Assembly: GCF_000708675.1 (NCBI RefSeq)
Contig: NZ_JELR01000002.1
Location: forward strand, 434,001 to 498,000
Direction: 5' to 3'
Origin: Microbulbifer sp. HZ11
Lineage (GTDB): Bacteria; Pseudomonadota; Gammaproteobacteria; Pseudomonadales; Cellvibrionaceae
Length of the DNA stretch: 64,000 nt
Shown here: positions 1-64,000 of the stretch, piece after piece
Layout: each line of letters starts with the position of its first letter
How positions within the stretch are numbered: position 1 is the stretch's first letter
Position numbers and translations under genes: made by a program
The notes under the pieces: generated by a model
Database searches by the model: none
What the model saw: only the letters and a program-made list of their open reading frames with translations
Told to the model about the DNA's origin: nothing

Positions 1-3000
1 ATCACCATCGGTATCCGCCAGGATCGGTGAGGTTCCGAGTACGGATTCCTCGAGGTTGGTCAGCCCATCGTCATCGGCATCATCAGCGGCGTCATTTACC
101 AGCACATTCAGACCGTGGGTAACCTCGTAAAGGTCGCCCATGCCGTCCTGGTCGGAATCACTGGCCAGGGGATCAGAACCATGAACCTCCAACTCCTCCT
201 GGTCGCCAACACCATCACCATCGGAATCCGTGAGATTAGGGTCGGTACCGGCGGCCAGCTCTTTGTCGTCGGTCAAACCATCCCCATCGGAATCCGGGTG
301 CAACGGATCCGTGCCATGCACCAGTACTTCATCCCCATCGCTGACGGTATCTCCATCTGTGTCTGTCTTGTCCGCACGGGTGCCCAGGGAGAACTCCTCC
401 AGGGCGGTCAGATTGTCCAGATCATAGTCCGATGACGCATCCGCGGGGTTGTTGGCATCAAGCCCATTGGCGGCCTCCCACCAATCCGGCAGGCCATCGC
501 TATCGCTATCCAGGTGCGGGGTGAAATCGACAAACTCGGCAAAGACCGACAGGCGGGAGAACCCGATGAGATCTCCATTCACCAGTACCACATTCTCGAA
601 GCGGGAAGACAACAGCAGATCACCGTTGCTCCGCAGGGAGATGTCATAGAAGCTACCGCCCACCTCCAGCTCAGCCTGATGATTTCCGAAGGAGTCGTAC
701 TTGTGGACATCCCCGCTCCAGTCCGCAATAAACAGCTCGCCAGCGCTATTGACGGCAATAGAACGGCCCTCATCCACCGTGAGCTCCGATACTAACGTCA
801 TGGTGTCCGGGTCGAACTTATCGATGACTCGCCCGGTAAAACCATAAAGATATCCGTCTTCGCCAACGGTCAGGTCGATATAACCATTGCCACTGACAAA
901 ATTGAACGAGCCGTCACCCAGGTCAAACTCAACAATGCCCTGATTGGGGCTTCCCGAGGTCGCCATATTGGTGACGAATACCCGTTCTCCGATCGCATCG
1001 ATCCCTCCGTAGGTACCGTTGTTGATGGTGGACCATCCCGGTGCGGTGTAATGCTCCCACTCGTGATCCCTGGGCGAATAAATACTGAGCTTCGGTTCGA
1101 AGGTGCCATTGAAGACGGCCACACGGCCATCAGCGAGAACCGCGATATCCCGCGCCTCTTCGATGTAAGCACCCTGACCAGCAACCTCCACCTCCTTCAG
1201 AAGTGTGGCGTCGTAATCGTAGAACTGAATTTTGTTGTCATTGGACGCGACAAAGCTCGCCCCCATTTCAAATACGTTGTCCAGCGGTGCCACAACGAAA
1301 TTATCCAGATACACCGAACAGTCATCACTGCTACTGGTGATGGAAATTGTCAGCTCTCTGTTGCCGGCTGCCAACGACAGTTTCTGGGTCTGCCAGATTG
1401 ACTGCGGAGGGTAACCACTAAAGACCTGCTCACCATCCACCCGGATAGACACATTTTTGTCGTAGTAGTTGTAGCAATCAGAGACCATATCGAAACGGAC
1501 CTCCACCGGAGCAAAGGTTCGCTGCCAGGTGATGGAGGCATCGCCACCAAAGGAAAGCGCGTAGTCACCATGACTCGCCGTACCTTGCACCACGGACATG
1601 CTGCCCGGCGCCGAGGCCACCGCCAACTCCGGCGGTACAGTGCCATCCTCGAACGAGAAGTACGCATCTTCTACGACTTCAGGTAACGAATTGATGTCCG
1701 CTGCATCAGTCCCGTTGATGTACTCGATATAGTTGGCAACGCCATCCCCATCCAGATCGCCTTCCATATCGTCGGCACTGGTCGGATCCAAACCGGCAGC
1801 CAGCTCCCATGCATCGGACATGAGGTCGCCATCCGAGTCCTGCGCATTCGGATCACTACCGACAACAAGCACTTCATCGCCATCACTCAGGCCATCCGCA
1901 TCAGAATCGGCTTCCGTTGCGGAGGTAGACGCAGCGAACTCATCCAGATTCACCAGGCCATCGTCATCCGGGTCCAGCGCAGCATCTGAGGCATCCTCAT
2001 CACTCAAGCCATATTGAAGCTCCCACCAGTAGGGAAGCCCGTCCTCATCCGCATCGCCCAAAAGTGGTATTTTTTCGAATACCATTCCGCGGGTAGCGTC
2101 CTCTTGCAGGTAGACAAGACCTTCGTCGTATTGCTGGACCTGCCGGGCATCCACTTCTCCTAATTCCAGGGTAAGCAAGGGTGCTTTCAAGTCAGCATCG
2201 TATGCCACCAACCACAGGTCGCCCTCGTTCTGAAACAGAATCACAGCCAGGTCCTGCCACCAGAACCCCTCTACGGGATAAAACGCGCTACTCAGCGCTG
2301 GCCAGGATTCGGAAACGGGTAACTGCTGCACGTAAGGCAAGCCATACAAATCACGTACCACCGTGTTGCCGCCTGCGAGAATACGGGATTCATCCGGAGA
2401 TACTGCAACAAATGCAGGTAAGCCTGGGCTGTCAAAACGCGCGCTTTGGGTACCTCTGAGATACCCGCCTTGCGGATCAATAATTCCGCTATTTAATTGG
2501 CCGCCTAGACTGTATCGGTTCCAGAATATACGGCCGCTTTCATGATGATATTCAGGCTCGACTGCCTCGCCATAGAGCGAGAAATCACCGAGCTTGTCAA
2601 ACATTGAATCAAGCACATTGAACTTGCGGTCCCCATAGGGGGTGGATTCCGTCACCAGAAGATGCGGACCGGCACTAATCAGCCCAAGGACCGTTCCACT
2701 TGCGCGGAATACGCGTTCTGTCGACAGGGGTAACACGCTGACAACCCGGTGAACCCCGCCCTCGATATCGGCAATCAGGATATCGCCCGCATCCGTCACC
2801 ACTGCAGATATAGCGCGCACACCACCCAGCACACGGGAAAGTGGGATCGGATTCAGGAGTGCATCAGTACTCACATCCCAACGGTAAATTGACTGGTCAT
2901 CGGCAGAAAATGCGTAAACGATATTCTCGTGTAAGACTGATTGCTCTATCTCACCGATAACCAGAGCACTGGCAACATCGCAAATGGAACCACTGCCCTG

Positions 3001-5280
3001 GGACGCTTCCTGGCACGCCGAATCTTGCGGATAGGCATCCAGAGACAGCCCGCTCGTCGAGTCGGATCCACTGTAGCCAGTGTTCCAGCTATCCGGCCAG
3101 CCGTCACCGTCCGAGTCCAGTGAGGCGGCAGGGTCCAGCGGGAAATGGTCTGCGAGATTCTCCACTCCATCGCCATCTTCATCACGATCGGTAGTAAAGG
3201 TATGGAAGAGGTAGTTGCCAGACGCTTCGCGAGTAACAAGAAAGTAATCCGTACCCCGATCCAACAGTGTATTGGCAGCGCCATTAAACGTTTGCGTCTG
3301 GTAGAGCGCGCTGTGCGATGTATACGCACTCACCGTAGTGGCGCCCTGCCCATTGGTAGCCACCGTCACCAGATCACTGCCGTTATACACTCCGCTGGCA
3401 AAGGCGTTCACCATCCGATCGGAACGCTTGTGACTGAACATGTCATATTGCACGCCCGAGCCGGAAACAACCTGATTGACGTTGTCGAGCACGAGCAATG
3501 GGCCGTCAGGGAAATACTCCCAATCGTAGGAATAAACAAAGGCACTATCGAAATGCCCCGAACTCGAGTTGATTGCGTAATAGGCCAGGCGATAGGGCGT
3601 AGAATAGCCATAACGGAAATACAACCGATCCTGTGAATCCGACCAGGCAGAAGCGAGAATTTCAGACTGGTAATCCATCCGGTGCATCAGCTGCCCGGAC
3701 TTGGACAGCGTCAGGTGTGTTTTACCTTTGCCATCTTCACCTGTAACAAAAAGGTAGTCGCCGGCCGCCGCGAGATTGACCGCGGGAAAGCCAAGCCTGG
3801 CCAGTAACTGCAGCGAGTTTTCATGCAGATAGCGGATAGCCCCATCCGGATACGCGATATAGGTTCTGCCGTGATCCTCGTGGGCGAGAACGGCGTTGGG
3901 GGATACCCCATCCACAGCGAGATCGATTTTCTCTTCAATTCCGCCGGACGCGAGGACATAGCGGAACATGGTCAGCTCGGTGTCATCCCGGGCCACCAGC
4001 AGTACACTGTCATCGGCACCGGTAATACCCTGCGTCACCTCGTAATCGGCAAGCGCGGTCAGGTAACACTGGCTGCCATTACCATGCGCCGCGTCACTGC
4101 AGCTGCCATCGAGCGGATAGGCATCGCCATTGTCACCGACACCATCGTCGTCGCTATCGAGCGACTCTGCCGGGTCGCGCGGGAAAGCGTCCGCTACATT
4201 CAGGATGCCGTCCCCATCAATATCCTCATCCACCACATCTGGCCGGCCATCACTGTCCATATCCGGGCCCAATGCGGCCAGAACAGCTACAGAGGGAGCT
4301 TCCACCAACACATCCACATTGGTCGAAGGTGCAATATCCGCGGCTTCATTCAACAGGATCTGTGCAGTCTCACCGGCCAGGTAATCGTCCTCACCCCGCA
4401 AAGCGCCAGTACCGGGAACAGGCAACTCACCAACCACCTGTCGCGCCGCTACTGCGAACACCTGCTGGCTTCCGTCCTTTGCTTCTTGTCCTGGCAGCGG
4501 ACTGTTTCCGTCATACTGGCCGTCGAGCAGATCAGCAGCGATCCATTCGATTACCTGAGTGACCGGCAGCCCCAGCTCCTGTGCGACGGCCCAGATCAGA
4601 GCAACCTGCGCTTCCATTGCCGTGCGGTAATCAAGCACCTCCTGAGTAACCGGTATTCCGGAAATAGGCAGAGGTTGCTGGGCAAACAGATCAATGCCTT
4701 CCAGCTGCCCGAATCCCAAGGCGGCAGCAACGGTAGTAGAGAACTGTTGCAGACTATCCGTAACCGGTTGTGAATTGCCCTGTGCGCCATGCAGCCGCAT
4801 CATCTCAAGCACCAGCGTGGTGCTGATCGTGGCATAGACGGGTTCAGCGCTTTCCAGGGCCTCGCGGGAAGCGAGTGTAATCAGAGTACTGATCACCGGA
4901 GCCTGCCCGGTAGAAATGTCGATGGTGTCGACGTCTGCGGCAACCTCTACCAGGAAGTAGTCACTACCGTCCAGCTCGAATTTGACACCGTCAAATGCGC
5001 CGGTGCCCCCGGTACTGCCACTGGCAAGTAGATCACCCTTGAGGCTTCCACCACTATTGAGCAGGGTATAAACACTGACTTCTGCGTCACTGAGAGGGCC
5101 CTTGATCGCATGACCATTCAGGATTACAGGCTCTGCTGTGGGCGGAGGTGGATTGGTGCCCGGCCCAGAAGGGTCGCCAGAGGAGCTGCCGCCCCCGCCG
5201 CCCCCGCCACAGGCAGCCAGCAGTCCCACAGATAGCAGCAACAGGCCGCGAGAAAAGATCGTTTTTGTTTTGATTATCAT
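1..5280 (-). CDS. Giant lipoprotein with thrombospondin-3-like repeats, partial
   Basis: I translated the minus strand from the ATG at 5280-5278 and found 1760 codons without a stop up to the window edge, so the C-terminus is missing. Residues 1-24 are a lipoprotein signal with lipobox LLAAC, followed by a Gly/Ser/Pro linker, so the protein should be anchored in the outer membrane. A carboxypeptidase-regulatory-like domain (about 50-130) follows. Asp-rich DxDxDG calcium-binding repeats occur near 342-383, 697-733, 1073-1193 and from 1587 to the edge. A jelly-roll-like segment (about 1207-1347) precedes a beta-propeller-like segment (about 1347-1580). Surface adhesion or substrate binding is inferred; no enzymatic motif is visible. 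Plus-strand ORFs across this stretch are shadows. Confidence 0.85.
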   Translation of the reverse strand, partial: MIIKTKTIFSRGLLLLSVGLLAACGGGGGGGSSSGDPSGPGTNPPPPTAEPVILNGHAIKGPLSDAEVSVYTLLNSGGSLKGDLLASGSTGGTGAFDGVKFELDGSDYFLVEVAADVDTIDISTGQAPVISTLITLASREALESAEPVYATISTTLVLEMMRLHGAQGNSQPVTDSLQQFSTTVAAALGFGQLEGIDLFAQQPLPISGIPVTQEVLDYRTAMEAQVALIWAVAQELGLPVTQVIEWIAADLLDGQYDGNSPLPGQEAKDGSQQVFAVAARQVVGELPVPGTGALRGEDDYLAGETAQILLNEAADIAPSTNVDVLVEAPSVAVLAALGPDMDSDGRPDVVDEDIDGDGILNVADAFPRDPAESLDSDDDGVGDNGDAYPLDGSCSDAAHGNGSQCYLTALADYEVTQGITGADDSVLLVARDDTELTMFRYVLASGGIEEKIDLAVDGVSPNAVLAHEDHGRTYIAYPDGAIRYLHENSLQLLARLGFPAVNLAAAGDYLFVTGEDGKGKTHLTLSKSGQLMHRMDYQSEILASAWSDSQDRLYFRYGYSTPYRLAYYAINSSSGHFDSAFVYSYDWEYFPDGPLLVLDNVNQVVSGSGVQYDMFSHKRSDRMVNAFASGVYNGSDLVTVATNGQGATTVSAYTSHSALYQTQTFNGAANTLLDRGTDYFLVTREASGNYLFHTFTTDRDEDGDGVENLADHFPLDPAASLDSDGDGWPDSWNTGYSGSDSTSGLSLDAYPQDSACQEASQGSGSICDVASALVIGEIEQSVLHENIVYAFSADDQSIYRWDVSTDALLNPIPLSRVLGGVRAISAVVTDAGDILIADIEGGVHRVVSVLPLSTERVFRASGTVLGLISAGPHLLVTESTPYGDRKFNVLDSMFDKLGDFSLYGEAVEPEYHHESGRIFWNRYSLGGQLNSGIIDPQGGYLRGTQSARFDSPGLPAFVAVSPDESRILAGGNTVVRDLYGLPYVQQLPVSESWPALSSAFYPVEGFWWQDLAVILFQNEGDLWLVAYDADLKAPLLTLELGEVDARQVQQYDEGLVYLQEDATRGMVFEKIPLLGDADEDGLPYWWELQYGLSDEDASDAALDPDDDGLVNLDEFAASTSATEADSDADGLSDGDEVLVVGSDPNAQDSDGDLMSDAWELAAGLDPTSADDMEGDLDGDGVANYIEYINGTDAADINSLPEVVEDAYFSFEDGTVPPELAVASAPGSMSVVQGTASHGDYALSFGGDASITWQRTFAPVEVRFDMVSDCYNYYDKNVSIRVDGEQVFSGYPPQSIWQTQKLSLAAGNRELTISITSSSDDCSVYLDNFVVAPLDNVFEMGASFVASNDNKIQFYDYDATLLKEVEVAGQGAYIEEARDIAVLADGRVAVFNGTFEPKLSIYSPRDHEWEHYTAPGWSTINNGTYGGIDAIGERVFVTNMATSGSPNQGIVEFDLGDGSFNFVSGNGYIDLTVGEDGYLYGFTGRVIDKFDPDTMTLVSELTVDEGRSIAVNSAGELFIADWSGDVHKYDSFGNHQAELEVGGSFYDISLRSNGDLLLSSRFENVVLVNGDLIGFSRLSVFAEFVDFTPHLDSDSDGLPDWWEAANGLDANNPADASSDYDLDNLTALEEFSLGTRADKTDTDGDTVSDGDEVLVHGTDPLHPDSDGDGLTDDKELAAGTDPNLTDSDGDGVGDQEELEVHGSDPLASDSDQDGMGDLYEVTHGLNVLVNDAADDADDDGLTNLEESVLGTSPILADTDGD

Positions 5281-5557
5281 CGCCCCAACCAGAATCGAAG
5301 TACGTTTTTTGCACAAAAGGCCCCCAAAACCGTACAACTGGCATGGAATCCCCCAAGAAAAGCAACCACGTAAATTACGCCAAACCGGACCCTGAGCGCA
5401 ATTACAAGTGATTACACACTTCGCCCATAGCCCTCATCAGGCGGCCACACCGGTATGCCACGGAAAATCCTTTCGGCTGGATAACTTCTCTTACCGAGAG
5501 GGTGCCAGTAAAATCCGCCCTCTTAATTTGTCAGCATCGATACCGGAGCACCTCCCC

Positions 5558-6277
5558 ATGGGCCGAGCCTACCAGAACCGCAAAGAATCCATGGCCAAGA
5601 CCTCGAACATGAAGGCCAGGGTCTACAGCCGTTATGGCCGCGAGATCTACGTGACTGCAAAGTCTGGCGGTGTCGACCCGAACGGTAACCTGGCCCTGCG
5701 CAGCCTGATCGACCGCGCCAAGAAAGACCAGGTACCCTCCCACGTCATTGAGAAGGCCATCGACAAGGCCAAAGGCGGCGCCGGTGAAGACTTCTCCCGC
5801 GCCCGCTACGAAGGCTTCGGCCCCGGCGGCTGCATGGCCATCATCGAATGTCTCACTGACAACCCCAACCGCACCTTTGGCGATGTGCGTCAGGCCTTCA
5901 CCAAAACCAAAACCAAAATCGGTACCGAAGGCTCCGTCAGCCATAGCTTCGACCACCTCGCGATCCTCGCTTTCAAACACGACGACGAAGAGGCGGTGCT
6001 GGAAGCCCTGATGGAAGCGGATGTGGACGTCACAGACATCGAAAACGAAGACGGCAAACTCACCGTCTTCGCCCCGCATACGGACTACGCCAAGGCCAAA
6101 CAGGCCTTGACCGAAGCCTTTGGCGAGATTGATTTTGATGTGGATGAGATCCAGTTTGTGCCGCAGACCTATACCCAGGTCAGCGGAGATGACGTGGCGC
6201 TGTTTGAGAAGTTCTTGAATATGCTTGAGGATCTGGAGGATGTGCAGGCGGTTTATCACAATGTGGAGAATGTTTGA
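5558..6277 (+). CDS. YebC/PmpR-family regulator, YeeN-like
   Basis: This 239-residue protein belongs to the YebC/PmpR family, which comprises DNA-binding regulators and, in some members, ribosome-associated factors that relieve stalling. The N-terminus ([15 protein letters not shown]) and the segment [15 protein letters not shown] resemble the YeeN subgroup rather than classical YebC. The FGPGG segment and the acidic C-terminal domains are family hallmarks. The frame is open from 5408, but I chose the ATG at 5558 because GGAG lies nine bases upstream and family similarity starts there. It converges on the BREX operon across a hairpin terminator. The 277 bases upstream hold no gene I can support. 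Its target is unknown. Confidence 0.9.
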
Positions 6278-6318
6278 GCTGCCCTCAATTGCATCGCGAA
6301 TAAACACTGAATTCATTT

Positions 6319-6356
6319 AAGCACTGGCCCAAAATCTAGTTTGGACCAGTGCTTTT
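6319..6356 (+). terminator. Terminator between yebC-like gene and brxL
   Basis: A perfect 9-bp inverted repeat (AAGCACTGG at 6319-6327, CCAGTGCTT at 6346-6354) is followed on the plus strand by TTTT. It sits 42 bases past the YebC-family stop and 49 bases from the brxL stop, between convergent genes, so it probably ends the plus-strand transcript and perhaps both. Confidence 0.7.
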
Positions 6357-6404
6357 AGAAATCTTATAGGATCCGGCGCTACATCACTGATTTATTTCTG
6401 ATAC

Positions 6405-8447
6405 CTACTCCACAATTGCTTTTAAGAGCACGTCCCGCCCATCAGAATAAAATTGAATATCAATCTTGGTCGCCATGTCATCCGACAGGTCAAATAACTG
6501 CCGGCGGCAGGCAACGGGCATCAGCAGTGCAGTCGCGCCCTTTTCCACGGCGATTTCCGCAATCGTCACCGGATTGTGGATCGGCTCCACGGAGCCTCCC
6601 AGATTAATCTCACCCACAATGATCAAACCGCCGCGCACGCTTTTCTTAAGTAGCGCCGTGCTCAATGCGACCAGAGACGCCATGCCGAGCTTGGCACCCG
6701 ATTTGGAGGCGTCGAATGCTCGCAACTGAACCGTAAACTCGTGGTGGCGCGGATCCTTGTCTCCCACCAACTGCGCAGACCGGGCGTACAGGTTCTGCTC
6801 CGCATAACCGATGCTCTCCTTGAACGCGGGCGGTACTGGCTTGTTCAGGACCTTGACGCCGGACCCTGGACCCTCGTTCACCTCAATCCGGTACAGGCCG
6901 GGATGTTCCTCACCGCCTCCCGGAGAGATGGTCCATACCTGGCCAGGCTCCAGGGGATCGTCACCAATGCTGTTCTCGCTCTGAAGCTCCGGGGTGGAAA
7001 CAAACTTCTCGACACCGTCGGCGCCCATGACATAGCTGAAATGGGTATTCCTGAATTCTGCCGCACCAATCCGCTTCTGCTGTTCCTTCACCCGACGCCG
7101 GGCTTCCATGGCAATGCGAACGGCCCATTCGATATCTTCGTCCGAGACCTCATCGTCACCGGGATAAAGCAGCTTGAGCAGGCCGCTGACCGTTTTGTTC
7201 ACCGCATTGGTATCCCGCCCAGACAGCGCGCCACCAAAAAACACCCGGTTCTGAATCAGGCTGACCCGGCTCTGATTGCGCAACTGGCTCCAGCACTCCG
7301 ACAGGAAGTCGCTGACCAGGCCGAAATGGTCGGTTAATAGCTCCTTACTGATTTTCGGCACGTCCCAGCCTGGCAAGAAGGCGTGGATACGGTCCATGAA
7401 AGCCGTATCATCCTTCATTTCCGGGGGCATGGGGCCGAACAGGTGGCCTATCCGCTGCTGATGTTCCACATCCACGTCAAAGTTGCCCACCAGTACGATG
7501 CTGCCATCGGCTCGAATGTTTTCCTTGCCACGGCTGAACTCACCCGACTCCATGTAGCCCTTCATGATGTTCACGCCGTCCTTCTGGTCGAAGGAAATAC
7601 CCGAGACCTCATCGAAGCAGACCACGTCGTACTGACAGACCAAACCCCGCTGGCCGCTGGCGTTGTTGACGAACATCTTGGCCACGGTGGCTTTCCCACC
7701 GGAAATCAGGTGGGCGTAGGGTGACACCTGCTGGAACAAATGGCTCTTACCGGTACCCCTGGGGCCGAGCTCCACCAAGTTATAGTTACGCTCAACAAAG
7801 GGCACCATACGCAACAAAATTGCGTCCTTTTGCCGCTCCGACAAGCCGCTGGCCTCAATCCCCGTGGACCTTAGCAGCAGCTCTTTCCACTCCTGCGTCG
7901 TAAATTCCTTCCGGGCCTCTGCAAGGGTATCCAAAACGTCGCGCTTGGAGAGCTGGATCTCCCGCAGGGCTTCGACACCGAAGGGGCGACCATTACTTTC
8001 CTGGGCAATGGCAGCATCGTAATTGAGCGTTACCTCGGCATAGAAACCGCCGGTCAGCATCCGCTCATGCTCGTTTACCAAAGACGGTGAGATCCGCACG
8101 TCGTTCAGGCGGAGGCTGGGGAGGGACGCGATATAGGAGTCTGTTTTCGCATCCAGGCGGGCGGTAATCAGGTCGATGATTTTAACTTCACCGTTCTCCC
8201 TGGCCCGGGCTTTGAACAGCTCCTCCTCACCGGCCTTGACGGTGCGAGACTTGAGCTGCCGCTGCACGATCTCCAGGCCTTCGTTGATCTCTTCCTGGTC
8301 GGTGCTTGCGCAATATCGCCCGAGCAGGAACTCAACTACATAGGTGGGTACCGGGAATTGGCGGCTGAAGGTTCGTACCAGGTCCTTTCGCACCAGGTAG
8401 CCATCCAGGGCCGTTGCGGCCTTTCTGTCGATTTCGTCCAATTCCAT
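6405..8447 (-). CDS. brxL: BREX AAA+ protein BrxL (Lon-like)
   Basis: The 680-residue product is the last gene of the operon. It has an N-terminal BrxL domain, an AAA+ ATPase core with Walker A GPRGTGKS near residue 230 and Walker B VVCFDEV near 280, and a C-terminal Lon-protease-like fold (about 590-680). In that fold the position of the Lon catalytic Ser (GPSAG) reads GAKLG, and the Lys-bearing segment reads HNPVT, so the Ser-Lys dyad appears lost. This agrees with reports, as I recall them, that BrxL acts as a DNA-binding ATPase rather than a protease. I chose the ATG at 8447 over the GTG one codon upstream because AGAGG lies eight bases away. It starts 12 bases after the pglZ stop. Confidence 0.93.
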   Translation of the reverse strand: MELDEIDRKAATALDGYLVRKDLVRTFSRQFPVPTYVVEFLLGRYCASTDQEEINEGLEIVQRQLKSRTVKAGEEELFKARARENGEVKIIDLITARLDAKTDSYIASLPSLRLNDVRISPSLVNEHERMLTGGFYAEVTLNYDAAIAQESNGRPFGVEALREIQLSKRDVLDTLAEARKEFTTQEWKELLLRSTGIEASGLSERQKDAILLRMVPFVERNYNLVELGPRGTGKSHLFQQVSPYAHLISGGKATVAKMFVNNASGQRGLVCQYDVVCFDEVSGISFDQKDGVNIMKGYMESGEFSRGKENIRADGSIVLVGNFDVDVEHQQRIGHLFGPMPPEMKDDTAFMDRIHAFLPGWDVPKISKELLTDHFGLVSDFLSECWSQLRNQSRVSLIQNRVFFGGALSGRDTNAVNKTVSGLLKLLYPGDDEVSDEDIEWAVRIAMEARRRVKEQQKRIGAAEFRNTHFSYVMGADGVEKFVSTPELQSENSIGDDPLEPGQVWTISPGGGEEHPGLYRIEVNEGPGSGVKVLNKPVPPAFKESIGYAEQNLYARSAQLVGDKDPRHHEFTVQLRAFDASKSGAKLGMASLVALSTALLKKSVRGGLIIVGEINLGGSVEPIHNPVTIAEIAVEKGATALLMPVACRRQLFDLSDDMATKIDIQFYSDGRDVLLKAIVE

Positions 8448-8459
8448 CACATTTGCCTC

Positions 8460-10802
8460 TTAAGAAAGAGCCCCACCAATCACGGTGCCCGTCTGGGCAA
8501 CCAGAGAACCATTTTCGTCGAGCAGAACAACCACCGCTTTCTGCCCTTCCAGATCTTCATTTTCGACAACCACGGAAGCGGTGCCATTGGCCTTGAGCGG
8601 CTTCGAGCCAACCACCACACTGCTGGCCGCTTCACCCGCGCGGGTACGGATATCCAGCGTGAGCCCTGAATAGTCACCGGCTACCGCCACCGTACAGCGC
8701 AACCCCTTCCACACCAGGTCGGTAAACTCGATAGCCCCTTGGGCGGAGGCGCCGCCAGTCACCACCAACTGGAGTGTCAGGCACTCTTGTAGGCTTAGGC
8801 CGCCGTGAGCATAATCCTCGCCCTTCTTGAAACAACTGACGCCATCGGCCAGGGCAAAGTAGTGGCTAGGGTTCCAGTACCAGGGGAAGAGTCGCTCCTG
8901 GGTTTCCGCACCAGCCTTCAGCGCGGCACAGCGCCCCCATTTGCTCTCAGCCAGTACGCTGGGCAAATCAATTTTGGGTAGCCCCCCGGGCAGAAGCAGC
9001 CAGCCGTGATCGGTGACGACACGCACACGCTTCCAGCCCGCCGCCAACAGCTCAGTAATGCGGTTCTGCACTTCATTCAAAAGGCTTTCCAAGTGTTTGG
9101 CCAGCTTCCAGCCACGGTCGTGACCTTCATGGTCGATGTCGCCAAACTCACACCAGGCGAAACCTTCCCCCTGGCCGTCCTCTGTTCGATCCAGCAGCGT
9201 CCAGCCGGCGTCCTTCAGCAGTTTCTTGAGGTGATAGCCACCCTTGAGGGACTGGCCGGTCGCCGCCACGGCGGGCTCGAAATCCGCGCTGCCATCGTCC
9301 CCCCGAATTTTATCCCGGACTGGCGCCACCGCCGCCTTGCCAGTGGCGGTGACGCTGGGCAAAGCGGCCCAGGTGGGCGCCTCGTCCACATCCAGCCCTG
9401 AAGCTTCTAGCATCTCTGCCAGCCGCTTGCCCGTATCAAAGCGCAGCCCATCGACAAACAGCACACAATCCCCGGGACTGGCCGGAAAGGGGGGCGCTGT
9501 TATGCAGGAGCCACCCGGGTAGGATGCGCCATCAACGATCTTCTGCAAGTAGCGGGCGGATTCTTCCAGCCACGGAAGGTAAACCGCCCGGACTGCCGTT
9601 GTGACAGCCTCAAAGTCAGACGTACTCTCCACCTGGGCCAAGGCGCGCATTACGCCGTCATCCACTTTCCAGCCGGCGTTGGTATACCCGTCTGTCAGAT
9701 CATCCACAGAGCCCGCCGCCAGAGACGATTTTGCATAGTTGGCCATGGCGGCCAAGTGTTCCAGTGCACACGCCAGCGGAGCTTCCCCTAGCTCCGCCCA
9801 TACCAAGGATCGCCTGCCGCCGTGTATCTGTTCGAGCTCCAGTATTCTGGCCCGTGCCTGGTGCGCAGGAGCCTGGGCCAGAGCCAGCAAGTCACGGCGC
9901 AGGTGGTCTTCCTGGCCCTGGTTCCACTGAGGCCAGCCGCCCGCTACGGTTTCATCGGCAAACAGATCAAAGGCCGGCGGTTGGCATTTGCGAATTTGGG
10001 CCGGGATATGGGGGTAGCGGTGGGGCGCCTCGCAGAAACGTTGCCAAACCGCCTGCCAAGGCCCCTCGTGGGCCGCAAGCTTGGCACATCCTGCCAGCAC
10101 CCCCTCATGCTGTGGGTTGAAAGCCAACTGGGAGGTGCATACCGCCACGAAAGCCTGCCATTCGTTCTCACCCCTCGCGGCCTGGAACGCATCGCCCTGG
10201 TCCAGCCATAGCAGCAGATCCCGGGTGGGATCACCGCCGGTTAACAGGGTATTGAAGTAGTCCTTATCCAGGCGCTTACCTTTGAGCAAATCCACGTCTT
10301 CGTCGAGCAGTCGGTACAGCGCCAGTTGCATGGCGTGTCGGGTTTCGCTGTCCTGCGCTACATCAAGGCCAAGACCACCCTGGTCCGACTTGAGATAAGC
10401 AAGGATGGTCCAGTCCTTGGCATTCACCTGGGACCAGATCACGCCACGGTATTGCAACTCAGCCAGCGGCTTGAGCAAGTCCGGGCAACCTTCCACCGCC
10501 CGCAGATCCTGACGGCTGACGCCGGGCAAGTAGAGAATGGGGATCGTCCCATCTGGCCGGGACACATCATCCACCAAGCCGGCGATCACGCAGCGCAGCC
10601 AGATCGCTGGGCCGGTGCGTTTTTCGGGGGCATAGTCACCCAGCACCAGAAGCTCCGGCAGTTCCGCCTGAAGGACTGGAATAACCGCTTCCCATTGCCG
10701 GTCACGGTCTGGCCAGAGGAGGCAGGCAGGGGCAACCTGGATATCCGGGTTATAACCCCCCGCATCGCGAATGGCCGTCAGCAGACAATCGAGCGCTTTC
10801 AT
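8460..10802 (-). CDS. pglZ: BREX phosphatase-domain protein PglZ
   Basis: The 780-residue protein matches the type I BREX PglZ family. The C-terminal half has the alkaline-phosphatase-superfamily PglZ domain, with metal-binding segments VLFVDGLRFD (near 450) and VVTDHGWLLLPGG (near 600). PglZ is essential for BREX defence and interacts with PglX; its chemical activity in type I systems is unsettled. The start ATG at 10802 has AGGGAA about six bases upstream. It lies 43 bases after the DUF262 gene and is closely followed by brxL, so co-transcription is expected. Length is typical and no key segment appears missing. Confidence 0.93.
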   Translation of the reverse strand: MKALDCLLTAIRDAGGYNPDIQVAPACLLWPDRDRQWEAVIPVLQAELPELLVLGDYAPEKRTGPAIWLRCVIAGLVDDVSRPDGTIPILYLPGVSRQDLRAVEGCPDLLKPLAELQYRGVIWSQVNAKDWTILAYLKSDQGGLGLDVAQDSETRHAMQLALYRLLDEDVDLLKGKRLDKDYFNTLLTGGDPTRDLLLWLDQGDAFQAARGENEWQAFVAVCTSQLAFNPQHEGVLAGCAKLAAHEGPWQAVWQRFCEAPHRYPHIPAQIRKCQPPAFDLFADETVAGGWPQWNQGQEDHLRRDLLALAQAPAHQARARILELEQIHGGRRSLVWAELGEAPLACALEHLAAMANYAKSSLAAGSVDDLTDGYTNAGWKVDDGVMRALAQVESTSDFEAVTTAVRAVYLPWLEESARYLQKIVDGASYPGGSCITAPPFPASPGDCVLFVDGLRFDTGKRLAEMLEASGLDVDEAPTWAALPSVTATGKAAVAPVRDKIRGDDGSADFEPAVAATGQSLKGGYHLKKLLKDAGWTLLDRTEDGQGEGFAWCEFGDIDHEGHDRGWKLAKHLESLLNEVQNRITELLAAGWKRVRVVTDHGWLLLPGGLPKIDLPSVLAESKWGRCAALKAGAETQERLFPWYWNPSHYFALADGVSCFKKGEDYAHGGLSLQECLTLQLVVTGGASAQGAIEFTDLVWKGLRCTVAVAGDYSGLTLDIRTRAGEAASSVVVGSKPLKANGTASVVVENEDLEGQKAVVVLLDENGSLVAQTGTVIGGALS

Positions 10803-10845
10803 ACGATTCCCTGTCTTGTGGCCCTAAAATAAAAAAAGCTTCCGA

Positions 10846-12540
10846 TCAGCATGCTTTCAGATCCCACTTCTCAACCAATAGGTCTAACAGCTCACTTTGC
10901 CTTCTCGCTACAATGTCCGGCGTCCATTCCTGCTCATTGAGAACTTGAGTCGTAAGCGTGTAAGAGCTAACGCCTGATCTGCCCCGGAAATAGGCATCTT
11001 TCTTGCGGTCAAAGTCATAATTTTGAGCCTGAGAGTTGCGCCGCTTGTTCAAAGGGACGAGATTCGCCAAGCGGTGAACCCAGACTTCCCTTGCCTGAGC
11101 GTCTGGCCAATCTGTTTCCCACTGGCTCTCTTCGCTTACCGTTTGTGGCAAAACGTGCTCAATGGTTAGCAGGCTCGCATCGTAACTGGCTGCCCCATCC
11201 GACAGAAACGAGTCCAACCGGAGAATCAGGTAATTTCTCCTTCGAGCTGTCAGTGTGTAGATACCGCCATCCAGGACTTTCTTCATTGCCTGCTTTTCGT
11301 CCTCGGTTAGCAAAACCGCTTGCACTGGGTTATCGGCACTGTGAGCACCCATCAACTCCGAGATCACCTTGGAGTACCGTTCAATCCTCTCATTGACGTT
11401 CTTTGCCGTCAGATGCAGGCACGCAGCAAGCCGCTCAAGTTTTTCCATAAACCAGAGAACGTAATCAGGTCTGTTCTTCTGTTGGGACAAGAAAAGCATT
11501 GCCGGCGGTACCCAATCAGAGTTGTCGATTCGGTTTAGCCAACGCAGGTAGGTATTAATCTTTTGAGCATCCACCTCGGCCTGATAGCTTGCAGAGCGCA
11601 GGATCGATAAGGCTTCCGCATAGGGTTCCAATACATCATCCACCAAAGCTTTTGGCGAAGACACATTGGATAGAACATGCTGCCGAAACTCCTCCAACAG
11701 AGCTTTCTTGGCTTTTTCGCGGGCGTAAACCATTCGAACGTAGGCGAACAAGTTATTAAAGCCGGCACGGCCAAGCTCAACCTCCATGTCTTCCCATTTC
11801 TCGTTGTAGAGCTCCTGTTCCTCCGATGATTCAATCGCGCCAATAATGTCGGCCTTGATGATATCGGTAGGCTGCAAATCAAGACCACGACTGTTCATCA
11901 CAGAGAAAACCCGAAATGCGGACTGCTGGCTGGGCGTGGAAACTGCCACCAGAAAGCAGCGCTGCAGCAGGAAACCGACAAACCCCTCAAGTGAAGTCGC
12001 ATCGTCACCAAAGGAGCGATCTATCCGGCTCAGCAGAAGGCGGGCGTTGGCCTGAATGTTTTTTCGGGATTCGTTCTGAAGTGACTCAGTATTGAGACCC
12101 AGCAACTCATCAAACTGAAGCGTTTGCACGTACTTCGCAAAAAACTCTTTATCCCGCTCACGAAGCGTGAGACGAGGTTTTGCGGCTAACTGCTCAAATT
12201 TGTTCCCGGCTTCGACAATGTAGTTTTTAAGCAAGGCTCTATCGTCTGGGGCCGAGCGTGCAGCCAATGCGGCAAGCAAAACAGTGAGGGTTGTCAGTCG
12301 CTGTTGACCGTCAATGACTTCAGCCGCAGGCTTCCCCTCCTCCTTGATCAGTACGATGCTACCGAGAAAGTAGCCCTCATCCAGTTCAGAGCGGTAGAAG
12401 TCATACAAGTCATCGAATAACTCTGATGCCTGATCTACTGTCCAGGCATACGGGCGCTGGTAGGAAGGGATGACATACTCGAACTCTGAGCTGAAAATTT
12501 TAGCCAACGGATACTCAGCGCCACTGATCTTTTTCGCCAT
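10846..12540 (-). CDS. DUF262/DUF1524 protein, GmrSD/BrxU-like
   Basis: This 564-residue protein combines an N-terminal DUF262 (ParB-like, GmrS-type) domain carrying VIDGQQRLTTL near residue 77 with a C-terminal DUF1524 HNH-type nuclease domain carrying IEHVLPQ near 462 and NLVPLNKRRNSQAQN near 500. Single-chain GmrSD enzymes are type IV restriction nucleases that cut modified-cytosine phage DNA in a nucleotide-dependent way. BrxU, found inside some BREX clusters, has this architecture. The start codon lies one base past the pglX stop (TGAC-ATG), which implies translational coupling. Type IV restriction is inferred from domains and context; I cannot tell whether it is an orthologue of BrxU. 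Confidence 0.82.
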   Translation of the reverse strand: MAKKISGAEYPLAKIFSSEFEYVIPSYQRPYAWTVDQASELFDDLYDFYRSELDEGYFLGSIVLIKEEGKPAAEVIDGQQRLTTLTVLLAALAARSAPDDRALLKNYIVEAGNKFEQLAAKPRLTLRERDKEFFAKYVQTLQFDELLGLNTESLQNESRKNIQANARLLLSRIDRSFGDDATSLEGFVGFLLQRCFLVAVSTPSQQSAFRVFSVMNSRGLDLQPTDIIKADIIGAIESSEEQELYNEKWEDMEVELGRAGFNNLFAYVRMVYAREKAKKALLEEFRQHVLSNVSSPKALVDDVLEPYAEALSILRSASYQAEVDAQKINTYLRWLNRIDNSDWVPPAMLFLSQQKNRPDYVLWFMEKLERLAACLHLTAKNVNERIERYSKVISELMGAHSADNPVQAVLLTEDEKQAMKKVLDGGIYTLTARRRNYLILRLDSFLSDGAASYDASLLTIEHVLPQTVSEESQWETDWPDAQAREVWVHRLANLVPLNKRRNSQAQNYDFDRKKDAYFRGRSGVSSYTLTTQVLNEQEWTPDIVARRQSELLDLLVEKWDLKAC

Positions 12541-12541
12541 G

Positions 12542-15500
12542 TCAGACTACCTTCGCTTTGTTGGTTTGTTCTCGCGCAACCTGTTTCTCTGCCAGGGTCA
12601 GATGATGATCATTAATCCGCTCGCCACCAAAGGTTTGATACCAGGGCGCTGACTCAACATCCTTGCCACGGTCTTTGGTCCATTTGATGTTGGGTTTGTC
12701 GCGCAGGATGCCGGCGCCTTTCTTTTTGACGTCGCCTACGGTCATGAAGGGGCGTATATTCAGGCGGACGCCGTCGTTGAGGTCCGGGTCCCAGCCTATG
12801 GGTTGTTGTTCGATGGGCTTCCAGCGGACGAATATGTCGTAGGGGGCTTCGCCTTCGAGGATTTGCTCCAGCTTCTTTTTCAGGGATTCAGCGGCGGCCA
12901 GGCGCTCCTCGGCGCCGTCTACACCGCTGGACTGGTCCTGCTTCTGGCGGCTGATCCAATCGCCCAGGTAGGTGTAGATCAGGGTTTCCAGATTCTTGCG
13001 GTCAAGTTTGTGGTAGTTGACCAGGGCGGCGAAGCCGTCGGGCAGGCCATCCCAGAGGTGCCAGATAAAGGGGCGGTGCTGGAAGAGTTTGCAGTGTTGC
13101 GTGAAGAACTTGTCGCGCAGCCAGGTTTCCAGGGTCTTGCCGGCGTGGTCGGCATTGTTCAGAAGTTCAGCTAGAACATCGTTAGACCAGGCGTCGCCGT
13201 AGGCAGCGGCCAGCAGGTTCAACAGACGGTCGGCAGCGGAGGCTTCTCCGCGCACCGGAGGAATACAGACGATGCCGTCGTCATCGGCGAAGGGCAGCAA
13301 TGCCTCGCAGCGCTTCACCCATTCACGCTGCTCATCGGCCAACTCCATGTCGGTATCCAGTTCGGCGGGCCAGCGGTAGCCGAGCAGGCGGGCAACGGCG
13401 ACCTGCAGGACTGTGTCGTCCGTACGAAGTGGGCCTTCGGCTGTCCACTTTTGTTGTTCTTCCCAAACGACTGAGCCGCAAGGGTGGCCGTGGAAGATCC
13501 ATTGGGTCGGATCGTCGGTGTAGGGCTTGGGTAAACCATTGGGATATTTCGTTTCGGCGACTTTTTTCCAGCGATCGATGTCAAAGGGAATCTTTACCAG
13601 AGTCGCATTAGTTACGTTCTTTTTCTTATCAATTTTTCTGACTTCATCATGAAATTCTTGGCTTGAACAGAAACACCAAATGGCAGGTAAATGATCCTCT
13701 TTAAAAGGAACTATCGCAGCACTTGATTGATCATAGATATTACCAGAATAGAGCGTAGCCGGCAGAGCTCTTGTCTGTCGCACGGCAATACCAGTATTCC
13801 CCCATGCTTCAACACCTTGAATTCGCGCTTGGCTTGAGGAACTAAGGCTGCCACTTCCATCCTCCCACCGGACAATACCATCCCTTCCATTGAAGAGCTT
13901 TATTACATCACACGGTAACTGGAAAAAGGACCAAGTAGTTTGGTTCTTGTGGTCTAGGATCTCCCAAAACTGATATAAGTATCTAGGCGCATCGCCATTT
14001 TGAAGCCCAACGTAAGATCCCGCGATAGTGGAAAGTAGCGGGTTTTCAGATGCCTCGAAAAGGCCAATTCTGAAATCGGGATTAGACAGCTGTTGACTCT
14101 GAGAATATCTTTCTGCGACCGCATTTTGGATATACAGGTTTTTTTGTGACGCTCCTTTTTGAACGGTTGCATTGATGCCGAGATAGCAATTTTCCGGCCT
14201 TGGTTCGCCCTTTGTGAAAGAAATTAAAGCAGCAAAGGCCCCGGCAGCCTGCGGGCTTTCAAACGCATGCTCCCCAAGGTCGATCAAACTATTCCAAGCA
14301 GCCTCCTTCAACAGGCGCTCACGCACTTTGTCATATGACTTCAGAAACAGCCATTCGTGAGGGGTGACCACCGATGCATTTCCACCTAAGGCAAGAATAT
14401 CCTTTATCCGCAATATAAAAGCAGTTGCTAAATTCGATTTTCCAGCTGCAAAGTTTTTCTCAATATAATCTTGGCTTGCCTCAACTAGCTGCTTTGACTC
14501 CTTGAATGGAACATTTGTGATTACCCATTGAAATTTTTCTGCAAGAATCTTGGCAGCGTTAGCGGTGCCCTTTGCAACCACGCCAAGCTCACTTTTCTCA
14601 ACATCTTTTAGCTCAGACAATGCTTGCGACAGAAGTGGCCCCACTTCTTCCCACTGCAATTCAAACAACGCCCCCTTGCCCAGGCTTACTTCGGGATTGA
14701 TCAGGCTGCCAAGTATGGGAGCGTCCTTGAATTGTTTGTATAGCTCTTCGAGTGCAAGCCGCAGATCATTGCTGTCTCCGGCCAACGCCAACCATTCCTC
14801 CTTCTTTGCGCTGATCGACAAGCCAGAGCAGGCAACATTCAGCTCCGGCAATGGCCGGTAGCCGCCGGCGCCGGGGTATTTCCAGGCGGTCAACGCCAGC
14901 GCAAAGGCGGCCAGTTCCACACAGCGCTGGTCCAGCTCCAGGCCGTGAAGGTTTTCCCGCAATACCGCGTCCACGGCATCCCGGGGGGACAGGCCTTCCA
15001 GTTCCATGCGCATGGGTACCAGCATCAGGAAGGCGGCCACCAGAAAGTGGCCGGAGCCGCAGCAGGGGTCCAGGGTTTTCAGGTCGGCCAGTTGTTCCGG
15101 CCAGGCATCGAAGGTGCCGGCAGCCGGTGTCCATCTCTTGTTACCAGCCCCATCTTCCTGTTTCACAAACCGCAGGTACTCCAACGGCACACCAGGGATG
15201 GCTGCCTTGTGGCGTAGTTCGTCTTCGCTTTCGGCGTGCTTCAGGTCGCTTTCACTCAGCTGCCGGGCCGCCCACCAGGCGCCCAGAGAGTTGTCGAGCA
15301 GGAAACTCACCATGTAGGGCTCGGTGAAGAGCTGGGTGACGGCGGGGAGCTCCCGGGCGCCGATCTTCACTTCGGACTGGTTGACCTGTTCCTTCTTTTT
15401 GGCCTGCCAGAACTGGTAAACCCAGCCCAGGCTGTCGGAGGCGGTAAACACCTCCAGCGGCAGGCCCGCGACCTGGCGTTCCAGGGCCTGTTGGTGCTCC

Positions 15501-15988
15501 GGTGGCAGGCTGAGCTGGAAGACCGGAGAGTCCAGCCGGAAAATCTGCGGCAGCATACGGGCCGCATAGCGGGCGGCCAGTTCCCAGCCGTTGGCGGCGC
15601 CTTCATCGGCAGCCAGGTCTTCACACTCTTCCAGGGTGATGGCCACTGGTTCGTCCGGGTCCGGGTACATCAGCAGGTCGTTTTCGGCCAGGAAGCGGGC
15701 AAAGAGCATGCGGTGCCAGTGCTCGTAGGCAACCTCCTCCACCAGGCGGTCCATGGTCTGGGCTTTTGCGCCGTTACCGCCGCCGTTGAGGGCGTCGCCC
15801 AGTTGGCGGCCATGGGCGCGTAGCTTGCGGCGCAGCTCCCGGTCGGTCTCGCTCAAGTGCGAAGCCGGTGCCGGGTCGCCAACGCCGAGCTGCTCCAGGG
15901 CGGCGCGGGCACCGGTTTCGGCGGTGTCCCGGGCGGCCTTGACGGCGCGCTCCAACTGGCTTCTCAGAGTCTTGTCGAGTGGCTGCAT
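12542..15988 (-). CDS. pglX: BREX adenine-specific DNA methyltransferase PglX
   Basis: The 1148-residue protein is the BREX methyltransferase that marks host DNA at a non-palindromic site. Motif I (LDPCCGSGHFLVAAF) lies near residue 310 and binds S-adenosylmethionine. Motif IV, usually NPPY, reads NVPF near 491, an altered form I believe occurs in some PglX proteins. The N-terminal region matches type I BREX PglX and the C-terminal third is conserved. The DNA between about 13600 and 14700 (residues 430-796), covering motif IV and the presumed target-recognition part, is visibly richer in A and T than its flanks. The ATG at 15988 has GGAAG about 11 bases upstream. A 151-base leader with inverted repeats precedes it. 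Confidence 0.93.
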   Translation of the reverse strand: MQPLDKTLRSQLERAVKAARDTAETGARAALEQLGVGDPAPASHLSETDRELRRKLRAHGRQLGDALNGGGNGAKAQTMDRLVEEVAYEHWHRMLFARFLAENDLLMYPDPDEPVAITLEECEDLAADEGAANGWELAARYAARMLPQIFRLDSPVFQLSLPPEHQQALERQVAGLPLEVFTASDSLGWVYQFWQAKKKEQVNQSEVKIGARELPAVTQLFTEPYMVSFLLDNSLGAWWAARQLSESDLKHAESEDELRHKAAIPGVPLEYLRFVKQEDGAGNKRWTPAAGTFDAWPEQLADLKTLDPCCGSGHFLVAAFLMLVPMRMELEGLSPRDAVDAVLRENLHGLELDQRCVELAAFALALTAWKYPGAGGYRPLPELNVACSGLSISAKKEEWLALAGDSNDLRLALEELYKQFKDAPILGSLINPEVSLGKGALFELQWEEVGPLLSQALSELKDVEKSELGVVAKGTANAAKILAEKFQWVITNVPFKESKQLVEASQDYIEKNFAAGKSNLATAFILRIKDILALGGNASVVTPHEWLFLKSYDKVRERLLKEAAWNSLIDLGEHAFESPQAAGAFAALISFTKGEPRPENCYLGINATVQKGASQKNLYIQNAVAERYSQSQQLSNPDFRIGLFEASENPLLSTIAGSYVGLQNGDAPRYLYQFWEILDHKNQTTWSFFQLPCDVIKLFNGRDGIVRWEDGSGSLSSSSQARIQGVEAWGNTGIAVRQTRALPATLYSGNIYDQSSAAIVPFKEDHLPAIWCFCSSQEFHDEVRKIDKKKNVTNATLVKIPFDIDRWKKVAETKYPNGLPKPYTDDPTQWIFHGHPCGSVVWEEQQKWTAEGPLRTDDTVLQVAVARLLGYRWPAELDTDMELADEQREWVKRCEALLPFADDDGIVCIPPVRGEASAADRLLNLLAAAYGDAWSNDVLAELLNNADHAGKTLETWLRDKFFTQHCKLFQHRPFIWHLWDGLPDGFAALVNYHKLDRKNLETLIYTYLGDWISRQKQDQSSGVDGAEERLAAAESLKKKLEQILEGEAPYDIFVRWKPIEQQPIGWDPDLNDGVRLNIRPFMTVGDVKKKGAGILRDKPNIKWTKDRGKDVESAPWYQTFGGERINDHHLTLAEKQVAREQTNKAKVV

Positions 15989-16060
15989 GTTCTTTTACTT
16001 CCCCAATCCTGAAAGTGATGCCACGGCTACGGCGTTGGTACCGTGAGAGCACTTTTTCCT

Positions 16061-16137
16061 GTCGCATCGGTGCGACTTGATATGCGCAATTTTACCAATA
16101 ATCGCATAGCTTGCGCATAGATTTTTACCTATGCGCA
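16061..16137. promoter_or_regulatory. Inverted-repeat cluster in the pglX leader
   Basis: TGCGCATAG (16112-16120) and CTATGCGCA (16129-16137) form a perfect 9-bp inverted repeat with an 8-base spacer. Another TATGCGCA is at 16081-16088 and a partial CGCATAG at 16103-16109. A separate repeat, GTCGCA-4-TGCGAC, is at 16061-16076. A weak minus-strand promoter (TGCGCA, 17 bases, TAAAAT) can be drawn between the half-sites. The cluster begins two bases after the stop of the upstream AlbA_2/wHTH gene and has no T-run, so an operator is more likely than a terminator. The binding protein is not known; the neighbouring wHTH protein is one candidate. Confidence 0.55.
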
Positions 16138-16139
16138 TT

Positions 16140-17873
16140 TCAATGCTGGCGCGCATTGCTGTACTCATAGCGCGCCCAGCGCCGCTCACCCACCTGCTGG
16201 AGGCCGGTGTTCTCCTGCATCAGCTCCTGCATCAGGCGCCGGGCCTGGTTGCGGTCAAAGCGCGTGATTTGCCGGATCTCCTTGTTGCTCAGGCCCGGCT
16301 CGTTGCGGCGTGCGCGCTCCATCAAGATGCTGAGCACGCGGGTTTTGGCGGCCTCCCAGTCGATGCGGCGGCGGGCCTCGCCTTGGCCGTCTTCGGCCAG
16401 ACGGTTATAGAGGTCCGGGTGAACGCACCAATAGGCCCCCCGGCCAGTGCCGCCATGCTCGATGTAGCCGGCTGACTCCATGGCCGAGAGCCGCTCGCGG
16501 ATTTCCGACTCGCTGCGCTGGCACAGGGCGGAGGCGGCGCCGGTATCCAACTCCGGGTGCTGCAGTAGGTATTGCAGCAGCAGAAGCTCGTCCACGCCCA
16601 GGTTGCGGCCATGCTCGCTCTCCTCGGCCACGAACAGACGGAAGGCGGCATTCAGGTCCCGCTTGGGGAAACTCACCAGCACGGATTCGCCGATCTCGCG
16701 GATCTGCGGTGGTTCCTTGCCCTCAATGAGCAAGGCGGAAAACATGCGGTTTATTCCCAGGTTGCTGCGGTTGACCAGGCGTAAGCGAGTCAGCGCCTCC
16801 ACCAGCAGCGGATTTCGGGCGGCGGGCTGGTGATGGAGGATATTGTTGGGAGTAATGCCGGCAATGAAGCCCCCGTTGTTGCTGATTTCCAGCCGGTCCG
16901 GGTAAAGCTTGACCATCACCGGCCCGGCGATGCGCAGATCCGCATGGCAGAAGGCGTTCATCAACGCCTCGCGCACGGCGATTTCCGGCCAGGTGCGGTA
17001 TTCGTAGTGGAACAGGCCCTGCTGATAGGTGGTGATGGGGTTGAAGGGGACCAGCAGTTCTTCAATGCGCTGAACGGACAATGGCAAGGCACTCACCCGA
17101 TCCTCACGGATGCCGTACTCGGTATCCGAAGTCATTTGCAGGAAGGTCCAGTTGTGGCCGGGGAGGTGTTCCCGGATGGCGGCTTCGGTACCGGCCAGCA
17201 ACAGCGCCGCGCGAGTCAGTTTGCCGTGTTTGATCAGGCCCAAGGTGGACAGCAGCTCGACATCGGTCAGGCGTAGCAGGTCCTCCGGCGCCCGCTCCTT
17301 GCGGGCCTGATTGCGTAGGGACTCGAGGGCGGTGGCGGATAGTAACTGGTTGTCCACGGGGGAGACGGCTTCGCCAGTGTAATCGGTCTCGCCCGTTTCC
17401 ACGCCGATTTTGCGACGCAAGGTGCCAGTGAGCGGCTGGCAATCCTTGCCTACACGGATGGTGCCCCGGCCAGCGCTGTCGGTGTAGGGCGGCATACCGG
17501 GGTAGATCTGCATAAGCAGCAGGCGACCGGTGCCTTCCGGTACGGCCAGCTCTTCGAATACCGGGGTTATTTTCGGATCCGTCTGGTCGTAAACCGCCTT
17601 TTTCAGCAGGTTGATGTCGATTTCCGGCGGAACGCCGATAATGGCGCTCCCACGCCCCTGGGACCGGTCGGCCACCCCAAACACCACGGTACCGCCGCCG
17701 CCATTGGCCATGCATACGGCCATCTGGACCACGGTTCTCACCGCTTTGTCGCGGCTTTGCGTGTCCCACTGCTTGAAGTCGAGGTCCTGGTCTTCCAGGT
17801 CGTCGGCTATGCAGTGCTCCAGCTCCGGAAGCAGGGACTCTATGTTAGCGGCAGTCCTCATGGATGAAGTCAT
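16140..17873 (-). CDS. AlbA_2 (Schlafen-type) ATP-binding protein with wHTH
   Basis: The 577-residue protein has an AlbA_2/Schlafen-type N-terminal domain (about 20-140), with LDFKQWD, the small-residue loop ANGGGGTVVFGV, and IRVGKDCQPL. A RecG-like ATP-binding (HATPase_c_4) region follows (about 280-420; ALMNAFCHADLR and LEISNNGGFI), then winged-helix segments (about 430-570). Such proteins are often annotated as transcriptional regulators or RecG-like helicases; the true activity of this family in BREX clusters is uncertain. The first ATG (17873) directly abuts AGGGGA and the second (17861) is 13 bases from it, so the start is ambiguous. It lies between brxC and pglX, and inverted repeats begin right behind its stop. 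Confidence 0.75.
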   Translation of the reverse strand: MTSSMRTAANIESLLPELEHCIADDLEDQDLDFKQWDTQSRDKAVRTVVQMAVCMANGGGGTVVFGVADRSQGRGSAIIGVPPEIDINLLKKAVYDQTDPKITPVFEELAVPEGTGRLLLMQIYPGMPPYTDSAGRGTIRVGKDCQPLTGTLRRKIGVETGETDYTGEAVSPVDNQLLSATALESLRNQARKERAPEDLLRLTDVELLSTLGLIKHGKLTRAALLLAGTEAAIREHLPGHNWTFLQMTSDTEYGIREDRVSALPLSVQRIEELLVPFNPITTYQQGLFHYEYRTWPEIAVREALMNAFCHADLRIAGPVMVKLYPDRLEISNNGGFIAGITPNNILHHQPAARNPLLVEALTRLRLVNRSNLGINRMFSALLIEGKEPPQIREIGESVLVSFPKRDLNAAFRLFVAEESEHGRNLGVDELLLLQYLLQHPELDTGAASALCQRSESEIRERLSAMESAGYIEHGGTGRGAYWCVHPDLYNRLAEDGQGEARRRIDWEAAKTRVLSILMERARRNEPGLSNKEIRQITRFDRNQARRLMQELMQENTGLQQVGERRWARYEYSNARQH

Positions 17874-17878
17874 TCCCC

Positions 17879-17921
17879 TTATTTGACTGGCTCTTTATTT
17901 GACGGGCTCTTTATTTGACTG
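17879..17921 (-). repeat. 16-bp tandem repeat at the brxC stop codon
   Basis: On the plus strand, TTATTTGACTGGCTCT at 17879-17894 is followed by TTATTTGACGGGCTCT at 17895-17910 and the first 11 bases of a third copy at 17911-17921. The third copy contains the real brxC stop codon. The array therefore duplicates the end of brxC into the gap before the next gene. It is not a multiple of three, but it lies outside the reading frame. Confidence 0.8.
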
Positions 17922-20900
17922 AAATGGGCCCGTCTGGCAGCGCTGCCTTGAGTTGTTGCTTCACTTCCTCGGCCCAGGCATCGATGTCTTCGTCAGACTT
18001 CAGCGTGCGGCGGGGCACATGGATAAACTGGATCTCCGGCTCGCACAGCTCGGCTGCCGCCACGGCCACATTGTCAAAGCGGCTGGGAAGTGCGGCGACG
18101 CGATCAGCAAACATGGCCAGAGCGCACTGATCCAGCGTGTTCAACACCTCTTGGGTGGATTGAACCGCGACCTCGGGCTGATCCGCCAGGGTCAGGCGCT
18201 GGTCTGCCAACAGCTGGTTTCGCTGTTCGGGCTCCAGTTGCTGCCAGTTGCTGTCATCGGCCAGGCGAGCCATGCCTTGCTCGTGGCGTTTCTGGTAATC
18301 CTGGTCCAGTCGATTCAGTACATCCCGGAGCGCCTGTGTCAGGCTGGTAATCAGCGGGGCCACCGGGTCGGGGTCGGTCAGCAACTGTCGCTGCTGTTCA
18401 ATGGTTTCCACCTGAGCCCGGAAGACATCGGCATCGTCGAGCCCGCCTGCGTGGGACATCAATCGCTTCAATATCACCCAGTTGGGCCAGCGCTGGTGAA
18501 TGCGCTCCGAGAGGTGCTCCCAGGCCTCGATGCTGGAGACCAGCTCTTCGCGTCGGTTATAGAGCGCCACCAATTGCTCATTGCCGGCGGTGAGGCGAAT
18601 ATCGTCAAGAAAGCTGGTGTCCGGGCGCTCCGGTTTGGGCGCTTCTCCGCCGGCCTCGTCAGCCAGACCGGAAAGCTTCTGCAGGAATTGAGGCACATAC
18701 GCCAGCTCCTCACCCTGCTTGGCGGACAAGCCCACCTTCTGCAGCAGCTTACGGATCTGGATACGCTGGGGGGTAGTGACGGTGGCGGACTCTACTTTGA
18801 ACAGGGTTTTGCCAATGCTCTTGCGCTCCAGGCTGGACGGTTCAAGAGGTTGGCCGCGTTCGTCCTGGGCGCGGATAAGGCCAGCCACCAACAGGGCCTG
18901 AAGGCCACCGTCCACGGCGTCGCGGGACCAGCCATAGGGAGAGGACTCAAAATGGGTGCGAATATCCACGCCTTTTTTGCCGCCGGCAATGGCTGCCAGA
19001 ATGGCTTTGCACACTGGGTTCTTGGCCGGCTCGCCATCATCTCCCACGGCCTTGAGGGCGTCTGGGGCACCTTTCTGGGCCTTTTCGTAAACCTTGGACC
19101 AGCCGGCATGGTCAGCGGTATGGAAGTGAGGGTAAAGCCGTTGCAGGGCGTTGTTGGCGGCTTCCAGGATCATTTCCTGGAGATCGTTGCCCAGAATCTC
19201 GTTACCGCCCCCCTGGAAAACACGGGCTCCGGAGAAGGCTTCGTTTAGTAATTCCCGGATCTTGCCCTCAGCAGTCTGCTTGGTGGTTTCCATGGCAGCC
19301 CGTGCCTCTGTGCCCTCCGGGGTGTTGGGCACGCCTCGCTTGTCCAGGGTGGCACTGGCGGCCTTGTAGTCGATCAAATGGTGCCGCAGGTCATCCGCAG
19401 AGCGCTTGGGGATGAACACGAATACGGTGGGCGATTGATTACCGGCTTGCCGGGCATCGGCGCGTACGGAGTTCTCGTCGCCGCTCCACCCATCCCGAAC
19501 CCAGACGCAAATGCGTTGGCCGGCATCGTCTGGCAACTGTGCGTCGAATACCGGGTAGATATCGCGGGTGACTTTTGCATCGCCCTGAACCAGCGACAGT
19601 TTACGGGCCGCCTCGCCAAAGGTGCGGCGGATACGGTCATCGCGCTCGGCATGGATGCGATGCGCCTCGCTGGATAGGGCCGCGCGTTGGCTGAGAAATT
19701 CATCCGTCCAGGCGGCGCTCTCTTCGGTCTGGATGCGGTACTCATCGCCGACTTTCATCAGCAGCTCGCAGCGATCCAGCAATCCCGGAAGTTTGCTGCG
19801 CAGGCTGCTACTCCCGCTGGACAGGTCCTCGACAAGCAAGTCCGCCAGGGAATCCACCGTGGCACGAATGCCGACTTCGTTGTTCTGACCGCCCAGCTTG
19901 TTGATCAGGAACACCAGGCCACAGGCACGAGCCATCAGGCGTTCGTCGTCCGAGCCCTTGATCCAGCTCATGGTTTTTTCATGAACCTTGCGGGGCAGAA
20001 TGCGCGACTGGAGTAGTTTGTCGGCGGAATCGAAGTACAGGTAATCCCCTGGCACTACATAACCCAGCGGATCCTCAAGGTTGGTCTGAATGACCTTGTG
20101 CACCATGCTGAGCTGGTTGCGCAACTGGCTGTCGGTGCCCGTTTGATCCAGCACGCGAAGGGTGTTCTCCCAGAAACGTCTGCGAACCGGCAAGATGGGG
20201 TAGTCCTGCGGGAAGTAGGGCAAGTCATCCTGACGGTGGCCGAGGGTGGTCCCGGTCAAGTGCCTGGAGATTTCCCCCAGGTTGGTTTGCATGATCTGCT
20301 CAATGGGGGACTTGGCTTCCGGCTTCTTGGCCAGGATGACTTGGCGGATCACGGCATCCACATCGGCGTCCGAGAGCTCAACGCGGATCGTGAAACGGCC
20401 CTCGAGCTTTTTCAGGTTACTGGTGCCGGTAACGGCGGTCTGACCGGTACCAATGAACAGAAGCTTGCCAGCAAAGTTCTTGCAGCATGCTTCCACCACT
20501 TCCTGTACGGCGATGGAGCGCTGGCTGTCCTCGCCAATGAACTGCTGAACTTCGTCCAGAACGACCAACGTCAGCGGGAATTTGCCCTCTTGTGTCAAAG
20601 CCTGGCGAATGGCCTTGAGCATATCGTCACTGGAGATGTCTTGAACGTACGGATACAGGTTGTTCAGGGTTTCGACGCAAGACGCTGGTGTGGTAAACAG
20701 GGCTGGCTTGGCCTGTACCAGGGCATCGTGCAGACCCTCAGCTACGTAGAAATTATCCAGCTCTTCATTCCAGTCGAAGCCGTTGGCTTCCACCTGATTG
20801 CGCACCTGGTCATAGATGCCCTCGTGCCTGAGCCACATGACGAAGCGGGCAACCGGGTACTGCTCCGGCAGGTCCACAGACTTAAACAGAATTCTGAGAA

Positions 20901-21348
20901 GGGCGAGGCGCACGCTGCCGCTGGCACCGGAACCCAGGGTGCCGGAAGCGGCATGCAGGCCGCCATGACGCTTGGCTTGAGTGCTGAGTTCTCTCAGGTG
21001 GTCGCTGATGCCCTGGGGCAATTTGGCGATTCCCCGGGCCGTGGCTCCGTCTTCGAAGACGGTATCCACCCACAGTGCCCGCAGCATTTTGACGAGGTGG
21101 GATTTACCGGACCCATAGAACCCACTCACCCACACTGCCGGCTGCTGGGCCTGGTCGATATTCTTGAGGTAGGTTTCGAGGATGTGTGACATCCCTTTTT
21201 CGTACTGACCATCGCAAACGAACGTTTCCAGTTCGTAACGAAGAACCGCCAGGGCATGGCTGGTGGTTTCGTCGTTGACGCTTGCCACCCCTTCGTTGAC
21301 CAGCTTCCGGGTGGTTGGATCCTTCTGATAAATGTCACGATTCTTCAT
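17911..21348 (-). CDS. brxC: BREX ATPase BrxC
   Basis: The 1145-residue product is the large P-loop ATPase of type I BREX. Walker A (SGFYGSGKSH) lies near residue 80 and Walker B (LTLVVLDEVQQF) near 270. The long C-terminal part is the conserved BrxC helical region of unknown detail. BrxC is required for phage exclusion and in some systems also for methylation. The frame extends to a TTG at 21354, but the ATG at 21348 is preceded by AAGAGG at good spacing, so I chose it. It follows brxB by 14 bases and ends in a small tandem repeat. Length is close to the family norm. Confidence 0.94.
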   Translation of the reverse strand: MKNRDIYQKDPTTRKLVNEGVASVNDETTSHALAVLRYELETFVCDGQYEKGMSHILETYLKNIDQAQQPAVWVSGFYGSGKSHLVKMLRALWVDTVFEDGATARGIAKLPQGISDHLRELSTQAKRHGGLHAASGTLGSGASGSVRLALLRILFKSVDLPEQYPVARFVMWLRHEGIYDQVRNQVEANGFDWNEELDNFYVAEGLHDALVQAKPALFTTPASCVETLNNLYPYVQDISSDDMLKAIRQALTQEGKFPLTLVVLDEVQQFIGEDSQRSIAVQEVVEACCKNFAGKLLFIGTGQTAVTGTSNLKKLEGRFTIRVELSDADVDAVIRQVILAKKPEAKSPIEQIMQTNLGEISRHLTGTTLGHRQDDLPYFPQDYPILPVRRRFWENTLRVLDQTGTDSQLRNQLSMVHKVIQTNLEDPLGYVVPGDYLYFDSADKLLQSRILPRKVHEKTMSWIKGSDDERLMARACGLVFLINKLGGQNNEVGIRATVDSLADLLVEDLSSGSSSLRSKLPGLLDRCELLMKVGDEYRIQTEESAAWTDEFLSQRAALSSEAHRIHAERDDRIRRTFGEAARKLSLVQGDAKVTRDIYPVFDAQLPDDAGQRICVWVRDGWSGDENSVRADARQAGNQSPTVFVFIPKRSADDLRHHLIDYKAASATLDKRGVPNTPEGTEARAAMETTKQTAEGKIRELLNEAFSGARVFQGGGNEILGNDLQEMILEAANNALQRLYPHFHTADHAGWSKVYEKAQKGAPDALKAVGDDGEPAKNPVCKAILAAIAGGKKGVDIRTHFESSPYGWSRDAVDGGLQALLVAGLIRAQDERGQPLEPSSLERKSIGKTLFKVESATVTTPQRIQIRKLLQKVGLSAKQGEELAYVPQFLQKLSGLADEAGGEAPKPERPDTSFLDDIRLTAGNEQLVALYNRREELVSSIEAWEHLSERIHQRWPNWVILKRLMSHAGGLDDADVFRAQVETIEQQRQLLTDPDPVAPLITSLTQALRDVLNRLDQDYQKRHEQGMARLADDSNWQQLEPEQRNQLLADQRLTLADQPEVAVQSTQEVLNTLDQCALAMFADRVAALPSRFDNVAVAAAELCEPEIQFIHVPRRTLKSDEDIDAWAEEVKQQLKAALPDGPISVK

Positions 21349-21362
21349 TAACAACCTCTTAT

Positions 21363-21914
21363 TCAGTAATCCTTATCCGCCGTGATGGGCATGGCGAGAT
21401 AGTTCCACCCGTCGTAACCGTCCAGCAGTCGGTAGTTGTTGTTTTCGTAGCTTCCAGGGAAAAACACCAGCAACCGCCCGGGTACCCGAGGGGCAAGCTT
21501 GTCGACCACATCCTTCACCTTGAGGAAGCCGAACAGTGACCCAACGCCCTGGATTGCCACCACGGCGTTCTCATCAATATTGCGGCTGTCCAGAAAGCGC
21601 TCGAATTCGTCCACGATGTAATCAAGATACTTGGGCAGCACAGTGGCGAGTAAATGCGGCTTCTGGAAGTAGCTCTTGGCATAGCGCTGGCTACTGAGCC
21701 AGGCCGCAAAGGTGTTGGTCAAATCGAACAGCGCCCAGTCATGGCCGGCCTGTTTGGTGACAATTTCAAACTCATCGACCCGGGCCCGGAGCCAGCGCTC
21801 CTCGTTCTCGTTGTACACGCATAAAATGACGCGCTGTGCGGCAGCCGCATCGTCCCGCCAGGGGATGGATATATGCCTGCTGTAGGAATGTACTAACCGT
21901 TTAACCCTGCTCAC
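21363..21914 (-). CDS. brxB: BREX protein BrxB (DUF1788)
   Basis: The 183-residue product matches the DUF1788 family found in nearly all type I BREX operons. Recognisable segments are FLKVKDVVDKLAPRVPGRLL and VFFPGSYENNNYRLLDGYDG near the C-terminus. The molecular role is not established; it is needed for defence and methylation. Translation starts at a GTG (21914-21912) with AGGAG seven bases upstream. The gene overlaps the end of brxA by 14 bases, which implies translational coupling. No signal peptide or membrane segment is seen. Confidence 0.92.
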   Translation of the reverse strand: MSRVKRLVHSYSRHISIPWRDDAAAAQRVILCVYNENEERWLRARVDEFEIVTKQAGHDWALFDLTNTFAAWLSSQRYAKSYFQKPHLLATVLPKYLDYIVDEFERFLDSRNIDENAVVAIQGVGSLFGFLKVKDVVDKLAPRVPGRLLVFFPGSYENNNYRLLDGYDGWNYLAMPITADKDY

Positions 21915-22692
21915 GCAGCCACTCCTGTTCCTGCTGGTTGATAAGGCCGGGGAAAAGCACCTCGATCACATCCCCTACCCGCTTGAAGGTTATCCAGCCT
22001 TTGCGTGAGGCGCCCTCCGCGAGCTCGATGGCTTTATCGCGTGGGCAGTCGAGCAGTTTTATATATTCGGTGCGAAAGAGTTCCTGCCCTCTGGCTCCGG
22101 TCAGGTATCCGAGCAAAAGTGCGTATGAAACACTCCCCGAGGTTGGTGTGGGATGGGCGCGAATTTTTTTCACCTTACCGTTCAAGTGGCCAGACTTGGT
22201 CCAGCTTGAGTTGATGTTCTGCGCCGTCGATTTCAGGGTTGCCTTGCTGAAGCGGCCAGGTTCCTGGCTATCGATAAATTCTTCCAGGAACTCCCTGTTA
22301 ATCACTGTCCCTTCGGGACATTTCAAGATAAAGGGTGCCGTGGAGCGAAAGATGGAGTCACGAGCATAGGCGCACAGCGCGGCCAGCAGTGGTCGCCCCG
22401 CTTCATCTCGCTTCCAAAAATGCAGGAGGGAGCGAAACAGGATGTGGGCGGTATCCAGAGAATAGAGCTCCGCCAGGTGACGGTAGGTCAACCTACGGGT
22501 TTTTCCAGAGCGTTTGGCGAGGCAGTTGTCCTCTTCGACAGCTCGCAGGTAGTCGCCTTTCGGGGCATCTTTGCGGTCGACATAGCTAAGGAGCGCTGCC
22601 AGCTCGTCGAGCATCATGGTTCGGGCGCTGTGTACTCCTCCCCGCTCGAAACGAAACCCGAACCGGGCTAGCGGCTTATGATTTTTTGCCAT
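21901..22692 (-). CDS. brxA: BREX protein BrxA (DUF1819)
   Basis: First gene of the operon, 263 residues with the chosen start. The family is DUF1819, small helical DNA-binding proteins of BREX related in fold to NusB-type domains. The segment FGFRFERGGVHSARTMMLDE begins the family homology. The frame has three possible ATGs (22746, 22722, 22692). I chose 22692 because GAGGGG lies six bases upstream and the conserved region begins soon after; the longest form would add 18 residues. It is somewhat longer than the roughly 200-residue BrxA proteins I recall. No brxR-like gene lies upstream. Confidence 0.9.
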   Translation of the reverse strand: MAKNHKPLARFGFRFERGGVHSARTMMLDELAALLSYVDRKDAPKGDYLRAVEEDNCLAKRSGKTRRLTYRHLAELYSLDTAHILFRSLLHFWKRDEAGRPLLAALCAYARDSIFRSTAPFILKCPEGTVINREFLEEFIDSQEPGRFSKATLKSTAQNINSSWTKSGHLNGKVKKIRAHPTPTSGSVSYALLLGYLTGARGQELFRTEYIKLLDCPRDKAIELAEGASRKGWITFKRVGDVIEVLFPGLINQQEQEWLREQG

Positions 22693-22921
22693 TGTCGCCC
22701 CTCGTGTCACTTGCTCCGCCATTGCGTAACCACTGCTCAATCTCATTTTTTTTGACTTTCCATTAACGGCCTACGAGGGTGGGGTGGACAGAAGAATTCA
22801 GAGCTTTTCCCCGCGAACTTTCATTTCGGCCACAATTTCACGCCCCATGTAGAGTGCTGGAACTAGAAATACTCAGGCATTAGGGGCGGACGAACTTCAC
22901 CCCTTTCGATAAGCCAAAGCT

Positions 22922-22950
22922 AATATATAGCGGTAGGATAAAGCTTTAAA
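22922..22950 (-). promoter_or_regulatory. Candidate BREX operon promoter
   Basis: On the minus strand, TTTAAA (22950-22945), a 17-base spacer and TATATT (22927-22922) give a plausible sigma-70 promoter, with four and five matches to the consensus boxes. It would start transcription near 22915, about 220 bases before brxA. The 370-base stretch between tRNA-Leu and brxA holds this site and the tRNA terminator but no gene I can support. Confidence 0.4.
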
Positions 22951-22995
22951 CCGCCCAGCCTGAAGCACAGAGCCTAGCCAACAACTTGTAAATAC

Positions 22996-23020
22996 GAAAA
23001 AGCCCCGCAATGCGGGGCTT
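22996..23020 (-). terminator. Terminator of the secG-tRNA-Leu transcript
   Basis: AGCCCCGC (23001-23008) and GCGGGGCT (23012-23019) form a perfect 8-bp stem with a three-base loop. On the minus strand it is followed by TTTTTC. It lies about 40 bases past the tRNA-Leu 3' end and separates the housekeeping block from the BREX operon. Confidence 0.85.
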
Positions 23021-23061
23021 TCGGAAGGATACCGAACCCATGAAAAGTCCGGCTTTCAATG

Positions 23062-23147
23062 TGGTGCCCAGGGCGGGACTTGAACCCGCACGAGCATAGC
23101 TCACTACCCCCTCAAGATAGCGTGTCTACCAATTCCACCACCTGGGC
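23062..23147 (-). tRNA. leuU: tRNA-Leu (anticodon GAG)
   Basis: The minus strand folds into a class II tRNA of 86 bases with an encoded CCA. The acceptor stem pairs GCCCAGG with CCTGGGC. The anticodon stem CTATC/GGTAG holds the loop TTGAGGG, giving anticodon GAG for CUC/CUU leucine codons. It has a long variable arm and the T-arm GCGGG-TTCAAGT-CCCGC. Escherichia coli leuU also has anticodon GAG and also follows secG, which supports orthology. The BREX island lies at its 3' side. Confidence 0.97.
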
Positions 23148-23181
23148 AAAAACTTAGCAGTTTTTGATTTCGCCTTTCGGC

Positions 23182-23613
23182 TTACTGAGGCTGTTCCTCA
23201 GTTCCTGCTTCCGGCAGTTCGGCCTGGGGGGCTTCTTCTGCGGAGGGCAGGTCGTCAGTGGCCGGGGCTTCGTCCTGAACTTCAGGGATGTCGCTCTCGA
23301 TCACTGCGGGGATTTCGTCCTGCTGTTCGCGGGATTCAATCGCTGCGGGTACCTGTGGGATACCGTCAACTTCCGGTGCTTCGTTGTTGCTGGCGAGGTA
23401 GGCCAGGCCGAAGCTGGTGACGAAGAATACCGTCGCCATAATTGCAGTCAAGCGGGAAAAGAAATTTCCGCTGCCCTGGCTGCCGAATACGGTCTGGGAA
23501 GCACCCGCACCGAAAGAGGCGCCGGCTTCTGCACCCTTACCCTGCTGAATCAGGATCAGGCCAATGATGGCCAGAGCGGTAAGGATGTGTACGATTAATA
23601 CCAGTTTTTCCAT
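23182..23613 (-). CDS. secG: Protein translocase subunit SecG
   Basis: SecG is the accessory membrane subunit of the SecYEG channel. The 143-residue protein has two membrane segments (about 3-22 and 52-72) with the conserved loop GAEAGASFGAGASQTVFG between them. After residue 75 a long acidic, Pro/Glu-rich tail extends it beyond the 110 residues of E. coli SecG; such tails vary between species. It lies between tpiA and tRNA-Leu(GAG), the usual gammaproteobacterial order. The ATG at 23613 is the only reasonable start. Confidence 0.96.
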   Translation of the reverse strand: MEKLVLIVHILTALAIIGLILIQQGKGAEAGASFGAGASQTVFGSQGSGNFFSRLTAIMATVFFVTSFGLAYLASNNEAPEVDGIPQVPAAIESREQQDEIPAVIESDIPEVQDEAPATDDLPSAEEAPQAELPEAGTEEQPQ

Positions 23614-23669
23614 TGTCCAGAAAACCTGCTGTTGGGCTCGGGCCCTTGCTCAAAAATTTCTTGCTGCGC

Positions 23670-24407
23670 TCAGTCGGCGGCGCGGCAAATCTGTATAAAC
23701 TCTTCGGCCTTCAGTGAGGCTCCGCCTACCAGTGCACCGTCGATATCGGGCTTGGCAAACAATTCTGCGGCGTTGCCGGCTTTTACGCTGCCGCCGTAGA
23801 GGATCTGAACCTTGTCACCGTCTTCGCCCAGCTGCTGGCGGATAAACTGGTGCACTTCCTGCGCCTGTTCCGGGGTGGCGGTCTTGCCGGTGCCGATGGC
23901 CCATACGGGCTCGTAGGCGATAACCGCGCTTTCCCAGCAATCTTCCAGACCCAGTGCAACAACCGCCTGAATCTGTTTGGCAACCACTTCCAGGGTGTTG
24001 CCGGATTCGCGCTGCTCGAGGGACTCGCCCACACACAGCATTGGAATCAGGCCGGCCGATTTGGCGGCGGCAAACTTGGCCGCAACCAGCTGGCTGCTTT
24101 CGCCGTACAGGCTTCGGCGCTCCGAGTGCCCTACGATGACGTAGTGCGCGCCGCAGTCCTTCAGCATCTCCGCGGAAACTTCTCCGGTGAATGCGCCGGA
24201 AGGCTGCTCGCTGAGATTCTGTGCCCCCAGCTGTGCCTGCCCGATCTTGTCTGCAACCACACCCAGATATGGGAACGGCGGACAGATCACTACCTGAGAG
24301 GAGCAGCTGCCAGACTCGAGTCCGCTATTCAACTCCGCCAACAGCTGCTCGGCAAATGCTTTGGTGCCGTGCATTTTCCAGTTGGCAGCGACCAGGGTTT
24401 TACGCAT
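23670..24407 (-). CDS. tpiA: Triosephosphate isomerase
   Basis: This enzyme interconverts dihydroxyacetone phosphate and glyceraldehyde 3-phosphate in glycolysis and gluconeogenesis. The 245-residue protein has AANWKMHG with the catalytic Lys, IVGHSERR with the catalytic His, VIAYEPVWAIGTG with the catalytic Glu, and the phosphate loop YGGSVKAGN. The frame is open to 24455, but the family start MRKTLVAANWKM at 24407 has GGAGGA upstream, so I used it. It follows glmM and precedes secG, the order in Pseudomonas-like genomes. Confidence 0.97.
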   Translation of the reverse strand: MRKTLVAANWKMHGTKAFAEQLLAELNSGLESGSCSSQVVICPPFPYLGVVADKIGQAQLGAQNLSEQPSGAFTGEVSAEMLKDCGAHYVIVGHSERRSLYGESSQLVAAKFAAAKSAGLIPMLCVGESLEQRESGNTLEVVAKQIQAVVALGLEDCWESAVIAYEPVWAIGTGKTATPEQAQEVHQFIRQQLGEDGDKVQILYGGSVKAGNAAELFAKPDIDGALVGGASLKAEEFIQICRAAD

Positions 24408-24536
24408 GGGTGCTCCTCCAAGGGGCGCAAATCTTAGCGGTATTGCCGGTAACATACAACCAGCGATTCCGGATATTTATTGGTTTTTCCATTGCTTTTC
24501 AATGGCTTCCGGTTGGCGGTGCCGGCGTTGGTGCAA

Positions 24537-25883
24537 TCAGGCGTTACCGACCCGTTCGACCACCTGGGCGATGTCACCCGCCAGCTGTTGAACGAGCGAC
24601 GGGTCCTTACCCTCAACCATGACCCGTATCAGCGGCTCAGTCCCGGATGGGCGCAACAGTACCCGGCCGGTGTCGGCGAGGGTGGATTCCGCCTGGGTCA
24701 CCGCAGCCTTTACATCACCGTGCTCCAGCACGCCGTCGCGGCTGGCGAGGCGTACATTGATCATATGTTGCGGCAGCATTTCCATTCTGCGGGTGAGCTG
24801 ATCGAGAGATTCCCCAAAATCGCTGACTGCGCGCAATACCTGCAATGCAGAGATGATGCCATCGCCGGTGGTAGTGACGTCGGTACAGACGATATGCCCG
24901 GAGGATTCGCCACCCAGGGTCCAATCGTTTTTGTGCATCAGTTCCAGCACATAGCGGTCGCCGACCTTGGCGCGGGCGAAGGGAATTTTGCGTTCCTTGA
25001 GGGCCAGCTCGAAGCCGAAGTTGCTCATCTGAGTGCCCACCACGCCGGTACAGCCGCCGAGGAACTGCTGACGATGGATAGCGATCAGGAACAGCAGCTG
25101 ATCCCCATCCACCAGATTGCCGTCTTTATCCACAAACATCACCCGGTCGCCGTCACCGTCAAAGGCGATACCCAGGTCAGCGCCGCGTTCGACCACGGCT
25201 TTCTGCAGCTGTTCCGGCTTGGTGGAACCGCACTCCAGATTGATATTGAGACCGTCCGGCTGTACTCCGATGGCGTGTACTTCGGCACCCAGCTCGCGGA
25301 ATACCTTGGGCGCGATGTGGTAGGTGGCGCCGTTGGCGCAATCCAGCACGATGTTCAGGCCCTGCAGAGAATAGGCCCAGGGGGTGCTGGCTTTACAGAA
25401 CTCGATATAGCGGCCCACGGCGTCATCGATACGCCAGGCCTTGCCCAGGTCCGTGGCGGTTTCCATGGGCAGGTCCAGAGCGGCTTCAATCTGCGCCTCG
25501 ACGTCATCCGGCAGTTTGCTGCCATCGGCGCTGAAGAACTTGATGCCGTTATCTTGATAGGGATTGTGGGAGGCACTGATCACGATTCCCGCCTGGGCGT
25601 GAAAGGTGCGGGTGAGATAGGCGATAGCGGGGGTGGGCATGGGGCCCAACAGGCCCACGTCGACACCGGCGTTGATGAGCCCCGCTTCCAGAGCGGCTTC
25701 AAACATGTAGCCGGATACGCGGGTGTCCTTGCCGATCAGGATACGACTGCGGCCTTTGCCTTTCGGGTTGGCACCGAGCACTTTGCCGGCGGCGTAGCCG
25801 AGGCGCAGCATAAAGTCTGGGGTGATGGCGCCTTCGCCGACCAGGCCGCGGATGCCGTCTGTGCCGAAATATTTTCTGGTCAT
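24537..25883 (-). CDS. glmM: Phosphoglucosamine mutase
   Basis: GlmM converts glucosamine 6-phosphate to glucosamine 1-phosphate for peptidoglycan and lipopolysaccharide precursors. The 448-residue protein begins [10 protein letters not shown]. It has the phosphoserine loop [17 protein letters not shown] near residue 100, the magnesium loop [12 protein letters not shown] near 240, the sugar-binding loop GGESSGHI near 325 and the phosphate-binding [12 protein letters not shown] near the end. All catalytic motifs are intact and length is typical. It sits between folP and tpiA and is probably co-transcribed with them. Confidence 0.97.
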
Positions 25884-25971
25884 CGTAATCTTACTTCTCT
25901 TTCTCTAATCGCTAATTTTGGTCTGGGTTGCTGCGCTCTGAGACACCGGCTTGCAGGGCAGGCTCCTACTC

Positions 25972-26826
25972 CTATAGGGCGGTGTCGACTAGCTGTTGTA
26001 ATTTCAGCACATCGGCAGTGGCCGCGACGTCGTGCACGCGGATTATGGCGGCACCGCGCTGGGCAGACAGCATGGCCAACGCCAGGCTGCCGGGCAGGCG
26101 CTCATCCACTTCACGCCCGAGCAGGCGACCAATCATGGATTTGCGCGACATGCCCACCAGAATGGGTACCCCTTGCGGAGCCAGCTCCGGCAGATGCCGC
26201 AGCAGCGCGAGATTGTGCTCGTCATTCTTGCCGAAACCGAAGCCCGGGTCGTAGAGGATTTTCTCCCGCGCAATGCCGGCCTGTTCACAGGCCCGCAAGC
26301 GCTCATCGAGGTAAGCGCGTACTTCGCATACAACATCACGGTACTCGGGGTTAGCCTGCATGGTGCCCGGCTGTCCCTGCATATGCATCAGGCATACGGG
26401 CAATCCCGTGGCAGCGGCGGCATCCAGAGCACCGGGACGAGTAAGCGCTCGCACATCATTGATAATACCGGCACCGGCGGATGCGGAATCCCGCATCACC
26501 GAGGCGGTGCTGGTGTCGACGGAGATCACTACATCCAGGCGGGATGCGATGGCCTCCACAACCGGCACCACCCGCTCCAGTTCTTCCGCTTCGGAAACCG
26601 GCGCCGCACCGGGTCGGGTGGACTCACCGCCGATATCCAGGATTGCTGCGCCGTCGCGCACCATCTGTTCTGCGCGCTGTAATACCAGGTCGAGATCCAG
26701 CCCGCTGTCGCCGTAATAGCTTCCGCCATCGGAGAATGAATCGGGGGTGGTGTTGAGAATCCCCATGATCTGGGGGCGGGAAAGGTCCAGAGTATGCTGG
26801 CCACAGACGAGCTTCATAGCATTCAT
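25972..26826 (-). CDS. folP: Dihydropteroate synthase
   Basis: FolP joins 4-aminobenzoate to the pterin diphosphate in folate synthesis and is the sulfonamide target. The 284-residue protein shows the family motifs IMGILNTTPDSFSDGG, DIGGESTRPGA, ISVDTS, NDVRAL, CLMHMQG, DPGFGFGKN, GMSRKSMIG and IRVHDV. The frame is open to 26937, but the ATG at 26826 best fits family length. It follows ftsH across a terminator and precedes glmM, as in E. coli. Confidence 0.97.
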   Translation of the reverse strand: MNAMKLVCGQHTLDLSRPQIMGILNTTPDSFSDGGSYYGDSGLDLDLVLQRAEQMVRDGAAILDIGGESTRPGAAPVSEAEELERVVPVVEAIASRLDVVISVDTSTASVMRDSASAGAGIINDVRALTRPGALDAAAATGLPVCLMHMQGQPGTMQANPEYRDVVCEVRAYLDERLRACEQAGIAREKILYDPGFGFGKNDEHNLALLRHLPELAPQGVPILVGMSRKSMIGRLLGREVDERLPGSLALAMLSAQRGAAIIRVHDVAATADVLKLQQLVDTAL

Positions 26827-26868
26827 ATCACTTAGCCCCGGCTCAACAGGAATTGGGGGCAGCGGGAA

Positions 26869-26906
26869 TAAACAAAGCGGGCCTACTGGCAACAGCAGGC
26901 CCGCTT
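26869..26906 (-). terminator. Terminator downstream of ftsH
   Basis: AAGCGGGCCT (26875-26884) and AGGCCCGCTT (26897-26906) form a perfect 10-bp stem with a 12-base loop. The minus strand continues with TTTGTTT. It lies between the ftsH stop and the folP start and probably reduces read-through between them. Confidence 0.75.
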
Positions 26907-26952
26907 GGAAGCGGCACACTATAGGCGTGCGCCGCACAAGTTCAAGATGGGG

Positions 26953-28872
26953 TCAGTGGTCGTTGACCGGGCCGCCTACCGGGCTTTCTCCGTCTTTCGA
27001 GCCACCTTGGGTTTCGTCTTTCGGCTCCACCTCTTCCGGTGTACCGCCGCCGGTATAGTCGTTGTCGTGCCAGTCCTTGGGCGGACGCACTTTCCGGCGC
27101 GCCATCAGGTCGTCCACCTGCTCGGCATCCAGAGTCTCGTATTCCATCAGCGCGTCTTTCATCGCTTCGAGAATATCGCGGTTCTCTTCGAGCAGTTTTT
27201 CCGCACGCTCGTAGCAGGTATCGATGATGCGGCGCACTTCCTCGTCGATCTCGTTGGAGGTCTTGCCGGAGATCGGGTTGCCGTGGCCGGGCTGACCGGT
27301 CTCGTCTTCACCATAGTGGAGCGGGCCGAGCTTCTCGGACAGGCCCCACTTGGTGACCATATTGCGGGCGATGTCGGTAGCGCGTTCGATATCGTTGGAA
27401 GCGCCGGTGGTGACACCGTCGACACCCAGGGTCATTTCTTCCGCGATACGGCCGCCGAACAGGGAGCACAGCTGGGATTCCAGTGCGCGCTTGCTCAGGC
27501 TGTACTTGTCTTCCTCCGGCAGGAACTGGGTCACCCCAAGGGCACGGCCGCGGGGGATGATGGTGACCTTATGCACCGGATCATGTTCCGGCACCAGGCG
27601 GCCAATAATAGCGTGACCGGCTTCGTGGTACGCGGTATTGGTCTTTTCCTTCTCGTTCATCACCATGGACTTGCGCTCGGCACCCATCATGATCTTGTCG
27701 CGGGCGCGCTCGAACTCCTCCATGGACACCATGCGGCGGTTGGCACGGGCGGCGAACAGGGCGGCCTCGTTCACCAGGTTGGCCAGGTCCGCACCGGAGA
27801 AGCCAGGGGTACCGCGGGCGATGACCTGCGGATCGATTTTCTCGTCCAGGGGCACTTTGCGCATGTGTACCTTGAGGATCTGCTCGCGGCCGCGGATATC
27901 CGGCAGGCCGACAAACACCTGACGGTCAAAACGGCCGGGGCGCAACAGGGCCTTGTCCAACACGTCCGGGCGGTTGGTCGCCGCGATGACGATGACGCCC
28001 TCGTTACCTTCAAAGCCGTCCATCTCTACCAGTAGCTGGTTGAGGGTCTGCTCGCGCTCGTCGTGGCCACCGCCCATACCGGCACCGCGGTGGCGGCCGA
28101 CAGCGTCGATTTCATCGATAAAGATGATGCACGGGGCCTGTTTCTTGGCCTGTTCGAACATGTCGCGCACTCGGGAGGCACCCACACCCACGAACATTTC
28201 CACAAAGTCCGAACCGGAGATGGAGAAAAATGGCACTTTGGCTTCGCCGGCGATGGCTTTGGCCAGCAGGGTTTTACCGGTGCCGGGAGGGCCCGCCATC
28301 AGTACGCCGCGGGGAATATTGCCCCCCAGGCGCTGGAATTTGGATGGATCGCGCAGGAACTCCACCAGTTCCTGTACATCTTCTTTCGCCTCATCCACAC
28401 CGGCCACGTCGGCGAAGGTGGTTTTGATCTGATCTTCACCGAGTAAGCGCGCCTTGCTCTTGCCGAAGGCCATGGGGCCGGAACGACCGCCGGCTCCGCC
28501 CTGCATCTGGCGCATAAAGAACATGAACACGGCGATGATGATCAGGATCGGGAAGCTGGCCACCAGCAGCTGCTGCCAGATACTGGGGGACTCGGGCTCG
28601 CGACCATTGAACTTGACGCCGCCGCGCACCATTTCGTTGGTGAGTTCGTCGTCAATAATCTGCGGCTGGATGGTTTTAAAACGGCTGCCATCGGCCTTCT
28701 CGCCGGTGATGACCAGGCCGTCGACCAGTACATTCTTGACCTGGCCGGACTGTACGTCCTGCACAAAGTCGGAGTAGCTGAGGGATTCATCCCTGGACTG
28801 CGGCTTGAAGTTCTGGAAGACCATCAGCAGCACCGCAGCGATGATCAACCACAACACCAGATTCTTTGCCAT
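26953..28872 (-). CDS. ftsH: ATP-dependent zinc metalloprotease FtsH
   Basis: FtsH is the membrane-anchored AAA+ protease that removes misassembled membrane proteins and regulatory substrates. The 639-residue protein has two N-terminal membrane segments (about 5-22 and 100-120), Walker A GPPGTGKT near 199, Walker [12 protein letters not shown] near 255, the SRH region [20 protein letters not shown] near 305 and the zinc site HEAGH near 416. The C-terminus is an acidic, Gly-rich tail. The frame extends to 28938, but family homology starts at [11 protein letters not shown] (28872). The gene follows rlmE, the classical rlmE-ftsH pair. Confidence 0.97.
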
Positions 28873-29043
28873 ATCGTTCAAAGGGTATGCCCTCTTGCCT
28901 GTGCCCTGGCCTGCGCCCGGCAACTTATTCCATTTCACCCAGTATAGGCGGCGAAAATCGTAAATCTGTCGCCCCGGTCATCGGGGACTTTATCAAATCT
29001 CGGACCCTGGCGCTTCACGCCTGCGAGTGGGTCGCTGTGCGGA

Positions 29044-29664
29044 TTATCCTTTGAAGCCTCGCGCGACAACATAGACCTCGCGGGAGCGGGGACGGGATGC
29101 ACCGGGCTTGCGGGTAACCACAGACTGATACTGACTGCGTAGATCGCGGATCAGTTCATCAAATCCTTCGCCCTGAAAGACCTTGGCCACAAAAGCGCCG
29201 CCTGATTTGAGGGTCTGCCGCGCCATATCCACTGCCAGCTCCACCAGATACATGGAAGCCGGCTGATCGACAGCGCGCACACCACTCATATTGGGGGCCA
29301 TATCGGAAATCACAAGGTCGGCGCGCTCTTCCCCGAGCTTTTCCAGCAGCTCTTCAAACACGGCCTCCTCGGTAAAGTCACCCTGCACGAAGTCCACGCC
29401 CGCCAGGGCGTCCATGGGCAGGATGTCCGATGCAAGAACCCGGCCTTTATGGCCAACCAGTTCTGCAGCCACCTGGGACCAGCCTCCGGGGGCGGCGCCG
29501 AGATCCACCACCGTCATCCCGGGCTTGATCAGGCGGTCCTTTTCCTGCAGCTCCTGCAGTTTGTAGGAGGCACGGGAGCGGTAGCCGTCTTTCTGGGATT
29601 GTTTGACGTAGTGGTCGTTAAAATGTTCACGCAGCCAGCGGTGGCTGCTCTTTGATCGGCCCAT
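29044..29664 (-). CDS. rlmE: 23S rRNA 2'-O-ribose methyltransferase RlmE
   Basis: RlmE (FtsJ/RrmJ) methylates U2552 in the A-loop of 23S rRNA. The 206-residue protein has the S-adenosylmethionine motif [15 protein letters not shown] near residue 50, DMAPNMSG near 125 and KVFQGEGF near 160, with the K-D-K-E catalytic residues apparently present (Lys in RASYKLQE, Asp in DMAPN, Lys in AKVFQ, Glu in REVYVV). It starts at 29664, only 71 bases from the divergent yhbY gene, the usual arrangement. Confidence 0.97.
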
Positions 29665-29735
29665 CAGTTACAATACATCGCTAATTTCTGGGGTTGTCCG
29701 CGCGCGGGTTACCCGATTTAAGGATGGAGTATTGT

Positions 29736-30041
29736 ATGCCTTTAAACGCTGACCGCAAAAAAGCCTTGCGCGCTCGTGGACATAGCCTCAAACCAATTGT
29801 CACTGTAGCCGACAAAGGGCTGACCGAAGGGGTGCTCGAAGAGCTGAATCGCGCCCTGGAAGATCACGAGCTGATCAAGGTGAAACTGGCGGTGAATGAC
29901 CGCGATGTCCGCCGCGAGCTGATTACCGAGCTGTGCGCCCAGAGCAAATCCGAACTGGTGCAGGAAATCGGCAAGATCGCGCTGATCTTCCGCAAGGCGG
30001 GTAAGCCCAACGCGCGGCTGTCCAATCTCTTGCGCCCCTAA
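29736..30041 (+). CDS. yhbY: Ribosome assembly RNA-binding protein YhbY
   Basis: YhbY is a CRM-domain RNA-binding protein associated with pre-50S ribosomal particles. The 101-residue protein has the family pattern LRARGHSLKPIVTVADKGLT, then a DHELIKVKL segment and IALIFRKA. The frame opens at 29694, but the ATG at 29736 is preceded by GGAG and matches the family start. It is divergent from rlmE. A 9-bp hairpin without a T-run (CACCCCAGC at 30057-30065, GCTGGGGTG at 30077-30085) follows the stop. Confidence 0.95.
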   Translation: MPLNADRKKALRARGHSLKPIVTVADKGLTEGVLEELNRALEDHELIKVKLAVNDRDVRRELITELCAQSKSELVQEIGKIALIFRKAGKPNARLSNLLRP

Positions 30042-30128
30042 CCACCTATCAGCCACACCCCAGCGTCGAATGCCTGCTGGGGTGCCCACCTGGGGCTACC
30101 CGAACTTCCGGGTAACCCACTTCATTTT

Positions 30129-30902
30129 TCAGTATTTTAGAGCCAGGTGCTTGGGGTCCGGTTTTCGCAGACGCTTGCTGAGCGGATGCTCCCGCTTGCG
30201 CAGCTCCGCCAGTACCAATTGCGCCACTTCACGCGCCCCCAACTGATTCAGGTGGGTGTCGTCGCGCACGCCCACCGGATAATTGGGGTGCAGCCCCGGG
30301 GCGATATGCATAAAGCGCAACGCGCTGTCGCGGTCGCCCATGGCCTGGAAATATTCCCGGGTCACCACTTCCATATCGATAAACTCCACCTTTTCACGCT
30401 GTGCCACTTCACGCACCAGTGGCGCATAGGGGTGGGTATGTTTGATGGTATTTTCCCCGTCGAAATAGCGGCGGGTAATGGGTGACATCAGAATCGGTTC
30501 CGCACCGGCCTTGCGTACGTCATTGATAAACTGGGAGAGGTTTTCCTTGTACTGCTGCGGCGTGGTGTAGCGGTCTTTTTTGTGTTCGGACTCATCATTG
30601 TGGCCGAACTGGATTACCACATAATCATCCGCCTGCAGAGTTTCCATAATGTTGGCCCAGCGCCCTTCCTCGATAAAGGTGCGGGTACTGCGGCCGTTCA
30701 TGGCCCGGTTGTCCACGGTGATGCCTTCGTCAAAAAATACCGCAAAGGGGACACCCCAGCCGGTTTCCGGGTAGTCCTTGATCTCCTTGATGGCCATGGT
30801 GGAATCGCCGGCCATGTAGATGGTGGTTTTGTCCGTTGCCATCGCCGCCTGGCTGGCGAGCAGCGCGGCACCTGTAACAATCAGGTGTTTCAGTTTTCTC
30901 AT
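30129..30902 (-). CDS. Secreted SGNH-family carbohydrate esterase
   Basis: The 257-residue protein resembles rhamnogalacturonan acetylesterase-type SGNH hydrolases, which remove acetyl groups from polysaccharides. A signal peptide ends near residue 22 (SQAAMA). Block I has GDSTMA with the nucleophile Ser, block III has QFGHNDES, and block V has DDTHLN with the Asp-His pair, so the catalytic set is complete. It is probably periplasmic or secreted. The neighbours do not reveal its substrate; pectin or xylan side chains are plausible. A terminator separates it from the upstream lipoprotein gene. Confidence 0.85.
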   Translation of the reverse strand: MRKLKHLIVTGAALLASQAAMATDKTTIYMAGDSTMAIKEIKDYPETGWGVPFAVFFDEGITVDNRAMNGRSTRTFIEEGRWANIMETLQADDYVVIQFGHNDESEHKKDRYTTPQQYKENLSQFINDVRKAGAEPILMSPITRRYFDGENTIKHTHPYAPLVREVAQREKVEFIDMEVVTREYFQAMGDRDSALRFMHIAPGLHPNYPVGVRDDTHLNQLGAREVAQLVLAELRKREHPLSKRLRKPDPKHLALKY

Positions 30903-30959
30903 AATAGATTCACTCTTGGGCTTTTCGGAAATCGCCTTCGAGGTTTTCCATCGAAAATC

Positions 30960-30987
30960 GCCCGGATCATGGTCCGGGCTTTTTATT
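30960..30987. terminator. Terminator between lipoprotein and esterase genes
   Basis: GCCCGGA (30960-30966) and TCCGGGC (30973-30979) form a 7-bp stem with TCATGG as loop. TTTTTATTT follows on the plus strand and GATTTTC on the minus strand. Both flanking genes are read on the minus strand, so it likely ends the lipoprotein transcript. Confidence 0.65.
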
Positions 30988-32978
30988 TAAAAGCGGGTGG
31001 GCGGGATAAAGCTCCGCGGGTGCTCTACCGGCATAGGAATACGCTGGCTGGGCATCGGTGCGGCAAAGCGCAACAGACCGGATTCCCCTTCGCAGGCGGG
31101 GGTCAGATTCTGTCCCCACCCTTCCCCGGCGCACAGGGCCATGGGCAGCATACTTTTCAGATGCGCGTCCGCCTCGGCCCAGGCCTCGGGCAGCAGCCCT
31201 TGCACCGCGGTGCTGGCACGAGGGCGAATGCGCTCGGAAGCAATTCGGCCGCGCTGCCCATGGGATACCACATAGTCATCCGCAGACATTGGTGATACCG
31301 GGCGATTGGTCACCGCAATATCCCGTTCGATGCCATAGCGCAGGCTCATCATGGTTTCCTCAAACAGCATGGCAGTGTCCTCCCAGGGGGAGCTGTAGCT
31401 GTAGAAATCATTGGCCGAGTCCGGGAAAAAGAAACCGGCAATGTCCGCTGGCGTGTACTCGCGCTGTGTGTCACTGGCCTCGGCGCCGCGATAGCGCACC
31501 TCCGCCAGTGCATAGAGCTCGGGGGAGTACATCGGGTTAACCGCCGTTACCGATTTGTTGACGAAACTGGCGGACTGCGCCTGATTGAAGAAAATATCGT
31601 CGCGATCCAGACCGCTGTTGAGCTTCGCCGGCGACATGGCATCCGCCGCATGGGCCAGCTCGTGGTACAGCAGCGACCCCAGATCCGCTTCCAGCTCGTA
31701 GAAATCCCGGGAGTGGCGATCCTTCACCTCGTAGTAGGTGAATACGTAATTGTTATTTTTCACGTAGCGCCAGGGAGTGACGAAGTTCAACGCGGAGCTG
31801 AAACCACTGCGGTAGTCCGGCTGCTCATTGATCACGTCGCGCTCCTCCGGCGACAGCCACAGACTGTCCGGGTCCAGATAGATGGCCCCGGTAAGCGACC
31901 AGTAAAACGACGGCCGCACATCGCTGGAAATCACAACCGCGGTCACCGAACGCAGCAGCCGAGCGAAATCCCCGTGATTGTCCAGCTGGGTCAGGAAGCG
32001 TTCGAAACGCTCTCCCATCCAGTCGTGGGACACCAGCACATGATCCATGATCTGGTCCACCGTGGGCGCGCTGCTGATCAGGCCGATCGGCGGCAGTGTG
32101 CGCAGGGTACACAGATTGCTGTCGTTCAACTGGTTGGAATAGACACAGTCTTTCAGCACGTCGCGGTAGGGACTATCGGCGCGGTAGCTGTACACCGGAT
32201 TGAGCGGCACTGATTTGGCACAGTATTCACCGTCGCCATCGCAGAAGTAGTCACTGTTCGCTTCCGGGCGGTCCTGCACCACCACATAGGCGGTATCAGA
32301 GAAACTGCCCGCGGTGGTCTCCAGGGTGGCGCGCAGGGTGATCACCTGATCGCCGCTCACCCGCGGCGCCGTCACAAACACTACCGGCTGACCGGAGTCG
32401 TCTTCCACCAGATCCGCTTGTGGGCCGGCGAGCTGCTCGAAGTGCCAGGACTCGACACTACCGCTGACATGACTGGCATTCAGACGCAGCGAGAACTCTG
32501 CGCCCTCACTCACCGCGCGATCCGCGCGGAACTGCACCCGGGTGCTGGCACTACTGGGCGCCACAGAAATATTGAAGGTGTCCTGCAGGCTGTCGCCTTC
32601 GGGGTTGGATGCCGTCAGGCGAAAACTGTACTCACCGCTGAACACGGCATCAAAACTGATACCAGCGGTCCCGTTACCCGCCAGCGGCATGACATCGGGG
32701 CCGGACAGCTGCTCCCACTCAAAGCGGTTGTAACCCTGCTCGCTCAGGCTCGCCACCACACCGACACTGTCACCCTGGCTGGCGCTGCTGTCACCGGCCA
32801 AGGTCAGTTGCACGGGAGCCGGGGCAATGGGCACTCCACCACCGGTATTGGTGCCGGCGGAGTCGCCGCGATCGGAACCACCACCCCCTCCGCCACAGGC
32901 AGTCACCGAGAGTGCCAGGAGAGAGGCGGAAAAAACGCGCAGTGCGCGACCGGGAAGGTTGCGGAGAACGGCTGTCAT
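30987..32978 (-). CDS. Putative zinc-metallopeptidase lipoprotein with Ig-like domains
   Basis: The 663-residue protein starts with a lipoprotein signal (lipobox SVTAC near residue 28) and a Gly-rich linker. Two or so Ig/PKD-like repeats follow (about 55-235; for example SLSEQGYNRFEWEQLSGPD and SWHFEQLAGPQ). The C-terminal half carries LLYHELAHAAD near residue 441, a HExxH zinc-protease motif, downstream of an acidic segment. I do not recognise the family, so peptidase activity is inferred from the motif only. The frame is open to 33086, but the signal peptide begins at the Met at 32978. It is flanked by terminators on both sides, so it is probably transcribed alone. Confidence 0.7.
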   Translation of the reverse strand: MTAVLRNLPGRALRVFSASLLALSVTACGGGGGGSDRGDSAGTNTGGGVPIAPAPVQLTLAGDSSASQGDSVGVVASLSEQGYNRFEWEQLSGPDVMPLAGNGTAGISFDAVFSGEYSFRLTASNPEGDSLQDTFNISVAPSSASTRVQFRADRAVSEGAEFSLRLNASHVSGSVESWHFEQLAGPQADLVEDDSGQPVVFVTAPRVSGDQVITLRATLETTAGSFSDTAYVVVQDRPEANSDYFCDGDGEYCAKSVPLNPVYSYRADSPYRDVLKDCVYSNQLNDSNLCTLRTLPPIGLISSAPTVDQIMDHVLVSHDWMGERFERFLTQLDNHGDFARLLRSVTAVVISSDVRPSFYWSLTGAIYLDPDSLWLSPEERDVINEQPDYRSGFSSALNFVTPWRYVKNNNYVFTYYEVKDRHSRDFYELEADLGSLLYHELAHAADAMSPAKLNSGLDRDDIFFNQAQSASFVNKSVTAVNPMYSPELYALAEVRYRGAEASDTQREYTPADIAGFFFPDSANDFYSYSSPWEDTAMLFEETMMSLRYGIERDIAVTNRPVSPMSADDYVVSHGQRGRIASERIRPRASTAVQGLLPEAWAEADAHLKSMLPMALCAGEGWGQNLTPACEGESGLLRFAAPMPSQRIPMPVEHPRSFIPPTRF

Positions 32979-33099
32979 GCTGGCTCTTATTCTGATGATC
33001 ACTTGATTGACCCGTAGATTACCACCGGTCTGACCACCGAGAGAACCCCGCGCCACACCCTCCCCTGCGGCGGTGATCCACCACAAAGTCGGGACGAAA

Positions 33100-33132
33100 A
33101 AAAAACGGCCCTCCTCGCGGGGGCCGTTTTTT
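33100..33132 (-). terminator. Terminator of the pntAB operon
   Basis: AAAAAACGGCCC (33100-33111) and GGGCCGTTTTTT (33121-33132) form a perfect 12-bp stem with a nine-base loop, with T-runs in both directions. It lies 27 bases past the pntB stop on the minus strand. Confidence 0.9.
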
Positions 33133-33158
33133 GATCAGAGACAGTACTGAATGATGGA

Positions 33159-34556
33159 TCAGGCCGGATTCAGCTTGCCCAGTACTGACTGCAGACTCTC
33201 TTTCGCATCGCCGAACAGCATGCGCGAGTTGTCCTTGAAGAACAGCGGGTTGGAGACACCGGCATAGCCGGAGGCCATGGAGCGCTTCAGCACCACCACT
33301 TTGCCTGCCTTCCACACTTCCAGTACCGGCATACCGGCAATGGGGGAACCGGGCTTTTCAACGGCATCCGGGTTAACGGTATCGTTGGCACCGATCACCA
33401 GCACCAGGTCGGTTTCCGGGAAGTCGTCGTTGATCTCTTCCATCTCCAGCACGATGTCGTAGGGCACGTTGGCTTCCGCCAGCAGAACATTCATGTGTCC
33501 GGGCAGGCGGCCCGCTACCGGGTGGATGCCGAAGCGTACGGTTTTGCCGGCCTTGCGCAGCTTGTCGGTGAGGTCACTCACCGCCTGCTGAGCGTGGGCT
33601 ACCGCCATACCGAAGCCCGGTACGATCACGATGTTCTTGGCCGCTTTCAGGTCGTCCGCCAGCTCGTCGTGGGTAGTCGCTACCGCTTCACCCTCTTCCT
33701 CGCCATCGGCGCTGGCCACGGTGCCGTCGGAACCGAAACCACCCAGGATCACGCTGATAAAGGAGCGGTTCATACCGCGACACATGATGTAGCTGAGGAT
33801 GGCACCGGAGGAGCCCACCAGAGCGCCGATCACGATCAGCAGGTCGTTGCTCAGCATAAAGCCGGTGGCCGCGGCGGCCCAGCCGGAGTAGCTGTTCAGC
33901 ATGGAGATCACCACCGGCATATCCGCACCGCCGATGGCGGCGATCAGGTGGATACCCAGCAGCAGGGCGATACCGGTCATCACCAGCAGATTGATGATGG
34001 TGGCATTGCTAACGTCAGCCGGGATGAACTGGGCACCCAGTACCACACAGATGGCCAGGGCGATCAGGTTCAGCCAGTGGCGCGCCGGCAGCATCAGCGG
34101 TTTACCGGAGATCAGGCCCTGCAGCTTGCCGAAGGCAACGATGGAGCCGGTCAGGGTGATGGCACCGATAAACACACCGATATAGATCTCGGAGTTGTGC
34201 ACGATGTGCGCGGCACCTTCGAGATTGATGCGCGGGTCCAGGTAACCACCCCAGCCGATCAGTACCGCGGCCAGGCCCACAAAGCTATGCAGCAGGGCTA
34301 CCAGCTGTGGCATTGCGGTCATCTCGACCTTGCGCGCCAGGTGAATACCGATCACTGCACCCACGCCCATGGCGATGCCAACAGGCAGGTAAGCGCCGGA
34401 GGTGATACCGGCGACGGTGGCGATAATGGCAACCGCCATACCCACCATGCCGTAGTAGTTACCGCGTCTTGCAGTCTCGTGAGTGGACAGTCCGCCGAGG
34501 CTCAGGATGAACATCACCGCGGAGAACAGATACGCCATAGAAATTACACTATTCAT
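33159..34556 (-). CDS. pntB: NAD(P) transhydrogenase subunit beta
   Basis: PntB is the membrane and NADP(H)-binding part of the proton-translocating transhydrogenase, which makes NADPH from NADH at the expense of the proton gradient. The 465-residue protein has about eight membrane segments in the N-terminal 260 residues. The C-terminal domain III carries [12 protein letters not shown] near 315, [14 protein letters not shown] near 348 and [10 protein letters not shown] near 390, all typical NADP-binding elements. It starts 12 bases after pntA. The NADPH could support biosynthesis, including nitrogen assimilation nearby. Confidence 0.97.
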
Positions 34557-34568
34557 GTCTGTCTCTCC

Positions 34569-36110
34569 TTATCGACGGAACATTTTCAGCATACGGTGGG
34601 TTACGAAGAAGCCACCGAAGATGTTGATACTGGCAAACAGTACCGCGATAAATGCCATTACGGTCACCAGGAAGGAACCGGTGGCGCCCACCTGCAACAG
34701 GGCACCGATGATCACGATGCCGGAGATGGCGTTGGTCACACTCATCAGCGGGGTGTGCAGGGCGTGGGATACGTTCCAGATCACCTGCCAGCCGATAAAG
34801 ATGGACAGCACAAACACGGTAAAGTGGGCCACGAAGTCCGCCGGTGCGGATTTACCCAGGGCCAGCAACAGCAGGCCGGCCACAGCCCAGAAGGCCACCA
34901 GGGACAGCGGGGAGGATTTCTTCTCCGGCTTCGGCTCCACTTCAATCTGCGGCTCCGGCTTTTTCTGCGGAGGCGCGGCAGAGATTTTTGGCGCGGGCGG
35001 CGGCCAGGTGATTTCGCCCTCCTTCACCACGGTGGCACCGCGAACCGCTTCGTCTTCAAAGTTGATGACGATCTCGCCGTTTTTCTCCGGCGTCATGTCG
35101 GTCAGCAGGTGACACAGGTTGGTGGCGTACAGGGTGGAGGACTGGGTGGCCGCGCGGCTCGCCAGGTTGGTGTAACCGAGGATGGTCACGCCGCTCTTGA
35201 CGACTTTCTTGTCCGCTTCGGTAAAGTCACAGTTGCCGCCCATTTCCGCCGCCAGGTCCACAACCACGGAACCTTCGGCCATGGTTTCCACCATGTCCGC
35301 CAGCCACAGCTTCGGCGCCGGTTTGCCGGGGATCAGTGCGGTAGTGATGACGATGTCCACCTCCTTGGCCTGTTCGCGGAACAGGGCCATTTCGGCCTCG
35401 ATAAACTCCTTGGACATCTGCTTGGCGTAACCGCCGGTGCCGGAGCCGTCTTCCTCGATTTCCACGGTGAGGAATTCCGCCCCCATGGACTCTACTTGCT
35501 CGCGCACTTCCGGGCGGGTATCAAAGGCGCGCACGATGGCGCCCATGCTCTTGGCGGTACCAATGGCGGACAGACCCGCAACACCGGCGCCGATCACCAG
35601 TACCTTGGCGGGCGGAATCTTACCGGCGGCAGTGATCTGACCGGTAAAGAAGCGTCCGAACTCGTGGGCCGCCTCGATCACCGCACGGTAACCGGCGATG
35701 TTGGCCATGGAGCTCAGTGCATCCATTTTCTGTGCGCGGGAAATACGTGGAATGGACTCCACCGCCAGCGCGTTGATGTTCTTGTCCGCGAACTTCTTCA
35801 GCAGCGCCTCGTTCTGCGCCGGCTTAAGGAAGGCCACCAGGGTGGCGCCGCTGGGGATCAGGTCCAGTTCGGCGTCGGTGGGCTGCTGTACTTTCAGTAC
35901 GATGCCCGCCTGGCTCAGGCACTCAGCGGCGTTCGCACACAGCTTGGCACCGGCCTGTTCGTATTCGGCATCCGGAAAGCTGGCTGCTTCACCGGCCCCC
36001 TGTTCGATCACAACGTCAAAGCCCAGCGACTGCAAACGCTTTACGCTGGCTGGCGTTGCCGCGACCCGCGACTCTCCAGGCGCGGTCTCCTTTGGTATGG
36101 CAATAATCAC
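34569..36110 (-). CDS. pntA: NAD(P) transhydrogenase subunit alpha
   Basis: PntA binds NAD(H) in domain I and contributes membrane segments. The 513-residue protein begins IIAIPKE and has [12 protein letters not shown], the nucleotide-binding [21 protein letters not shown] near 170 and the mobile-loop region before [15 protein letters not shown] Pro-rich linker (about 375-400) leads to three or four membrane segments. No ATG fits the family start. I chose the GTG at 36110-36108 because GGGAG lies nine bases upstream and homology begins there; an ATG 20 codons upstream would add a non-homologous leader. Confidence 0.95.
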
Positions 36111-36176
36111 CGTTTGTGCTCCCGTTAAATATTTCGTTGTTATAAAACTCTTCGTTACAAATGGCTGCAAAGAGTC

Positions 36177-36194
36177 GACCCGGTTAACCGGGTC
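36177..36194. promoter_or_regulatory. 18-bp perfect palindrome upstream of pntA
   Basis: GACCCGGTTAACCGGGTC is a perfect 18-bp palindrome centred about 75 bases upstream of the pntA start. It has no T-run on either side, so it is more likely a repressor operator than a terminator. The cognate regulator is not visible in the window. Confidence 0.5.
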
Positions 36195-36782
36195 ATTTAT
36201 GTACCGCTGACATTTAATCCTGAACTTCCCGGTCCGTCATCAGGCATATCTGATTTTGGCGTGAAAGCGGTCCTGCCCGGGAAAAAAGTTTTCCCGGAAA
36301 AATTAAATCCGTTTCGGTAGGACGATGAATTAAAGGGAATAAATTCAGGTAACGGAAATAGAGGATTCTTATTACTCGTTTAGTGGAAATTTATCAGAAA
36401 TAAGGGAAATCGATTAAAAATCAGCAGATTACGTTACAAATGAAACAAAAATCGAGAGAAACCGCCTGACTATTGTGCATTTAGGCTAAATGATGACACA
36501 GGGAAACTATATAAGCTGCTGCGCGAAAAAAAACGCCAAACCACATTTTATCAATTCGCATAAGGGAATATTTGGTTAACTATTCCAAAGGGTTTTTATT
36601 AATTCGAAAGCGCCATCTGCAAATAATAACGCTTTGATATGGGAATAATTCACCAATGGAATAGGTATCATATAAAACCAATTATCGGCATCGGGATTTG
36701 CCATATTCGTAGGCGGGAAATAAATGGGAATAACCGCAACTATTTCCTGTGAAACCAAAATATCCCGTCTATTTGCAGAATA
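36195..36782. other. AT-rich intergenic stretch, no supported gene
   Basis: This stretch between pntA and the modA-like gene is clearly richer in A and T than its surroundings. It contains a 9-bp hairpin with a three-base loop (CCGGGAAAA at 36277-36285, TTTTCCCGG at 36289-36297). A 60-codon minus-strand ORF at 36576-36758 has no recognisable family or ribosome-binding site. I see nothing else that can be supported. Confidence 0.6.
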
Positions 36783-37652
36783 TTATTCTGCGGCACGAAA
36801 ACCCAGTTCGGGCAGTTTTCGCTGCACGGCATCGGAGCGTAGATATTGCAGCAGACGGATCGCCAGCGTGCGCTGGCGGGTACCCCGCAGGATCACCATC
36901 TGCAATTCGATCGGTGGGTGGAACTGCTCCGGAATCCGCATATATTGGCCGCGGCGCCCGGATGCCAGCGCCTGGCTGTAGGGAATCACCCCCAGATCGC
37001 CCTCCCCCTGGTGCAACATGATCTGCGCATGGCCGGAATGACCCGCATACACCACCCGGTTCTTGACCCTGGGCCAGAGGCGCAGCTTCTTGAGCATCTT
37101 CACTGCCGCATCCCCATCCGGGGCCAGCTGAGGGTCCGCCACCACCAGCTTGTGCTTGCCGCGCCCCAGCAACAGAATCAGTTGTCGAGGCGTCAACATC
37201 GCACCGCTCTTTGTCAGCTGCATGGAAAGCTGGGAAAAACCGGAGGACTTACTTTTGGATACTACAGGGTTGGCCCACACCGCCAGCTGCCCGCGCGCAA
37301 ACGCCTGACGACTGGCGGGCACCGTAAGTCCGGCCTTTTCCAGCAGTACCGGGCGGGCGCTGTCCGCGGACAGCATCAGGTCAAAAGCAGGGTCCGCGCT
37401 ATCCGCGCGGATCTGGCTGTAAAGCAGACCACTTGCACCCGCAGTGATCTGCAGACGGCACCGGCAGTGAGATTCAAACTGGGGACGAAGGGCTTCCAGG
37501 GCGGGCTGAAAACTCGCATCCACCGCCACCCTCAACTCGCGGCGGGAGTGATCTCCGCAACTCATCAGCGACACTGACAGCAGCAGGGTAACCACCAACA
37601 GCGTAAACACACGCCGCTGGGCCAGAAGGTATCGGCTCGATTGTCCCGTCAT
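36783..37652 (-). CDS. ModA-like molybdate-binding lipoprotein
   Basis: The 289-residue protein is a type II periplasmic binding protein resembling molybdate-binding ModA. The N-terminus is a lipoprotein signal with lipobox SLMSC near residue 32. ITAGASGLLYSQIRADSADP, FDLMLSADSARP and PYSQALA are ModA-like segments. No modB or modC permease gene is adjacent, so it may be a variant binding protein; uptake of molybdate for the nearby nitrate reductase is inferred. It is followed upstream by mobA on the same strand, 86 bases away, consistent with a small molybdenum operon. Confidence 0.75.
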   Translation of the reverse strand: MTGQSSRYLLAQRRVFTLLVVTLLLSVSLMSCGDHSRRELRVAVDASFQPALEALRPQFESHCRCRLQITAGASGLLYSQIRADSADPAFDLMLSADSARPVLLEKAGLTVPASRQAFARGQLAVWANPVVSKSKSSGFSQLSMQLTKSGAMLTPRQLILLLGRGKHKLVVADPQLAPDGDAAVKMLKKLRLWPRVKNRVVYAGHSGHAQIMLHQGEGDLGVIPYSQALASGRRGQYMRIPEQFHPPIELQMVILRGTRQRTLAIRLLQYLRSDAVQRKLPELGFRAAE

Positions 37653-37738
37653 CCGAAATCAAAACCTCTGTTCGAATAGCGAAGGTTTACCCCACCCGGG
37701 TCTCTGGCCGGGTTGCAGGCCGAGTTCAACGGCCCAAG

Positions 37739-38413
37739 TCAATCACCCCGGAATCGCTGATAGTCTTCCGGCCGGTTCAGATTCAGATGCCAGTCGCCCT
37801 CCGGGGTGGGCAATTGCATACAGCCAATGAACCCGAATAGTGCCCGCATCGAGGCAATCGCATTGCCCGCAGCGGCGGCGTCCAGGTAATTGCGGCAACG
37901 CTGCCCCAGGGGCAACCAGCACGGCAGATAGTGGTTGCCGTAACAGACGGCCTGCTCCACGGACTGCCCTGCCACACACAACCGTTGCAGCAGGCCCGGG
38001 GACAACAGTGGCATATCCACAGGTGCCACCAGCAGCGCATCACAGGGACGGTCACTCTGCTGCAGGTGCCGGTAAACTGCCTGTAGCCCGCCGAGGGGCC
38101 CCGCCGCGTCGACCTGATCGGGAATTCCGCCAGGTCGGCGTCCACTGACCAGGGTCGGCATCCATTTTATGCCGTCAATTTCGCGCATCTGCGCAAACTG
38201 GCTCTTCGCCTGTTCGAGTAGAGTCCGTCCATTGGATAATTTTAGCAGCGCTTTGTCCTGCCCCATGCGGCTGGACAGACCTCCGGCGAGTACCACCGGG
38301 CACACATGCAGCGTCGCACCGCCACCGCGACCTCTGGCCGGGGCGTTAAGACTAACGGCGCCAGTATTGAAAGCGCCCCCGCGGGGCGGACTGGCGTTGT
38401 GGGGAGGGGTCAT
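37739..38413 (-). CDS. mobA: Molybdenum cofactor guanylyltransferase MobA
   Basis: MobA attaches GMP to molybdopterin to form the guanine dinucleotide cofactor used by nitrate reductases. The nucleotide-binding signature VVLAGGLSSRMGQDKALL lies near residue 40, DAAGPLGGLQAVYRHL near 103 and APVDMPLLSP near 130. The 224-residue frame has about 37 residues before the signature, longer than usual; a GTG just before CPVVLAGG is an alternative start but has no good ribosome-binding site. It is divergent from the nas genes and fits the nitrate reductase need for cofactor. Confidence 0.9.
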   Translation of the reverse strand: MTPPHNASPPRGGAFNTGAVSLNAPARGRGGGATLHVCPVVLAGGLSSRMGQDKALLKLSNGRTLLEQAKSQFAQMREIDGIKWMPTLVSGRRPGGIPDQVDAAGPLGGLQAVYRHLQQSDRPCDALLVAPVDMPLLSPGLLQRLCVAGQSVEQAVCYGNHYLPCWLPLGQRCRNYLDAAAAGNAIASMRALFGFIGCMQLPTPEGDWHLNLNRPEDYQRFRGD

Positions 38414-38722
38414 CGAATACAGCTTCCCAGAATCATTCTTCCTTCAAGGCAATCCGAAAAAGAAACCATACAGCAAAAGTAGCTTCGCATATTCCACAGC
38501 AGACGCCATTAGCCCCAAAGAGCCAATTCACCCGCCACCCTCTATCCAGTCGTCGACATCGCAGCAAACCCGGCCAGGTGACGCCCCTGCACCAATTTGC
38601 CGCCCACAACTTGTCACCCGCACCAACTGAAGGCACTGATACCAGGTATTTACCCAACCCCATCAGCGCTTGCTCATCCCGTTCGCATGCGGTTTTGTGC
38701 GGGCCTGCTCCGTTTGCCAAAG

Positions 38723-38739
38723 TTGGTACGAGTTTTGAT
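38723..38739 (+). promoter_or_regulatory. Sigma-54-like promoter upstream of nasT
   Basis: TTGGTACGAGTTTTGAT has GG and GA separated by exactly ten bases. It matches the sigma-54 -24/-12 pattern TGGCACG-N4-TTGC except for T at the C of GGC and A at the -12 C. Similar sites precede narK and nirB. Transcription would start near 38749. The 650-base mobA-nasT gap holds this site and the terminator below; I see no supported gene in it. Confidence 0.45.
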
Positions 38740-38762
38740 TGTCTAATCACCACAGGCAAAGA

Positions 38763-38802
38763 AGCCCGGCAGCACCGTGTGTGCGGCCGGGCTTTTTTAT
38801 TT
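38763..38802 (+). terminator. Strong terminator in the nasT upstream region
   Basis: AGCCCGGC (38763-38770) and GCCGGGCT (38786-38793) form a perfect 8-bp stem with an inner GCAC/GTGC pairing in the loop, followed by TTTTTT. No plus-strand gene lies upstream, since mobA points away, so it must end a leader or small RNA. It could be an attenuator for nasT. Confidence 0.75.
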
Positions 38803-39064
38803 CTGTCTGCCGACAGGCGCAGGCCCGCAAGGCAGCGCCATTGGCAGCTAAGTCCTTGCTTCTGGCACCAAGATTGCAACGACTCAGCATAAACTCTAAA
38901 GCAGCGACACCCGGCGCAGATACGACAAAGTACTCGGCCGCAAGTGATCCATGCGATAACAAAAATACCGGCCTGCCTGCCAAGCACGCACCCGGACTAC
39001 TGGCGTCTCAGTAGTCACACTGATGGCGCCTGGCAGCAGTTCGAACATAAGTTTTGACGAAGCG

Positions 39065-39667
39065 ATGACCACCACTCCAGTATCTGCCCCAATAAGCATT
39101 CTGCTGGTCGATGACCAGACAGAACGCGCTGCCATGGTGGCTGAACAGCTCACCGCTGCTGGCTACAACCTGCTGGCACAGCTTTCCAGTGCCGAGGGCC
39201 TTCTTTTCCAGGTGGAGAAACACCGGCCGGACATTGTCCTGATCGACATCGAGTCTCCGGACCGGGATATCCTCGAGAGCCTGTCGGTCATCAATCAACA
39301 CAACCCCACTCCGGTCGCCATGTTTTCCGCTCGCGGCGGCGCCGAATTTATTACCAGCGCGGTCGAGGCCGGCGTCAGTGCCTATATGGCCGAAGGCCTG
39401 TCCGCCGAGCGTGTGGCCCCCGCCATCGAAATCGCCATGGCCCAGTTCCGCAGCTACCAGCACCTGCGCGAGTCTCTGCAGCGCACCCAGCAACAGCTCG
39501 ACGAACGCAAAATTATTGAACGGGCAAAAGGCCTGCTGATGGCGCGCAAAAACATCAGCGAGCAGGCAGCCCACCAGACGCTGCGCACCCTGGCCATGAA
39601 CAGCAACTCCACCATGCGCAACGTGGCTGAACAGATCGTCGCTCACCTGCAATCACCTGCGCGTTGA
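39065..39667 (+). CDS. nasT: ANTAR-domain nitrate antiterminator NasT
   Basis: NasT has a receiver-like domain followed by an RNA-binding ANTAR domain, and prevents termination in leaders of nitrate-assimilation genes when released from NasS. The 200-residue protein has the receiver start ISILLVDDQ and DIVLIDIESPD, then the ANTAR domain from about 130 with ERKIIERAKGLLMARKNISE and AHQTLRTLAMNSN. The frame opens at 39023, but MTTTPVSAP at 39065 is the likely start. It precedes nasS by 90 bases. The narK leader is its most likely target here. Confidence 0.93.
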   Translation: MTTTPVSAPISILLVDDQTERAAMVAEQLTAAGYNLLAQLSSAEGLLFQVEKHRPDIVLIDIESPDRDILESLSVINQHNPTPVAMFSARGGAEFITSAVEAGVSAYMAEGLSAERVAPAIEIAMAQFRSYQHLRESLQRTQQQLDERKIIERAKGLLMARKNISEQAAHQTLRTLAMNSNSTMRNVAEQIVAHLQSPAR

Positions 39668-39757
39668 GCCCGGCCTGACACGCCTCAAAAACACACCCGG
39701 GGCGAACCAGCGCAAGAATACAAACAAGTTACCGAACGTATTATCGAGAGAATCAAC

Positions 39758-40846
39758 GTGAGCAGCCTGCAAGCCGAAAAGCCGAACCTGAAACTTCTCT
39801 ACCTGCGCCTCACCGACAGCGCACCGCTGATCATTGCCCGTGAACTGGGCCTGTTCGAACGCTACGGGCTCAAAGTGGAACTGCAGCGTGAAACATCCTG
39901 GGCGACCCTGCGCGACAAACTGATAGGTGGGGCGGCCGACGCCGCAGCCATGCTGGCCCCGATGCCATTGACTCTGAAGCAGACACTTCCCCACTGTGAG
40001 GAAGAACTGCTCAGCGGACTGATTCTGAGCTGCAACGGCAACGCAATTACCCTGTCAAAATCCCTGTACGACCAGTTGAGCCCGGCAACCCATGATGCGG
40101 CGGGTAATGGCGCGGCACTGCAACGGTTTATTTCCTCGCGCGCGGAAGGTGAAGCTCCCCTCACCTTCGCCAGTGTCTACCCGTTTGCCAGCCACACCCT
40201 GCAATTGCGCTATTGGCTCAACAGTGCCGGTATCAATCCGGACACCGATGTGCGCCTGCTGGTATTGCCACCGGAGCAAATGGTCGATCACCTGCGCCGC
40301 GGCGATATCGATGGATTCTGCGTGGGCGAGCCCTGGAATACCTTGGCAGTCCAGGAGAACATCGGCGTTATCGCCACCCCGAATAATGCCTTGATGCCCG
40401 CCATGCCGGAAAAGGTGCTGGCCGTTACCCGCAGCTGGCACGAAGCCAATCCGGCGACCCACATGGCGTTGCGCGCAGCACTGCTGGAGGCCTGCGGCTG
40501 GCTGAGCGATCGCAACCAGCGCCGCGATGCGGTCGGTATTCTGGCGCGTCCCGAGAACCTGGATTTACCAGAGGCAACCATTGCCGCCTCACTGAACGAC
40601 CAGCTTCTGAGTTTGCACGGCAAAGAGCCGGTGCAGAACACCGGCTGGCACCTGTTCGCCCATCCGCAAACGGAGCACGGGCGCCCCACCGAGCAAAAAG
40701 CCAGGGAGCTTGTGGCACTGTGCAATGACATTGCGCCGGTAGATACGAATACTTCACAGCTTTTCTGCACGGACCTGTACCAGCAGACCCTGGATTTTCT
40801 GCGCCTCCAGCAGCTCGGCTCATCCAAGAAGGCAGGTACCGTCTAG
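39758..40846 (+). CDS. nasS: Nitrate sensor NasS
   Basis: NasS is a cytoplasmic NrtA/CmpA-type binding protein that senses nitrate and holds NasT inactive without it. The 362-residue protein begins LKLLYLRLTDSAPLIIAREL and has FERYGLKVEL, GGAADAAAMLAPMPL and GFCVGEPWNTLAVQ, all NrtA-like. No signal peptide is present, which separates NasS from transport proteins. The start is a GTG (39758), preceded by GAGAG. The order nasT-nasS is the reverse of the usual nasST. A 16-bp palindrome (40870-40885) follows its stop and may terminate it. Confidence 0.92.
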   Translation: MSSLQAEKPNLKLLYLRLTDSAPLIIARELGLFERYGLKVELQRETSWATLRDKLIGGAADAAAMLAPMPLTLKQTLPHCEEELLSGLILSCNGNAITLSKSLYDQLSPATHDAAGNGAALQRFISSRAEGEAPLTFASVYPFASHTLQLRYWLNSAGINPDTDVRLLVLPPEQMVDHLRRGDIDGFCVGEPWNTLAVQENIGVIATPNNALMPAMPEKVLAVTRSWHEANPATHMALRAALLEACGWLSDRNQRRDAVGILARPENLDLPEATIAASLNDQLLSLHGKEPVQNTGWHLFAHPQTEHGRPTEQKARELVALCNDIAPVDTNTSQLFCTDLYQQTLDFLRLQQLGSSKKAGTV

Positions 40847-40997
40847 CAAGCGATGTCGCCTGCGGCGCATTGCGGTGCACCGCAAGCACAAAAGCTCCCC
40901 AAAACGGGGCGAATTCAACCTTGTTATGAGTGCCTCTTCAGGGACACCCGCCCGGAATCGCACCACCAATGTACGCATGCACAATAACCGACCACAA

Positions 40998-41014
40998 GTG
41001 GCACAGATATTGAA
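40998..41014 (+). promoter_or_regulatory. Sigma-54-like promoter of narK
   Basis: GTGGCACAGATATTGAA keeps the TGGCAC -24 box and the ten-base spacing but has GA instead of GC at -12. The predicted start near 41024 would place the whole attenuator leader in the transcript. NtrC-type nitrogen control would be expected but no activator site was identified. Confidence 0.5.
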
Positions 41015-41029
41015 TGCAGTAATTCAGCA

Positions 41030-41178
41030 AGTAGCGGTTTTGCAGCCCTCTGAAGGGACAAACCGCAACTACTGAAACACCATGAATATTGTCAGCCCGG
41101 TTTTTATCCCGGGTTGCACAGAGATACAGGACATCGAAGTCCACCGGCGGCAGCCAGGTTGCCCCGTGGGCTTTTTTT
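41030..41178 (+). promoter_or_regulatory. ANTAR-type leader attenuator of narK
   Basis: Hairpin 1 (41030-41073) pairs AGTAGCGGTTT with AAACCG...CTACT and ends in an inner stem CCC-TCTGAA-GGG (41046-41057). Hairpin 2 is GGAC-ATCGAA-GTCC (41129-41142). Both have six-base loops with G at position 4, and hairpin 2 also has A at position 1, the features reported for ANTAR-target RNAs. A GCCC-CGT-GGGC stem with seven T follows at 41161-41178. The gene starts at 41250. This fits NasT-dependent antitermination. Confidence 0.65.
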
Positions 41179-41249
41179 ATGCCCGCAATTTGGGACGGTT
41201 GCCGAGAGCAAGCAGGCTGATCCAGAACACAAACTGACGGGATAGAATT

Positions 41250-42716
41250 ATGTCCAGCGATTCCATAAATCTGTTTTCCTTTAAAGGAAAAATCCGGGTG
41301 CTGCACCTGACCTGGATAGCATTCTTTATTACTTTCTTTGCCTGGTTTAACCACGCACCACTGTTAATGGCGATTGCGGACAGCCTGTCGCTGACCTCAG
41401 AACAGGTAAAGACACTGCTGATACTGAACGTGGCACTGACCATTCCCGCGCGGGTCATTATCGGGATGCTCACCGATAAATACGGCCCGCGCCTGACCTA
41501 TTCCCTGTTGCTGGCCATTGGCAGTATCCCCTGTTTTATCTTTGCTCTGGCGGACAGCTTTACCGCGGCGGCTATCGGCCGTTTTCTGCTGGGCTTTATC
41601 GGCGCCGGGTTCGTGATCGGTATCCGTATGGTTTCCGAGTGGTTCCCCGCAAAGCAGCTGGGTACCGCGGAAGGTATTTACGGTGGCTGGGGTAACTTTG
41701 GTTCTGCCGCTGCGGCCATGAGCCTGCCGACCATTGCGCTGCTGTTCGGTGGCGACGACGGCTGGCGTTATGCCATCGGTATTACCGGTGTACTGGCGCT
41801 GGTTTACAGTGTGATCTATTACCGCTCGGTAACCGACACCCCGAAAGGCGGTACCTATTTCAAGCCGAAGAAAATCGGTGGCATGGAAGTGTCCAGCCCG
41901 TCTGACTTTGTGCTGTTGCTGATCATGAAGGTGCCCATGTACGCGGCGCTGGCGCTGCTGACCTGGAAGCTGTCTCCAGCGGGTGTGGGTATGCTGGCGA
42001 TGCCGGTGGCGATCGTGATTTATGTGTCCCTGGTCGCGCTGTACGTGTTTGATGCGAAGAAGTGTTACGAGATCAATAAAGAGATTTTCGTAAAGCTTCC
42101 GGAGCCGATTCACCGCTACAAGTTCAAGCAGGTTGCGGTGCTGAATATTCTGTACTTTGCGACCTTCGGTTCCGAGCTTGCGGTGATTTCCATGCTGCCG
42201 CTGTTTTTCTCGGAGACCTTTACCCTGGATCCGGTGAAGGCGGGTCTGCTGGCTTCGGCCTACGCGTTTATGAACCTGATGTCGCGTCCGGCGGGTGGTT
42301 TGATCAGTGACCGGTTCGGGCGCAAGAGTACGCTGCTGATTCTGACGGCGGGTCTGGCGCTGGGTTATCTGACCATGAGCATGATCGACAGCGAGTGGCC
42401 TTTATACTTGGCGGTGGCTGCGGCGATGGCATGTTCTTTCTTCGTGCAATCCGGTGAGGGTGCGGTGTTTGCTGTGGTGCCGCTGATCAAGCGCCGCCTG
42501 ACCGGGCAGATTGCGGGGATGACGGGGGCTTACGGTAATGTGGGCGCGGTGTTCTATCTGACGGTGCTGAGTATGGTTTCTTACCAGACATTTTTCCTGG
42601 TAATTGCGGGTACCGCCGTGCTTGGCTTTGTTACGCTGCTGTTCCTGGAGGAGCCGGAAGGTCAGATGGCGGAAGTCATGCCGGATGGTAGTGTTTCTCT
42701 GATCGACGTAGCTTGA
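41250..42716 (+). CDS. narK: NarK/NasA-type nitrate/nitrite transporter (MFS)
   Basis: The 488-residue protein is a major facilitator with about 12 membrane segments. It matches the nitrate-nitrite porter family: the signature [19 protein letters not shown] with the substrate-binding Arg (near 125), [30 protein letters not shown] near 350, and a second [13 protein letters not shown] segment. It imports nitrate, and perhaps exports nitrite, for the reductases encoded downstream. It is preceded by an attenuator leader and a sigma-54-like site. The next gene begins after a repeat-like spacer of about 170 bases. Confidence 0.93.
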
Positions 42717-42719
42717 TTC

Positions 42720-42888
42720 CGAGCTTTTTGGTGCTCCGGAACGAACCCGGGGCGCCGGGCACTGGTAAGCCTTTGCAGGACACGCCGTAAACCCATCCAT
42801 GGGGGCTCTGCAAAAACATCCTGTTTTTGATTAAACGGCAGGATTGCCGTTTAAGACGCCGAAGGCGCCCGGAGGGTGAGGGCCATGG
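42720..42888 (+). repeat. Degenerate copy of the long intergenic repeat
   Basis: This spacer between narK and the kinase gene contains CCGGGCACTGGTAAG, TTTGCAGGA, AACCCATCCATGGGGGCT and AACATCCTGTTTTT. These parallel parts of the element at 47560-47680 (CCGGGTGCGGG, TTTTCAGGA, AACCCATCCATGGGCGCT, AACTTCCTGTTTGC). The arms no longer pair well, so it is a decayed copy. Confidence 0.5.
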
Positions 42889-44715
42889 ATGGCCCGAATC
42901 AACGTCTCGGAACCCTTTATCGGTGCAGTGCTTCACATCCAATTACTTACTATTACCGACACTAATTTGAACACCACCTGCGAAACCATCACTGTGCCCG
43001 ATTCAGACCAGCAGGCGTCCAATTCCGAGAACCTGGAATTTGCCACGGCTACGGAGTGTGGACAGCGTACCTATAACGATGACGCGGTGGCCGTCTACCG
43101 TGCGACCGGGAGTGACCTGCGATATCGCGGTTCCCTGGCAGCGATTGCGGATGGGGTGGGCAGTGCGGAGGCTGGTGGTGCGGCGGCGCGGGCGGCGGTG
43201 AGCGGGTTTATTTCCGACTATTACAGCACGCCGGATTCCTGGTCGGTGAAGCAGGCCGCGGCGCGGGTTCTGCATGCGCTGAACAGCTGGCTGTACCGAC
43301 AGAGCGGTGGTGCGGATGAGGTGCAGCGCGGTTGGCTGACGACCTTCTCTGCGGTGGTGATCAAAGGCGCTACGGCGCACCTGATTCATATCGGGGATTC
43401 GCGGATCTATCGACTGAGAGACGGCAAGCTCGAATGCCTGACACAGGACCACAGCCGCACACTGGGCCCGGGGCGGACGTTTTTAAGCCGGGCACTGGGG
43501 ATGGACGCACATATCGAGGTGGACTACCGGCAGGAGCCTTTGGAAGCCGGTGATCTGTTTTGCGTGACCACCGATGGCATTCACGACTTTCTGCCCACCA
43601 GGCAGTTCACCCGGTTGCTCACACAGCACCAGTTGAAGGCGGCGCAGCCGTTGATGGCGGCGGCGCTGGAAAACGGGAGCCAGGACAATCTGAGCTTGGC
43701 CCTGTGCCGGGTGAATGTAGTGGAGTCACTGGAGCCGGACGATGTGATGCTGGCGACAAGCCAGCTACCCTTCCCGCCTCCGCTGCAGCCGGGCAACAAG
43801 ATCGACGGTTACGAGGTGCTGCAGGAACTGCACGCGAGTAGTCGCAGCTATCTATATCTTGTACGGGATATGGAGTCGGATGAGCTGCGCGCTTTGAAGG
43901 CACCGTCGGAAAACTTCAGTGACGATCCGGCCTACATTGAACGGTTTATCGCAGAGGAGTGGACCGGGCGCAGGCTGGAGCATCCGGCCATTGTGAAGGT
44001 GTTTCCGCCGCGCAAGGAGCGTCAGTTTCTTTACCACGTTATGGAGTACGTGGACGGACAGAATCTGCGTCAGTGGATGCAGTTGAATCCGGAACCACCG
44101 CTGGATCAGGTGCGCAATCTGGTGCAGCAGCTAGTGAGCGCCCTGCGCCGCCTGCAGCGACTGGAAATCGTGCACGGGGATCTGAAGCCGGAAAATATCA
44201 TGGTGGATTCCAGCGGTCGCCTGAAACTGATCGACCTGGGGGGCGCCAATGCGGCGGGGCTGCAAGAGCTGTTGCGCTATCAGGATAGTGCACCACCGGG
44301 CAGCAAGAACTACTGCGCGCCGGAATACTTTTTCGGCGATGCGGCCAGTCACCGTTCAGATATTTTCTCTCTAGGGGTCATCGCCTATGAAATGCTTACT
44401 GGTTGCTATCCCTATAAAGAGCGCTTCGGCAGCAACCACTATCAGTTAAAGAACTACGCCAGTCTGCGCTACCGCAGTGCACGACGGCAGCGGCAAGAAA
44501 TACCAGACTGGATTGACGGTGCCCTGCGCCGAGCCTGTGCACCGGACCCGAAAAACCGCTACCCGGCTCTGTCGGAATTTGTGCACGACCTCAGTACACC
44601 GAACAAGAAGTTCGATAACGCGGAAAAACCGCCGCTGATGGAACGCAACCCGCTACTGTTCTGGCAGACGGTAGCGGTGCTGGCGATTCTGTCTCACCTG
44701 TTGTACTTCCTGTAA
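42889..44715 (+). CDS. PP2C phosphatase / Ser-Thr kinase fusion, membrane-anchored
   Basis: The 608-residue protein joins a PP2C phosphatase domain (about 50-285) to a protein kinase domain (about 305-570) and ends in one membrane segment (590-607). PP2C metal motifs include NDDAVAVY, IADGVGSAEAGG, IGDSRIYRL, VTTDGIHDF and SQDNLSLA. The kinase has LRALKAP (ATP Lys), HGDLKPENIM (catalytic loop, HGD in place of HRD) and DLGG in place of DFG, then APEYFFG. HGD-type kinases can be active. The target is unknown; its place between the nitrate transporter and nirB suggests phosphorylation control of nitrate assimilation. The start at 42889 is uncertain, since the first 45 residues lack homology. Confidence 0.9.
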   Translation: MARINVSEPFIGAVLHIQLLTITDTNLNTTCETITVPDSDQQASNSENLEFATATECGQRTYNDDAVAVYRATGSDLRYRGSLAAIADGVGSAEAGGAAARAAVSGFISDYYSTPDSWSVKQAAARVLHALNSWLYRQSGGADEVQRGWLTTFSAVVIKGATAHLIHIGDSRIYRLRDGKLECLTQDHSRTLGPGRTFLSRALGMDAHIEVDYRQEPLEAGDLFCVTTDGIHDFLPTRQFTRLLTQHQLKAAQPLMAAALENGSQDNLSLALCRVNVVESLEPDDVMLATSQLPFPPPLQPGNKIDGYEVLQELHASSRSYLYLVRDMESDELRALKAPSENFSDDPAYIERFIAEEWTGRRLEHPAIVKVFPPRKERQFLYHVMEYVDGQNLRQWMQLNPEPPLDQVRNLVQQLVSALRRLQRLEIVHGDLKPENIMVDSSGRLKLIDLGGANAAGLQELLRYQDSAPPGSKNYCAPEYFFGDAASHRSDIFSLGVIAYEMLTGCYPYKERFGSNHYQLKNYASLRYRSARRQRQEIPDWIDGALRRACAPDPKNRYPALSEFVHDLSTPNKKFDNAEKPPLMERNPLLFWQTVAVLAILSHLLYFL

Positions 44716-44836
44716 CCTGCCCTCCTTTGAAGCAAGTCTGGCAGAGGCGCACCAAGTTGACGCGCGCCGCCATGCGAAATCGCCATTAAACCGTACAAAA
44801 CCTGTGGTTTCCCCAACCTTCTGCCGCTCGTAAAAG

Positions 44837-44853
44837 TTGGCATAGAGATTGAA
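44837..44853 (+). promoter_or_regulatory. Sigma-54-like promoter of nirB
   Basis: TTGGCATAGAGATTGAA has GG and GA ten bases apart, the same variant seen before narK and nasT. It would start transcription near 44863, giving a leader of about 145 bases before nirB. Confidence 0.5.
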
Positions 44854-44901
44854 TATCTTTAGTCACAATCCGACATTCTTTTAGCAAGGCAACGGCGCCT
44901 G

Positions 44902-44993
44902 ACACTCTTCGACAGAAGAGGGGACGCCCGTGCAGCCGCAAGCTACCCAGGCCCTCCCCTAACGCTTTTCTTCTGTCGAACCCAATCAGGTTC
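44902..44993 (+). promoter_or_regulatory. nirB leader with two mutually exclusive structures
   Basis: CTCTTC-GACA-GAAGAG (44905-44920) makes a local hairpin. TTCGACAGAAGA (44908-44919) is also perfectly complementary to TCTTCTGTCGAA (44969-44980), enclosing an AGGGGA/TCCCCT stem. The two cannot form together. A third stem GAACC-CAATCA-GGTTC (44978-44993) overlaps the distal arm. The nirB start is at 45008, so folding could control it. No known riboswitch class was recognised. Confidence 0.55.
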
Positions 44994-45007
44994 AAACGGC
45001 AGAGATT

Positions 45008-47536
45008 ATGGTTAAGCAAAAAATCGTCGTCATCGGCAACGGCATGGTGGGTCACCACTTCCTGGAACAACTGGCAAATCGTCCCGAACGGGAAATGTTC
45101 GACGTGCTGGTATTCTGCGCCGAACCCCGCCCCGCCTATGACCGGGTACACCTCTCCGAATACTTTGGCGGCCGCTCCGCCGACGACCTGGCCATGGGCA
45201 AGGTGGAGCAGTACCGCGAGTGGGGTTACGACCTGCGTCTGAACGATGCCGCCGTGGGCATCGACCGCGAGAACAAAATCGTAACTTCTGCCAGTGGCGC
45301 GAGTGAAGCGTACGATCACCTGATCCTGGCTACCGGCTCCTATCCTTTTGTACCGCCGATTCCCGGCCACCAGCACGACAAGTGCTTCGTCTACCGCACC
45401 ATTGAAGACCTCGACAAAATTCAGGCCGCCGCCAAAGAAGGCAAGGTTGGCGTGGTTGTGGGCGGTGGTCTGCTGGGGCTGGAAGCGGCCAACGCGCTCA
45501 AACAGCTCGGCCTGGAAGCACACGTGGTGGAATTCGCCCCGGGCCTGATGTCCGTACAGCTGGACGAAGGCGGCTCCAAACTGCTGCGGGAAAAAATTGA
45601 AGAGCTGGGCGTAACCGTTCACACCAGCACCGCCACCGAACTGATCGAAGAAGTGGACGGCGGTCGCCTGCGTATGAACTTCAAAGGCGACAAGTCCCTG
45701 GATACCGACTTGATTGTGTTTTCCGCCGGTATCCGCCCGGAAGACAGCCTGGCGAAATCCGCTGGTATCGAACTGGGTGAGCGCGGCGGTATCGTGGTGG
45801 ACAATACCTGCCGCACCTCCGACAAAAATATTTTCGCCATCGGCGAGTGTGCCCTGTTCAACAACTTTATCTACGGTCTGGTAGCCCCCGGCTACACCAT
45901 GGCGCGCACCGCGGTTTCCCTACTGTGTGGCGAGGCAGCGGAATTCAACGGCGCGGACATGAGCACCAAGCTGAAACTGCTGGGTGTGGAAGTGGGCTCC
46001 ATCGGCGACGCACACGGCCGCGCGGAAGGTTCCGCCGCGATCACCTTTGTCGATGAACAGACTGGCGTGTACAAGCGCATGATTACCGACCGCGAAGGCA
46101 AGAAACTACGCGGTGCGGTACTGGTGGGCGACACCGGCGATTACGACACCCTGCTGCAATACCACCTGAACGATATGGATCTGCCGGAACACCCGGAACA
46201 ACTGATCCTGCCGGCACTGGACGGCGCCGCCCCGACTCTCGGTGCCGACGCGCTGCCAGATACCGCCACCATTTGTTCCTGTCACAACGTCAGCAAAGGC
46301 GACATCGTCGGCGCGGTTCAGGGCGGTTGCTGCTCTGTGGGCGAAGTCAAAGACTGCACCAAGGCGGCCACCGGCTGTGGTGGCTGTTCTGCACTGCTGA
46401 AAAACGTGGTGGACACAGAGCTCGCGGCCCTGGGTATGGAAGTGAACAACGACCTCTGCCCGCACTTCCCCTACACCCGCCAGGAAATTTTCCACATGGT
46501 GCAGGTGGAGGAAATCAAAACCTTCGACGAGCTACTGCACAAGCACGGCACCGGTAAAGGCTGTGAAATCTGTAAGCCCACCGCGGCTTCCATTTTCGCA
46601 TCCCTGTGGAACGAACATATTCACAAAAAGCCCCACGTTGGCCTGCAGGACACCAACGATACCTTTATGGCGAATATGCAGAAAAACGGTACCTACTCCG
46701 TGGTTCCGCGTATTGCCGGCGGTGAGATTACTCCCGACAAACTGATCGTGCTGGGTCAGGTGGCGAAGAAATACGATCTGTATACCAAGATCACCGGCGG
46801 CCAGCGTATCGACCTGTTTGGCGCTCGCTTGGAAGAGCTGCCGGAGATCTGGCGCGAGCTGACCGATGCGGGCTTTGAGACTGGCCACGCGTACGGTAAA
46901 TCCCTGCGCACCGTTAAATCCTGTGTGGGTAGTACCTGGTGTCGCTTTGGTGTGCAGGACAGTGTGGGCATGGCGCTTATGGTAGAGAACCGCTACAAGG
47001 GCCTGCGTTCCCCGCACAAAATCAAGATGGCGGTTTCCGGTTGTACCCGTGAGTGTGCGGAAGCCCAGAGCAAAGATATTGGTGTGATTGCGACCGAGAA
47101 CGGCTGGAACCTGTATGTGTGTGGTAACGGTGGTATGCGCCCCCGTCACGCGGATTTGTTTGCGACGGATCTCGACGATGTGACGCTGATTAAATATATC
47201 GACCGTGTGCTGATGTTCTATGTGCGCACGGCGGACAAGTTGCAGCGTACTTCGGTTTGGCTGGAAAACCTGGAAGGTGGTCTGGATTACCTGCGTGAGG
47301 TGGTGATCGAGGACAAGCTGGGTATCTGCGATGAGCTGGAACGCCAGATGACCAATGTGGTTGGCACTTACCAGTGTGAGTGGAAAACCGCGATCAACGA
47401 TCCGGAAATGGTCAAGCGCTTCCGCCAGTTCGTAAATACCGACGAGAAAGACGAGAAAATCGTCTTCGTGGAAGAGCGCGAACAACGCCGCCCTGCGACT
47501 CAGGAAGAAATCGTCAAGATTGCCGAGCCGGCTTAA
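45008..47536 (+). CDS. nirB: Assimilatory nitrite reductase large subunit NirB
   Basis: NirB reduces nitrite to ammonium with NADH or NADPH. The 842-residue protein has an N-terminal FAD/NAD-binding module (KIVVIGNGMVGH and VVVGGGLLGLEAA), one or two BFD-type [2Fe-2S] domains (CSCHNVSKGDI and GCGGCSALL near 420-465), a ferredoxin-reductase-like middle, and the siroheme/[4Fe-4S] domain with cysteines in SCVGSTWCRFG (near 637) and VSGCTRECAEAQ (near 677). All cofactor motifs are intact. It is followed by nirD after a palindromic repeat. Confidence 0.97.
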   Translation: MVKQKIVVIGNGMVGHHFLEQLANRPEREMFDVLVFCAEPRPAYDRVHLSEYFGGRSADDLAMGKVEQYREWGYDLRLNDAAVGIDRENKIVTSASGASEAYDHLILATGSYPFVPPIPGHQHDKCFVYRTIEDLDKIQAAAKEGKVGVVVGGGLLGLEAANALKQLGLEAHVVEFAPGLMSVQLDEGGSKLLREKIEELGVTVHTSTATELIEEVDGGRLRMNFKGDKSLDTDLIVFSAGIRPEDSLAKSAGIELGERGGIVVDNTCRTSDKNIFAIGECALFNNFIYGLVAPGYTMARTAVSLLCGEAAEFNGADMSTKLKLLGVEVGSIGDAHGRAEGSAAITFVDEQTGVYKRMITDREGKKLRGAVLVGDTGDYDTLLQYHLNDMDLPEHPEQLILPALDGAAPTLGADALPDTATICSCHNVSKGDIVGAVQGGCCSVGEVKDCTKAATGCGGCSALLKNVVDTELAALGMEVNNDLCPHFPYTRQEIFHMVQVEEIKTFDELLHKHGTGKGCEICKPTAASIFASLWNEHIHKKPHVGLQDTNDTFMANMQKNGTYSVVPRIAGGEITPDKLIVLGQVAKKYDLYTKITGGQRIDLFGARLEELPEIWRELTDAGFETGHAYGKSLRTVKSCVGSTWCRFGVQDSVGMALMVENRYKGLRSPHKIKMAVSGCTRECAEAQSKDIGVIATENGWNLYVCGNGGMRPRHADLFATDLDDVTLIKYIDRVLMFYVRTADKLQRTSVWLENLEGGLDYLREVVIEDKLGICDELERQMTNVVGTYQCEWKTAINDPEMVKRFRQFVNTDEKDEKIVFVEEREQRRPATQEEIVKIAEPA

Positions 47537-47570
47537 GTTTTTTCCCGGCCCGGTGGCGGCGAGTCACCGG

Positions 47571-47669
47571 GTGCGGGTTTTCAGGACCGAGCTGGGCGCC
47601 CCCCTGGGAACCCATCCATGGGCGCTGCGGCGCAAACTTCCTGTTTGCGACGCTCCTGAAAACCCGCAC
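47571..47669. repeat. Long intergenic palindrome after nirB
   Basis: GTGCGGGTTTTCAGGA (47571-47586) and its exact complement (47654-47669) form 16-bp arms. Inside lie AACCCATCCATGGGCGCT and CGCAAAC-TTCCT-GTTTGCG. It starts 35 bases past the nirB stop and shares the arm pattern CCGGGT...TTTTCAGGA with the elements near 52640 and 53170. A role as terminator or REP-like element is inferred. Confidence 0.7.
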
Positions 47670-47806
47670 TCGGCGCCTCGCCTTCGCATCGAACTAATTT
47701 AGTCCGCCCCGCGTCATTCCGGCGCAGGCCGGAATCCAGCCCCACAGAAGCTGGAAAAGAACACAAGTTTTAAGATTTTCACCACCACCATTTGTGGAGA
47801 ACCAGA

Positions 47807-48160
47807 ATGAGCGAAGTTGCCATAACCCGCGCCGAGTGGCTGCAAGTCTGCAAGCGATCAGACCTTGTAGCCGATTCCGGAGTGTGCGCTCTTGTGGGCG
47901 GTCGTCAGATTGCCCTGTTTTTTTTACCCGAGCAGGAACCCCAGTTGTACGCCATCGATAACTGGGATCCTATCGCCAATGCCGGCGTGATCGGCCGCGG
48001 CCTTGTGGCCGAGATCGACGGTGAGCTGACCGTTGCCTCGCCGCTGTACAAGCAGCACTACCGCCTGAGCGACGGCCAGTGCCTGGAAGAGGAAGAGATC
48101 AAGCTGGAGATATTCCCCGTTGCCTTTGAGGGCGATGATGTTCTGATTCAGGTTGGCTAA
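47807..48160 (+). CDS. nirD: Nitrite reductase small subunit NirD
   Basis: NirD is the small Rieske-fold partner of NirB. The 117-residue protein has LYAIDNWDPIANAGVIGRG and VASPLYKQHYRLSDGQCLEE, typical NirD segments, and lacks the Cys/His pairs that bind a Rieske cluster, as in other NirD proteins. The ATG at 47807 with GGAGA upstream fits the family start; the frame opens five codons earlier. It lies between nirB and the nitrate reductase gene and is separated from nirB by a long palindrome. Confidence 0.94.
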   Translation: MSEVAITRAEWLQVCKRSDLVADSGVCALVGGRQIALFFLPEQEPQLYAIDNWDPIANAGVIGRGLVAEIDGELTVASPLYKQHYRLSDGQCLEEEEIKLEIFPVAFEGDDVLIQVG

Positions 48161-48215
48161 TCGATAATCCGATCGGCCGATTAAAAGAAGAAGCAAACAA
48201 AATAAGCAGTCGAAG

Positions 48216-50918
48216 ATGGCATTAACAGAACTGTTCAGCGCCCACAGATCCTGCACCACCTGCCCCTATTGCGGCGTGGGTTGCGGGGTGGCGGCGACGC
48301 GGGAGTCCAGCCCGGCCACTGGTGAGGATGTGATCCGCATTGAGGGAGATCAGCAGCATCCGGCCAACAAAGGCAAGCTGTGCGTCAAGGGTTCTTCCCT
48401 GGCGGATACTCTCGGCAACCACGGGCGTCTGTTAAAGCCGCAGTTGCACGGCGAAGAGTGCGACTGGGAAACGGCGCTGGAATTTGCCGCGTCGCGACTG
48501 CGCGAGACCATCGACGAGCACGGGCCGGATTCGGTGGCGTTTTACCTGTCCGGTCAGTTGTTGACGGAAGATTATTACGTTGCCAACAAACTGATGAAGG
48601 GATTTATCGGCACGGGCAATGTGGATACCAATTCCCGCCTGTGTATGTCCTCTGCGGTGGCCGCCTACAAACGTGCATTTGGCGCGGATGCGGTGCCGTG
48701 TAATTACGAGGATCTGGACGAGGCGGAGCTGGTGGTTCTGATCGGCTCCAATGCCGCCTGGACTCACCCGATTCTGTTCCAACGGATGCAGGCGGCCAAT
48801 GCGAAACTGGTGGTGGTAGATCCCCGCGGTAGTGCCACCAGTGAAATGGCGGATATGCATCTGGCGATCACCCCGGGTAGTGATGCGGCGCTATTTAACG
48901 GTCTGCTGCACTATCTCACCGAATTCGGTGCCCTGGATCAGGGGTTTATCGACAACCACACGGAAAGTTTTACCGACGCGCTTTACGTGGCCGCGGAGTG
49001 GACGCCGGAGAAAGTAGCGGAATACTGCAGTGTGGAGCTGGAGCAATTGCTCGCTTTTTACGAGCTGTTCCGCACCACAGAAAAAACCATCAGCTTCTAT
49101 TCCCAGGGCGTCAATCAGTCCAGCACAGGCACCGATAAAAACAACACCATTATCAATTGCCACCTAGCCACCGGCCGCATCGGCAAGCCCGGTTGTGGCC
49201 CCTTCTCCATCACCGGCCAGCCCAATGCCATGGGCGGGCGCGAGGTGGGCGGGCTGGCGAATATGCTCGCCGCGCATATGGATTTCACCGAAGACAATAT
49301 CGACCGCGTGGGCCGCTTCTGGAATGCCACAAAGATGGCACAGGGCCCGGGCCTGAAAGCGGTGGATCTGTTTAACGCGGTGGAGAGCGGTCAGATCAAG
49401 GCCGTGTGGATCATGGCCACCAATCCGGCGGTGAGTATGCCGGATGCACGCCGCGTCGCCGCCGCCCTGAAAAACTGCCCCACGGTGATCGTCTCCGACT
49501 GCGTCGGCGATACCGATACCGCGCGCACCGCCGACCTGCTGCTACCCGCGACCACCTGGGGGGAAAAGACCGGCACCGTCACCAACTCCGAGCGCCGTAT
49601 CTCCCGTCAGAAAGGTTTTCTGCCGAAACCGGGGGAAGCCCGCCACGACTGGGAAATCATCTGCGAGGTGGCAAAGCGCCTCGGCTTTGGCGAAGCGTTT
49701 GATTTTGAAACCCCGGCAGATATTTTCCGCGAGCACGCCGCCCTGTCCGGGTTTGAAAACACCCGTGACCAGGCCCGCCGCGCCTTCGATATTTCCGCGC
49801 TGGCGAATATCAGCGATCAGGAATACGACTTCTTTACTCCGGTGCAGTGGCCGGTGAACGCCGAACATCCCCACGGCACCGCGCGCCTGTTCAGCGACGG
49901 CGACTTCTACACCCCCAATGGCCGCGCCCGCTTTGTCGCCGTACAGCCCCGGTGCCCGAAGCAGGAAGCCCGCGACGAATACCCGCTGGTGTTGAACAGC
50001 GGCCGTCTGCGCGACCAGTGGCACACCATGACCCGCACCGGCCGCGCGCGCAAACTCCTCGACCACAGCGAAGCACCAGAACTGCACGTACACCCGCAGG
50101 AAGCGTCTAAATTCGGTATCGAAGATGCACAACTGGTGCGCGTGGAAAGCGAAAAAGGCCAGTTCTTCGGCCGCGCAAAAGTTACCAGCAGTCAGAAACC
50201 CGGCCAACTGTTTGCCCCGATCCACTGGAGCGACAGCCTCGCCCACAACGCCACCGTCAGCGCCCTGGCCATCCCCTTCACCGACCCCTTCTCCGGCCAG
50301 CCGGAACTGAAGCAGGTAGCGGTAAAAGTCGAACCACTCTCTGCCCACAGCTACGCCTGCCTGCTACTGCGCAGCAAAGCCGCAGAAGAACTCCACAGCC
50401 GCCTGCAGGCCGGCGACACGCAATTGTTTGAAACCATCCTGCACTGGTACCGGGTACCGGTGGAAGGCGGTTACCGTTTCGAATTGGCCCTGAAAAAGCA
50501 ACCGGACTGGCAGTCCATGGCCGACAAGCTGTTCAACCTGAGCGGCAAACAACTCAATCGCAAACAGCTGCAACTGCCCAGCGGCGAACGCTGGTTGCTG
50601 CACAGTGAAGAGATGGAATTACTGGTCTTCACCAGCGCCGACTGGCAGGGCCTGCCGGACCGCAAAACTCTGGAAAACGCCCTGCAAGAGCCACTACCAG
50701 ACGCACCTGCAAAACTCTTACATGACGTCCCCGCCGGTGCGCAGATGGTATGCACCTGCCTGCAGGTTTCCCGCAAGGAAATCGAAGCGGCGATTGCCGA
50801 AGGTGCGGCCTCCGTTGATGAGCTGGGTGAACTGCTGGGATGTGGTACCAACTGCGGTTCCTGCAAGCCGGAAATCTCAGCGCTGCTGAATACCAACCTT
50901 GCAGTAGCGGTTGGGTAA
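48216..50918 (+). CDS. nasA: Assimilatory nitrate reductase catalytic subunit
   Basis: This molybdenum enzyme reduces nitrate to nitrite in the cytoplasm. The 900-residue protein has an N-terminal [4Fe-4S] site (CTTCPYCGVGC near 14-24 and GKLCVKG near 53), the molybdenum-ligand Cys in NSRLCMSSAVAAYK near 142, molybdopterin-binding segments such as SQGVNQSSTGTDKNN and MATNPAVSMPD, and a C-terminal BFD-type [2Fe-2S] domain (CTCLQVSRKEI and GCGTNCGSCKPEI, about 848-890). It needs the MobA/MoeA cofactor made by neighbours. Three REP-like units follow before moeA. Confidence 0.96.
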   Translation: MALTELFSAHRSCTTCPYCGVGCGVAATRESSPATGEDVIRIEGDQQHPANKGKLCVKGSSLADTLGNHGRLLKPQLHGEECDWETALEFAASRLRETIDEHGPDSVAFYLSGQLLTEDYYVANKLMKGFIGTGNVDTNSRLCMSSAVAAYKRAFGADAVPCNYEDLDEAELVVLIGSNAAWTHPILFQRMQAANAKLVVVDPRGSATSEMADMHLAITPGSDAALFNGLLHYLTEFGALDQGFIDNHTESFTDALYVAAEWTPEKVAEYCSVELEQLLAFYELFRTTEKTISFYSQGVNQSSTGTDKNNTIINCHLATGRIGKPGCGPFSITGQPNAMGGREVGGLANMLAAHMDFTEDNIDRVGRFWNATKMAQGPGLKAVDLFNAVESGQIKAVWIMATNPAVSMPDARRVAAALKNCPTVIVSDCVGDTDTARTADLLLPATTWGEKTGTVTNSERRISRQKGFLPKPGEARHDWEIICEVAKRLGFGEAFDFETPADIFREHAALSGFENTRDQARRAFDISALANISDQEYDFFTPVQWPVNAEHPHGTARLFSDGDFYTPNGRARFVAVQPRCPKQEARDEYPLVLNSGRLRDQWHTMTRTGRARKLLDHSEAPELHVHPQEASKFGIEDAQLVRVESEKGQFFGRAKVTSSQKPGQLFAPIHWSDSLAHNATVSALAIPFTDPFSGQPELKQVAVKVEPLSAHSYACLLLRSKAAEELHSRLQAGDTQLFETILHWYRVPVEGGYRFELALKKQPDWQSMADKLFNLSGKQLNRKQLQLPSGERWLLHSEEMELLVFTSADWQGLPDRKTLENALQEPLPDAPAKLLHDVPAGAQMVCTCLQVSRKEIEAAIAEGAASVDELGELLGCGTNCGSCKPEISALLNTNLAVAVG

Positions 50919-50936
50919 GCACCGAATAGTTCTCAC

Positions 50937-51249
50937 GTCATGCCGGACTTGATCCGGCATCCAGCTTCGTAGTGCTGGATTCCGGGTCGAGCCCGGAATG
51001 ACGAGAGAGCGGTGAATCAACCGGTAAGTACGATACAGCTACTCTCAAGCTCTATCACTGTCATGCCGGACCTGATCCGGCATCCGGCTTCGGAACTCTG
51101 GATTCCGGATCGAGCCTGGAATGACGGGAGAGTGACGAATCAACCTGTAAGTACGATATACCTACTCTCAACCTCTATCAGCGTCATGCCGGACTTGATC
51201 CGGCATCCAGCTTCGTAGCGCTGGATTCCGGGTCAAGCCCGGAATGACG
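50937..51249 (+). repeat. Three tandem REP-like units, 123-bp period
   Basis: GTCATGCCGGACTTGATCC-type units start at 50937, 51060 and 51183, each about 67 bases long and separated by nearly identical spacers (GTGAATCAACCGGTAAGTACG and close variants). The period is 123 bases. Each unit contains two hairpins (CCGGACTTGATCCGG and TCCGGGTCAAGCCCGGA). The array fills most of the 422-base nasA-moeA gap; no supported gene lies there. Confidence 0.9.
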
Positions 51250-51340
51250 TTAGAGCGAACAATCCCATCTCAGCACTTGGCAAATCCCACCCAGCCCAGC
51301 TATCTTCTCGACCAAACAGACAAGATTTAAGGCAATAACA

Positions 51341-52594
51341 ATGACTGATGCCTGTGCAGAAAACGGCCTGCGTTCCGTAGAAGTGGCCAAGCAGATGCTG
51401 ATCGACAGCATCAACCCCATCACCGCGAGCGAAACCATCCCATTAAGTCAGGCCTGTGGCCGCGTACTGGCCGAGCCCGTACTGTCCGCACTCGACCTGC
51501 CCCCCTGCGACAACTCCGCCATGGACGGCTACGCCCTGAGCGGCGACCGTGACAGCTACACCATCATCGGCAAAAGCCTCGCCGGCCACCCTTTTTTTGG
51601 CACTCTGGAACCAGGCCAAGCCACCCGTATCACCACCGGTGCCGCCGTACCCACGGGCGCCGACCGCGTACAGATGCAGGAAAACTGCAATTTAGATGGC
51701 GACCAGCTCACCATGAGCCGCCCCGCCAAACCCGGCGAAAACATTCGCCGCCGCGGCGAAGACGTCCATACCGGACAGAGCCTCATACCAGTCGGTTCCA
51801 AAATCAAAGTCCCCCACATTGCACTGTTAGCCGGCGCCGGTGTGGCCGAAGTCACGGTACTGCGCAAACTCAAAGCCGCCCTGCTTTCCATCGGTGATGA
51901 ACTGAAACCCATCGGCACCCCGGCATCCGAATTGGGCGATGGCGATATCTACGATAGCAATCGAATTGCACTGCAGGCTGCATTAGAACAACTGGATGTG
52001 GATATTCTGGATCTCGGCTACTGGCCGGACCAGCCAGAAAAAATCCGCGAGGCGTTTATCAAAGCCCGCGACAACGCAGACTTTGTCATTACCAGCGGTG
52101 GTGTATCCGTCGGTGAAGCGGATTTCACCAAAACCGTTTTGCAGGAACTCGGCGAAATCGGTTTCTGGAAGCTCGCGATCAAACCTGGCAAACCCTTCGC
52201 CTTCGGTCGCCTCCCCAAAGCCGATGGTGAAGCTTTATTCTTCGGCCTCCCTGGAAATCCTGTTTCTGCCATCGTCACCCTGTATCAACTGGTCGTCCCC
52301 GCCCTAGAAAAACTACGCGGCACCTCCGAACAATTCCGCCAGCTCCCACTGCAGGTTCGCGCGCGTCTGCTGAACGATATCCGCAAGAGACCTGGACGCA
52401 CGGATTATCAACGCGGGTTTACCTATCGTGATGAGGATGGGATTCAGGTGGTGGAGACTCGCGGTATTCAGGGGAGTCATATTCTTTCCGGCTTTGCGGC
52501 GGCGAACTGTTTTGTTGTTTTGCCTCGGGAAGGCGGGGATTGTGAAACTGGGGATTGGGTTACGGTGGAACCCTTTTCTGCGCCTTTGATGTAG
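51341..52594 (+). CDS. moeA: Molybdopterin molybdenumtransferase MoeA
   Basis: MoeA inserts molybdenum into adenylated molybdopterin. The 417-residue protein has domain motifs LPPCDNSAMDGYAL near 53, RITTGAAVPTGADRVQMQEN near 88, RRRGEDV near 130, LLSIGDEL near 185, YDSNRIALQAAL, ITSGGVSVGEADFTK near 247, and GLPGNPVSAIVTLYQL near 303. It completes the cofactor pathway with MobA for the nitrate reductase. The ATG at 51341 follows AAGG. A long palindrome lies just past the stop. Confidence 0.96.
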   Translation: MTDACAENGLRSVEVAKQMLIDSINPITASETIPLSQACGRVLAEPVLSALDLPPCDNSAMDGYALSGDRDSYTIIGKSLAGHPFFGTLEPGQATRITTGAAVPTGADRVQMQENCNLDGDQLTMSRPAKPGENIRRRGEDVHTGQSLIPVGSKIKVPHIALLAGAGVAEVTVLRKLKAALLSIGDELKPIGTPASELGDGDIYDSNRIALQAALEQLDVDILDLGYWPDQPEKIREAFIKARDNADFVITSGGVSVGEADFTKTVLQELGEIGFWKLAIKPGKPFAFGRLPKADGEALFFGLPGNPVSAIVTLYQLVVPALEKLRGTSEQFRQLPLQVRARLLNDIRKRPGRTDYQRGFTYRDEDGIQVVETRGIQGSHILSGFAAANCFVVLPREGGDCETGDWVTVEPFSAPLM

Positions 52595-52635
52595 CTCTGT
52601 GGTCCCGAGTAAGCGAGTTTTTTGGCGGAAAAGCA

Positions 52636-52808
52636 CCGGGTGTAGCTTTTCGAAACCGCTGTAAACCCCGCAAGCGGGGCCGGCCGCCAATCACAGATTG
52701 ACGTCGTTCGGCTGCGCGTGAAGCAGTGCTTCGCAATCGCTTGCCTCACCCCTACACGCTGCGGCGGCGACGTCCCTGTCGCTCACGCTTTCGAAAAGCT
52801 ACACCCGG
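52636..52808. repeat. Long intergenic palindrome after moeA
   Basis: CCGGGTGTAGCTTTTCGAAA (52636-52655) is exactly complementary to 52789-52808, a 20-bp arm. Inside are a CCCCGC-AA-GCGGGG hairpin and the segment GGCGACGTCCCTGTCGC, which resembles the core of the element at 53166-53273. It is the most perfect copy of this family in the window and lies between moeA and the ABM gene. Confidence 0.75.
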
Positions 52809-52854
52809 CACTTTACCTTCACATTTTACATTTCCCTCTGAACAAGGAGCTAGC

Positions 52855-53148
52855 GTGATTCTTGAAGTAGCGATTCTGGACGTAAAGCCAAGTCAGAATG
52901 AAGAATTCGAACGCGCCTTCAAAAAGGCACAATGCATCATTTCCTCGATGCCAGGCTACATAAATCACCAATTACAAAAGTGCCTTGAAAAAGAAAGCCG
53001 CTACATCCTGTTGGTGAATTGGGAAAAACTAGAAGACCACACCCAGGGCTTCCGAAAATCCCCCGAATACCAAAGCTGGAAAGCCCTCCTCCACCACTTC
53101 TACGATCCATTCCCAGAAGTAGAGCACTACTCCCTAGTCGAACTGTAA
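52855..53148 (+). CDS. ABM-domain (antibiotic biosynthesis monooxygenase-like) protein
   Basis: The 97-residue protein has a dimeric ferredoxin-like ABM fold: an initial strand (ILEVAILDVKPSQNEEFE), SSMPGYINHQLQKCLEKESR, VNWEKLEDHTQGFRKSPEYQ and a final strand. Many such small proteins have unknown substrates, some being haem- or quinone-related monooxygenases. The frame opens at 52726, but the GTG at 52855 has AAGGAG upstream and matches family length. It is flanked by long palindromes on both sides. I make no functional call beyond the fold. Confidence 0.8.
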   Translation: MILEVAILDVKPSQNEEFERAFKKAQCIISSMPGYINHQLQKCLEKESRYILLVNWEKLEDHTQGFRKSPEYQSWKALLHHFYDPFPEVEHYSLVEL

Positions 53149-53165
53149 AAACCCCGATGCGAAGG

Positions 53166-53273
53166 CCAAGTGCCGGGTATGGGGTTTCAGGAGCGTCGGC
53201 GACAGGGACGTCGCCGACGCAGCGTACAGGGATGTATTCACAGCGGTCCTGAAACCCCATACCCGGTGCTTGG
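53166..53273. repeat. Long intergenic palindrome before trmH
   Basis: The 27-base arms at 53166-53192 and 53247-53273 are complementary except at two adjacent positions. The arm carries GCCGGGTATGGGGTTTCAGG. The core is CGTCGGCGAC-AGGGAC-GTCGCCGACG, a 10-bp hairpin, followed by GCGTACAGGGATG. It lies between the ABM gene and trmH. Confidence 0.75.
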
Positions 53274-53370
53274 CCGCCACCAAACCGTCCGAGTAGGGAC
53301 CACAAAGCCCACCATAAACCACAGTGCTATAATCCGCGGCCAACAGAAGACCGAACAAGACAGAAGTACC

Positions 53371-54057
53371 ATGAGCCGCAGCCGCTACGAGAAATTCAAG
53401 CAGGTGCTCCGCCAGCGCCAGCACGATATGACGATCCTTACCGACCAGGTACATAAAGCCCAAAATATCTCTGCCATGCTGCGGACTGCCGACGCTGTCG
53501 GCATCCCCGAAATCCACATGGTGCAGCCCACCCACGGCCACAAGATTTATCACAACACCGCCGGAGGCAGTGGCCGCTTTACGGGGAACAGAGTCTACCC
53601 CGATATTCAAACCGGTATGGCTCATCTAAAACAGCAGGGCATGCACCTCTACGCCGCCCACTGGTCCGACCGCGCCATCGACTACCGACAAGCCGACTAC
53701 ACCCAGCCCTTCGCCCTCGTCATGGGCGCCGAGAAAGATGGCCTCAGCGACTACGCTGCCGAGCACGCCGACGACCATGTCACCATCCCGATTATCGGCA
53801 TGGTGGAAAGCTACAACGTGAGTGTGGCCGCGGCGATTATTCTTCAGGAAGCGATGTATCAGAGGACCAACGCGGGAATGTATGAAAACAAAGAGCTCGA
53901 CGAAGATGACCCGAAAATAAAAGACATCCTGTTTCGCTGGATGCACCCGAAAATGGTGAGATATTGTGAGCAGTACAAGTTGCCATTTCCGGAGCTGGAT
54001 GAGGATGGCGATATTATTCCGCCTAAAGACTCAAAGTACCGCCGACCGAAAAGCTGA
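53371..54057 (+). CDS. trmH: tRNA (guanosine-18-2'-O)-methyltransferase TrmH
   Basis: TrmH methylates the ribose of G18 in the tRNA D-loop. The 228-residue SPOUT-family protein has motif 1 QNISAMLRTADAVGIPEIH near 34, motif 2 FALVMGAEKDGLSDYA near 115 and motif 3 TIPIIGMVESYNVSVAAAII near 140, with the knot-forming Asn/Ser. The frame opens at 53170 within a palindrome, but the ATG at 53371 matches the family start. Length is close to that of the 229-residue E. coli enzyme. Confidence 0.95.
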   Translation: MSRSRYEKFKQVLRQRQHDMTILTDQVHKAQNISAMLRTADAVGIPEIHMVQPTHGHKIYHNTAGGSGRFTGNRVYPDIQTGMAHLKQQGMHLYAAHWSDRAIDYRQADYTQPFALVMGAEKDGLSDYAAEHADDHVTIPIIGMVESYNVSVAAAIILQEAMYQRTNAGMYENKELDEDDPKIKDILFRWMHPKMVRYCEQYKLPFPELDEDGDIIPPKDSKYRRPKS

Positions 54058-54066
54058 CCGGCTGAT

Positions 54067-54200
54067 CGTCATGTAGGATTCGATCCTGCATCTCGCTTCG
54101 TAGCACTGGATTCCGGGTCAAGCCCGGAATGACGAGGGGGATCGATTCCCGCACCCAACTTTACAGAAACCGTCATGCCGGACTTGATCCGGAATGACGG
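54067..54200 (+). repeat. REP-like unit and a shortened unit
   Basis: A full unit of the family seen after nasA runs from 54067 to 54134. A short form at 54171-54200 joins the first hairpin arm directly to the terminal GGAATGACGG, so the middle is missing. Deletion between the repeated CCGGA segments would explain it. Confidence 0.75.
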
Positions 54201-54280
54201 CTGCGCGTTGCTTTAGCCAAAGCACCCATCTACCCTTGGCACACCATTTTCAAGACCAAGTATTCCTCAAGGAGGACGCA

Positions 54281-55009
54281 GTGCACACCGAAGACATCGA
54301 ATACACCATCGACGGCGAATCCTTTACCGGCTATCTGGCCTACGACGAAACCCTCGAAGGCAAACGGCCCGCCATCCTCCTCGTCCACGAATGGTGGGGC
54401 ATGAACGACTTTACCAGGGAAGAAGCCGAGCGCCTCGCCGCCGAAGGCTTCACCGCCTTTGCCCTCGACATGTACGGCACCGGTGTCGGCGCCGACAATC
54501 CCGCCGACGCCGCCGCACTCATGAACAAAACCATAGAGACCGAAGGTGCCGCGCTCAAGCGCTTCCAGGCCGCCCTCGATCTGATCAACGCTCACGAAAC
54601 CGTGGAAGTCGGCCAGGTTGCCGCACAGGGCTACTGCTTCGGTGGCGCGGTTGCATTGACCATGGCCCGCCTTGGGCTGCCGCTAAAAGGTGTCGTCAGT
54701 TTCCACGGCGACCTGCAGACCGAAGTGCAGATCAAACCCGGCGATGTCAAAGCAGAAATCCAGGTCTACACCGGCGGTGACGACGACATGATTCCCGCAG
54801 AACAGGTAGCCAACTTCGTCAAAGAAATGCAGACCGCCGGTGTGCGTTTCGATGTGATCAGTTACCCCGGGGCCAAACACGGCTTCACCAACCCTGCCGC
54901 CACCGGTCGCGGCGAAAAGTTCGGCATTCCACTGGCGTACAATGAAGAGGCCGCCAATGATGCCTACGAGGGTGCAGTGAACTTCTACAACAGAATTTTT
55001 GGGCTCTAA
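54281..55009 (+). CDS. Dienelactone hydrolase family protein
   Basis: The 242-residue alpha/beta hydrolase resembles carboxymethylenebutenolidase. The nucleophile is the Cys in [11 protein letters not shown] near 122; the other triad members are likely Asp in TGGDDDMIP near 170 and His in [10 protein letters not shown] near 200. [11 protein letters not shown] near 30 forms the oxyanion region. The substrate is unknown. The frame opens at 54194, but the GTG at 54281 is preceded by AAGGAGG and gives family length. A 9-bp hairpin (TGCCCCGAA at 55029, complement at 55059) follows. Confidence 0.85.
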
Positions 55010-55115
55010 TCTCGCATTGACCTCCACCTGCCCCGAACCGCTAGCGCACTCGTATGGCTTCGGGGCACAATGTGTGCCGCTTTTTGCGAGACGCACAGAG
55101 AACAAGGGAGGATGC

Positions 55116-56063
55116 GTGCAACCGATCATTTCTATTGACGGCGTAGGTAAAACCTATGCCGGCGGTTTTACCGCGCTCAAATCCGTCGACCTCCAAATCA
55201 ATCGTGGCGAAATTTTCGCCCTGCTCGGCCCCAATGGCGCCGGCAAAACCACCCTCATCAGTATTATCTGCGGTATCGTTAATCCCACCAGTGGCAGTGT
55301 GTCCGCCGATGGCCACGATATTCAGCGGGAATTTCGCCCTGCGCGCAGCAAGATAGGCCTGGTACCCCAAGAACTTTCCACGGATTCCTTTGAGAGTGTG
55401 TGGAACACCGTCAGCTTCAGCCGCGGTCTGTTTGGCAAGGCGCCCAACCCCGAATACATCGAGAAAATCCTGCGTCAACTCTCCCTATGGGAGAAAAAGG
55501 ACAGCAAGATCATGGCGCTGTCCGGTGGTATGAAACGCCGGGTAATGATCGCCAAAGCACTATCCCACGAGCCGTCCATTCTGTTCCTCGACGAACCCAC
55601 CGCCGGTGTGGATGTAGAGTTGCGCCGGGACATGTGGGAAATGGTGCGCGGACTGCGGGAAAATGGCGTTACCGTGATTCTCACCACGCACTATATCGAG
55701 GAAGCAGAAGAAATGGCGGATCGCATTGGTGTGATCAACCATGGCGAGCTTGTGCTGGTGGAAGAAAAACACACGCTGATGCGCAAGCTGGGCAAAAAAC
55801 AGCTGACCATCCACTTGCAGAACCCAGTCACCGGGCTGCCCGATAGTCTCGGTGAGTTTGCCCTGGAAGTGACAGACGAAGGCAACCAGCTGGTGTACAC
55901 CTTCGACACCCAGCGAGAGCACACAGGCATCGCCGAACTGCTGCGCGCGTTGAACCAGCAGGGTATCGAGTTCAAGGATCTGCACTCCAGTGAAAGCTCC
56001 CTGGAAGAGATTTTTGTCAATCTGGTGCACCAGAACCAGAACGAACGCCAGCAGGTCGGATAA
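55116..56063 (+). CDS. ABC transporter ATP-binding protein (ABC-2 exporter)
   Basis: The 315-residue ATPase has Walker [13 protein letters not shown] near 41, the Q-loop LVPQELS, signature [15 protein letters not shown] near 140, Walker [14 protein letters not shown] near 160 and the switch His in [15 protein letters not shown] near 195. The C-terminal 80 residues are the accessory domain seen in DrrA/YadG-type subfamilies. The GTG at 55116 follows GGGAGG. The permease gene starts 17 bases past its stop, so they form one exporter. Substrate is unknown; YadGH-like systems are close relatives. Confidence 0.93.
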
Positions 56064-56079
56064 CAGAGGAGTTTGTCGG

Positions 56080-56841
56080 ATGAATGTTTACGGTATCCGC
56101 GCCATTTACCAGTTTGAAATGGCCCGCACCGGGCGCACCCTGATGCAGAGCATCGCCTGGCCGGTGATTTCCACCTGCCTGTACTTTATCGTTTTCGGCA
56201 CCGCCATCGGCGGTCGCCTGGGCGAAATCGAGGGGGTGAGTTACGGAGCGTTTATTATTCCCGGGCTGATCATGCTGTCGCTGTTGTCGGAAAGTATTTC
56301 CAATGCGTCGTTCGGCATTTTCTTCCCCAAATTCAGCGGCACCATTTACGAGGTGCTTTCCGCTCCAGTATCCGCGTTTGAGATCGTCGCCGGCTATGTA
56401 GGCGCGGCGGCCACCAAGTCGGTCATTATCGGCATACTGATTCTCATCACCGCGCGTTTTTTTGTGGACTACGAGATCGCCCATCCCTTCTGGATGATCG
56501 GCTTTCTTATTCTCACCGCAGTCACCTTCAGTATGTTCGGTTTTATTATCGGCGTGTGGGCCGATGATTTTCAGAAGCTGCAGATTATTCCGCTGATGGT
56601 GATCACCCCGCTGACATTTCTCGGTGGTGCTTTCTACTCCATCAATATGCTGCCGGAGTTCTGGCAGAAGGTAACCCTGTTTAACCCGGTGGTGTATCTG
56701 ATCAGCGGTTTTCGCTGGGCGTTTTACGGCGTCTCCGATGTCAATGTTGGAATCAGTCTCGGCATGACACTGCTGTTCCTGTTTGCCTGCATGACCGCGG
56801 TGTGGTGGATTTTCCGTACCGGCTACAAGATCCGTACCTGA
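56080..56841 (+). CDS. ABC-2 type transporter permease
   Basis: The 253-residue protein has six predicted membrane segments and matches the ABC-2 permease family (YadH-like). Recognisable parts are [41 protein letters not shown] and [20 protein letters not shown]. It starts at the ATG 56080 with AGAGGAG ten bases upstream and is coupled to the preceding ATPase. The pair should export a small molecule, drug or polysaccharide; no substrate can be assigned. Confidence 0.93.
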
Positions 56842-56859
56842 TTCAGCATCGCCCTAACA

Positions 56860-56895
56860 AAAAAGCCCGCGGAAGCATGCTCCCGCGGGCTTTTT
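56860..56895. terminator. Bidirectional terminator between ABC permease and tetR
   Basis: AAAAAGCCCGCGG (56860-56872) and CCGCGGGCTTTTT (56883-56895) form a perfect 13-bp stem with a ten-base loop and T-runs in both directions. It lies between convergent genes and probably serves both. Confidence 0.92.
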
Positions 56896-56911
56896 CAATC
56901 GGTCATCAATC

Positions 56912-57571
56912 TCAGTGAGGCTGGTAACCCCGGCAGAACACTCGCACCACTTCCGCTACATGTTCTGTAATTTCCTCTTGCGCGGGAGGTTCGGTACACC
57001 CGAGCATAATCTGAATGTGTCGGCACCCTCCCTGCAACATGCCGAAAAACAACTCCGAGGCACGCTCGGTGTCCGGTATCTGCAACTGCCCCAGCTCACA
57101 GGCCCGATTGAGGAAACGCGTCATTTCATTGCGGGTACGCATCGGACCGGCCTCGTAAAACAGATTGGCCATGGTCTGATCCTGGGCGCCCACGGCACTG
57201 ATCAGGCGCATCAGTTTCATGGAGTCCTCGTGGTACAACATCTCCAGAAAAGCCTCGCCGATCTGTTGCAACATTTCCACAACCGGCACCCCGGGCTCGA
57301 GGGTAAACATCACCACCGGCATCTGGCTGCAGCACTTGTCTTCAATGGCATCCGTAAACAGCGTCTCCTTGTCAGAGAAATGGCTGTACACCGTCAGCTT
57401 GGAGACACCCGCCGCGCTGGCCACAGCGTCCATGCTGGTACCGGTAAATCCGTGGGTGAGAAACAGGTGCTTGGCCGCATGCAGAATGGCCTGCCGCTTG
57501 GCCGGGTCTTTGGGGCGGCCGCGGCTGGTCGGGGCGGTACTGCTGGAATTTATAGAGCTCATGGTCGTCAT
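56912..57571 (-). CDS. TetR-family regulator of the RND efflux genes
   Basis: The 219-residue protein has an N-terminal TetR helix-turn-helix (about 17-62: RQAILHAAKHLFLTHGFTGT and DAVASAAGVSKLTVYSHFSDK) and a C-terminal ligand-binding domain of the AefR-like type. It is divergent from the RND adaptor gene and very likely represses it. The frame opens at 57715; I chose the ATG at 57571, with 57562 an alternative, because the HTH lies at the usual place. Upstream lies a palindrome suitable as operator. Confidence 0.9.
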   Translation of the reverse strand: MTTMSSINSSSTAPTSRGRPKDPAKRQAILHAAKHLFLTHGFTGTSMDAVASAAGVSKLTVYSHFSDKETLFTDAIEDKCCSQMPVVMFTLEPGVPVVEMLQQIGEAFLEMLYHEDSMKLMRLISAVGAQDQTMANLFYEAGPMRTRNEMTRFLNRACELGQLQIPDTERASELFFGMLQGGCRHIQIMLGCTEPPAQEEITEHVAEVVRVFCRGYQPH

Positions 57572-57640
57572 CGTCTTCGTGTTGCGCGCTACCCAACCCC
57601 GCTTGCTGGTTGATGAAGCACACGCTCGCGCCCACTGAAT

Positions 57641-57690
57641 TAGTGGACTCGCGAGTTTAATATACTTACTATACTCGCCAGTACAGAATA
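57641..57690. promoter_or_regulatory. Candidate operator between tetR and RND genes
   Basis: ACTCGCGAGT (57647-57656) is a perfect palindrome. About 19 bases on, ACTCGCCAGT repeats most of it, with TATACTTACTATAC in between. The spacing would let one TetR dimer cover each copy and block the divergent promoters. Confidence 0.45.
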
Positions 57691-57810
57691 GAGTCCGGCG
57701 CAGTATGGCAGACAACTGTACCAGTTTCTGCCGACATCCCCGACCCCAAAGTCACCCGCCGGAATTTCCGACTCCAACGCAACCCGTGCCCCACAGGGAT
57801 TGAGGTAATC

Positions 57811-58959
57811 ATGCACCGCTTCCTCCCCCATAACGCTTCCGCACTCAAATGGTCCACCACCTTGCTGGCTGCACTATCCCTTGTCGCCTGCTCGACATCG
57901 GACCCGGAAAGCACCAAGCCTCCGCGCCCGGCCATCGTAGTGCACCCCACAGCGTCCGGCAGCCAGCTCGCGGTCTACCCGGGAGAGGTTCGCGCCCGCT
58001 ATGAGCCGGCACTGGCCTTCCGGGTCGGCGGCGCGGTTACCCGCCGCCTGGTGGATGTGGGAGATAGAGTGAGACAGGGCCAGCCTTTGGCTGAACTGGA
58101 TGCGCAAGACCTGCAATTGCAGCGCGACGCCGCCCGCGCTCAGCTGCAGGCGGCGCAGACTGAAAATCGCAACGCCAGCAATGAGCTCGCACGCTACCGC
58201 GACCTGCTGGAGCGGAAACTGATCGGGGAATCCCAGTTTGATACCGTAAAGACGCGCCACGACAGCAGTGTGGCCCAGCTTGAGCGGGCCCGCGCCCAAT
58301 GGAAGGTGGCGGAAAACCAGGCCAACTACGCAACCCTCAAGGCCCCCAGCGACGGAGTCATCACCGGTCGCAGTATTGATGCCGGACAGGTTGTCAGCGC
58401 CGGTCAGACGGTATTTACCATGGCGTCAGATGGGGAGCGGGAGGTCCTGATCGACCTACCGGAACAGGAAGTAACCCGCTTTGCCCTAGGCCAGCCGGTA
58501 ACCATCGAGCTGTGGTCCGCACCCGGAGCCCCGATTCACGGAAAGGTGCGGGAGCTCTCTCCTGCTGCAGAGTCTGGCCTGCGCACCTTTGAAGCGCGCA
58601 TCGCGTTTTCGCCAGACGGCAACGCCGAGGGTAAACCCCAGCTGGGCCAGAGCGCCCGAGTATATGCACGCACGGATTCAAAGCGCCCTACCCAGCGGCT
58701 GCCCATGTCTGCGATTACCGCCGATGGGGCCGAAGCCTTCGTATGGCGCATGGACCCCGACACCTTCACGCTGCACAAGGTGGCGGTCACCGTCGCCAAT
58801 TACGGCCACGAGTATGCAGAGGTGATCTCCAGCCTTGCCCCTCAGGACTGGGTAGTGTCCGCCGGCACCCAGCTGGTTCGCGAAGGCCAACGGGTGCGCC
58901 CGGTAGATCGTCAGAACAGACCGATAGAGGCCGACGACCGCCTGGCACAAAGCCTCTGA
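57811..58959 (+). CDS. RND efflux periplasmic adaptor lipoprotein
   Basis: The 382-residue membrane-fusion protein has a lipobox (SLVACS near residue 27), a biotinyl-lipoyl-like region GGAVTRRLVDVGDRVRQGQP near 70, a coiled-coil hairpin (about 100-165) and the second lipoyl half NYATLKAPSDGVITGRSIDAG near 170, then beta-barrel and membrane-proximal domains. It links the RND pump to an outer-membrane channel. No TolC-type gene is in the operon, so a channel encoded elsewhere is expected. The pump gene starts 52 bases downstream. Confidence 0.93.
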   Translation: MHRFLPHNASALKWSTTLLAALSLVACSTSDPESTKPPRPAIVVHPTASGSQLAVYPGEVRARYEPALAFRVGGAVTRRLVDVGDRVRQGQPLAELDAQDLQLQRDAARAQLQAAQTENRNASNELARYRDLLERKLIGESQFDTVKTRHDSSVAQLERARAQWKVAENQANYATLKAPSDGVITGRSIDAGQVVSAGQTVFTMASDGEREVLIDLPEQEVTRFALGQPVTIELWSAPGAPIHGKVRELSPAAESGLRTFEARIAFSPDGNAEGKPQLGQSARVYARTDSKRPTQRLPMSAITADGAEAFVWRMDPDTFTLHKVAVTVANYGHEYAEVISSLAPQDWVVSAGTQLVREGQRVRPVDRQNRPIEADDRLAQSL

Positions 58960-59011
58960 CGCAACGCCACTGACGCCTGACAAAAAACACTGCATCTACG
59001 GACACAATACG

Positions 59012-62000
59012 ATGTCATTCAATCTCTCAGAGTGGGCACTGAAGAATAAACCACTGGTGCTCTACACCATGCTTGTGCTCGGCCTTATCGGGGCGATTTC
59101 GTATACGCAACTGGGGCAAAGCGAGGATCCCCCCTTCACCTTCAAGGTCATGGTGGTAAATACCCTTTGGCCGGGCGCCAGTGCAGAAGAGGTCTCACGC
59201 CAGGTCACCGAGCGCATCGAGAAAAAACTGATGGAGACCGGGGACTACCAGCGCATAACCTCTTTCTCCCGCCCGGGCCAATCCCAGGTGATGTTTATGG
59301 CCAGGGACGATATGCGCTCAGCGGAGGTTCCCGACCTCTGGTATCAGGTGCGCAAGAAAGTCGGAGATATCCGCCACACACTGCCGACGGATATTCAGGG
59401 CCCGTTTTTTAATGACGAATTTGGCACTACCTTTGGCAATATCTACGCCCTCACCGGCCAGGGTTTTGATTATGCGCTGATGAAGGACTACGCCGATCGG
59501 CTGCAGCTCGCCTTGCAGCGGGTTGAGGACGTCGGCAAGGTTGAACTGCTCGGTCTGCAGGACGAGAAAGTCTGGGTGGAAATCTCCAATGCCAAACTGG
59601 CTTCCCTGGGGATTTCTCTCTCCGCCGTACAATCGGTGTTGCAGGCGCAAAACCAGATGGCGGACGCCGGGATTGTGGAGGCCGTCAGCGACCGCGTACG
59701 TATCCGCATCAGTGGCCAATTCCGTAGCGTAGAGGAAATCCGCCAGTTCCCGATTCACGCCAACGGCCATACCCTGACCCTGGGCGATATCGCCGACGTG
59801 CGGCGCGGCTTTAGTGATCCACCGCAACCGCGGATGCGTTTTATGGGCGAAGATGCCATCGGCATTGCCGTGTCCATGAAGAGTGGTGGCGACATCCTGC
59901 AACTGGGCGAGCGCCTGGACGCTGCGATGGAATCTCTGCAACAGGACCTGCCCATCGGCCTTTCCCTGAGCAAGGTATCCGACCAGCCCGCGGCAGTAAA
60001 AAGCAGCGTGGGTGAATTTGTCAAAGTGCTGATCGAGGCATTGGTCATCGTAATGCTGGTGAGTTTTTTCTCACTGGGATTCCGCACCGGGCTGGTGGTG
60101 GCACTGTCGATCCCGCTGGTGCTGGCGATGACCTTTGCGCTGATGAATTACTTTGATATCGGCCTGCACAAGATTTCCCTTGGTGCACTGGTGTTGGCGC
60201 TGGGACTGATGGTGGACGATGCCATCATCGCCGTGGAGATGATGGCGATCAAAATGGAACAGGGTCTGAGCCGGTTGAAGGCAGCAGGCTTCGCCTGGAA
60301 CAGTACTGCGTTTCCGATGTTGACTGGAACCCTGATCACCGCCGCGGGTTTCCTGCCCATTGCCACCGCGCAGTCCGGCACCGGGGAGTACACTCGCTCA
60401 ATTTTTCAGGTGGTGACACTATCCCTGCTCGCCTCCTGGGTAGCGGCAGTAGTATTTGTGCCCTACTTGGGTAACCGCCTGCTGCCGGAACATGGCGGTC
60501 ACGGATCGACCTCTCAAAATGATCCGTACAGCAAACCCTTTTATCAGCGCTTCCGCCGCATCCTCAACTGGTGCCTGCACTATCGCAAAACAGTATTGCT
60601 ACTGAGCGTAGTTATTTTTGTCGGTGCGATTTTTCTGTTCCGCTTTGTGCCGCAACAGTTCTTCCCCTCGTCGGCTCGCCTGGAGCTGATGGTGGATTTG
60701 AAACTGAGTGAAGGCGCTTCCCTGCACGCCACCGAGGGGCAGGCCTTGCGTCTGGAGGAACTGCTGTCACAGAACCCACTGGTGGAAAACTATGTAGCTT
60801 ATGTGGGCACCGGTTCACCGCGCTTTTACCTGCCGCTGGATCAGCAGCTGCCCGCCGCCAGTTTTGCCCAGTTTGTGGTGTTGACCCGCAGCGTGGAGGA
60901 GCGGGAACAGGTACGCCAATGGCTGATCTCCACCCTGAGCGAACAGTTCCCGTCGGTACGCACACGGGTCTCGCGGCTGGAGAACGGACCGCCGGTGGGG
61001 TATCCAGTGCAGTTCCGGGTTTCGGGTGAACATATCGGCGAAGCCCGCCGAATTGCCCGGGAAGTGGCCGCGGTGGTGCGCGAAAATGAAGACGTGGCCA
61101 ATGTGCACCTGGACTGGGAAGAACCCAGCAAGGTCGTGAAACTGGATATCGACCAGGCCCGCGCACGGGAAATGGGGGTTAGCACAGCCTCCCTGTCTCG
61201 CGCACTGCAGGGCTCACTGTCCGGCACCGCAGTGGGCCAATACCGCGAAGACAATGAACTGATCACCGTCGCTGTACGGGGGCAGGAGCGGGAACGGCAG
61301 GCATTGGAACAGCTGGGTAACCTGGCGATACAGACCGATGCCGGAAACTCACTGCCGCTGAACCAGATCGCAACCCTCGACTACGGCTTTGAAGAAGGGG
61401 TTATCTGGCACCGGGATCGCCTGCCCACGGTGACGGTGCGCGCGGATATATATGGCACCGAGCAACCGGCAACCGTAGTGGCCAGTATCTGGCCGCAGCT
61501 TCAGGGAGTCCGCGATGGGTTGCCGCCCGGCTATCTGTTGGAGGTCGGCGGCAGTGTGGAGGAATCCGCACGCGGCCAGGACTCCGTCAATGCCGGTATG
61601 CCGCTGTTTATTTTTGTGGTGTTCACCCTGCTGATGTTACAGCTGCGCAGCTTCTCCCTGTCCACCATGGTGTTTCTCACCGCGCCACTGGGTATTATCG
61701 GTGTCACCCTGTTCCTGCTGCTGTTCAACCAGCCATTTGGTTTTGTCGCCATGCTCGGCACTATTGCCCTGGCTGGCATGATCATGCGCAACTCGGTCAT
61801 TCTGGTGGACCAGATAGAACAGGATAAACGCCAGGGGCTCGCCCCCTGGGATGCCATTGTAGAATCCACCGTGCGCCGCTTCCGCCCGATTGTACTGACG
61901 GCGCTGACAGCGGTGCTGGCGATGATTCCGTTATCTCGCAGTGATTTCTTCGGTCCCATGGCAGTGGCAATTATGGGTGGACTGATCGTGGCCACCGCAC

Positions 62001-62104
62001 TGACGCTGCTGTTCTTGCCCGCCCTGTATGCAGCGTGGTTCCGGGTTGAGAAGTCAGAGGAAAGCGATGCGGCGGAAAGTGCCTTACCTGCAACCAGCAG
62101 CTAA
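59012..62104 (+). CDS. RND-family efflux pump permease
   Basis: The 1030-residue inner-membrane pump has 12 membrane segments and two large periplasmic loops, as in AcrB/MexB-type pumps. The proton-relay region GLMVDDAIIAVEMM (near 395-408) shows the two acidic residues in TM4, and GMIMRNSVILVDQIE (near 925) is the equivalent TM10-11 segment. The short N-terminal part and motif ALVIVMLVSFFSLGFRTGL fit the HAE-type RND of the CzcA-AcrB superfamily. Substrate is unknown. A perfect 15-bp terminator follows. Confidence 0.94.
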   Translation: MSFNLSEWALKNKPLVLYTMLVLGLIGAISYTQLGQSEDPPFTFKVMVVNTLWPGASAEEVSRQVTERIEKKLMETGDYQRITSFSRPGQSQVMFMARDDMRSAEVPDLWYQVRKKVGDIRHTLPTDIQGPFFNDEFGTTFGNIYALTGQGFDYALMKDYADRLQLALQRVEDVGKVELLGLQDEKVWVEISNAKLASLGISLSAVQSVLQAQNQMADAGIVEAVSDRVRIRISGQFRSVEEIRQFPIHANGHTLTLGDIADVRRGFSDPPQPRMRFMGEDAIGIAVSMKSGGDILQLGERLDAAMESLQQDLPIGLSLSKVSDQPAAVKSSVGEFVKVLIEALVIVMLVSFFSLGFRTGLVVALSIPLVLAMTFALMNYFDIGLHKISLGALVLALGLMVDDAIIAVEMMAIKMEQGLSRLKAAGFAWNSTAFPMLTGTLITAAGFLPIATAQSGTGEYTRSIFQVVTLSLLASWVAAVVFVPYLGNRLLPEHGGHGSTSQNDPYSKPFYQRFRRILNWCLHYRKTVLLLSVVIFVGAIFLFRFVPQQFFPSSARLELMVDLKLSEGASLHATEGQALRLEELLSQNPLVENYVAYVGTGSPRFYLPLDQQLPAASFAQFVVLTRSVEEREQVRQWLISTLSEQFPSVRTRVSRLENGPPVGYPVQFRVSGEHIGEARRIAREVAAVVRENEDVANVHLDWEEPSKVVKLDIDQARAREMGVSTASLSRALQGSLSGTAVGQYREDNELITVAVRGQERERQALEQLGNLAIQTDAGNSLPLNQIATLDYGFEEGVIWHRDRLPTVTVRADIYGTEQPATVVASIWPQLQGVRDGLPPGYLLEVGGSVEESARGQDSVNAGMPLFIFVVFTLLMLQLRSFSLSTMVFLTAPLGIIGVTLFLLLFNQPFGFVAMLGTIALAGMIMRNSVILVDQIEQDKRQGLAPWDAIVESTVRRFRPIVLTALTAVLAMIPLSRSDFFGPMAVAIMGGLIVATALTLLFLPALYAAWFRVEKSEESDAAESALPATSS

Positions 62105-62127
62105 GTAAAAACAGCTATGTGAAAACA

Positions 62128-62162
62128 GCAAAAAAGGCTTCCAGAACGGAAGCCTTTTTTGC
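62128..62162 (+). terminator. Terminator after the RND pump gene
   Basis: GCAAAAAAGGCTTCC (62128-62142) and GGAAGCCTTTTTTGC (62148-62162) form a perfect 15-bp stem with a five-base loop and T-runs. It lies between the RND gene and the convergent phosphodiesterase gene and probably serves both. Confidence 0.93.
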
Positions 62163-62189
62163 TTCAGTGGCGGAAGAGCGCATGCTGGT

Positions 62190-63113
62190 TCAATCGCTCA
62201 TCTCGTGAAACTCTTGCAACTCCTCAATCACCTGAAACAGCCGATCGGGCCTGTCGGTCATAATTCCATCCACACCCAGTTCAATCAGTCGGCGCATCTC
62301 GGCCTCGTCATTCACCGTCCACACGTCGACGCGCACACCATGATCCTGCACCTGGCGCAGACTACTGCGATCCACCAGAGCAATACCATCGTACTCGGTG
62401 GGAATATGCAGCGCCTGGTAGCGGGGGCTCAGTAACCGGAAGGCGCGTAACTTGCTGGCTACGGCAAAGATCTTCACCTCATCGGAACCGGCGCCGGTGG
62501 CCACCTGCGGGCAGTCCGTGCGCAAGGCATCCACAGCGCTCTGATGGAAGGAGGACACAATCACCAGATTACTTTTGTTGTACGCCTTCAGCTTGCGACA
62601 GAGTGAGCGTGCCGCTTCCGGATCCGGGGTTTTCAGCTCGATCACCATCGGGTAGCGAGGATAGGCCTTGAATACTTGATCCACAGTGAGAATACCCTGG
62701 GGGTTGTCCCGATAGGGGTAGCTACTGCCATCCTTGCTCCAGTTGTACGCCACATTCAGCTGTCTGAGTTCGGCAAGGGTTTTATCGCGTATGCGCCCTT
62801 TGCCGTCGCTGGTTCGGTCGACGGTATCGTCGTGCATCAGCACCAGTTCATCATCGATGGTGGCGTGCACATCCATTTCCAGTACATCCACCTTCATTTC
62901 GGCCATTTTCCGTAAAAAAACCGGCGTGTTACCCGGGAAAAGCCCCAGACCGGAATCATCGGCGTGAGAAATCACCAGCGGACGCCGAAACCCCTCGGTC
63001 TGATAACTGGGGAACTGCAATCCGGTGTATGGCGCCGGGCGCGCGGCAAGATAGCGCCAGCCGACAAACACCAGCAGAGCGATCAGTAGCAACAACAATA
63101 GGCGCTTGATCAT
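62190..63113 (-). CDS. Glycerophosphodiester phosphodiesterase-like protein, membrane-anchored
   Basis: The 307-residue protein has one N-terminal membrane segment (about 4-23) and a GDPD TIM-barrel domain. GDPDs hydrolyse glycerophosphodiesters to glycerol 3-phosphate and an alcohol. VLEMDVHATIDDELVLMHDD and DRTSDGKG match the family. But the first motif, usually HRG...PENT, reads SHADDSGLGLFPGNT, so the usual Arg and metal-binding Glu positions are changed. VIVSSFHQS and DGIMTDRPDRL are conserved. It is a paralogue of the next gene, 50 bases away; both are on the minus strand. Confidence 0.85.
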   Translation of the reverse strand: MIKRLLLLLLIALLVFVGWRYLAARPAPYTGLQFPSYQTEGFRRPLVISHADDSGLGLFPGNTPVFLRKMAEMKVDVLEMDVHATIDDELVLMHDDTVDRTSDGKGRIRDKTLAELRQLNVAYNWSKDGSSYPYRDNPQGILTVDQVFKAYPRYPMVIELKTPDPEAARSLCRKLKAYNKSNLVIVSSFHQSAVDALRTDCPQVATGAGSDEVKIFAVASKLRAFRLLSPRYQALHIPTEYDGIALVDRSSLRQVQDHGVRVDVWTVNDEAEMRRLIELGVDGIMTDRPDRLFQVIEELQEFHEMSD

Positions 63114-63163
63114 TCAACCCTTCCCATTCCGGTATTGACCTGTAATACCCTGCCGCGGAGCTT

Positions 63164-63976
63164 TCATAACTTACCCTTTAGTATTGATAACAGTCTGTCG
63201 GGACGGTCGGTGACGACACCATCTATTCCAATGGTGATCATTTTTTTCATATCCCCAGGATGATTTACGGTCCAGGCGGAAAGGTGCAGGCCGCAGCGGT
63301 GTGCTGCCGAGACGAAACGCCGGGTGAAAACCGGGATGCCATAGTAGTGCATGGGTAATTGCATGGCCCGATAGGAAGGAGCGAGGCACCGCTCCGCAAA
63401 TACCAATTGCGCCATAAAGAACAGCAACGCCTCGGGCAAGGTAGCACCGGTCGCGACACGGGGGCAGATTCGTCGAAAAGTGCGAATCACTCCGTGGTGA
63501 AACGAAGACACAACCACCCGTTCATGGCAACGGGCATCCTCTATGGCTTTCGCCAAAGCGCACGCCGCACGTGAGTCGTCATTTTTTAATTCTATGATCA
63601 TCGGCGCCTGAGGGAATTCAGCAAACGCGTCATCAATGGAAATAAAAGGTTGTGGATTATCCCGGTAGGGGAAATGTTCACCGTCCGTAGACCAGTGATA
63701 GGCTGCATTAAGCTCCCGTAGCTCCGCCAGCGATTTATCGCTTACCAGCCCCCGGCCATCACTGGTTCGCTCCAGCGTATCGTCGTGAAGCAGAACAAGA
63801 TGGTCGTCCGCCGTAAGGTTGAGATCAACCTCCAGTGCATCCACTCCCAGCTCAAGCATTTTACGCAGGTACAGGGATGTATTGCCTGGGTACAAGCCGC
63901 GCCCTCGGTCATCCCCATGAGCAATCACCAACGGTCGTGTACCGGGTGATTTGAACCAGGAATTCGTATTACTCAA
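63164..63976 (-). CDS. Glycerophosphodiester phosphodiesterase-like protein, soluble paralogue
   Basis: The 270-residue protein is a paralogue of the product of the downstream gene and lacks the N-terminal membrane segment. AHGDDRGRGLYPGNT replaces the HRG...PENT motif, just as in the paralogue. ALEVDLNLTADDHLVLLHDD, ERTSDGRG, VVVSSFHHG and DGVVTDRPDRL are conserved. The start at 63976 is near the window edge and no gene is visible upstream in the last 24 bases. The pair is probably an operon; they may act on a related but distinct phosphodiester substrate (inference). Confidence 0.85.
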   Translation of the reverse strand: MSNTNSWFKSPGTRPLVIAHGDDRGRGLYPGNTSLYLRKMLELGVDALEVDLNLTADDHLVLLHDDTLERTSDGRGLVSDKSLAELRELNAAYHWSTDGEHFPYRDNPQPFISIDDAFAEFPQAPMIIELKNDDSRAACALAKAIEDARCHERVVVSSFHHGVIRTFRRICPRVATGATLPEALLFFMAQLVFAERCLAPSYRAMQLPMHYYGIPVFTRRFVSAAHRCGLHLSAWTVNHPGDMKKMITIGIDGVVTDRPDRLLSILKGKL

Positions 63977-64000
63977 TGGCGTAACACCCGACTCGCTGAA

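What the first reader, a model, noticed from the sequence alone, without database searches (positions are those of the whole stretch)
6405..22692. Type I BREX operon with two accessory genes
All six core genes are intact. An AlbA_2/wHTH protein gene is inserted between brxC and pglX, and a DUF262/DUF1524 protein gene between pglX and pglZ, with a one-base gap to pglX. The order brxA-brxB-brxC-AlbA_2-pglX-DUF262-pglZ-brxL may be a distinct sub-type that joins methylation-based exclusion with a type IV-like nuclease.
Basis: partly seen in the sequence, partly recalled or inferred. Interest (0 to 1): 0.72.

Follow-up and report, generated by a model that had tools for sequence, protein, structure and literature searches.

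The report
BREX phage-defence operon with added nucleases
A complete bacterial anti-phage operon of a known kind (type I BREX) carries two extra genes, a Schlafen-like probable RNase and a modification-sensing type of DNA nuclease, each a type already reported with such operons; what stands out is that in the relatives examined extra genes occur only beside the DNA-methylating gene.

Summary
In detail: an eight-gene operon on the minus strand, brxA-brxB-brxC-AlbA_2-pglX-DUF262/1524-pglZ-brxL, one base between pglX and DUF262, between yebC and tRNA-Leu, where some same-genus genomes carry other defence genes. Each accessory type is in print with BREX: GmrSD/BrxU (PMC8565348) and Schlafen-kinase-wHTH RNases (PMC12839542). 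A separate sub-type is not supported: of 63 loci in which both slots can be read (81 in all), only the window and Arhodomonas aquaeolei show this set without further genes, and the two genes do not co-occur beyond chance or descent. They differ in history: AlbA_2 tracks the core genes in divergence and follows the ATPase gene also in divergent BREX and a DUF499 system; GmrSD comes and goes more often. New as far as I searched: insertions of 300 bp or more lie only beside pglX (30 of 67 and 61 of 71; elsewhere 0 of 59, 62, 64), and a PglX cassette is swapped between near-identical operons. Best reading: BREX plus a modification-dependent nuclease plus an RNase back-up; both accessory functions are inferred.

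The parts
21901..22692 (-). brxA (open frame extends to 22746)
   Evidence: PADLOC BrxA 359 bits, match from residue 21 of the longer frame
21363..21914 (-). brxB
   Evidence: Pfam BrxB 34.6 bits, PADLOC 270 bits
17911..21354 (-). brxC, P-loop ATPase
   Evidence: NCBIfam NF033441 977 bits
16140..17873 (-). Schlafen AlbA_2 + GHKL-like ATPase protein (P0001) with a C-terminal part that looks like wHTH in the model; slot 1 between brxC and pglX
   Evidence: Pfam PF04326, PF13749; AlphaFold2 model pLDDT 82 matches 3lmm (E 1.2e-32) and Schlafen structures
15989..16139 (-). 151-nt gap between AlbA_2 and pglX with repeated TGCGCATA/TATGCGCA half-sites; possible promoter or operator
12542..15988 (-). 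pglX, N6-adenine methyltransferase, motif NVPF
   Evidence: PADLOC PglX 1740 bits; motif
13589..14788 (-). PglX residues about 401-800: exchanged cassette (presumed specificity part)
   Evidence: residues 451-800 at 18-56% per 50-residue block in 10 of 11 compared relatives; in 8 of these the flanks are mostly 80-100%; nucleotide profile of five relatives
10846..12540 (-). GmrSD-type DUF262 + DUF1524 HNH nuclease (P0002), slot 2 between pglX and pglZ
   Evidence: Pfam GmrSD_N 141 bits, GmrSD_C 94 bits; PADLOC model Orf5 557 bits; DGQQR and EHVLP motifs
8460..10802 (-). pglZ, BREX-1 type B
   Evidence: NCBIfam NF033450 967 bits
6405..8450 (-). brxL, Lon-like AAA+
   Evidence: Pfam BrxL_ATPase 445 bits, TIGR02688 454 bits
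5558..6277 (+). yebC, conserved flank on the brxL side (open frame listed as 5408-6277)
   Evidence: Pfam TACO1/YebC; same neighbour in 5 of 6 same-genus stretches compared
23062..23147 (-). tRNA-Leu(gag), conserved flank on the brxA side
   Evidence: ARAGORN and Rfam

Best explanation
This is a complete type I BREX operon (PglZ type B clade) in a chromosomal defence site between yebC and tRNA-Leu(gag). The core methylates host DNA at a PglX-specified site and blocks phage DNA that lacks the mark (established for type I BREX; inferred here). The GmrSD-type nuclease (P0002) adds modification-dependent DNA cleavage against phages whose modified DNA evades BREX, as BrxU does in pEFER (inferred from family). 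The AlbA_2 protein (P0001) is a Schlafen-type RNase gated by a GHKL-like ATPase domain, with a winged-helix-like tail; it most likely acts as a back-up effector when the BREX machinery is challenged (inferred), and its divergence follows that of the core genes (shown). The two genes occupy the two insertion slots that flank pglX in this clade. They are separate layers, not a pair selected together.
For: Families of all eight proteins. Insertions of 300 bp or more in 80 loci plus window: brxC-pglX 30 of 67, pglX-pglZ 61 of 71, brxA-brxB 0 of 59, brxB-brxC 0 of 62, pglZ-brxL 0 of 64. P0001: acids E27, D32, D69 match the spacing of the Schlafen13 triad (alignments; triad from passages of PMC5862951); N-box residues E302, N306, H310, D312 invariant in 27 sequences; fold matches 3lmm and Schlafen structures. 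AlbA_2 divergence tracks brxC, pglZ and brxL (Mantel r 0.73, 0.87, 0.90; n 16, 13, 12). P0002: DGQQR and HNH-type motifs, fold matches DndI, SspE, BrxU. BrxU restricts phages independently of PglX in pEFER (passages of PMC8565348). Schlafen-kinase-wHTH genes are reported linked to BREX/BR loci in at least 1017 taxa (PMC12839542 section 35, part 1). Other defence genes occupy the same site in three of five same-genus stretches with both borders (the other two were not scanned).
Against: No experiment. D32 stands where Schlafens have Glu in all 16 slot-1 proteins, so RNase activity is uncertain. No Pfam HTH hit for P0001. P0002 is nearer to DndI and SspE than to BrxU, so a type IV target is not established. 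PglX scores under the NCBIfam BREX-1 cut-off. AlbA_2 needs 7 changes on the BrxC tree, at least 5 of them forced by supported branches, so it has been gained or lost repeatedly. For 8 of the 9 GmrSD genes of the >=60% clade divergence also tracks pglZ (r 0.90), against a pure cargo view of that clade. A review calls the type IV gene and the other antiphage gene pair in BREX loci extraneous to BREX activity (passages of PMC12707154), and removing the Salmonella pair left methylation intact (passages of PMC9009780).
Confidence: 0.6

Rival explanations
1. P0001 is chiefly a regulator: its winged-helix-like tail binds the repeated half-sites in the 151-nt gap and controls pglX and the genes after it, much as BrxR controls other BREX operons.
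For: The model of P0001 matches MarR/SelB winged-helix chains among weaker Foldseek hits (aligned part not shown). The gap after AlbA_2 is 106-219 nt in 16 of 16 slot-1 operons (in two of them the next gene is not pglX), and 4 palindrome-like hits (<=2 mismatches) lie within 59 nt of the window's gap out of 20 in 64 kb. 11 of 16 gaps hold an inverted repeat reached by at most 5 of 100 approximate shuffles. No ORF of 100 aa or more lies between brxA and the tRNA, so no brxR there.
Against: The motif was read off the gap itself, so its count is post hoc; in the 8 diverged operons it has 0 hits in 6; 7 of the 11 inverted repeats are in the window and close kin. AlbA_2 and ATP-box residues are invariant, which a pure repressor would not need. 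No Pfam HTH hit.
Confidence: 0.2
2. P0002 reads the PglX mark on host DNA, as DndI and SspE read phosphorothioate, and is the DNA-cutting arm of this BREX variant.
For: Closest solved relatives by profile and fold are DndI (E 1.3e-40; TM 0.60) and SspE, ahead of BrxU (by profile two 20yv/20yw DUF262 chains come second). DndI is kept off self DNA by its mark (abstract and passages of PMC11662687). P0002 follows pglX by one base; a 67% relative and a 64% plasmid relative each follow a DPPY-motif methyltransferase gene by about 12 bp in another system.
Against: Relatives at 58-63% stand without a methyltransferase found by motif scan (L087, L088, and L160 on a 6.5-kb contig). Residues for mark sensing were not compared. 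GmrSD is absent from 46 of 71 scorable slot-2 loci, so BREX is kept without it. BrxU works without PglX.
Confidence: 0.1
3. The two genes are passengers of a defence island that landed in the operon without functional link to BREX.
For: Slot contents vary widely (208 slot ORFs in 61 clusters); GmrSD presence needs 16 changes on the BrxC tree (59 rows). A review treats such genes as extraneous (passages).
Against: Insertions spare three of the five junctions (0 of 59, 62 and 64 against 30 of 67 and 61 of 71); AlbA_2 tracks core divergence and keeps its place after the ATPase gene in divergent systems.
Confidence: 0.2

Closest known systems
Type I BREX with BrxU, pEFER of Escherichia fergusonii (PMC8565348, passages)
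   Same: Six core genes plus a fused GmrSD (DUF262 + DUF1524) gene inside the operon beside pglX
   Different: There brxU lies between brxC and pglX and brxR/S/T lie upstream; here GmrSD lies between pglX and pglZ, an AlbA_2 gene takes the other slot, and no brxR lies before brxA. P0002 is nearer in profile to DndI than to BrxU.
Schlafen-kinase-wHTH effectors of BREX and BR systems (PMC12839542; abstract, passages, section 17, section 35 part 1)
   Same: Same kind of domain set (Schlafen, HATPase, wHTH), linked to core genes; GmrSD listed too
   Different: What I read gives no slot, no pairing with GmrSD in one operon and no descent test; figures and supplements were not seen
StySA BREX of Salmonella Typhimurium (PMC9009780, passages)
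   Same: Two-gene insert between pglX and pglZ; divergence inside pglX; island at tRNA leuX
   Different: The insert is an ATPase plus DUF4435, not GmrSD; no AlbA_2 is named in the passages
DndI and SspE (9jfl, 6jiv/7drr)
   Same: DUF262 nucleases with a DUF1524-type end, best fold matches of P0002
   Different: They act with phosphorothioate marks; this operon should make an adenine methyl mark
3lmm (DIP2311) and Schlafen N-domains (5yd0 and others)
   Same: Whole-length alignment of P0001 with 3lmm (TM about 0.5); AlbA_2 core with Schlafens
   Different: 3lmm is titled without a function; that Schlafens lack the GHKL-like domain is recalled, not tested

Membership tests
Type I BREX | Six core genes brxA, brxB, brxC, pglX, pglZ, brxL in this order | tested here: met
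Type I BREX | PglZ of a BREX-1 subfamily above curated cut-off | tested here: met
   NF033450 type B 966.8 bits, cut-off 400
Type I BREX | PglX above the NCBIfam BREX-1 cut-off (a score test, not a defining feature of the system) | tested here: not met
   NF033452 349 bits, cut-off 500, still the best NCBIfam hit; PADLOC PglX 1740 bits. Membership rests on the whole operon
Type I BREX | m6A at a 6-bp motif and exclusion of unmarked phage | not testable with these tools
   needs methylome and plaque assays
GmrSD/BrxU type IV restriction enzymes | DUF262 + DUF1524 domains with nucleotide-site and HNH motifs | tested here: met
GmrSD/BrxU type IV restriction enzymes | Fold match to BrxU | tested here: inconclusive
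   7p9m E 7.6e-6 but TM 0.31, behind DndI and SspE
GmrSD/BrxU type IV restriction enzymes | Cuts modified, not unmodified, DNA | not testable with these tools
   biochemistry needed
Schlafen-type RNase | AlbA_2 domain with three catalytic acids | tested here: inconclusive
   E27, D32, D69 at triad spacing; Asp for the second Glu in 16 of 16 slot-1 proteins
Schlafen-type RNase | tRNA/rRNA cleavage | not testable with these tools
   biochemistry needed
   2 of 63 readable loci with this set alone; Fisher p 1.0 for any GmrSD, 0.02 for the >=60% clade with close kin; 5 independent pairs, both ways, too few for significance

The most novel reading that the evidence does not exclude
In this BREX clade pglX and its two flanks form a plug-in cassette: specificity segments and effectors are exchanged there while brxABC and pglZ-brxL stay fixed. 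P0002 is licensed by the PglX methyl mark (DndI-like), giving BREX a DNA-cutting arm, and the AlbA_2 protein senses the state of the BrxC-PglX complex and triggers RNA cleavage when it is inhibited.
Probability: 0.08. Interest if true: 0.75.

Novelty: new member of a known kind. Interest (0 to 1): 0.36.

Why it matters
How type I BREX stops phage DNA is not settled, and operon-embedded effectors are candidates for extra activities. The regularity that extra genes lie only beside pglX in this clade makes a simple prediction that can be tested on all BREX operons, and gives candidates (AlbA_2, P0002) whose link to the core can be tested by gene removal.

Tried and rejected
Distinct eight-gene sub-type: rejected on frequency, co-occurrence and tree tests. 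Island flanked by a duplicated tRNA end: blastn-short of window 22960-23160 against 1-22950 gave only 10-11-nt matches, though one same-genus genome (L130) has a second match to window 22990-23084 on the far side of its insert. Plasmid carriage: no P0001 relative at E <= 1e-30 in 72,556 plasmid records; P0002 relatives in 100 plasmid records, of which four were opened and showed no annotated BREX gene in the stretch. Structured RNA: one Rfam hit in the window, the tRNA. Promoter and terminator scan of 6200-23200 was at shuffle level. TATGCGCATA (<=2 mismatches) and CTATGCG are not enriched in the whole window, only clustered in the 151-nt gap, and the pattern was read from that gap. Rows left out of counts: L063 (order broken) from the brxC-pglX gap count; L009 and L026 carry AlbA_2 (90% and 73%) but have no brxC match on the fetched stretch and are not among the 16; loci cut by contig ends are missing from the slot counts (67, 71 and 63 scorable of 81). 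L041's slot-1 ORF (109 aa, opposite strand, 285-bp gap) is counted as occupied (31 of 67) but not in the >=300 bp count. Some of the 208 slot ORFs are short or antisense and may not be genes. L076 was left out of the >=60% GmrSD Mantel set.
Full report
Observation. The operon is real, complete and as described, on the minus strand (one base between pglX and the DUF262 gene). It lies between yebC and tRNA-Leu(gag). Nine same-genus genomes were located by their tpiA gene and stretches of six were taken. In five of the six, yebC and tRNA-Leu flank 1.3-6.3 kb of other DNA; in the sixth, L126, no yebC match was found in the stretch. Ten proteins of four of these stretches were scanned (L126, L128, L129, L130; not L127 and L131). 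Inside the yebC-tRNA interval the hits are PDC-M65A and B (L128), IetA and IetS (L130) and a partial JukB-like match (L129); L126, without a known second border, gave a HamB-like helicase and an E1-E2 protein; three of the ten had no hit. So this looks like a defence site, and BREX is its occupant here.

Relatives. One scan of genome contigs with PglX gave 417 pattern matches, 404 of them relatives, of which the best 80 were returned; with the window this makes 81 loci. Core gaps of 300 bp or more: brxA-brxB 0 of 59, brxB-brxC 0 of 62, brxC-pglX 30 of 67 (L063, with broken order, left out), pglX-pglZ 61 of 71, pglZ-brxL 0 of 64. The set is chosen by closeness of PglX to the window, so the rule is shown for this clade only. 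A smaller draw not chosen by PglX agrees in outline: PglZ type B was found in 9 of 369 gammaproteobacterial genomes. Of eight further stretches taken, two are cut before pglX (L145, L149); in the other six the visible junctions away from pglX carry no insert, three (L142-L144) have no insert at all, and three (L146-L148) have inserts beside pglX, though in L148 the brxC and pglX matches are partial. Published cases fit: brxU between brxC and pglX in pEFER (passages of PMC8565348) and a two-gene insert between pglX and pglZ in Salmonella (passages of PMC9009780). A gene inserted after the methyltransferase gene is also reported for type 3 BREX (passages of PMC10799925). I found no statement of the rule in my eight literature searches (bear on it most) or in the passages read; the library lacks most subscription papers and all bioRxiv preprints, and figures and supplements were not seen.

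Cargo. 208 slot ORFs (some short or antisense) fall into 61 clusters. Of 20 proteins scanned with Pfam, 13 had hits: AAA_21-type ATPases, DUF4276, DUF3644, AIPR, Fic, Schlafen AlbA_2, Hsp70, and a weak MarR-type HTH match; 7 had none. This resembles the effector catalogue in section 35 of PMC12839542 (part 1 of 2 read).

Two accessory genes, two histories. AlbA_2 of the window's clade occurs in slot 1 of 16 of 67 scorable loci; GmrSD of any clade in slot 2 of 25 of 71. Twelve more AlbA_2 proteins lie in slot 2; the 11 that were aligned show 20-26% identity to P0001 (the twelfth, L028, is a 231-residue ORF and was left out). On a BrxC tree of 63 rows AlbA_2 (16 rows) needs 7 changes, at least 5 of them forced by supported branches, against 14.6 when shuffled; on the 59 rows with slot 2 scorable any GmrSD needs 16 changes and the >=60% clade 6. 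AlbA_2 divergence tracks brxC, pglZ and brxL (r 0.73, 0.87, 0.90), GmrSD of all clades only weakly (r 0.33 with brxC); for a chosen 8 of the 9 GmrSD genes of the >=60% clade r is 0.84 (brxC) and 0.90 (pglZ), so this clade too moves with the core. Core yardstick: brxC-pglZ 0.97, brxC-brxL 0.89, brxC-pglX 0.59.

Place of AlbA_2 elsewhere. In draws of genomes not chosen by BREX, P0001 relatives at E <= 1e-40 were found in 5 of 369, 4 of 398 and 10 of 390 genomes, the window's own included each time: 15 distinct genomes. Three have the gene between brxC and pglX of this BREX clade (window, G202, G442). Six at about 30% identity lie after brxC of a divergent BREX with pglX further down: directly after it in the three whose ORFs I listed (L100, L120, L123), and at matching spacing by tblastn in L121, L124 and L125. 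One (56%, L119) lies in a system with a DUF499/HmaC-type ATPase, a DUF7680 gene, then AlbA_2, an HmaB-type methyltransferase and a helicase. Five have no BREX core by tblastn with the window's proteins: four at 27-31% (L092, L093, L099, L122) and one 53% fragment that runs into a contig end (L091) and shows no core gene in the 9.5 kb on its other side. So the place after the ATPase gene recurs across systems but is not universal.

Co-occurrence. In 63 loci with both slots scorable the table AlbA_2 by any GmrSD is 6/8/19/30 (Fisher p 1.0); for the >=60% GmrSD clade 5/9/4/45 (p 0.02), but four of the five doubles (window, L001, L002, L003) are close kin. Independent pairs on supported branches: 5, going both ways, too few to reach 0.05. 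This set without further genes: window and L061, 2 of 63; L001 and L002 have an extra 944-residue ATPase-type gene between pglX and GmrSD, L003 two extra ORFs between GmrSD and pglZ.

The AlbA_2 protein. Model pLDDT 82. Foldseek: 3lmm first, then Schlafen structures; a profile search agrees. Acids E27, D32 and D69 match the spacing of the Schlafen13 triad E205/E210/D248 (passages of PMC5862951; alignments). The GHKL-like N-box is invariant. There is no Pfam HTH hit; the winged-helix tail rests on the model and weaker Foldseek matches to MarR and SelB chains. RNase activity is inferred. After the gene comes a gap of 106-219 nt in all 16 operons (in L055 and L059 the next gene is not pglX), 151 nt here, with repeated half-sites in the window and near kin. 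Of 36 scorable operons without a slot-1 ORF, 29 have brxC and pglX within 35 bp.

The GmrSD protein. Motifs intact. By profile DndI comes first (E 1.3e-40), then two DUF262 chains (20yv, 20yw), SspE, and BrxU far behind (E 4.5e-4); by fold DndI (TM 0.60), SspE, BrxU (model pLDDT 78, weak in the HNH part). P0002 relatives at E <= 1e-60 were found in 9 of 369 gammaproteobacterial genomes. By motif scan (N/D/S-P-P-Y/F/W only, which would miss NVPF), a 67% relative (G352) and the 64% one on an Acinetobacter plasmid (in two pieces) each follow a methyltransferase gene by about 12 bp and precede a 1011-residue helicase gene; in G334 and G277 the next gene bears an NPPY or NPPF motif; L160 (short contig), L163, L165, L087 and L088 show no such gene in the stretch, and L161's one motif-bearing frame is on the other strand and not adjacent. 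So it is a nuclease that moves between contexts and often sits beside adenine-type methyltransferases.

PglX. Compared with 11 relatives, residues 451-800 of PglX fall to 18-56% per 50-residue block in 10 (401-450 too in 8 of them); in 8 of the 10 the flanks stay mostly at 80-100%, L061 and L068 being diverged throughout; L001 shows only a milder dip. The other genes of some of these operons are up to 99% identical to the window's. Motif IV reads NVP[YF] in 77 of 81 PglX rows and NPPY in 4; the window has NVPF. That this motif is catalytically sound is not shown.

Verdict. A new member of a known kind: type I BREX with two effectors of published types. The order is not a sub-type. The pglX-centred insertion rule and the recurrent place of AlbA_2 are the parts worth a specialist's look.

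Noticed in passing
window 13589-14788; L002-L007, L009, L023: PglX residues about 401-800 are exchanged as a block between otherwise similar BREX operons; G+C is lower here (51-53%) than on the AlbA_2 side (65%), as it is in the GmrSD gene that follows.
   Followed up: partly
pglX motif IV, window about 14510: NVP[YF] in place of NPP[YF] in 77 of 81 PglX rows of this clade.
   Followed up: partly
window 15989-16139: Repeated TGCGCATA/TATGCGCA half-sites between the AlbA_2 gene and pglX; the pattern was read off the gap, so its significance is unproven.
   Followed up: partly
window 17879-17910: Two 16-nt near-identical tandem units (94%) between brxC and the AlbA_2 gene.
   Followed up: no
yebC to tRNA-Leu interval, L128-L130: Recurrent defence site in the genus: different defence genes in the same interval; L130 shows a second copy of the stretch matching window 22990-23084.
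   Followed up: partly
L119 (G789): A 56% AlbA_2 relative in a DUF499/HmaC, DUF7680, HmaB-type methyltransferase, helicase system.
   Followed up: partly
L159 and L086: GmrSD relatives between a methyltransferase gene and a 1011-residue helicase gene; a DUF4391 gene is annotated upstream in L086.
   Followed up: partly
L070, L071, L076: A second PglX-like gene of about 1100-1190 residues lies in a slot, as if two specificities were kept side by side.
   Followed up: no
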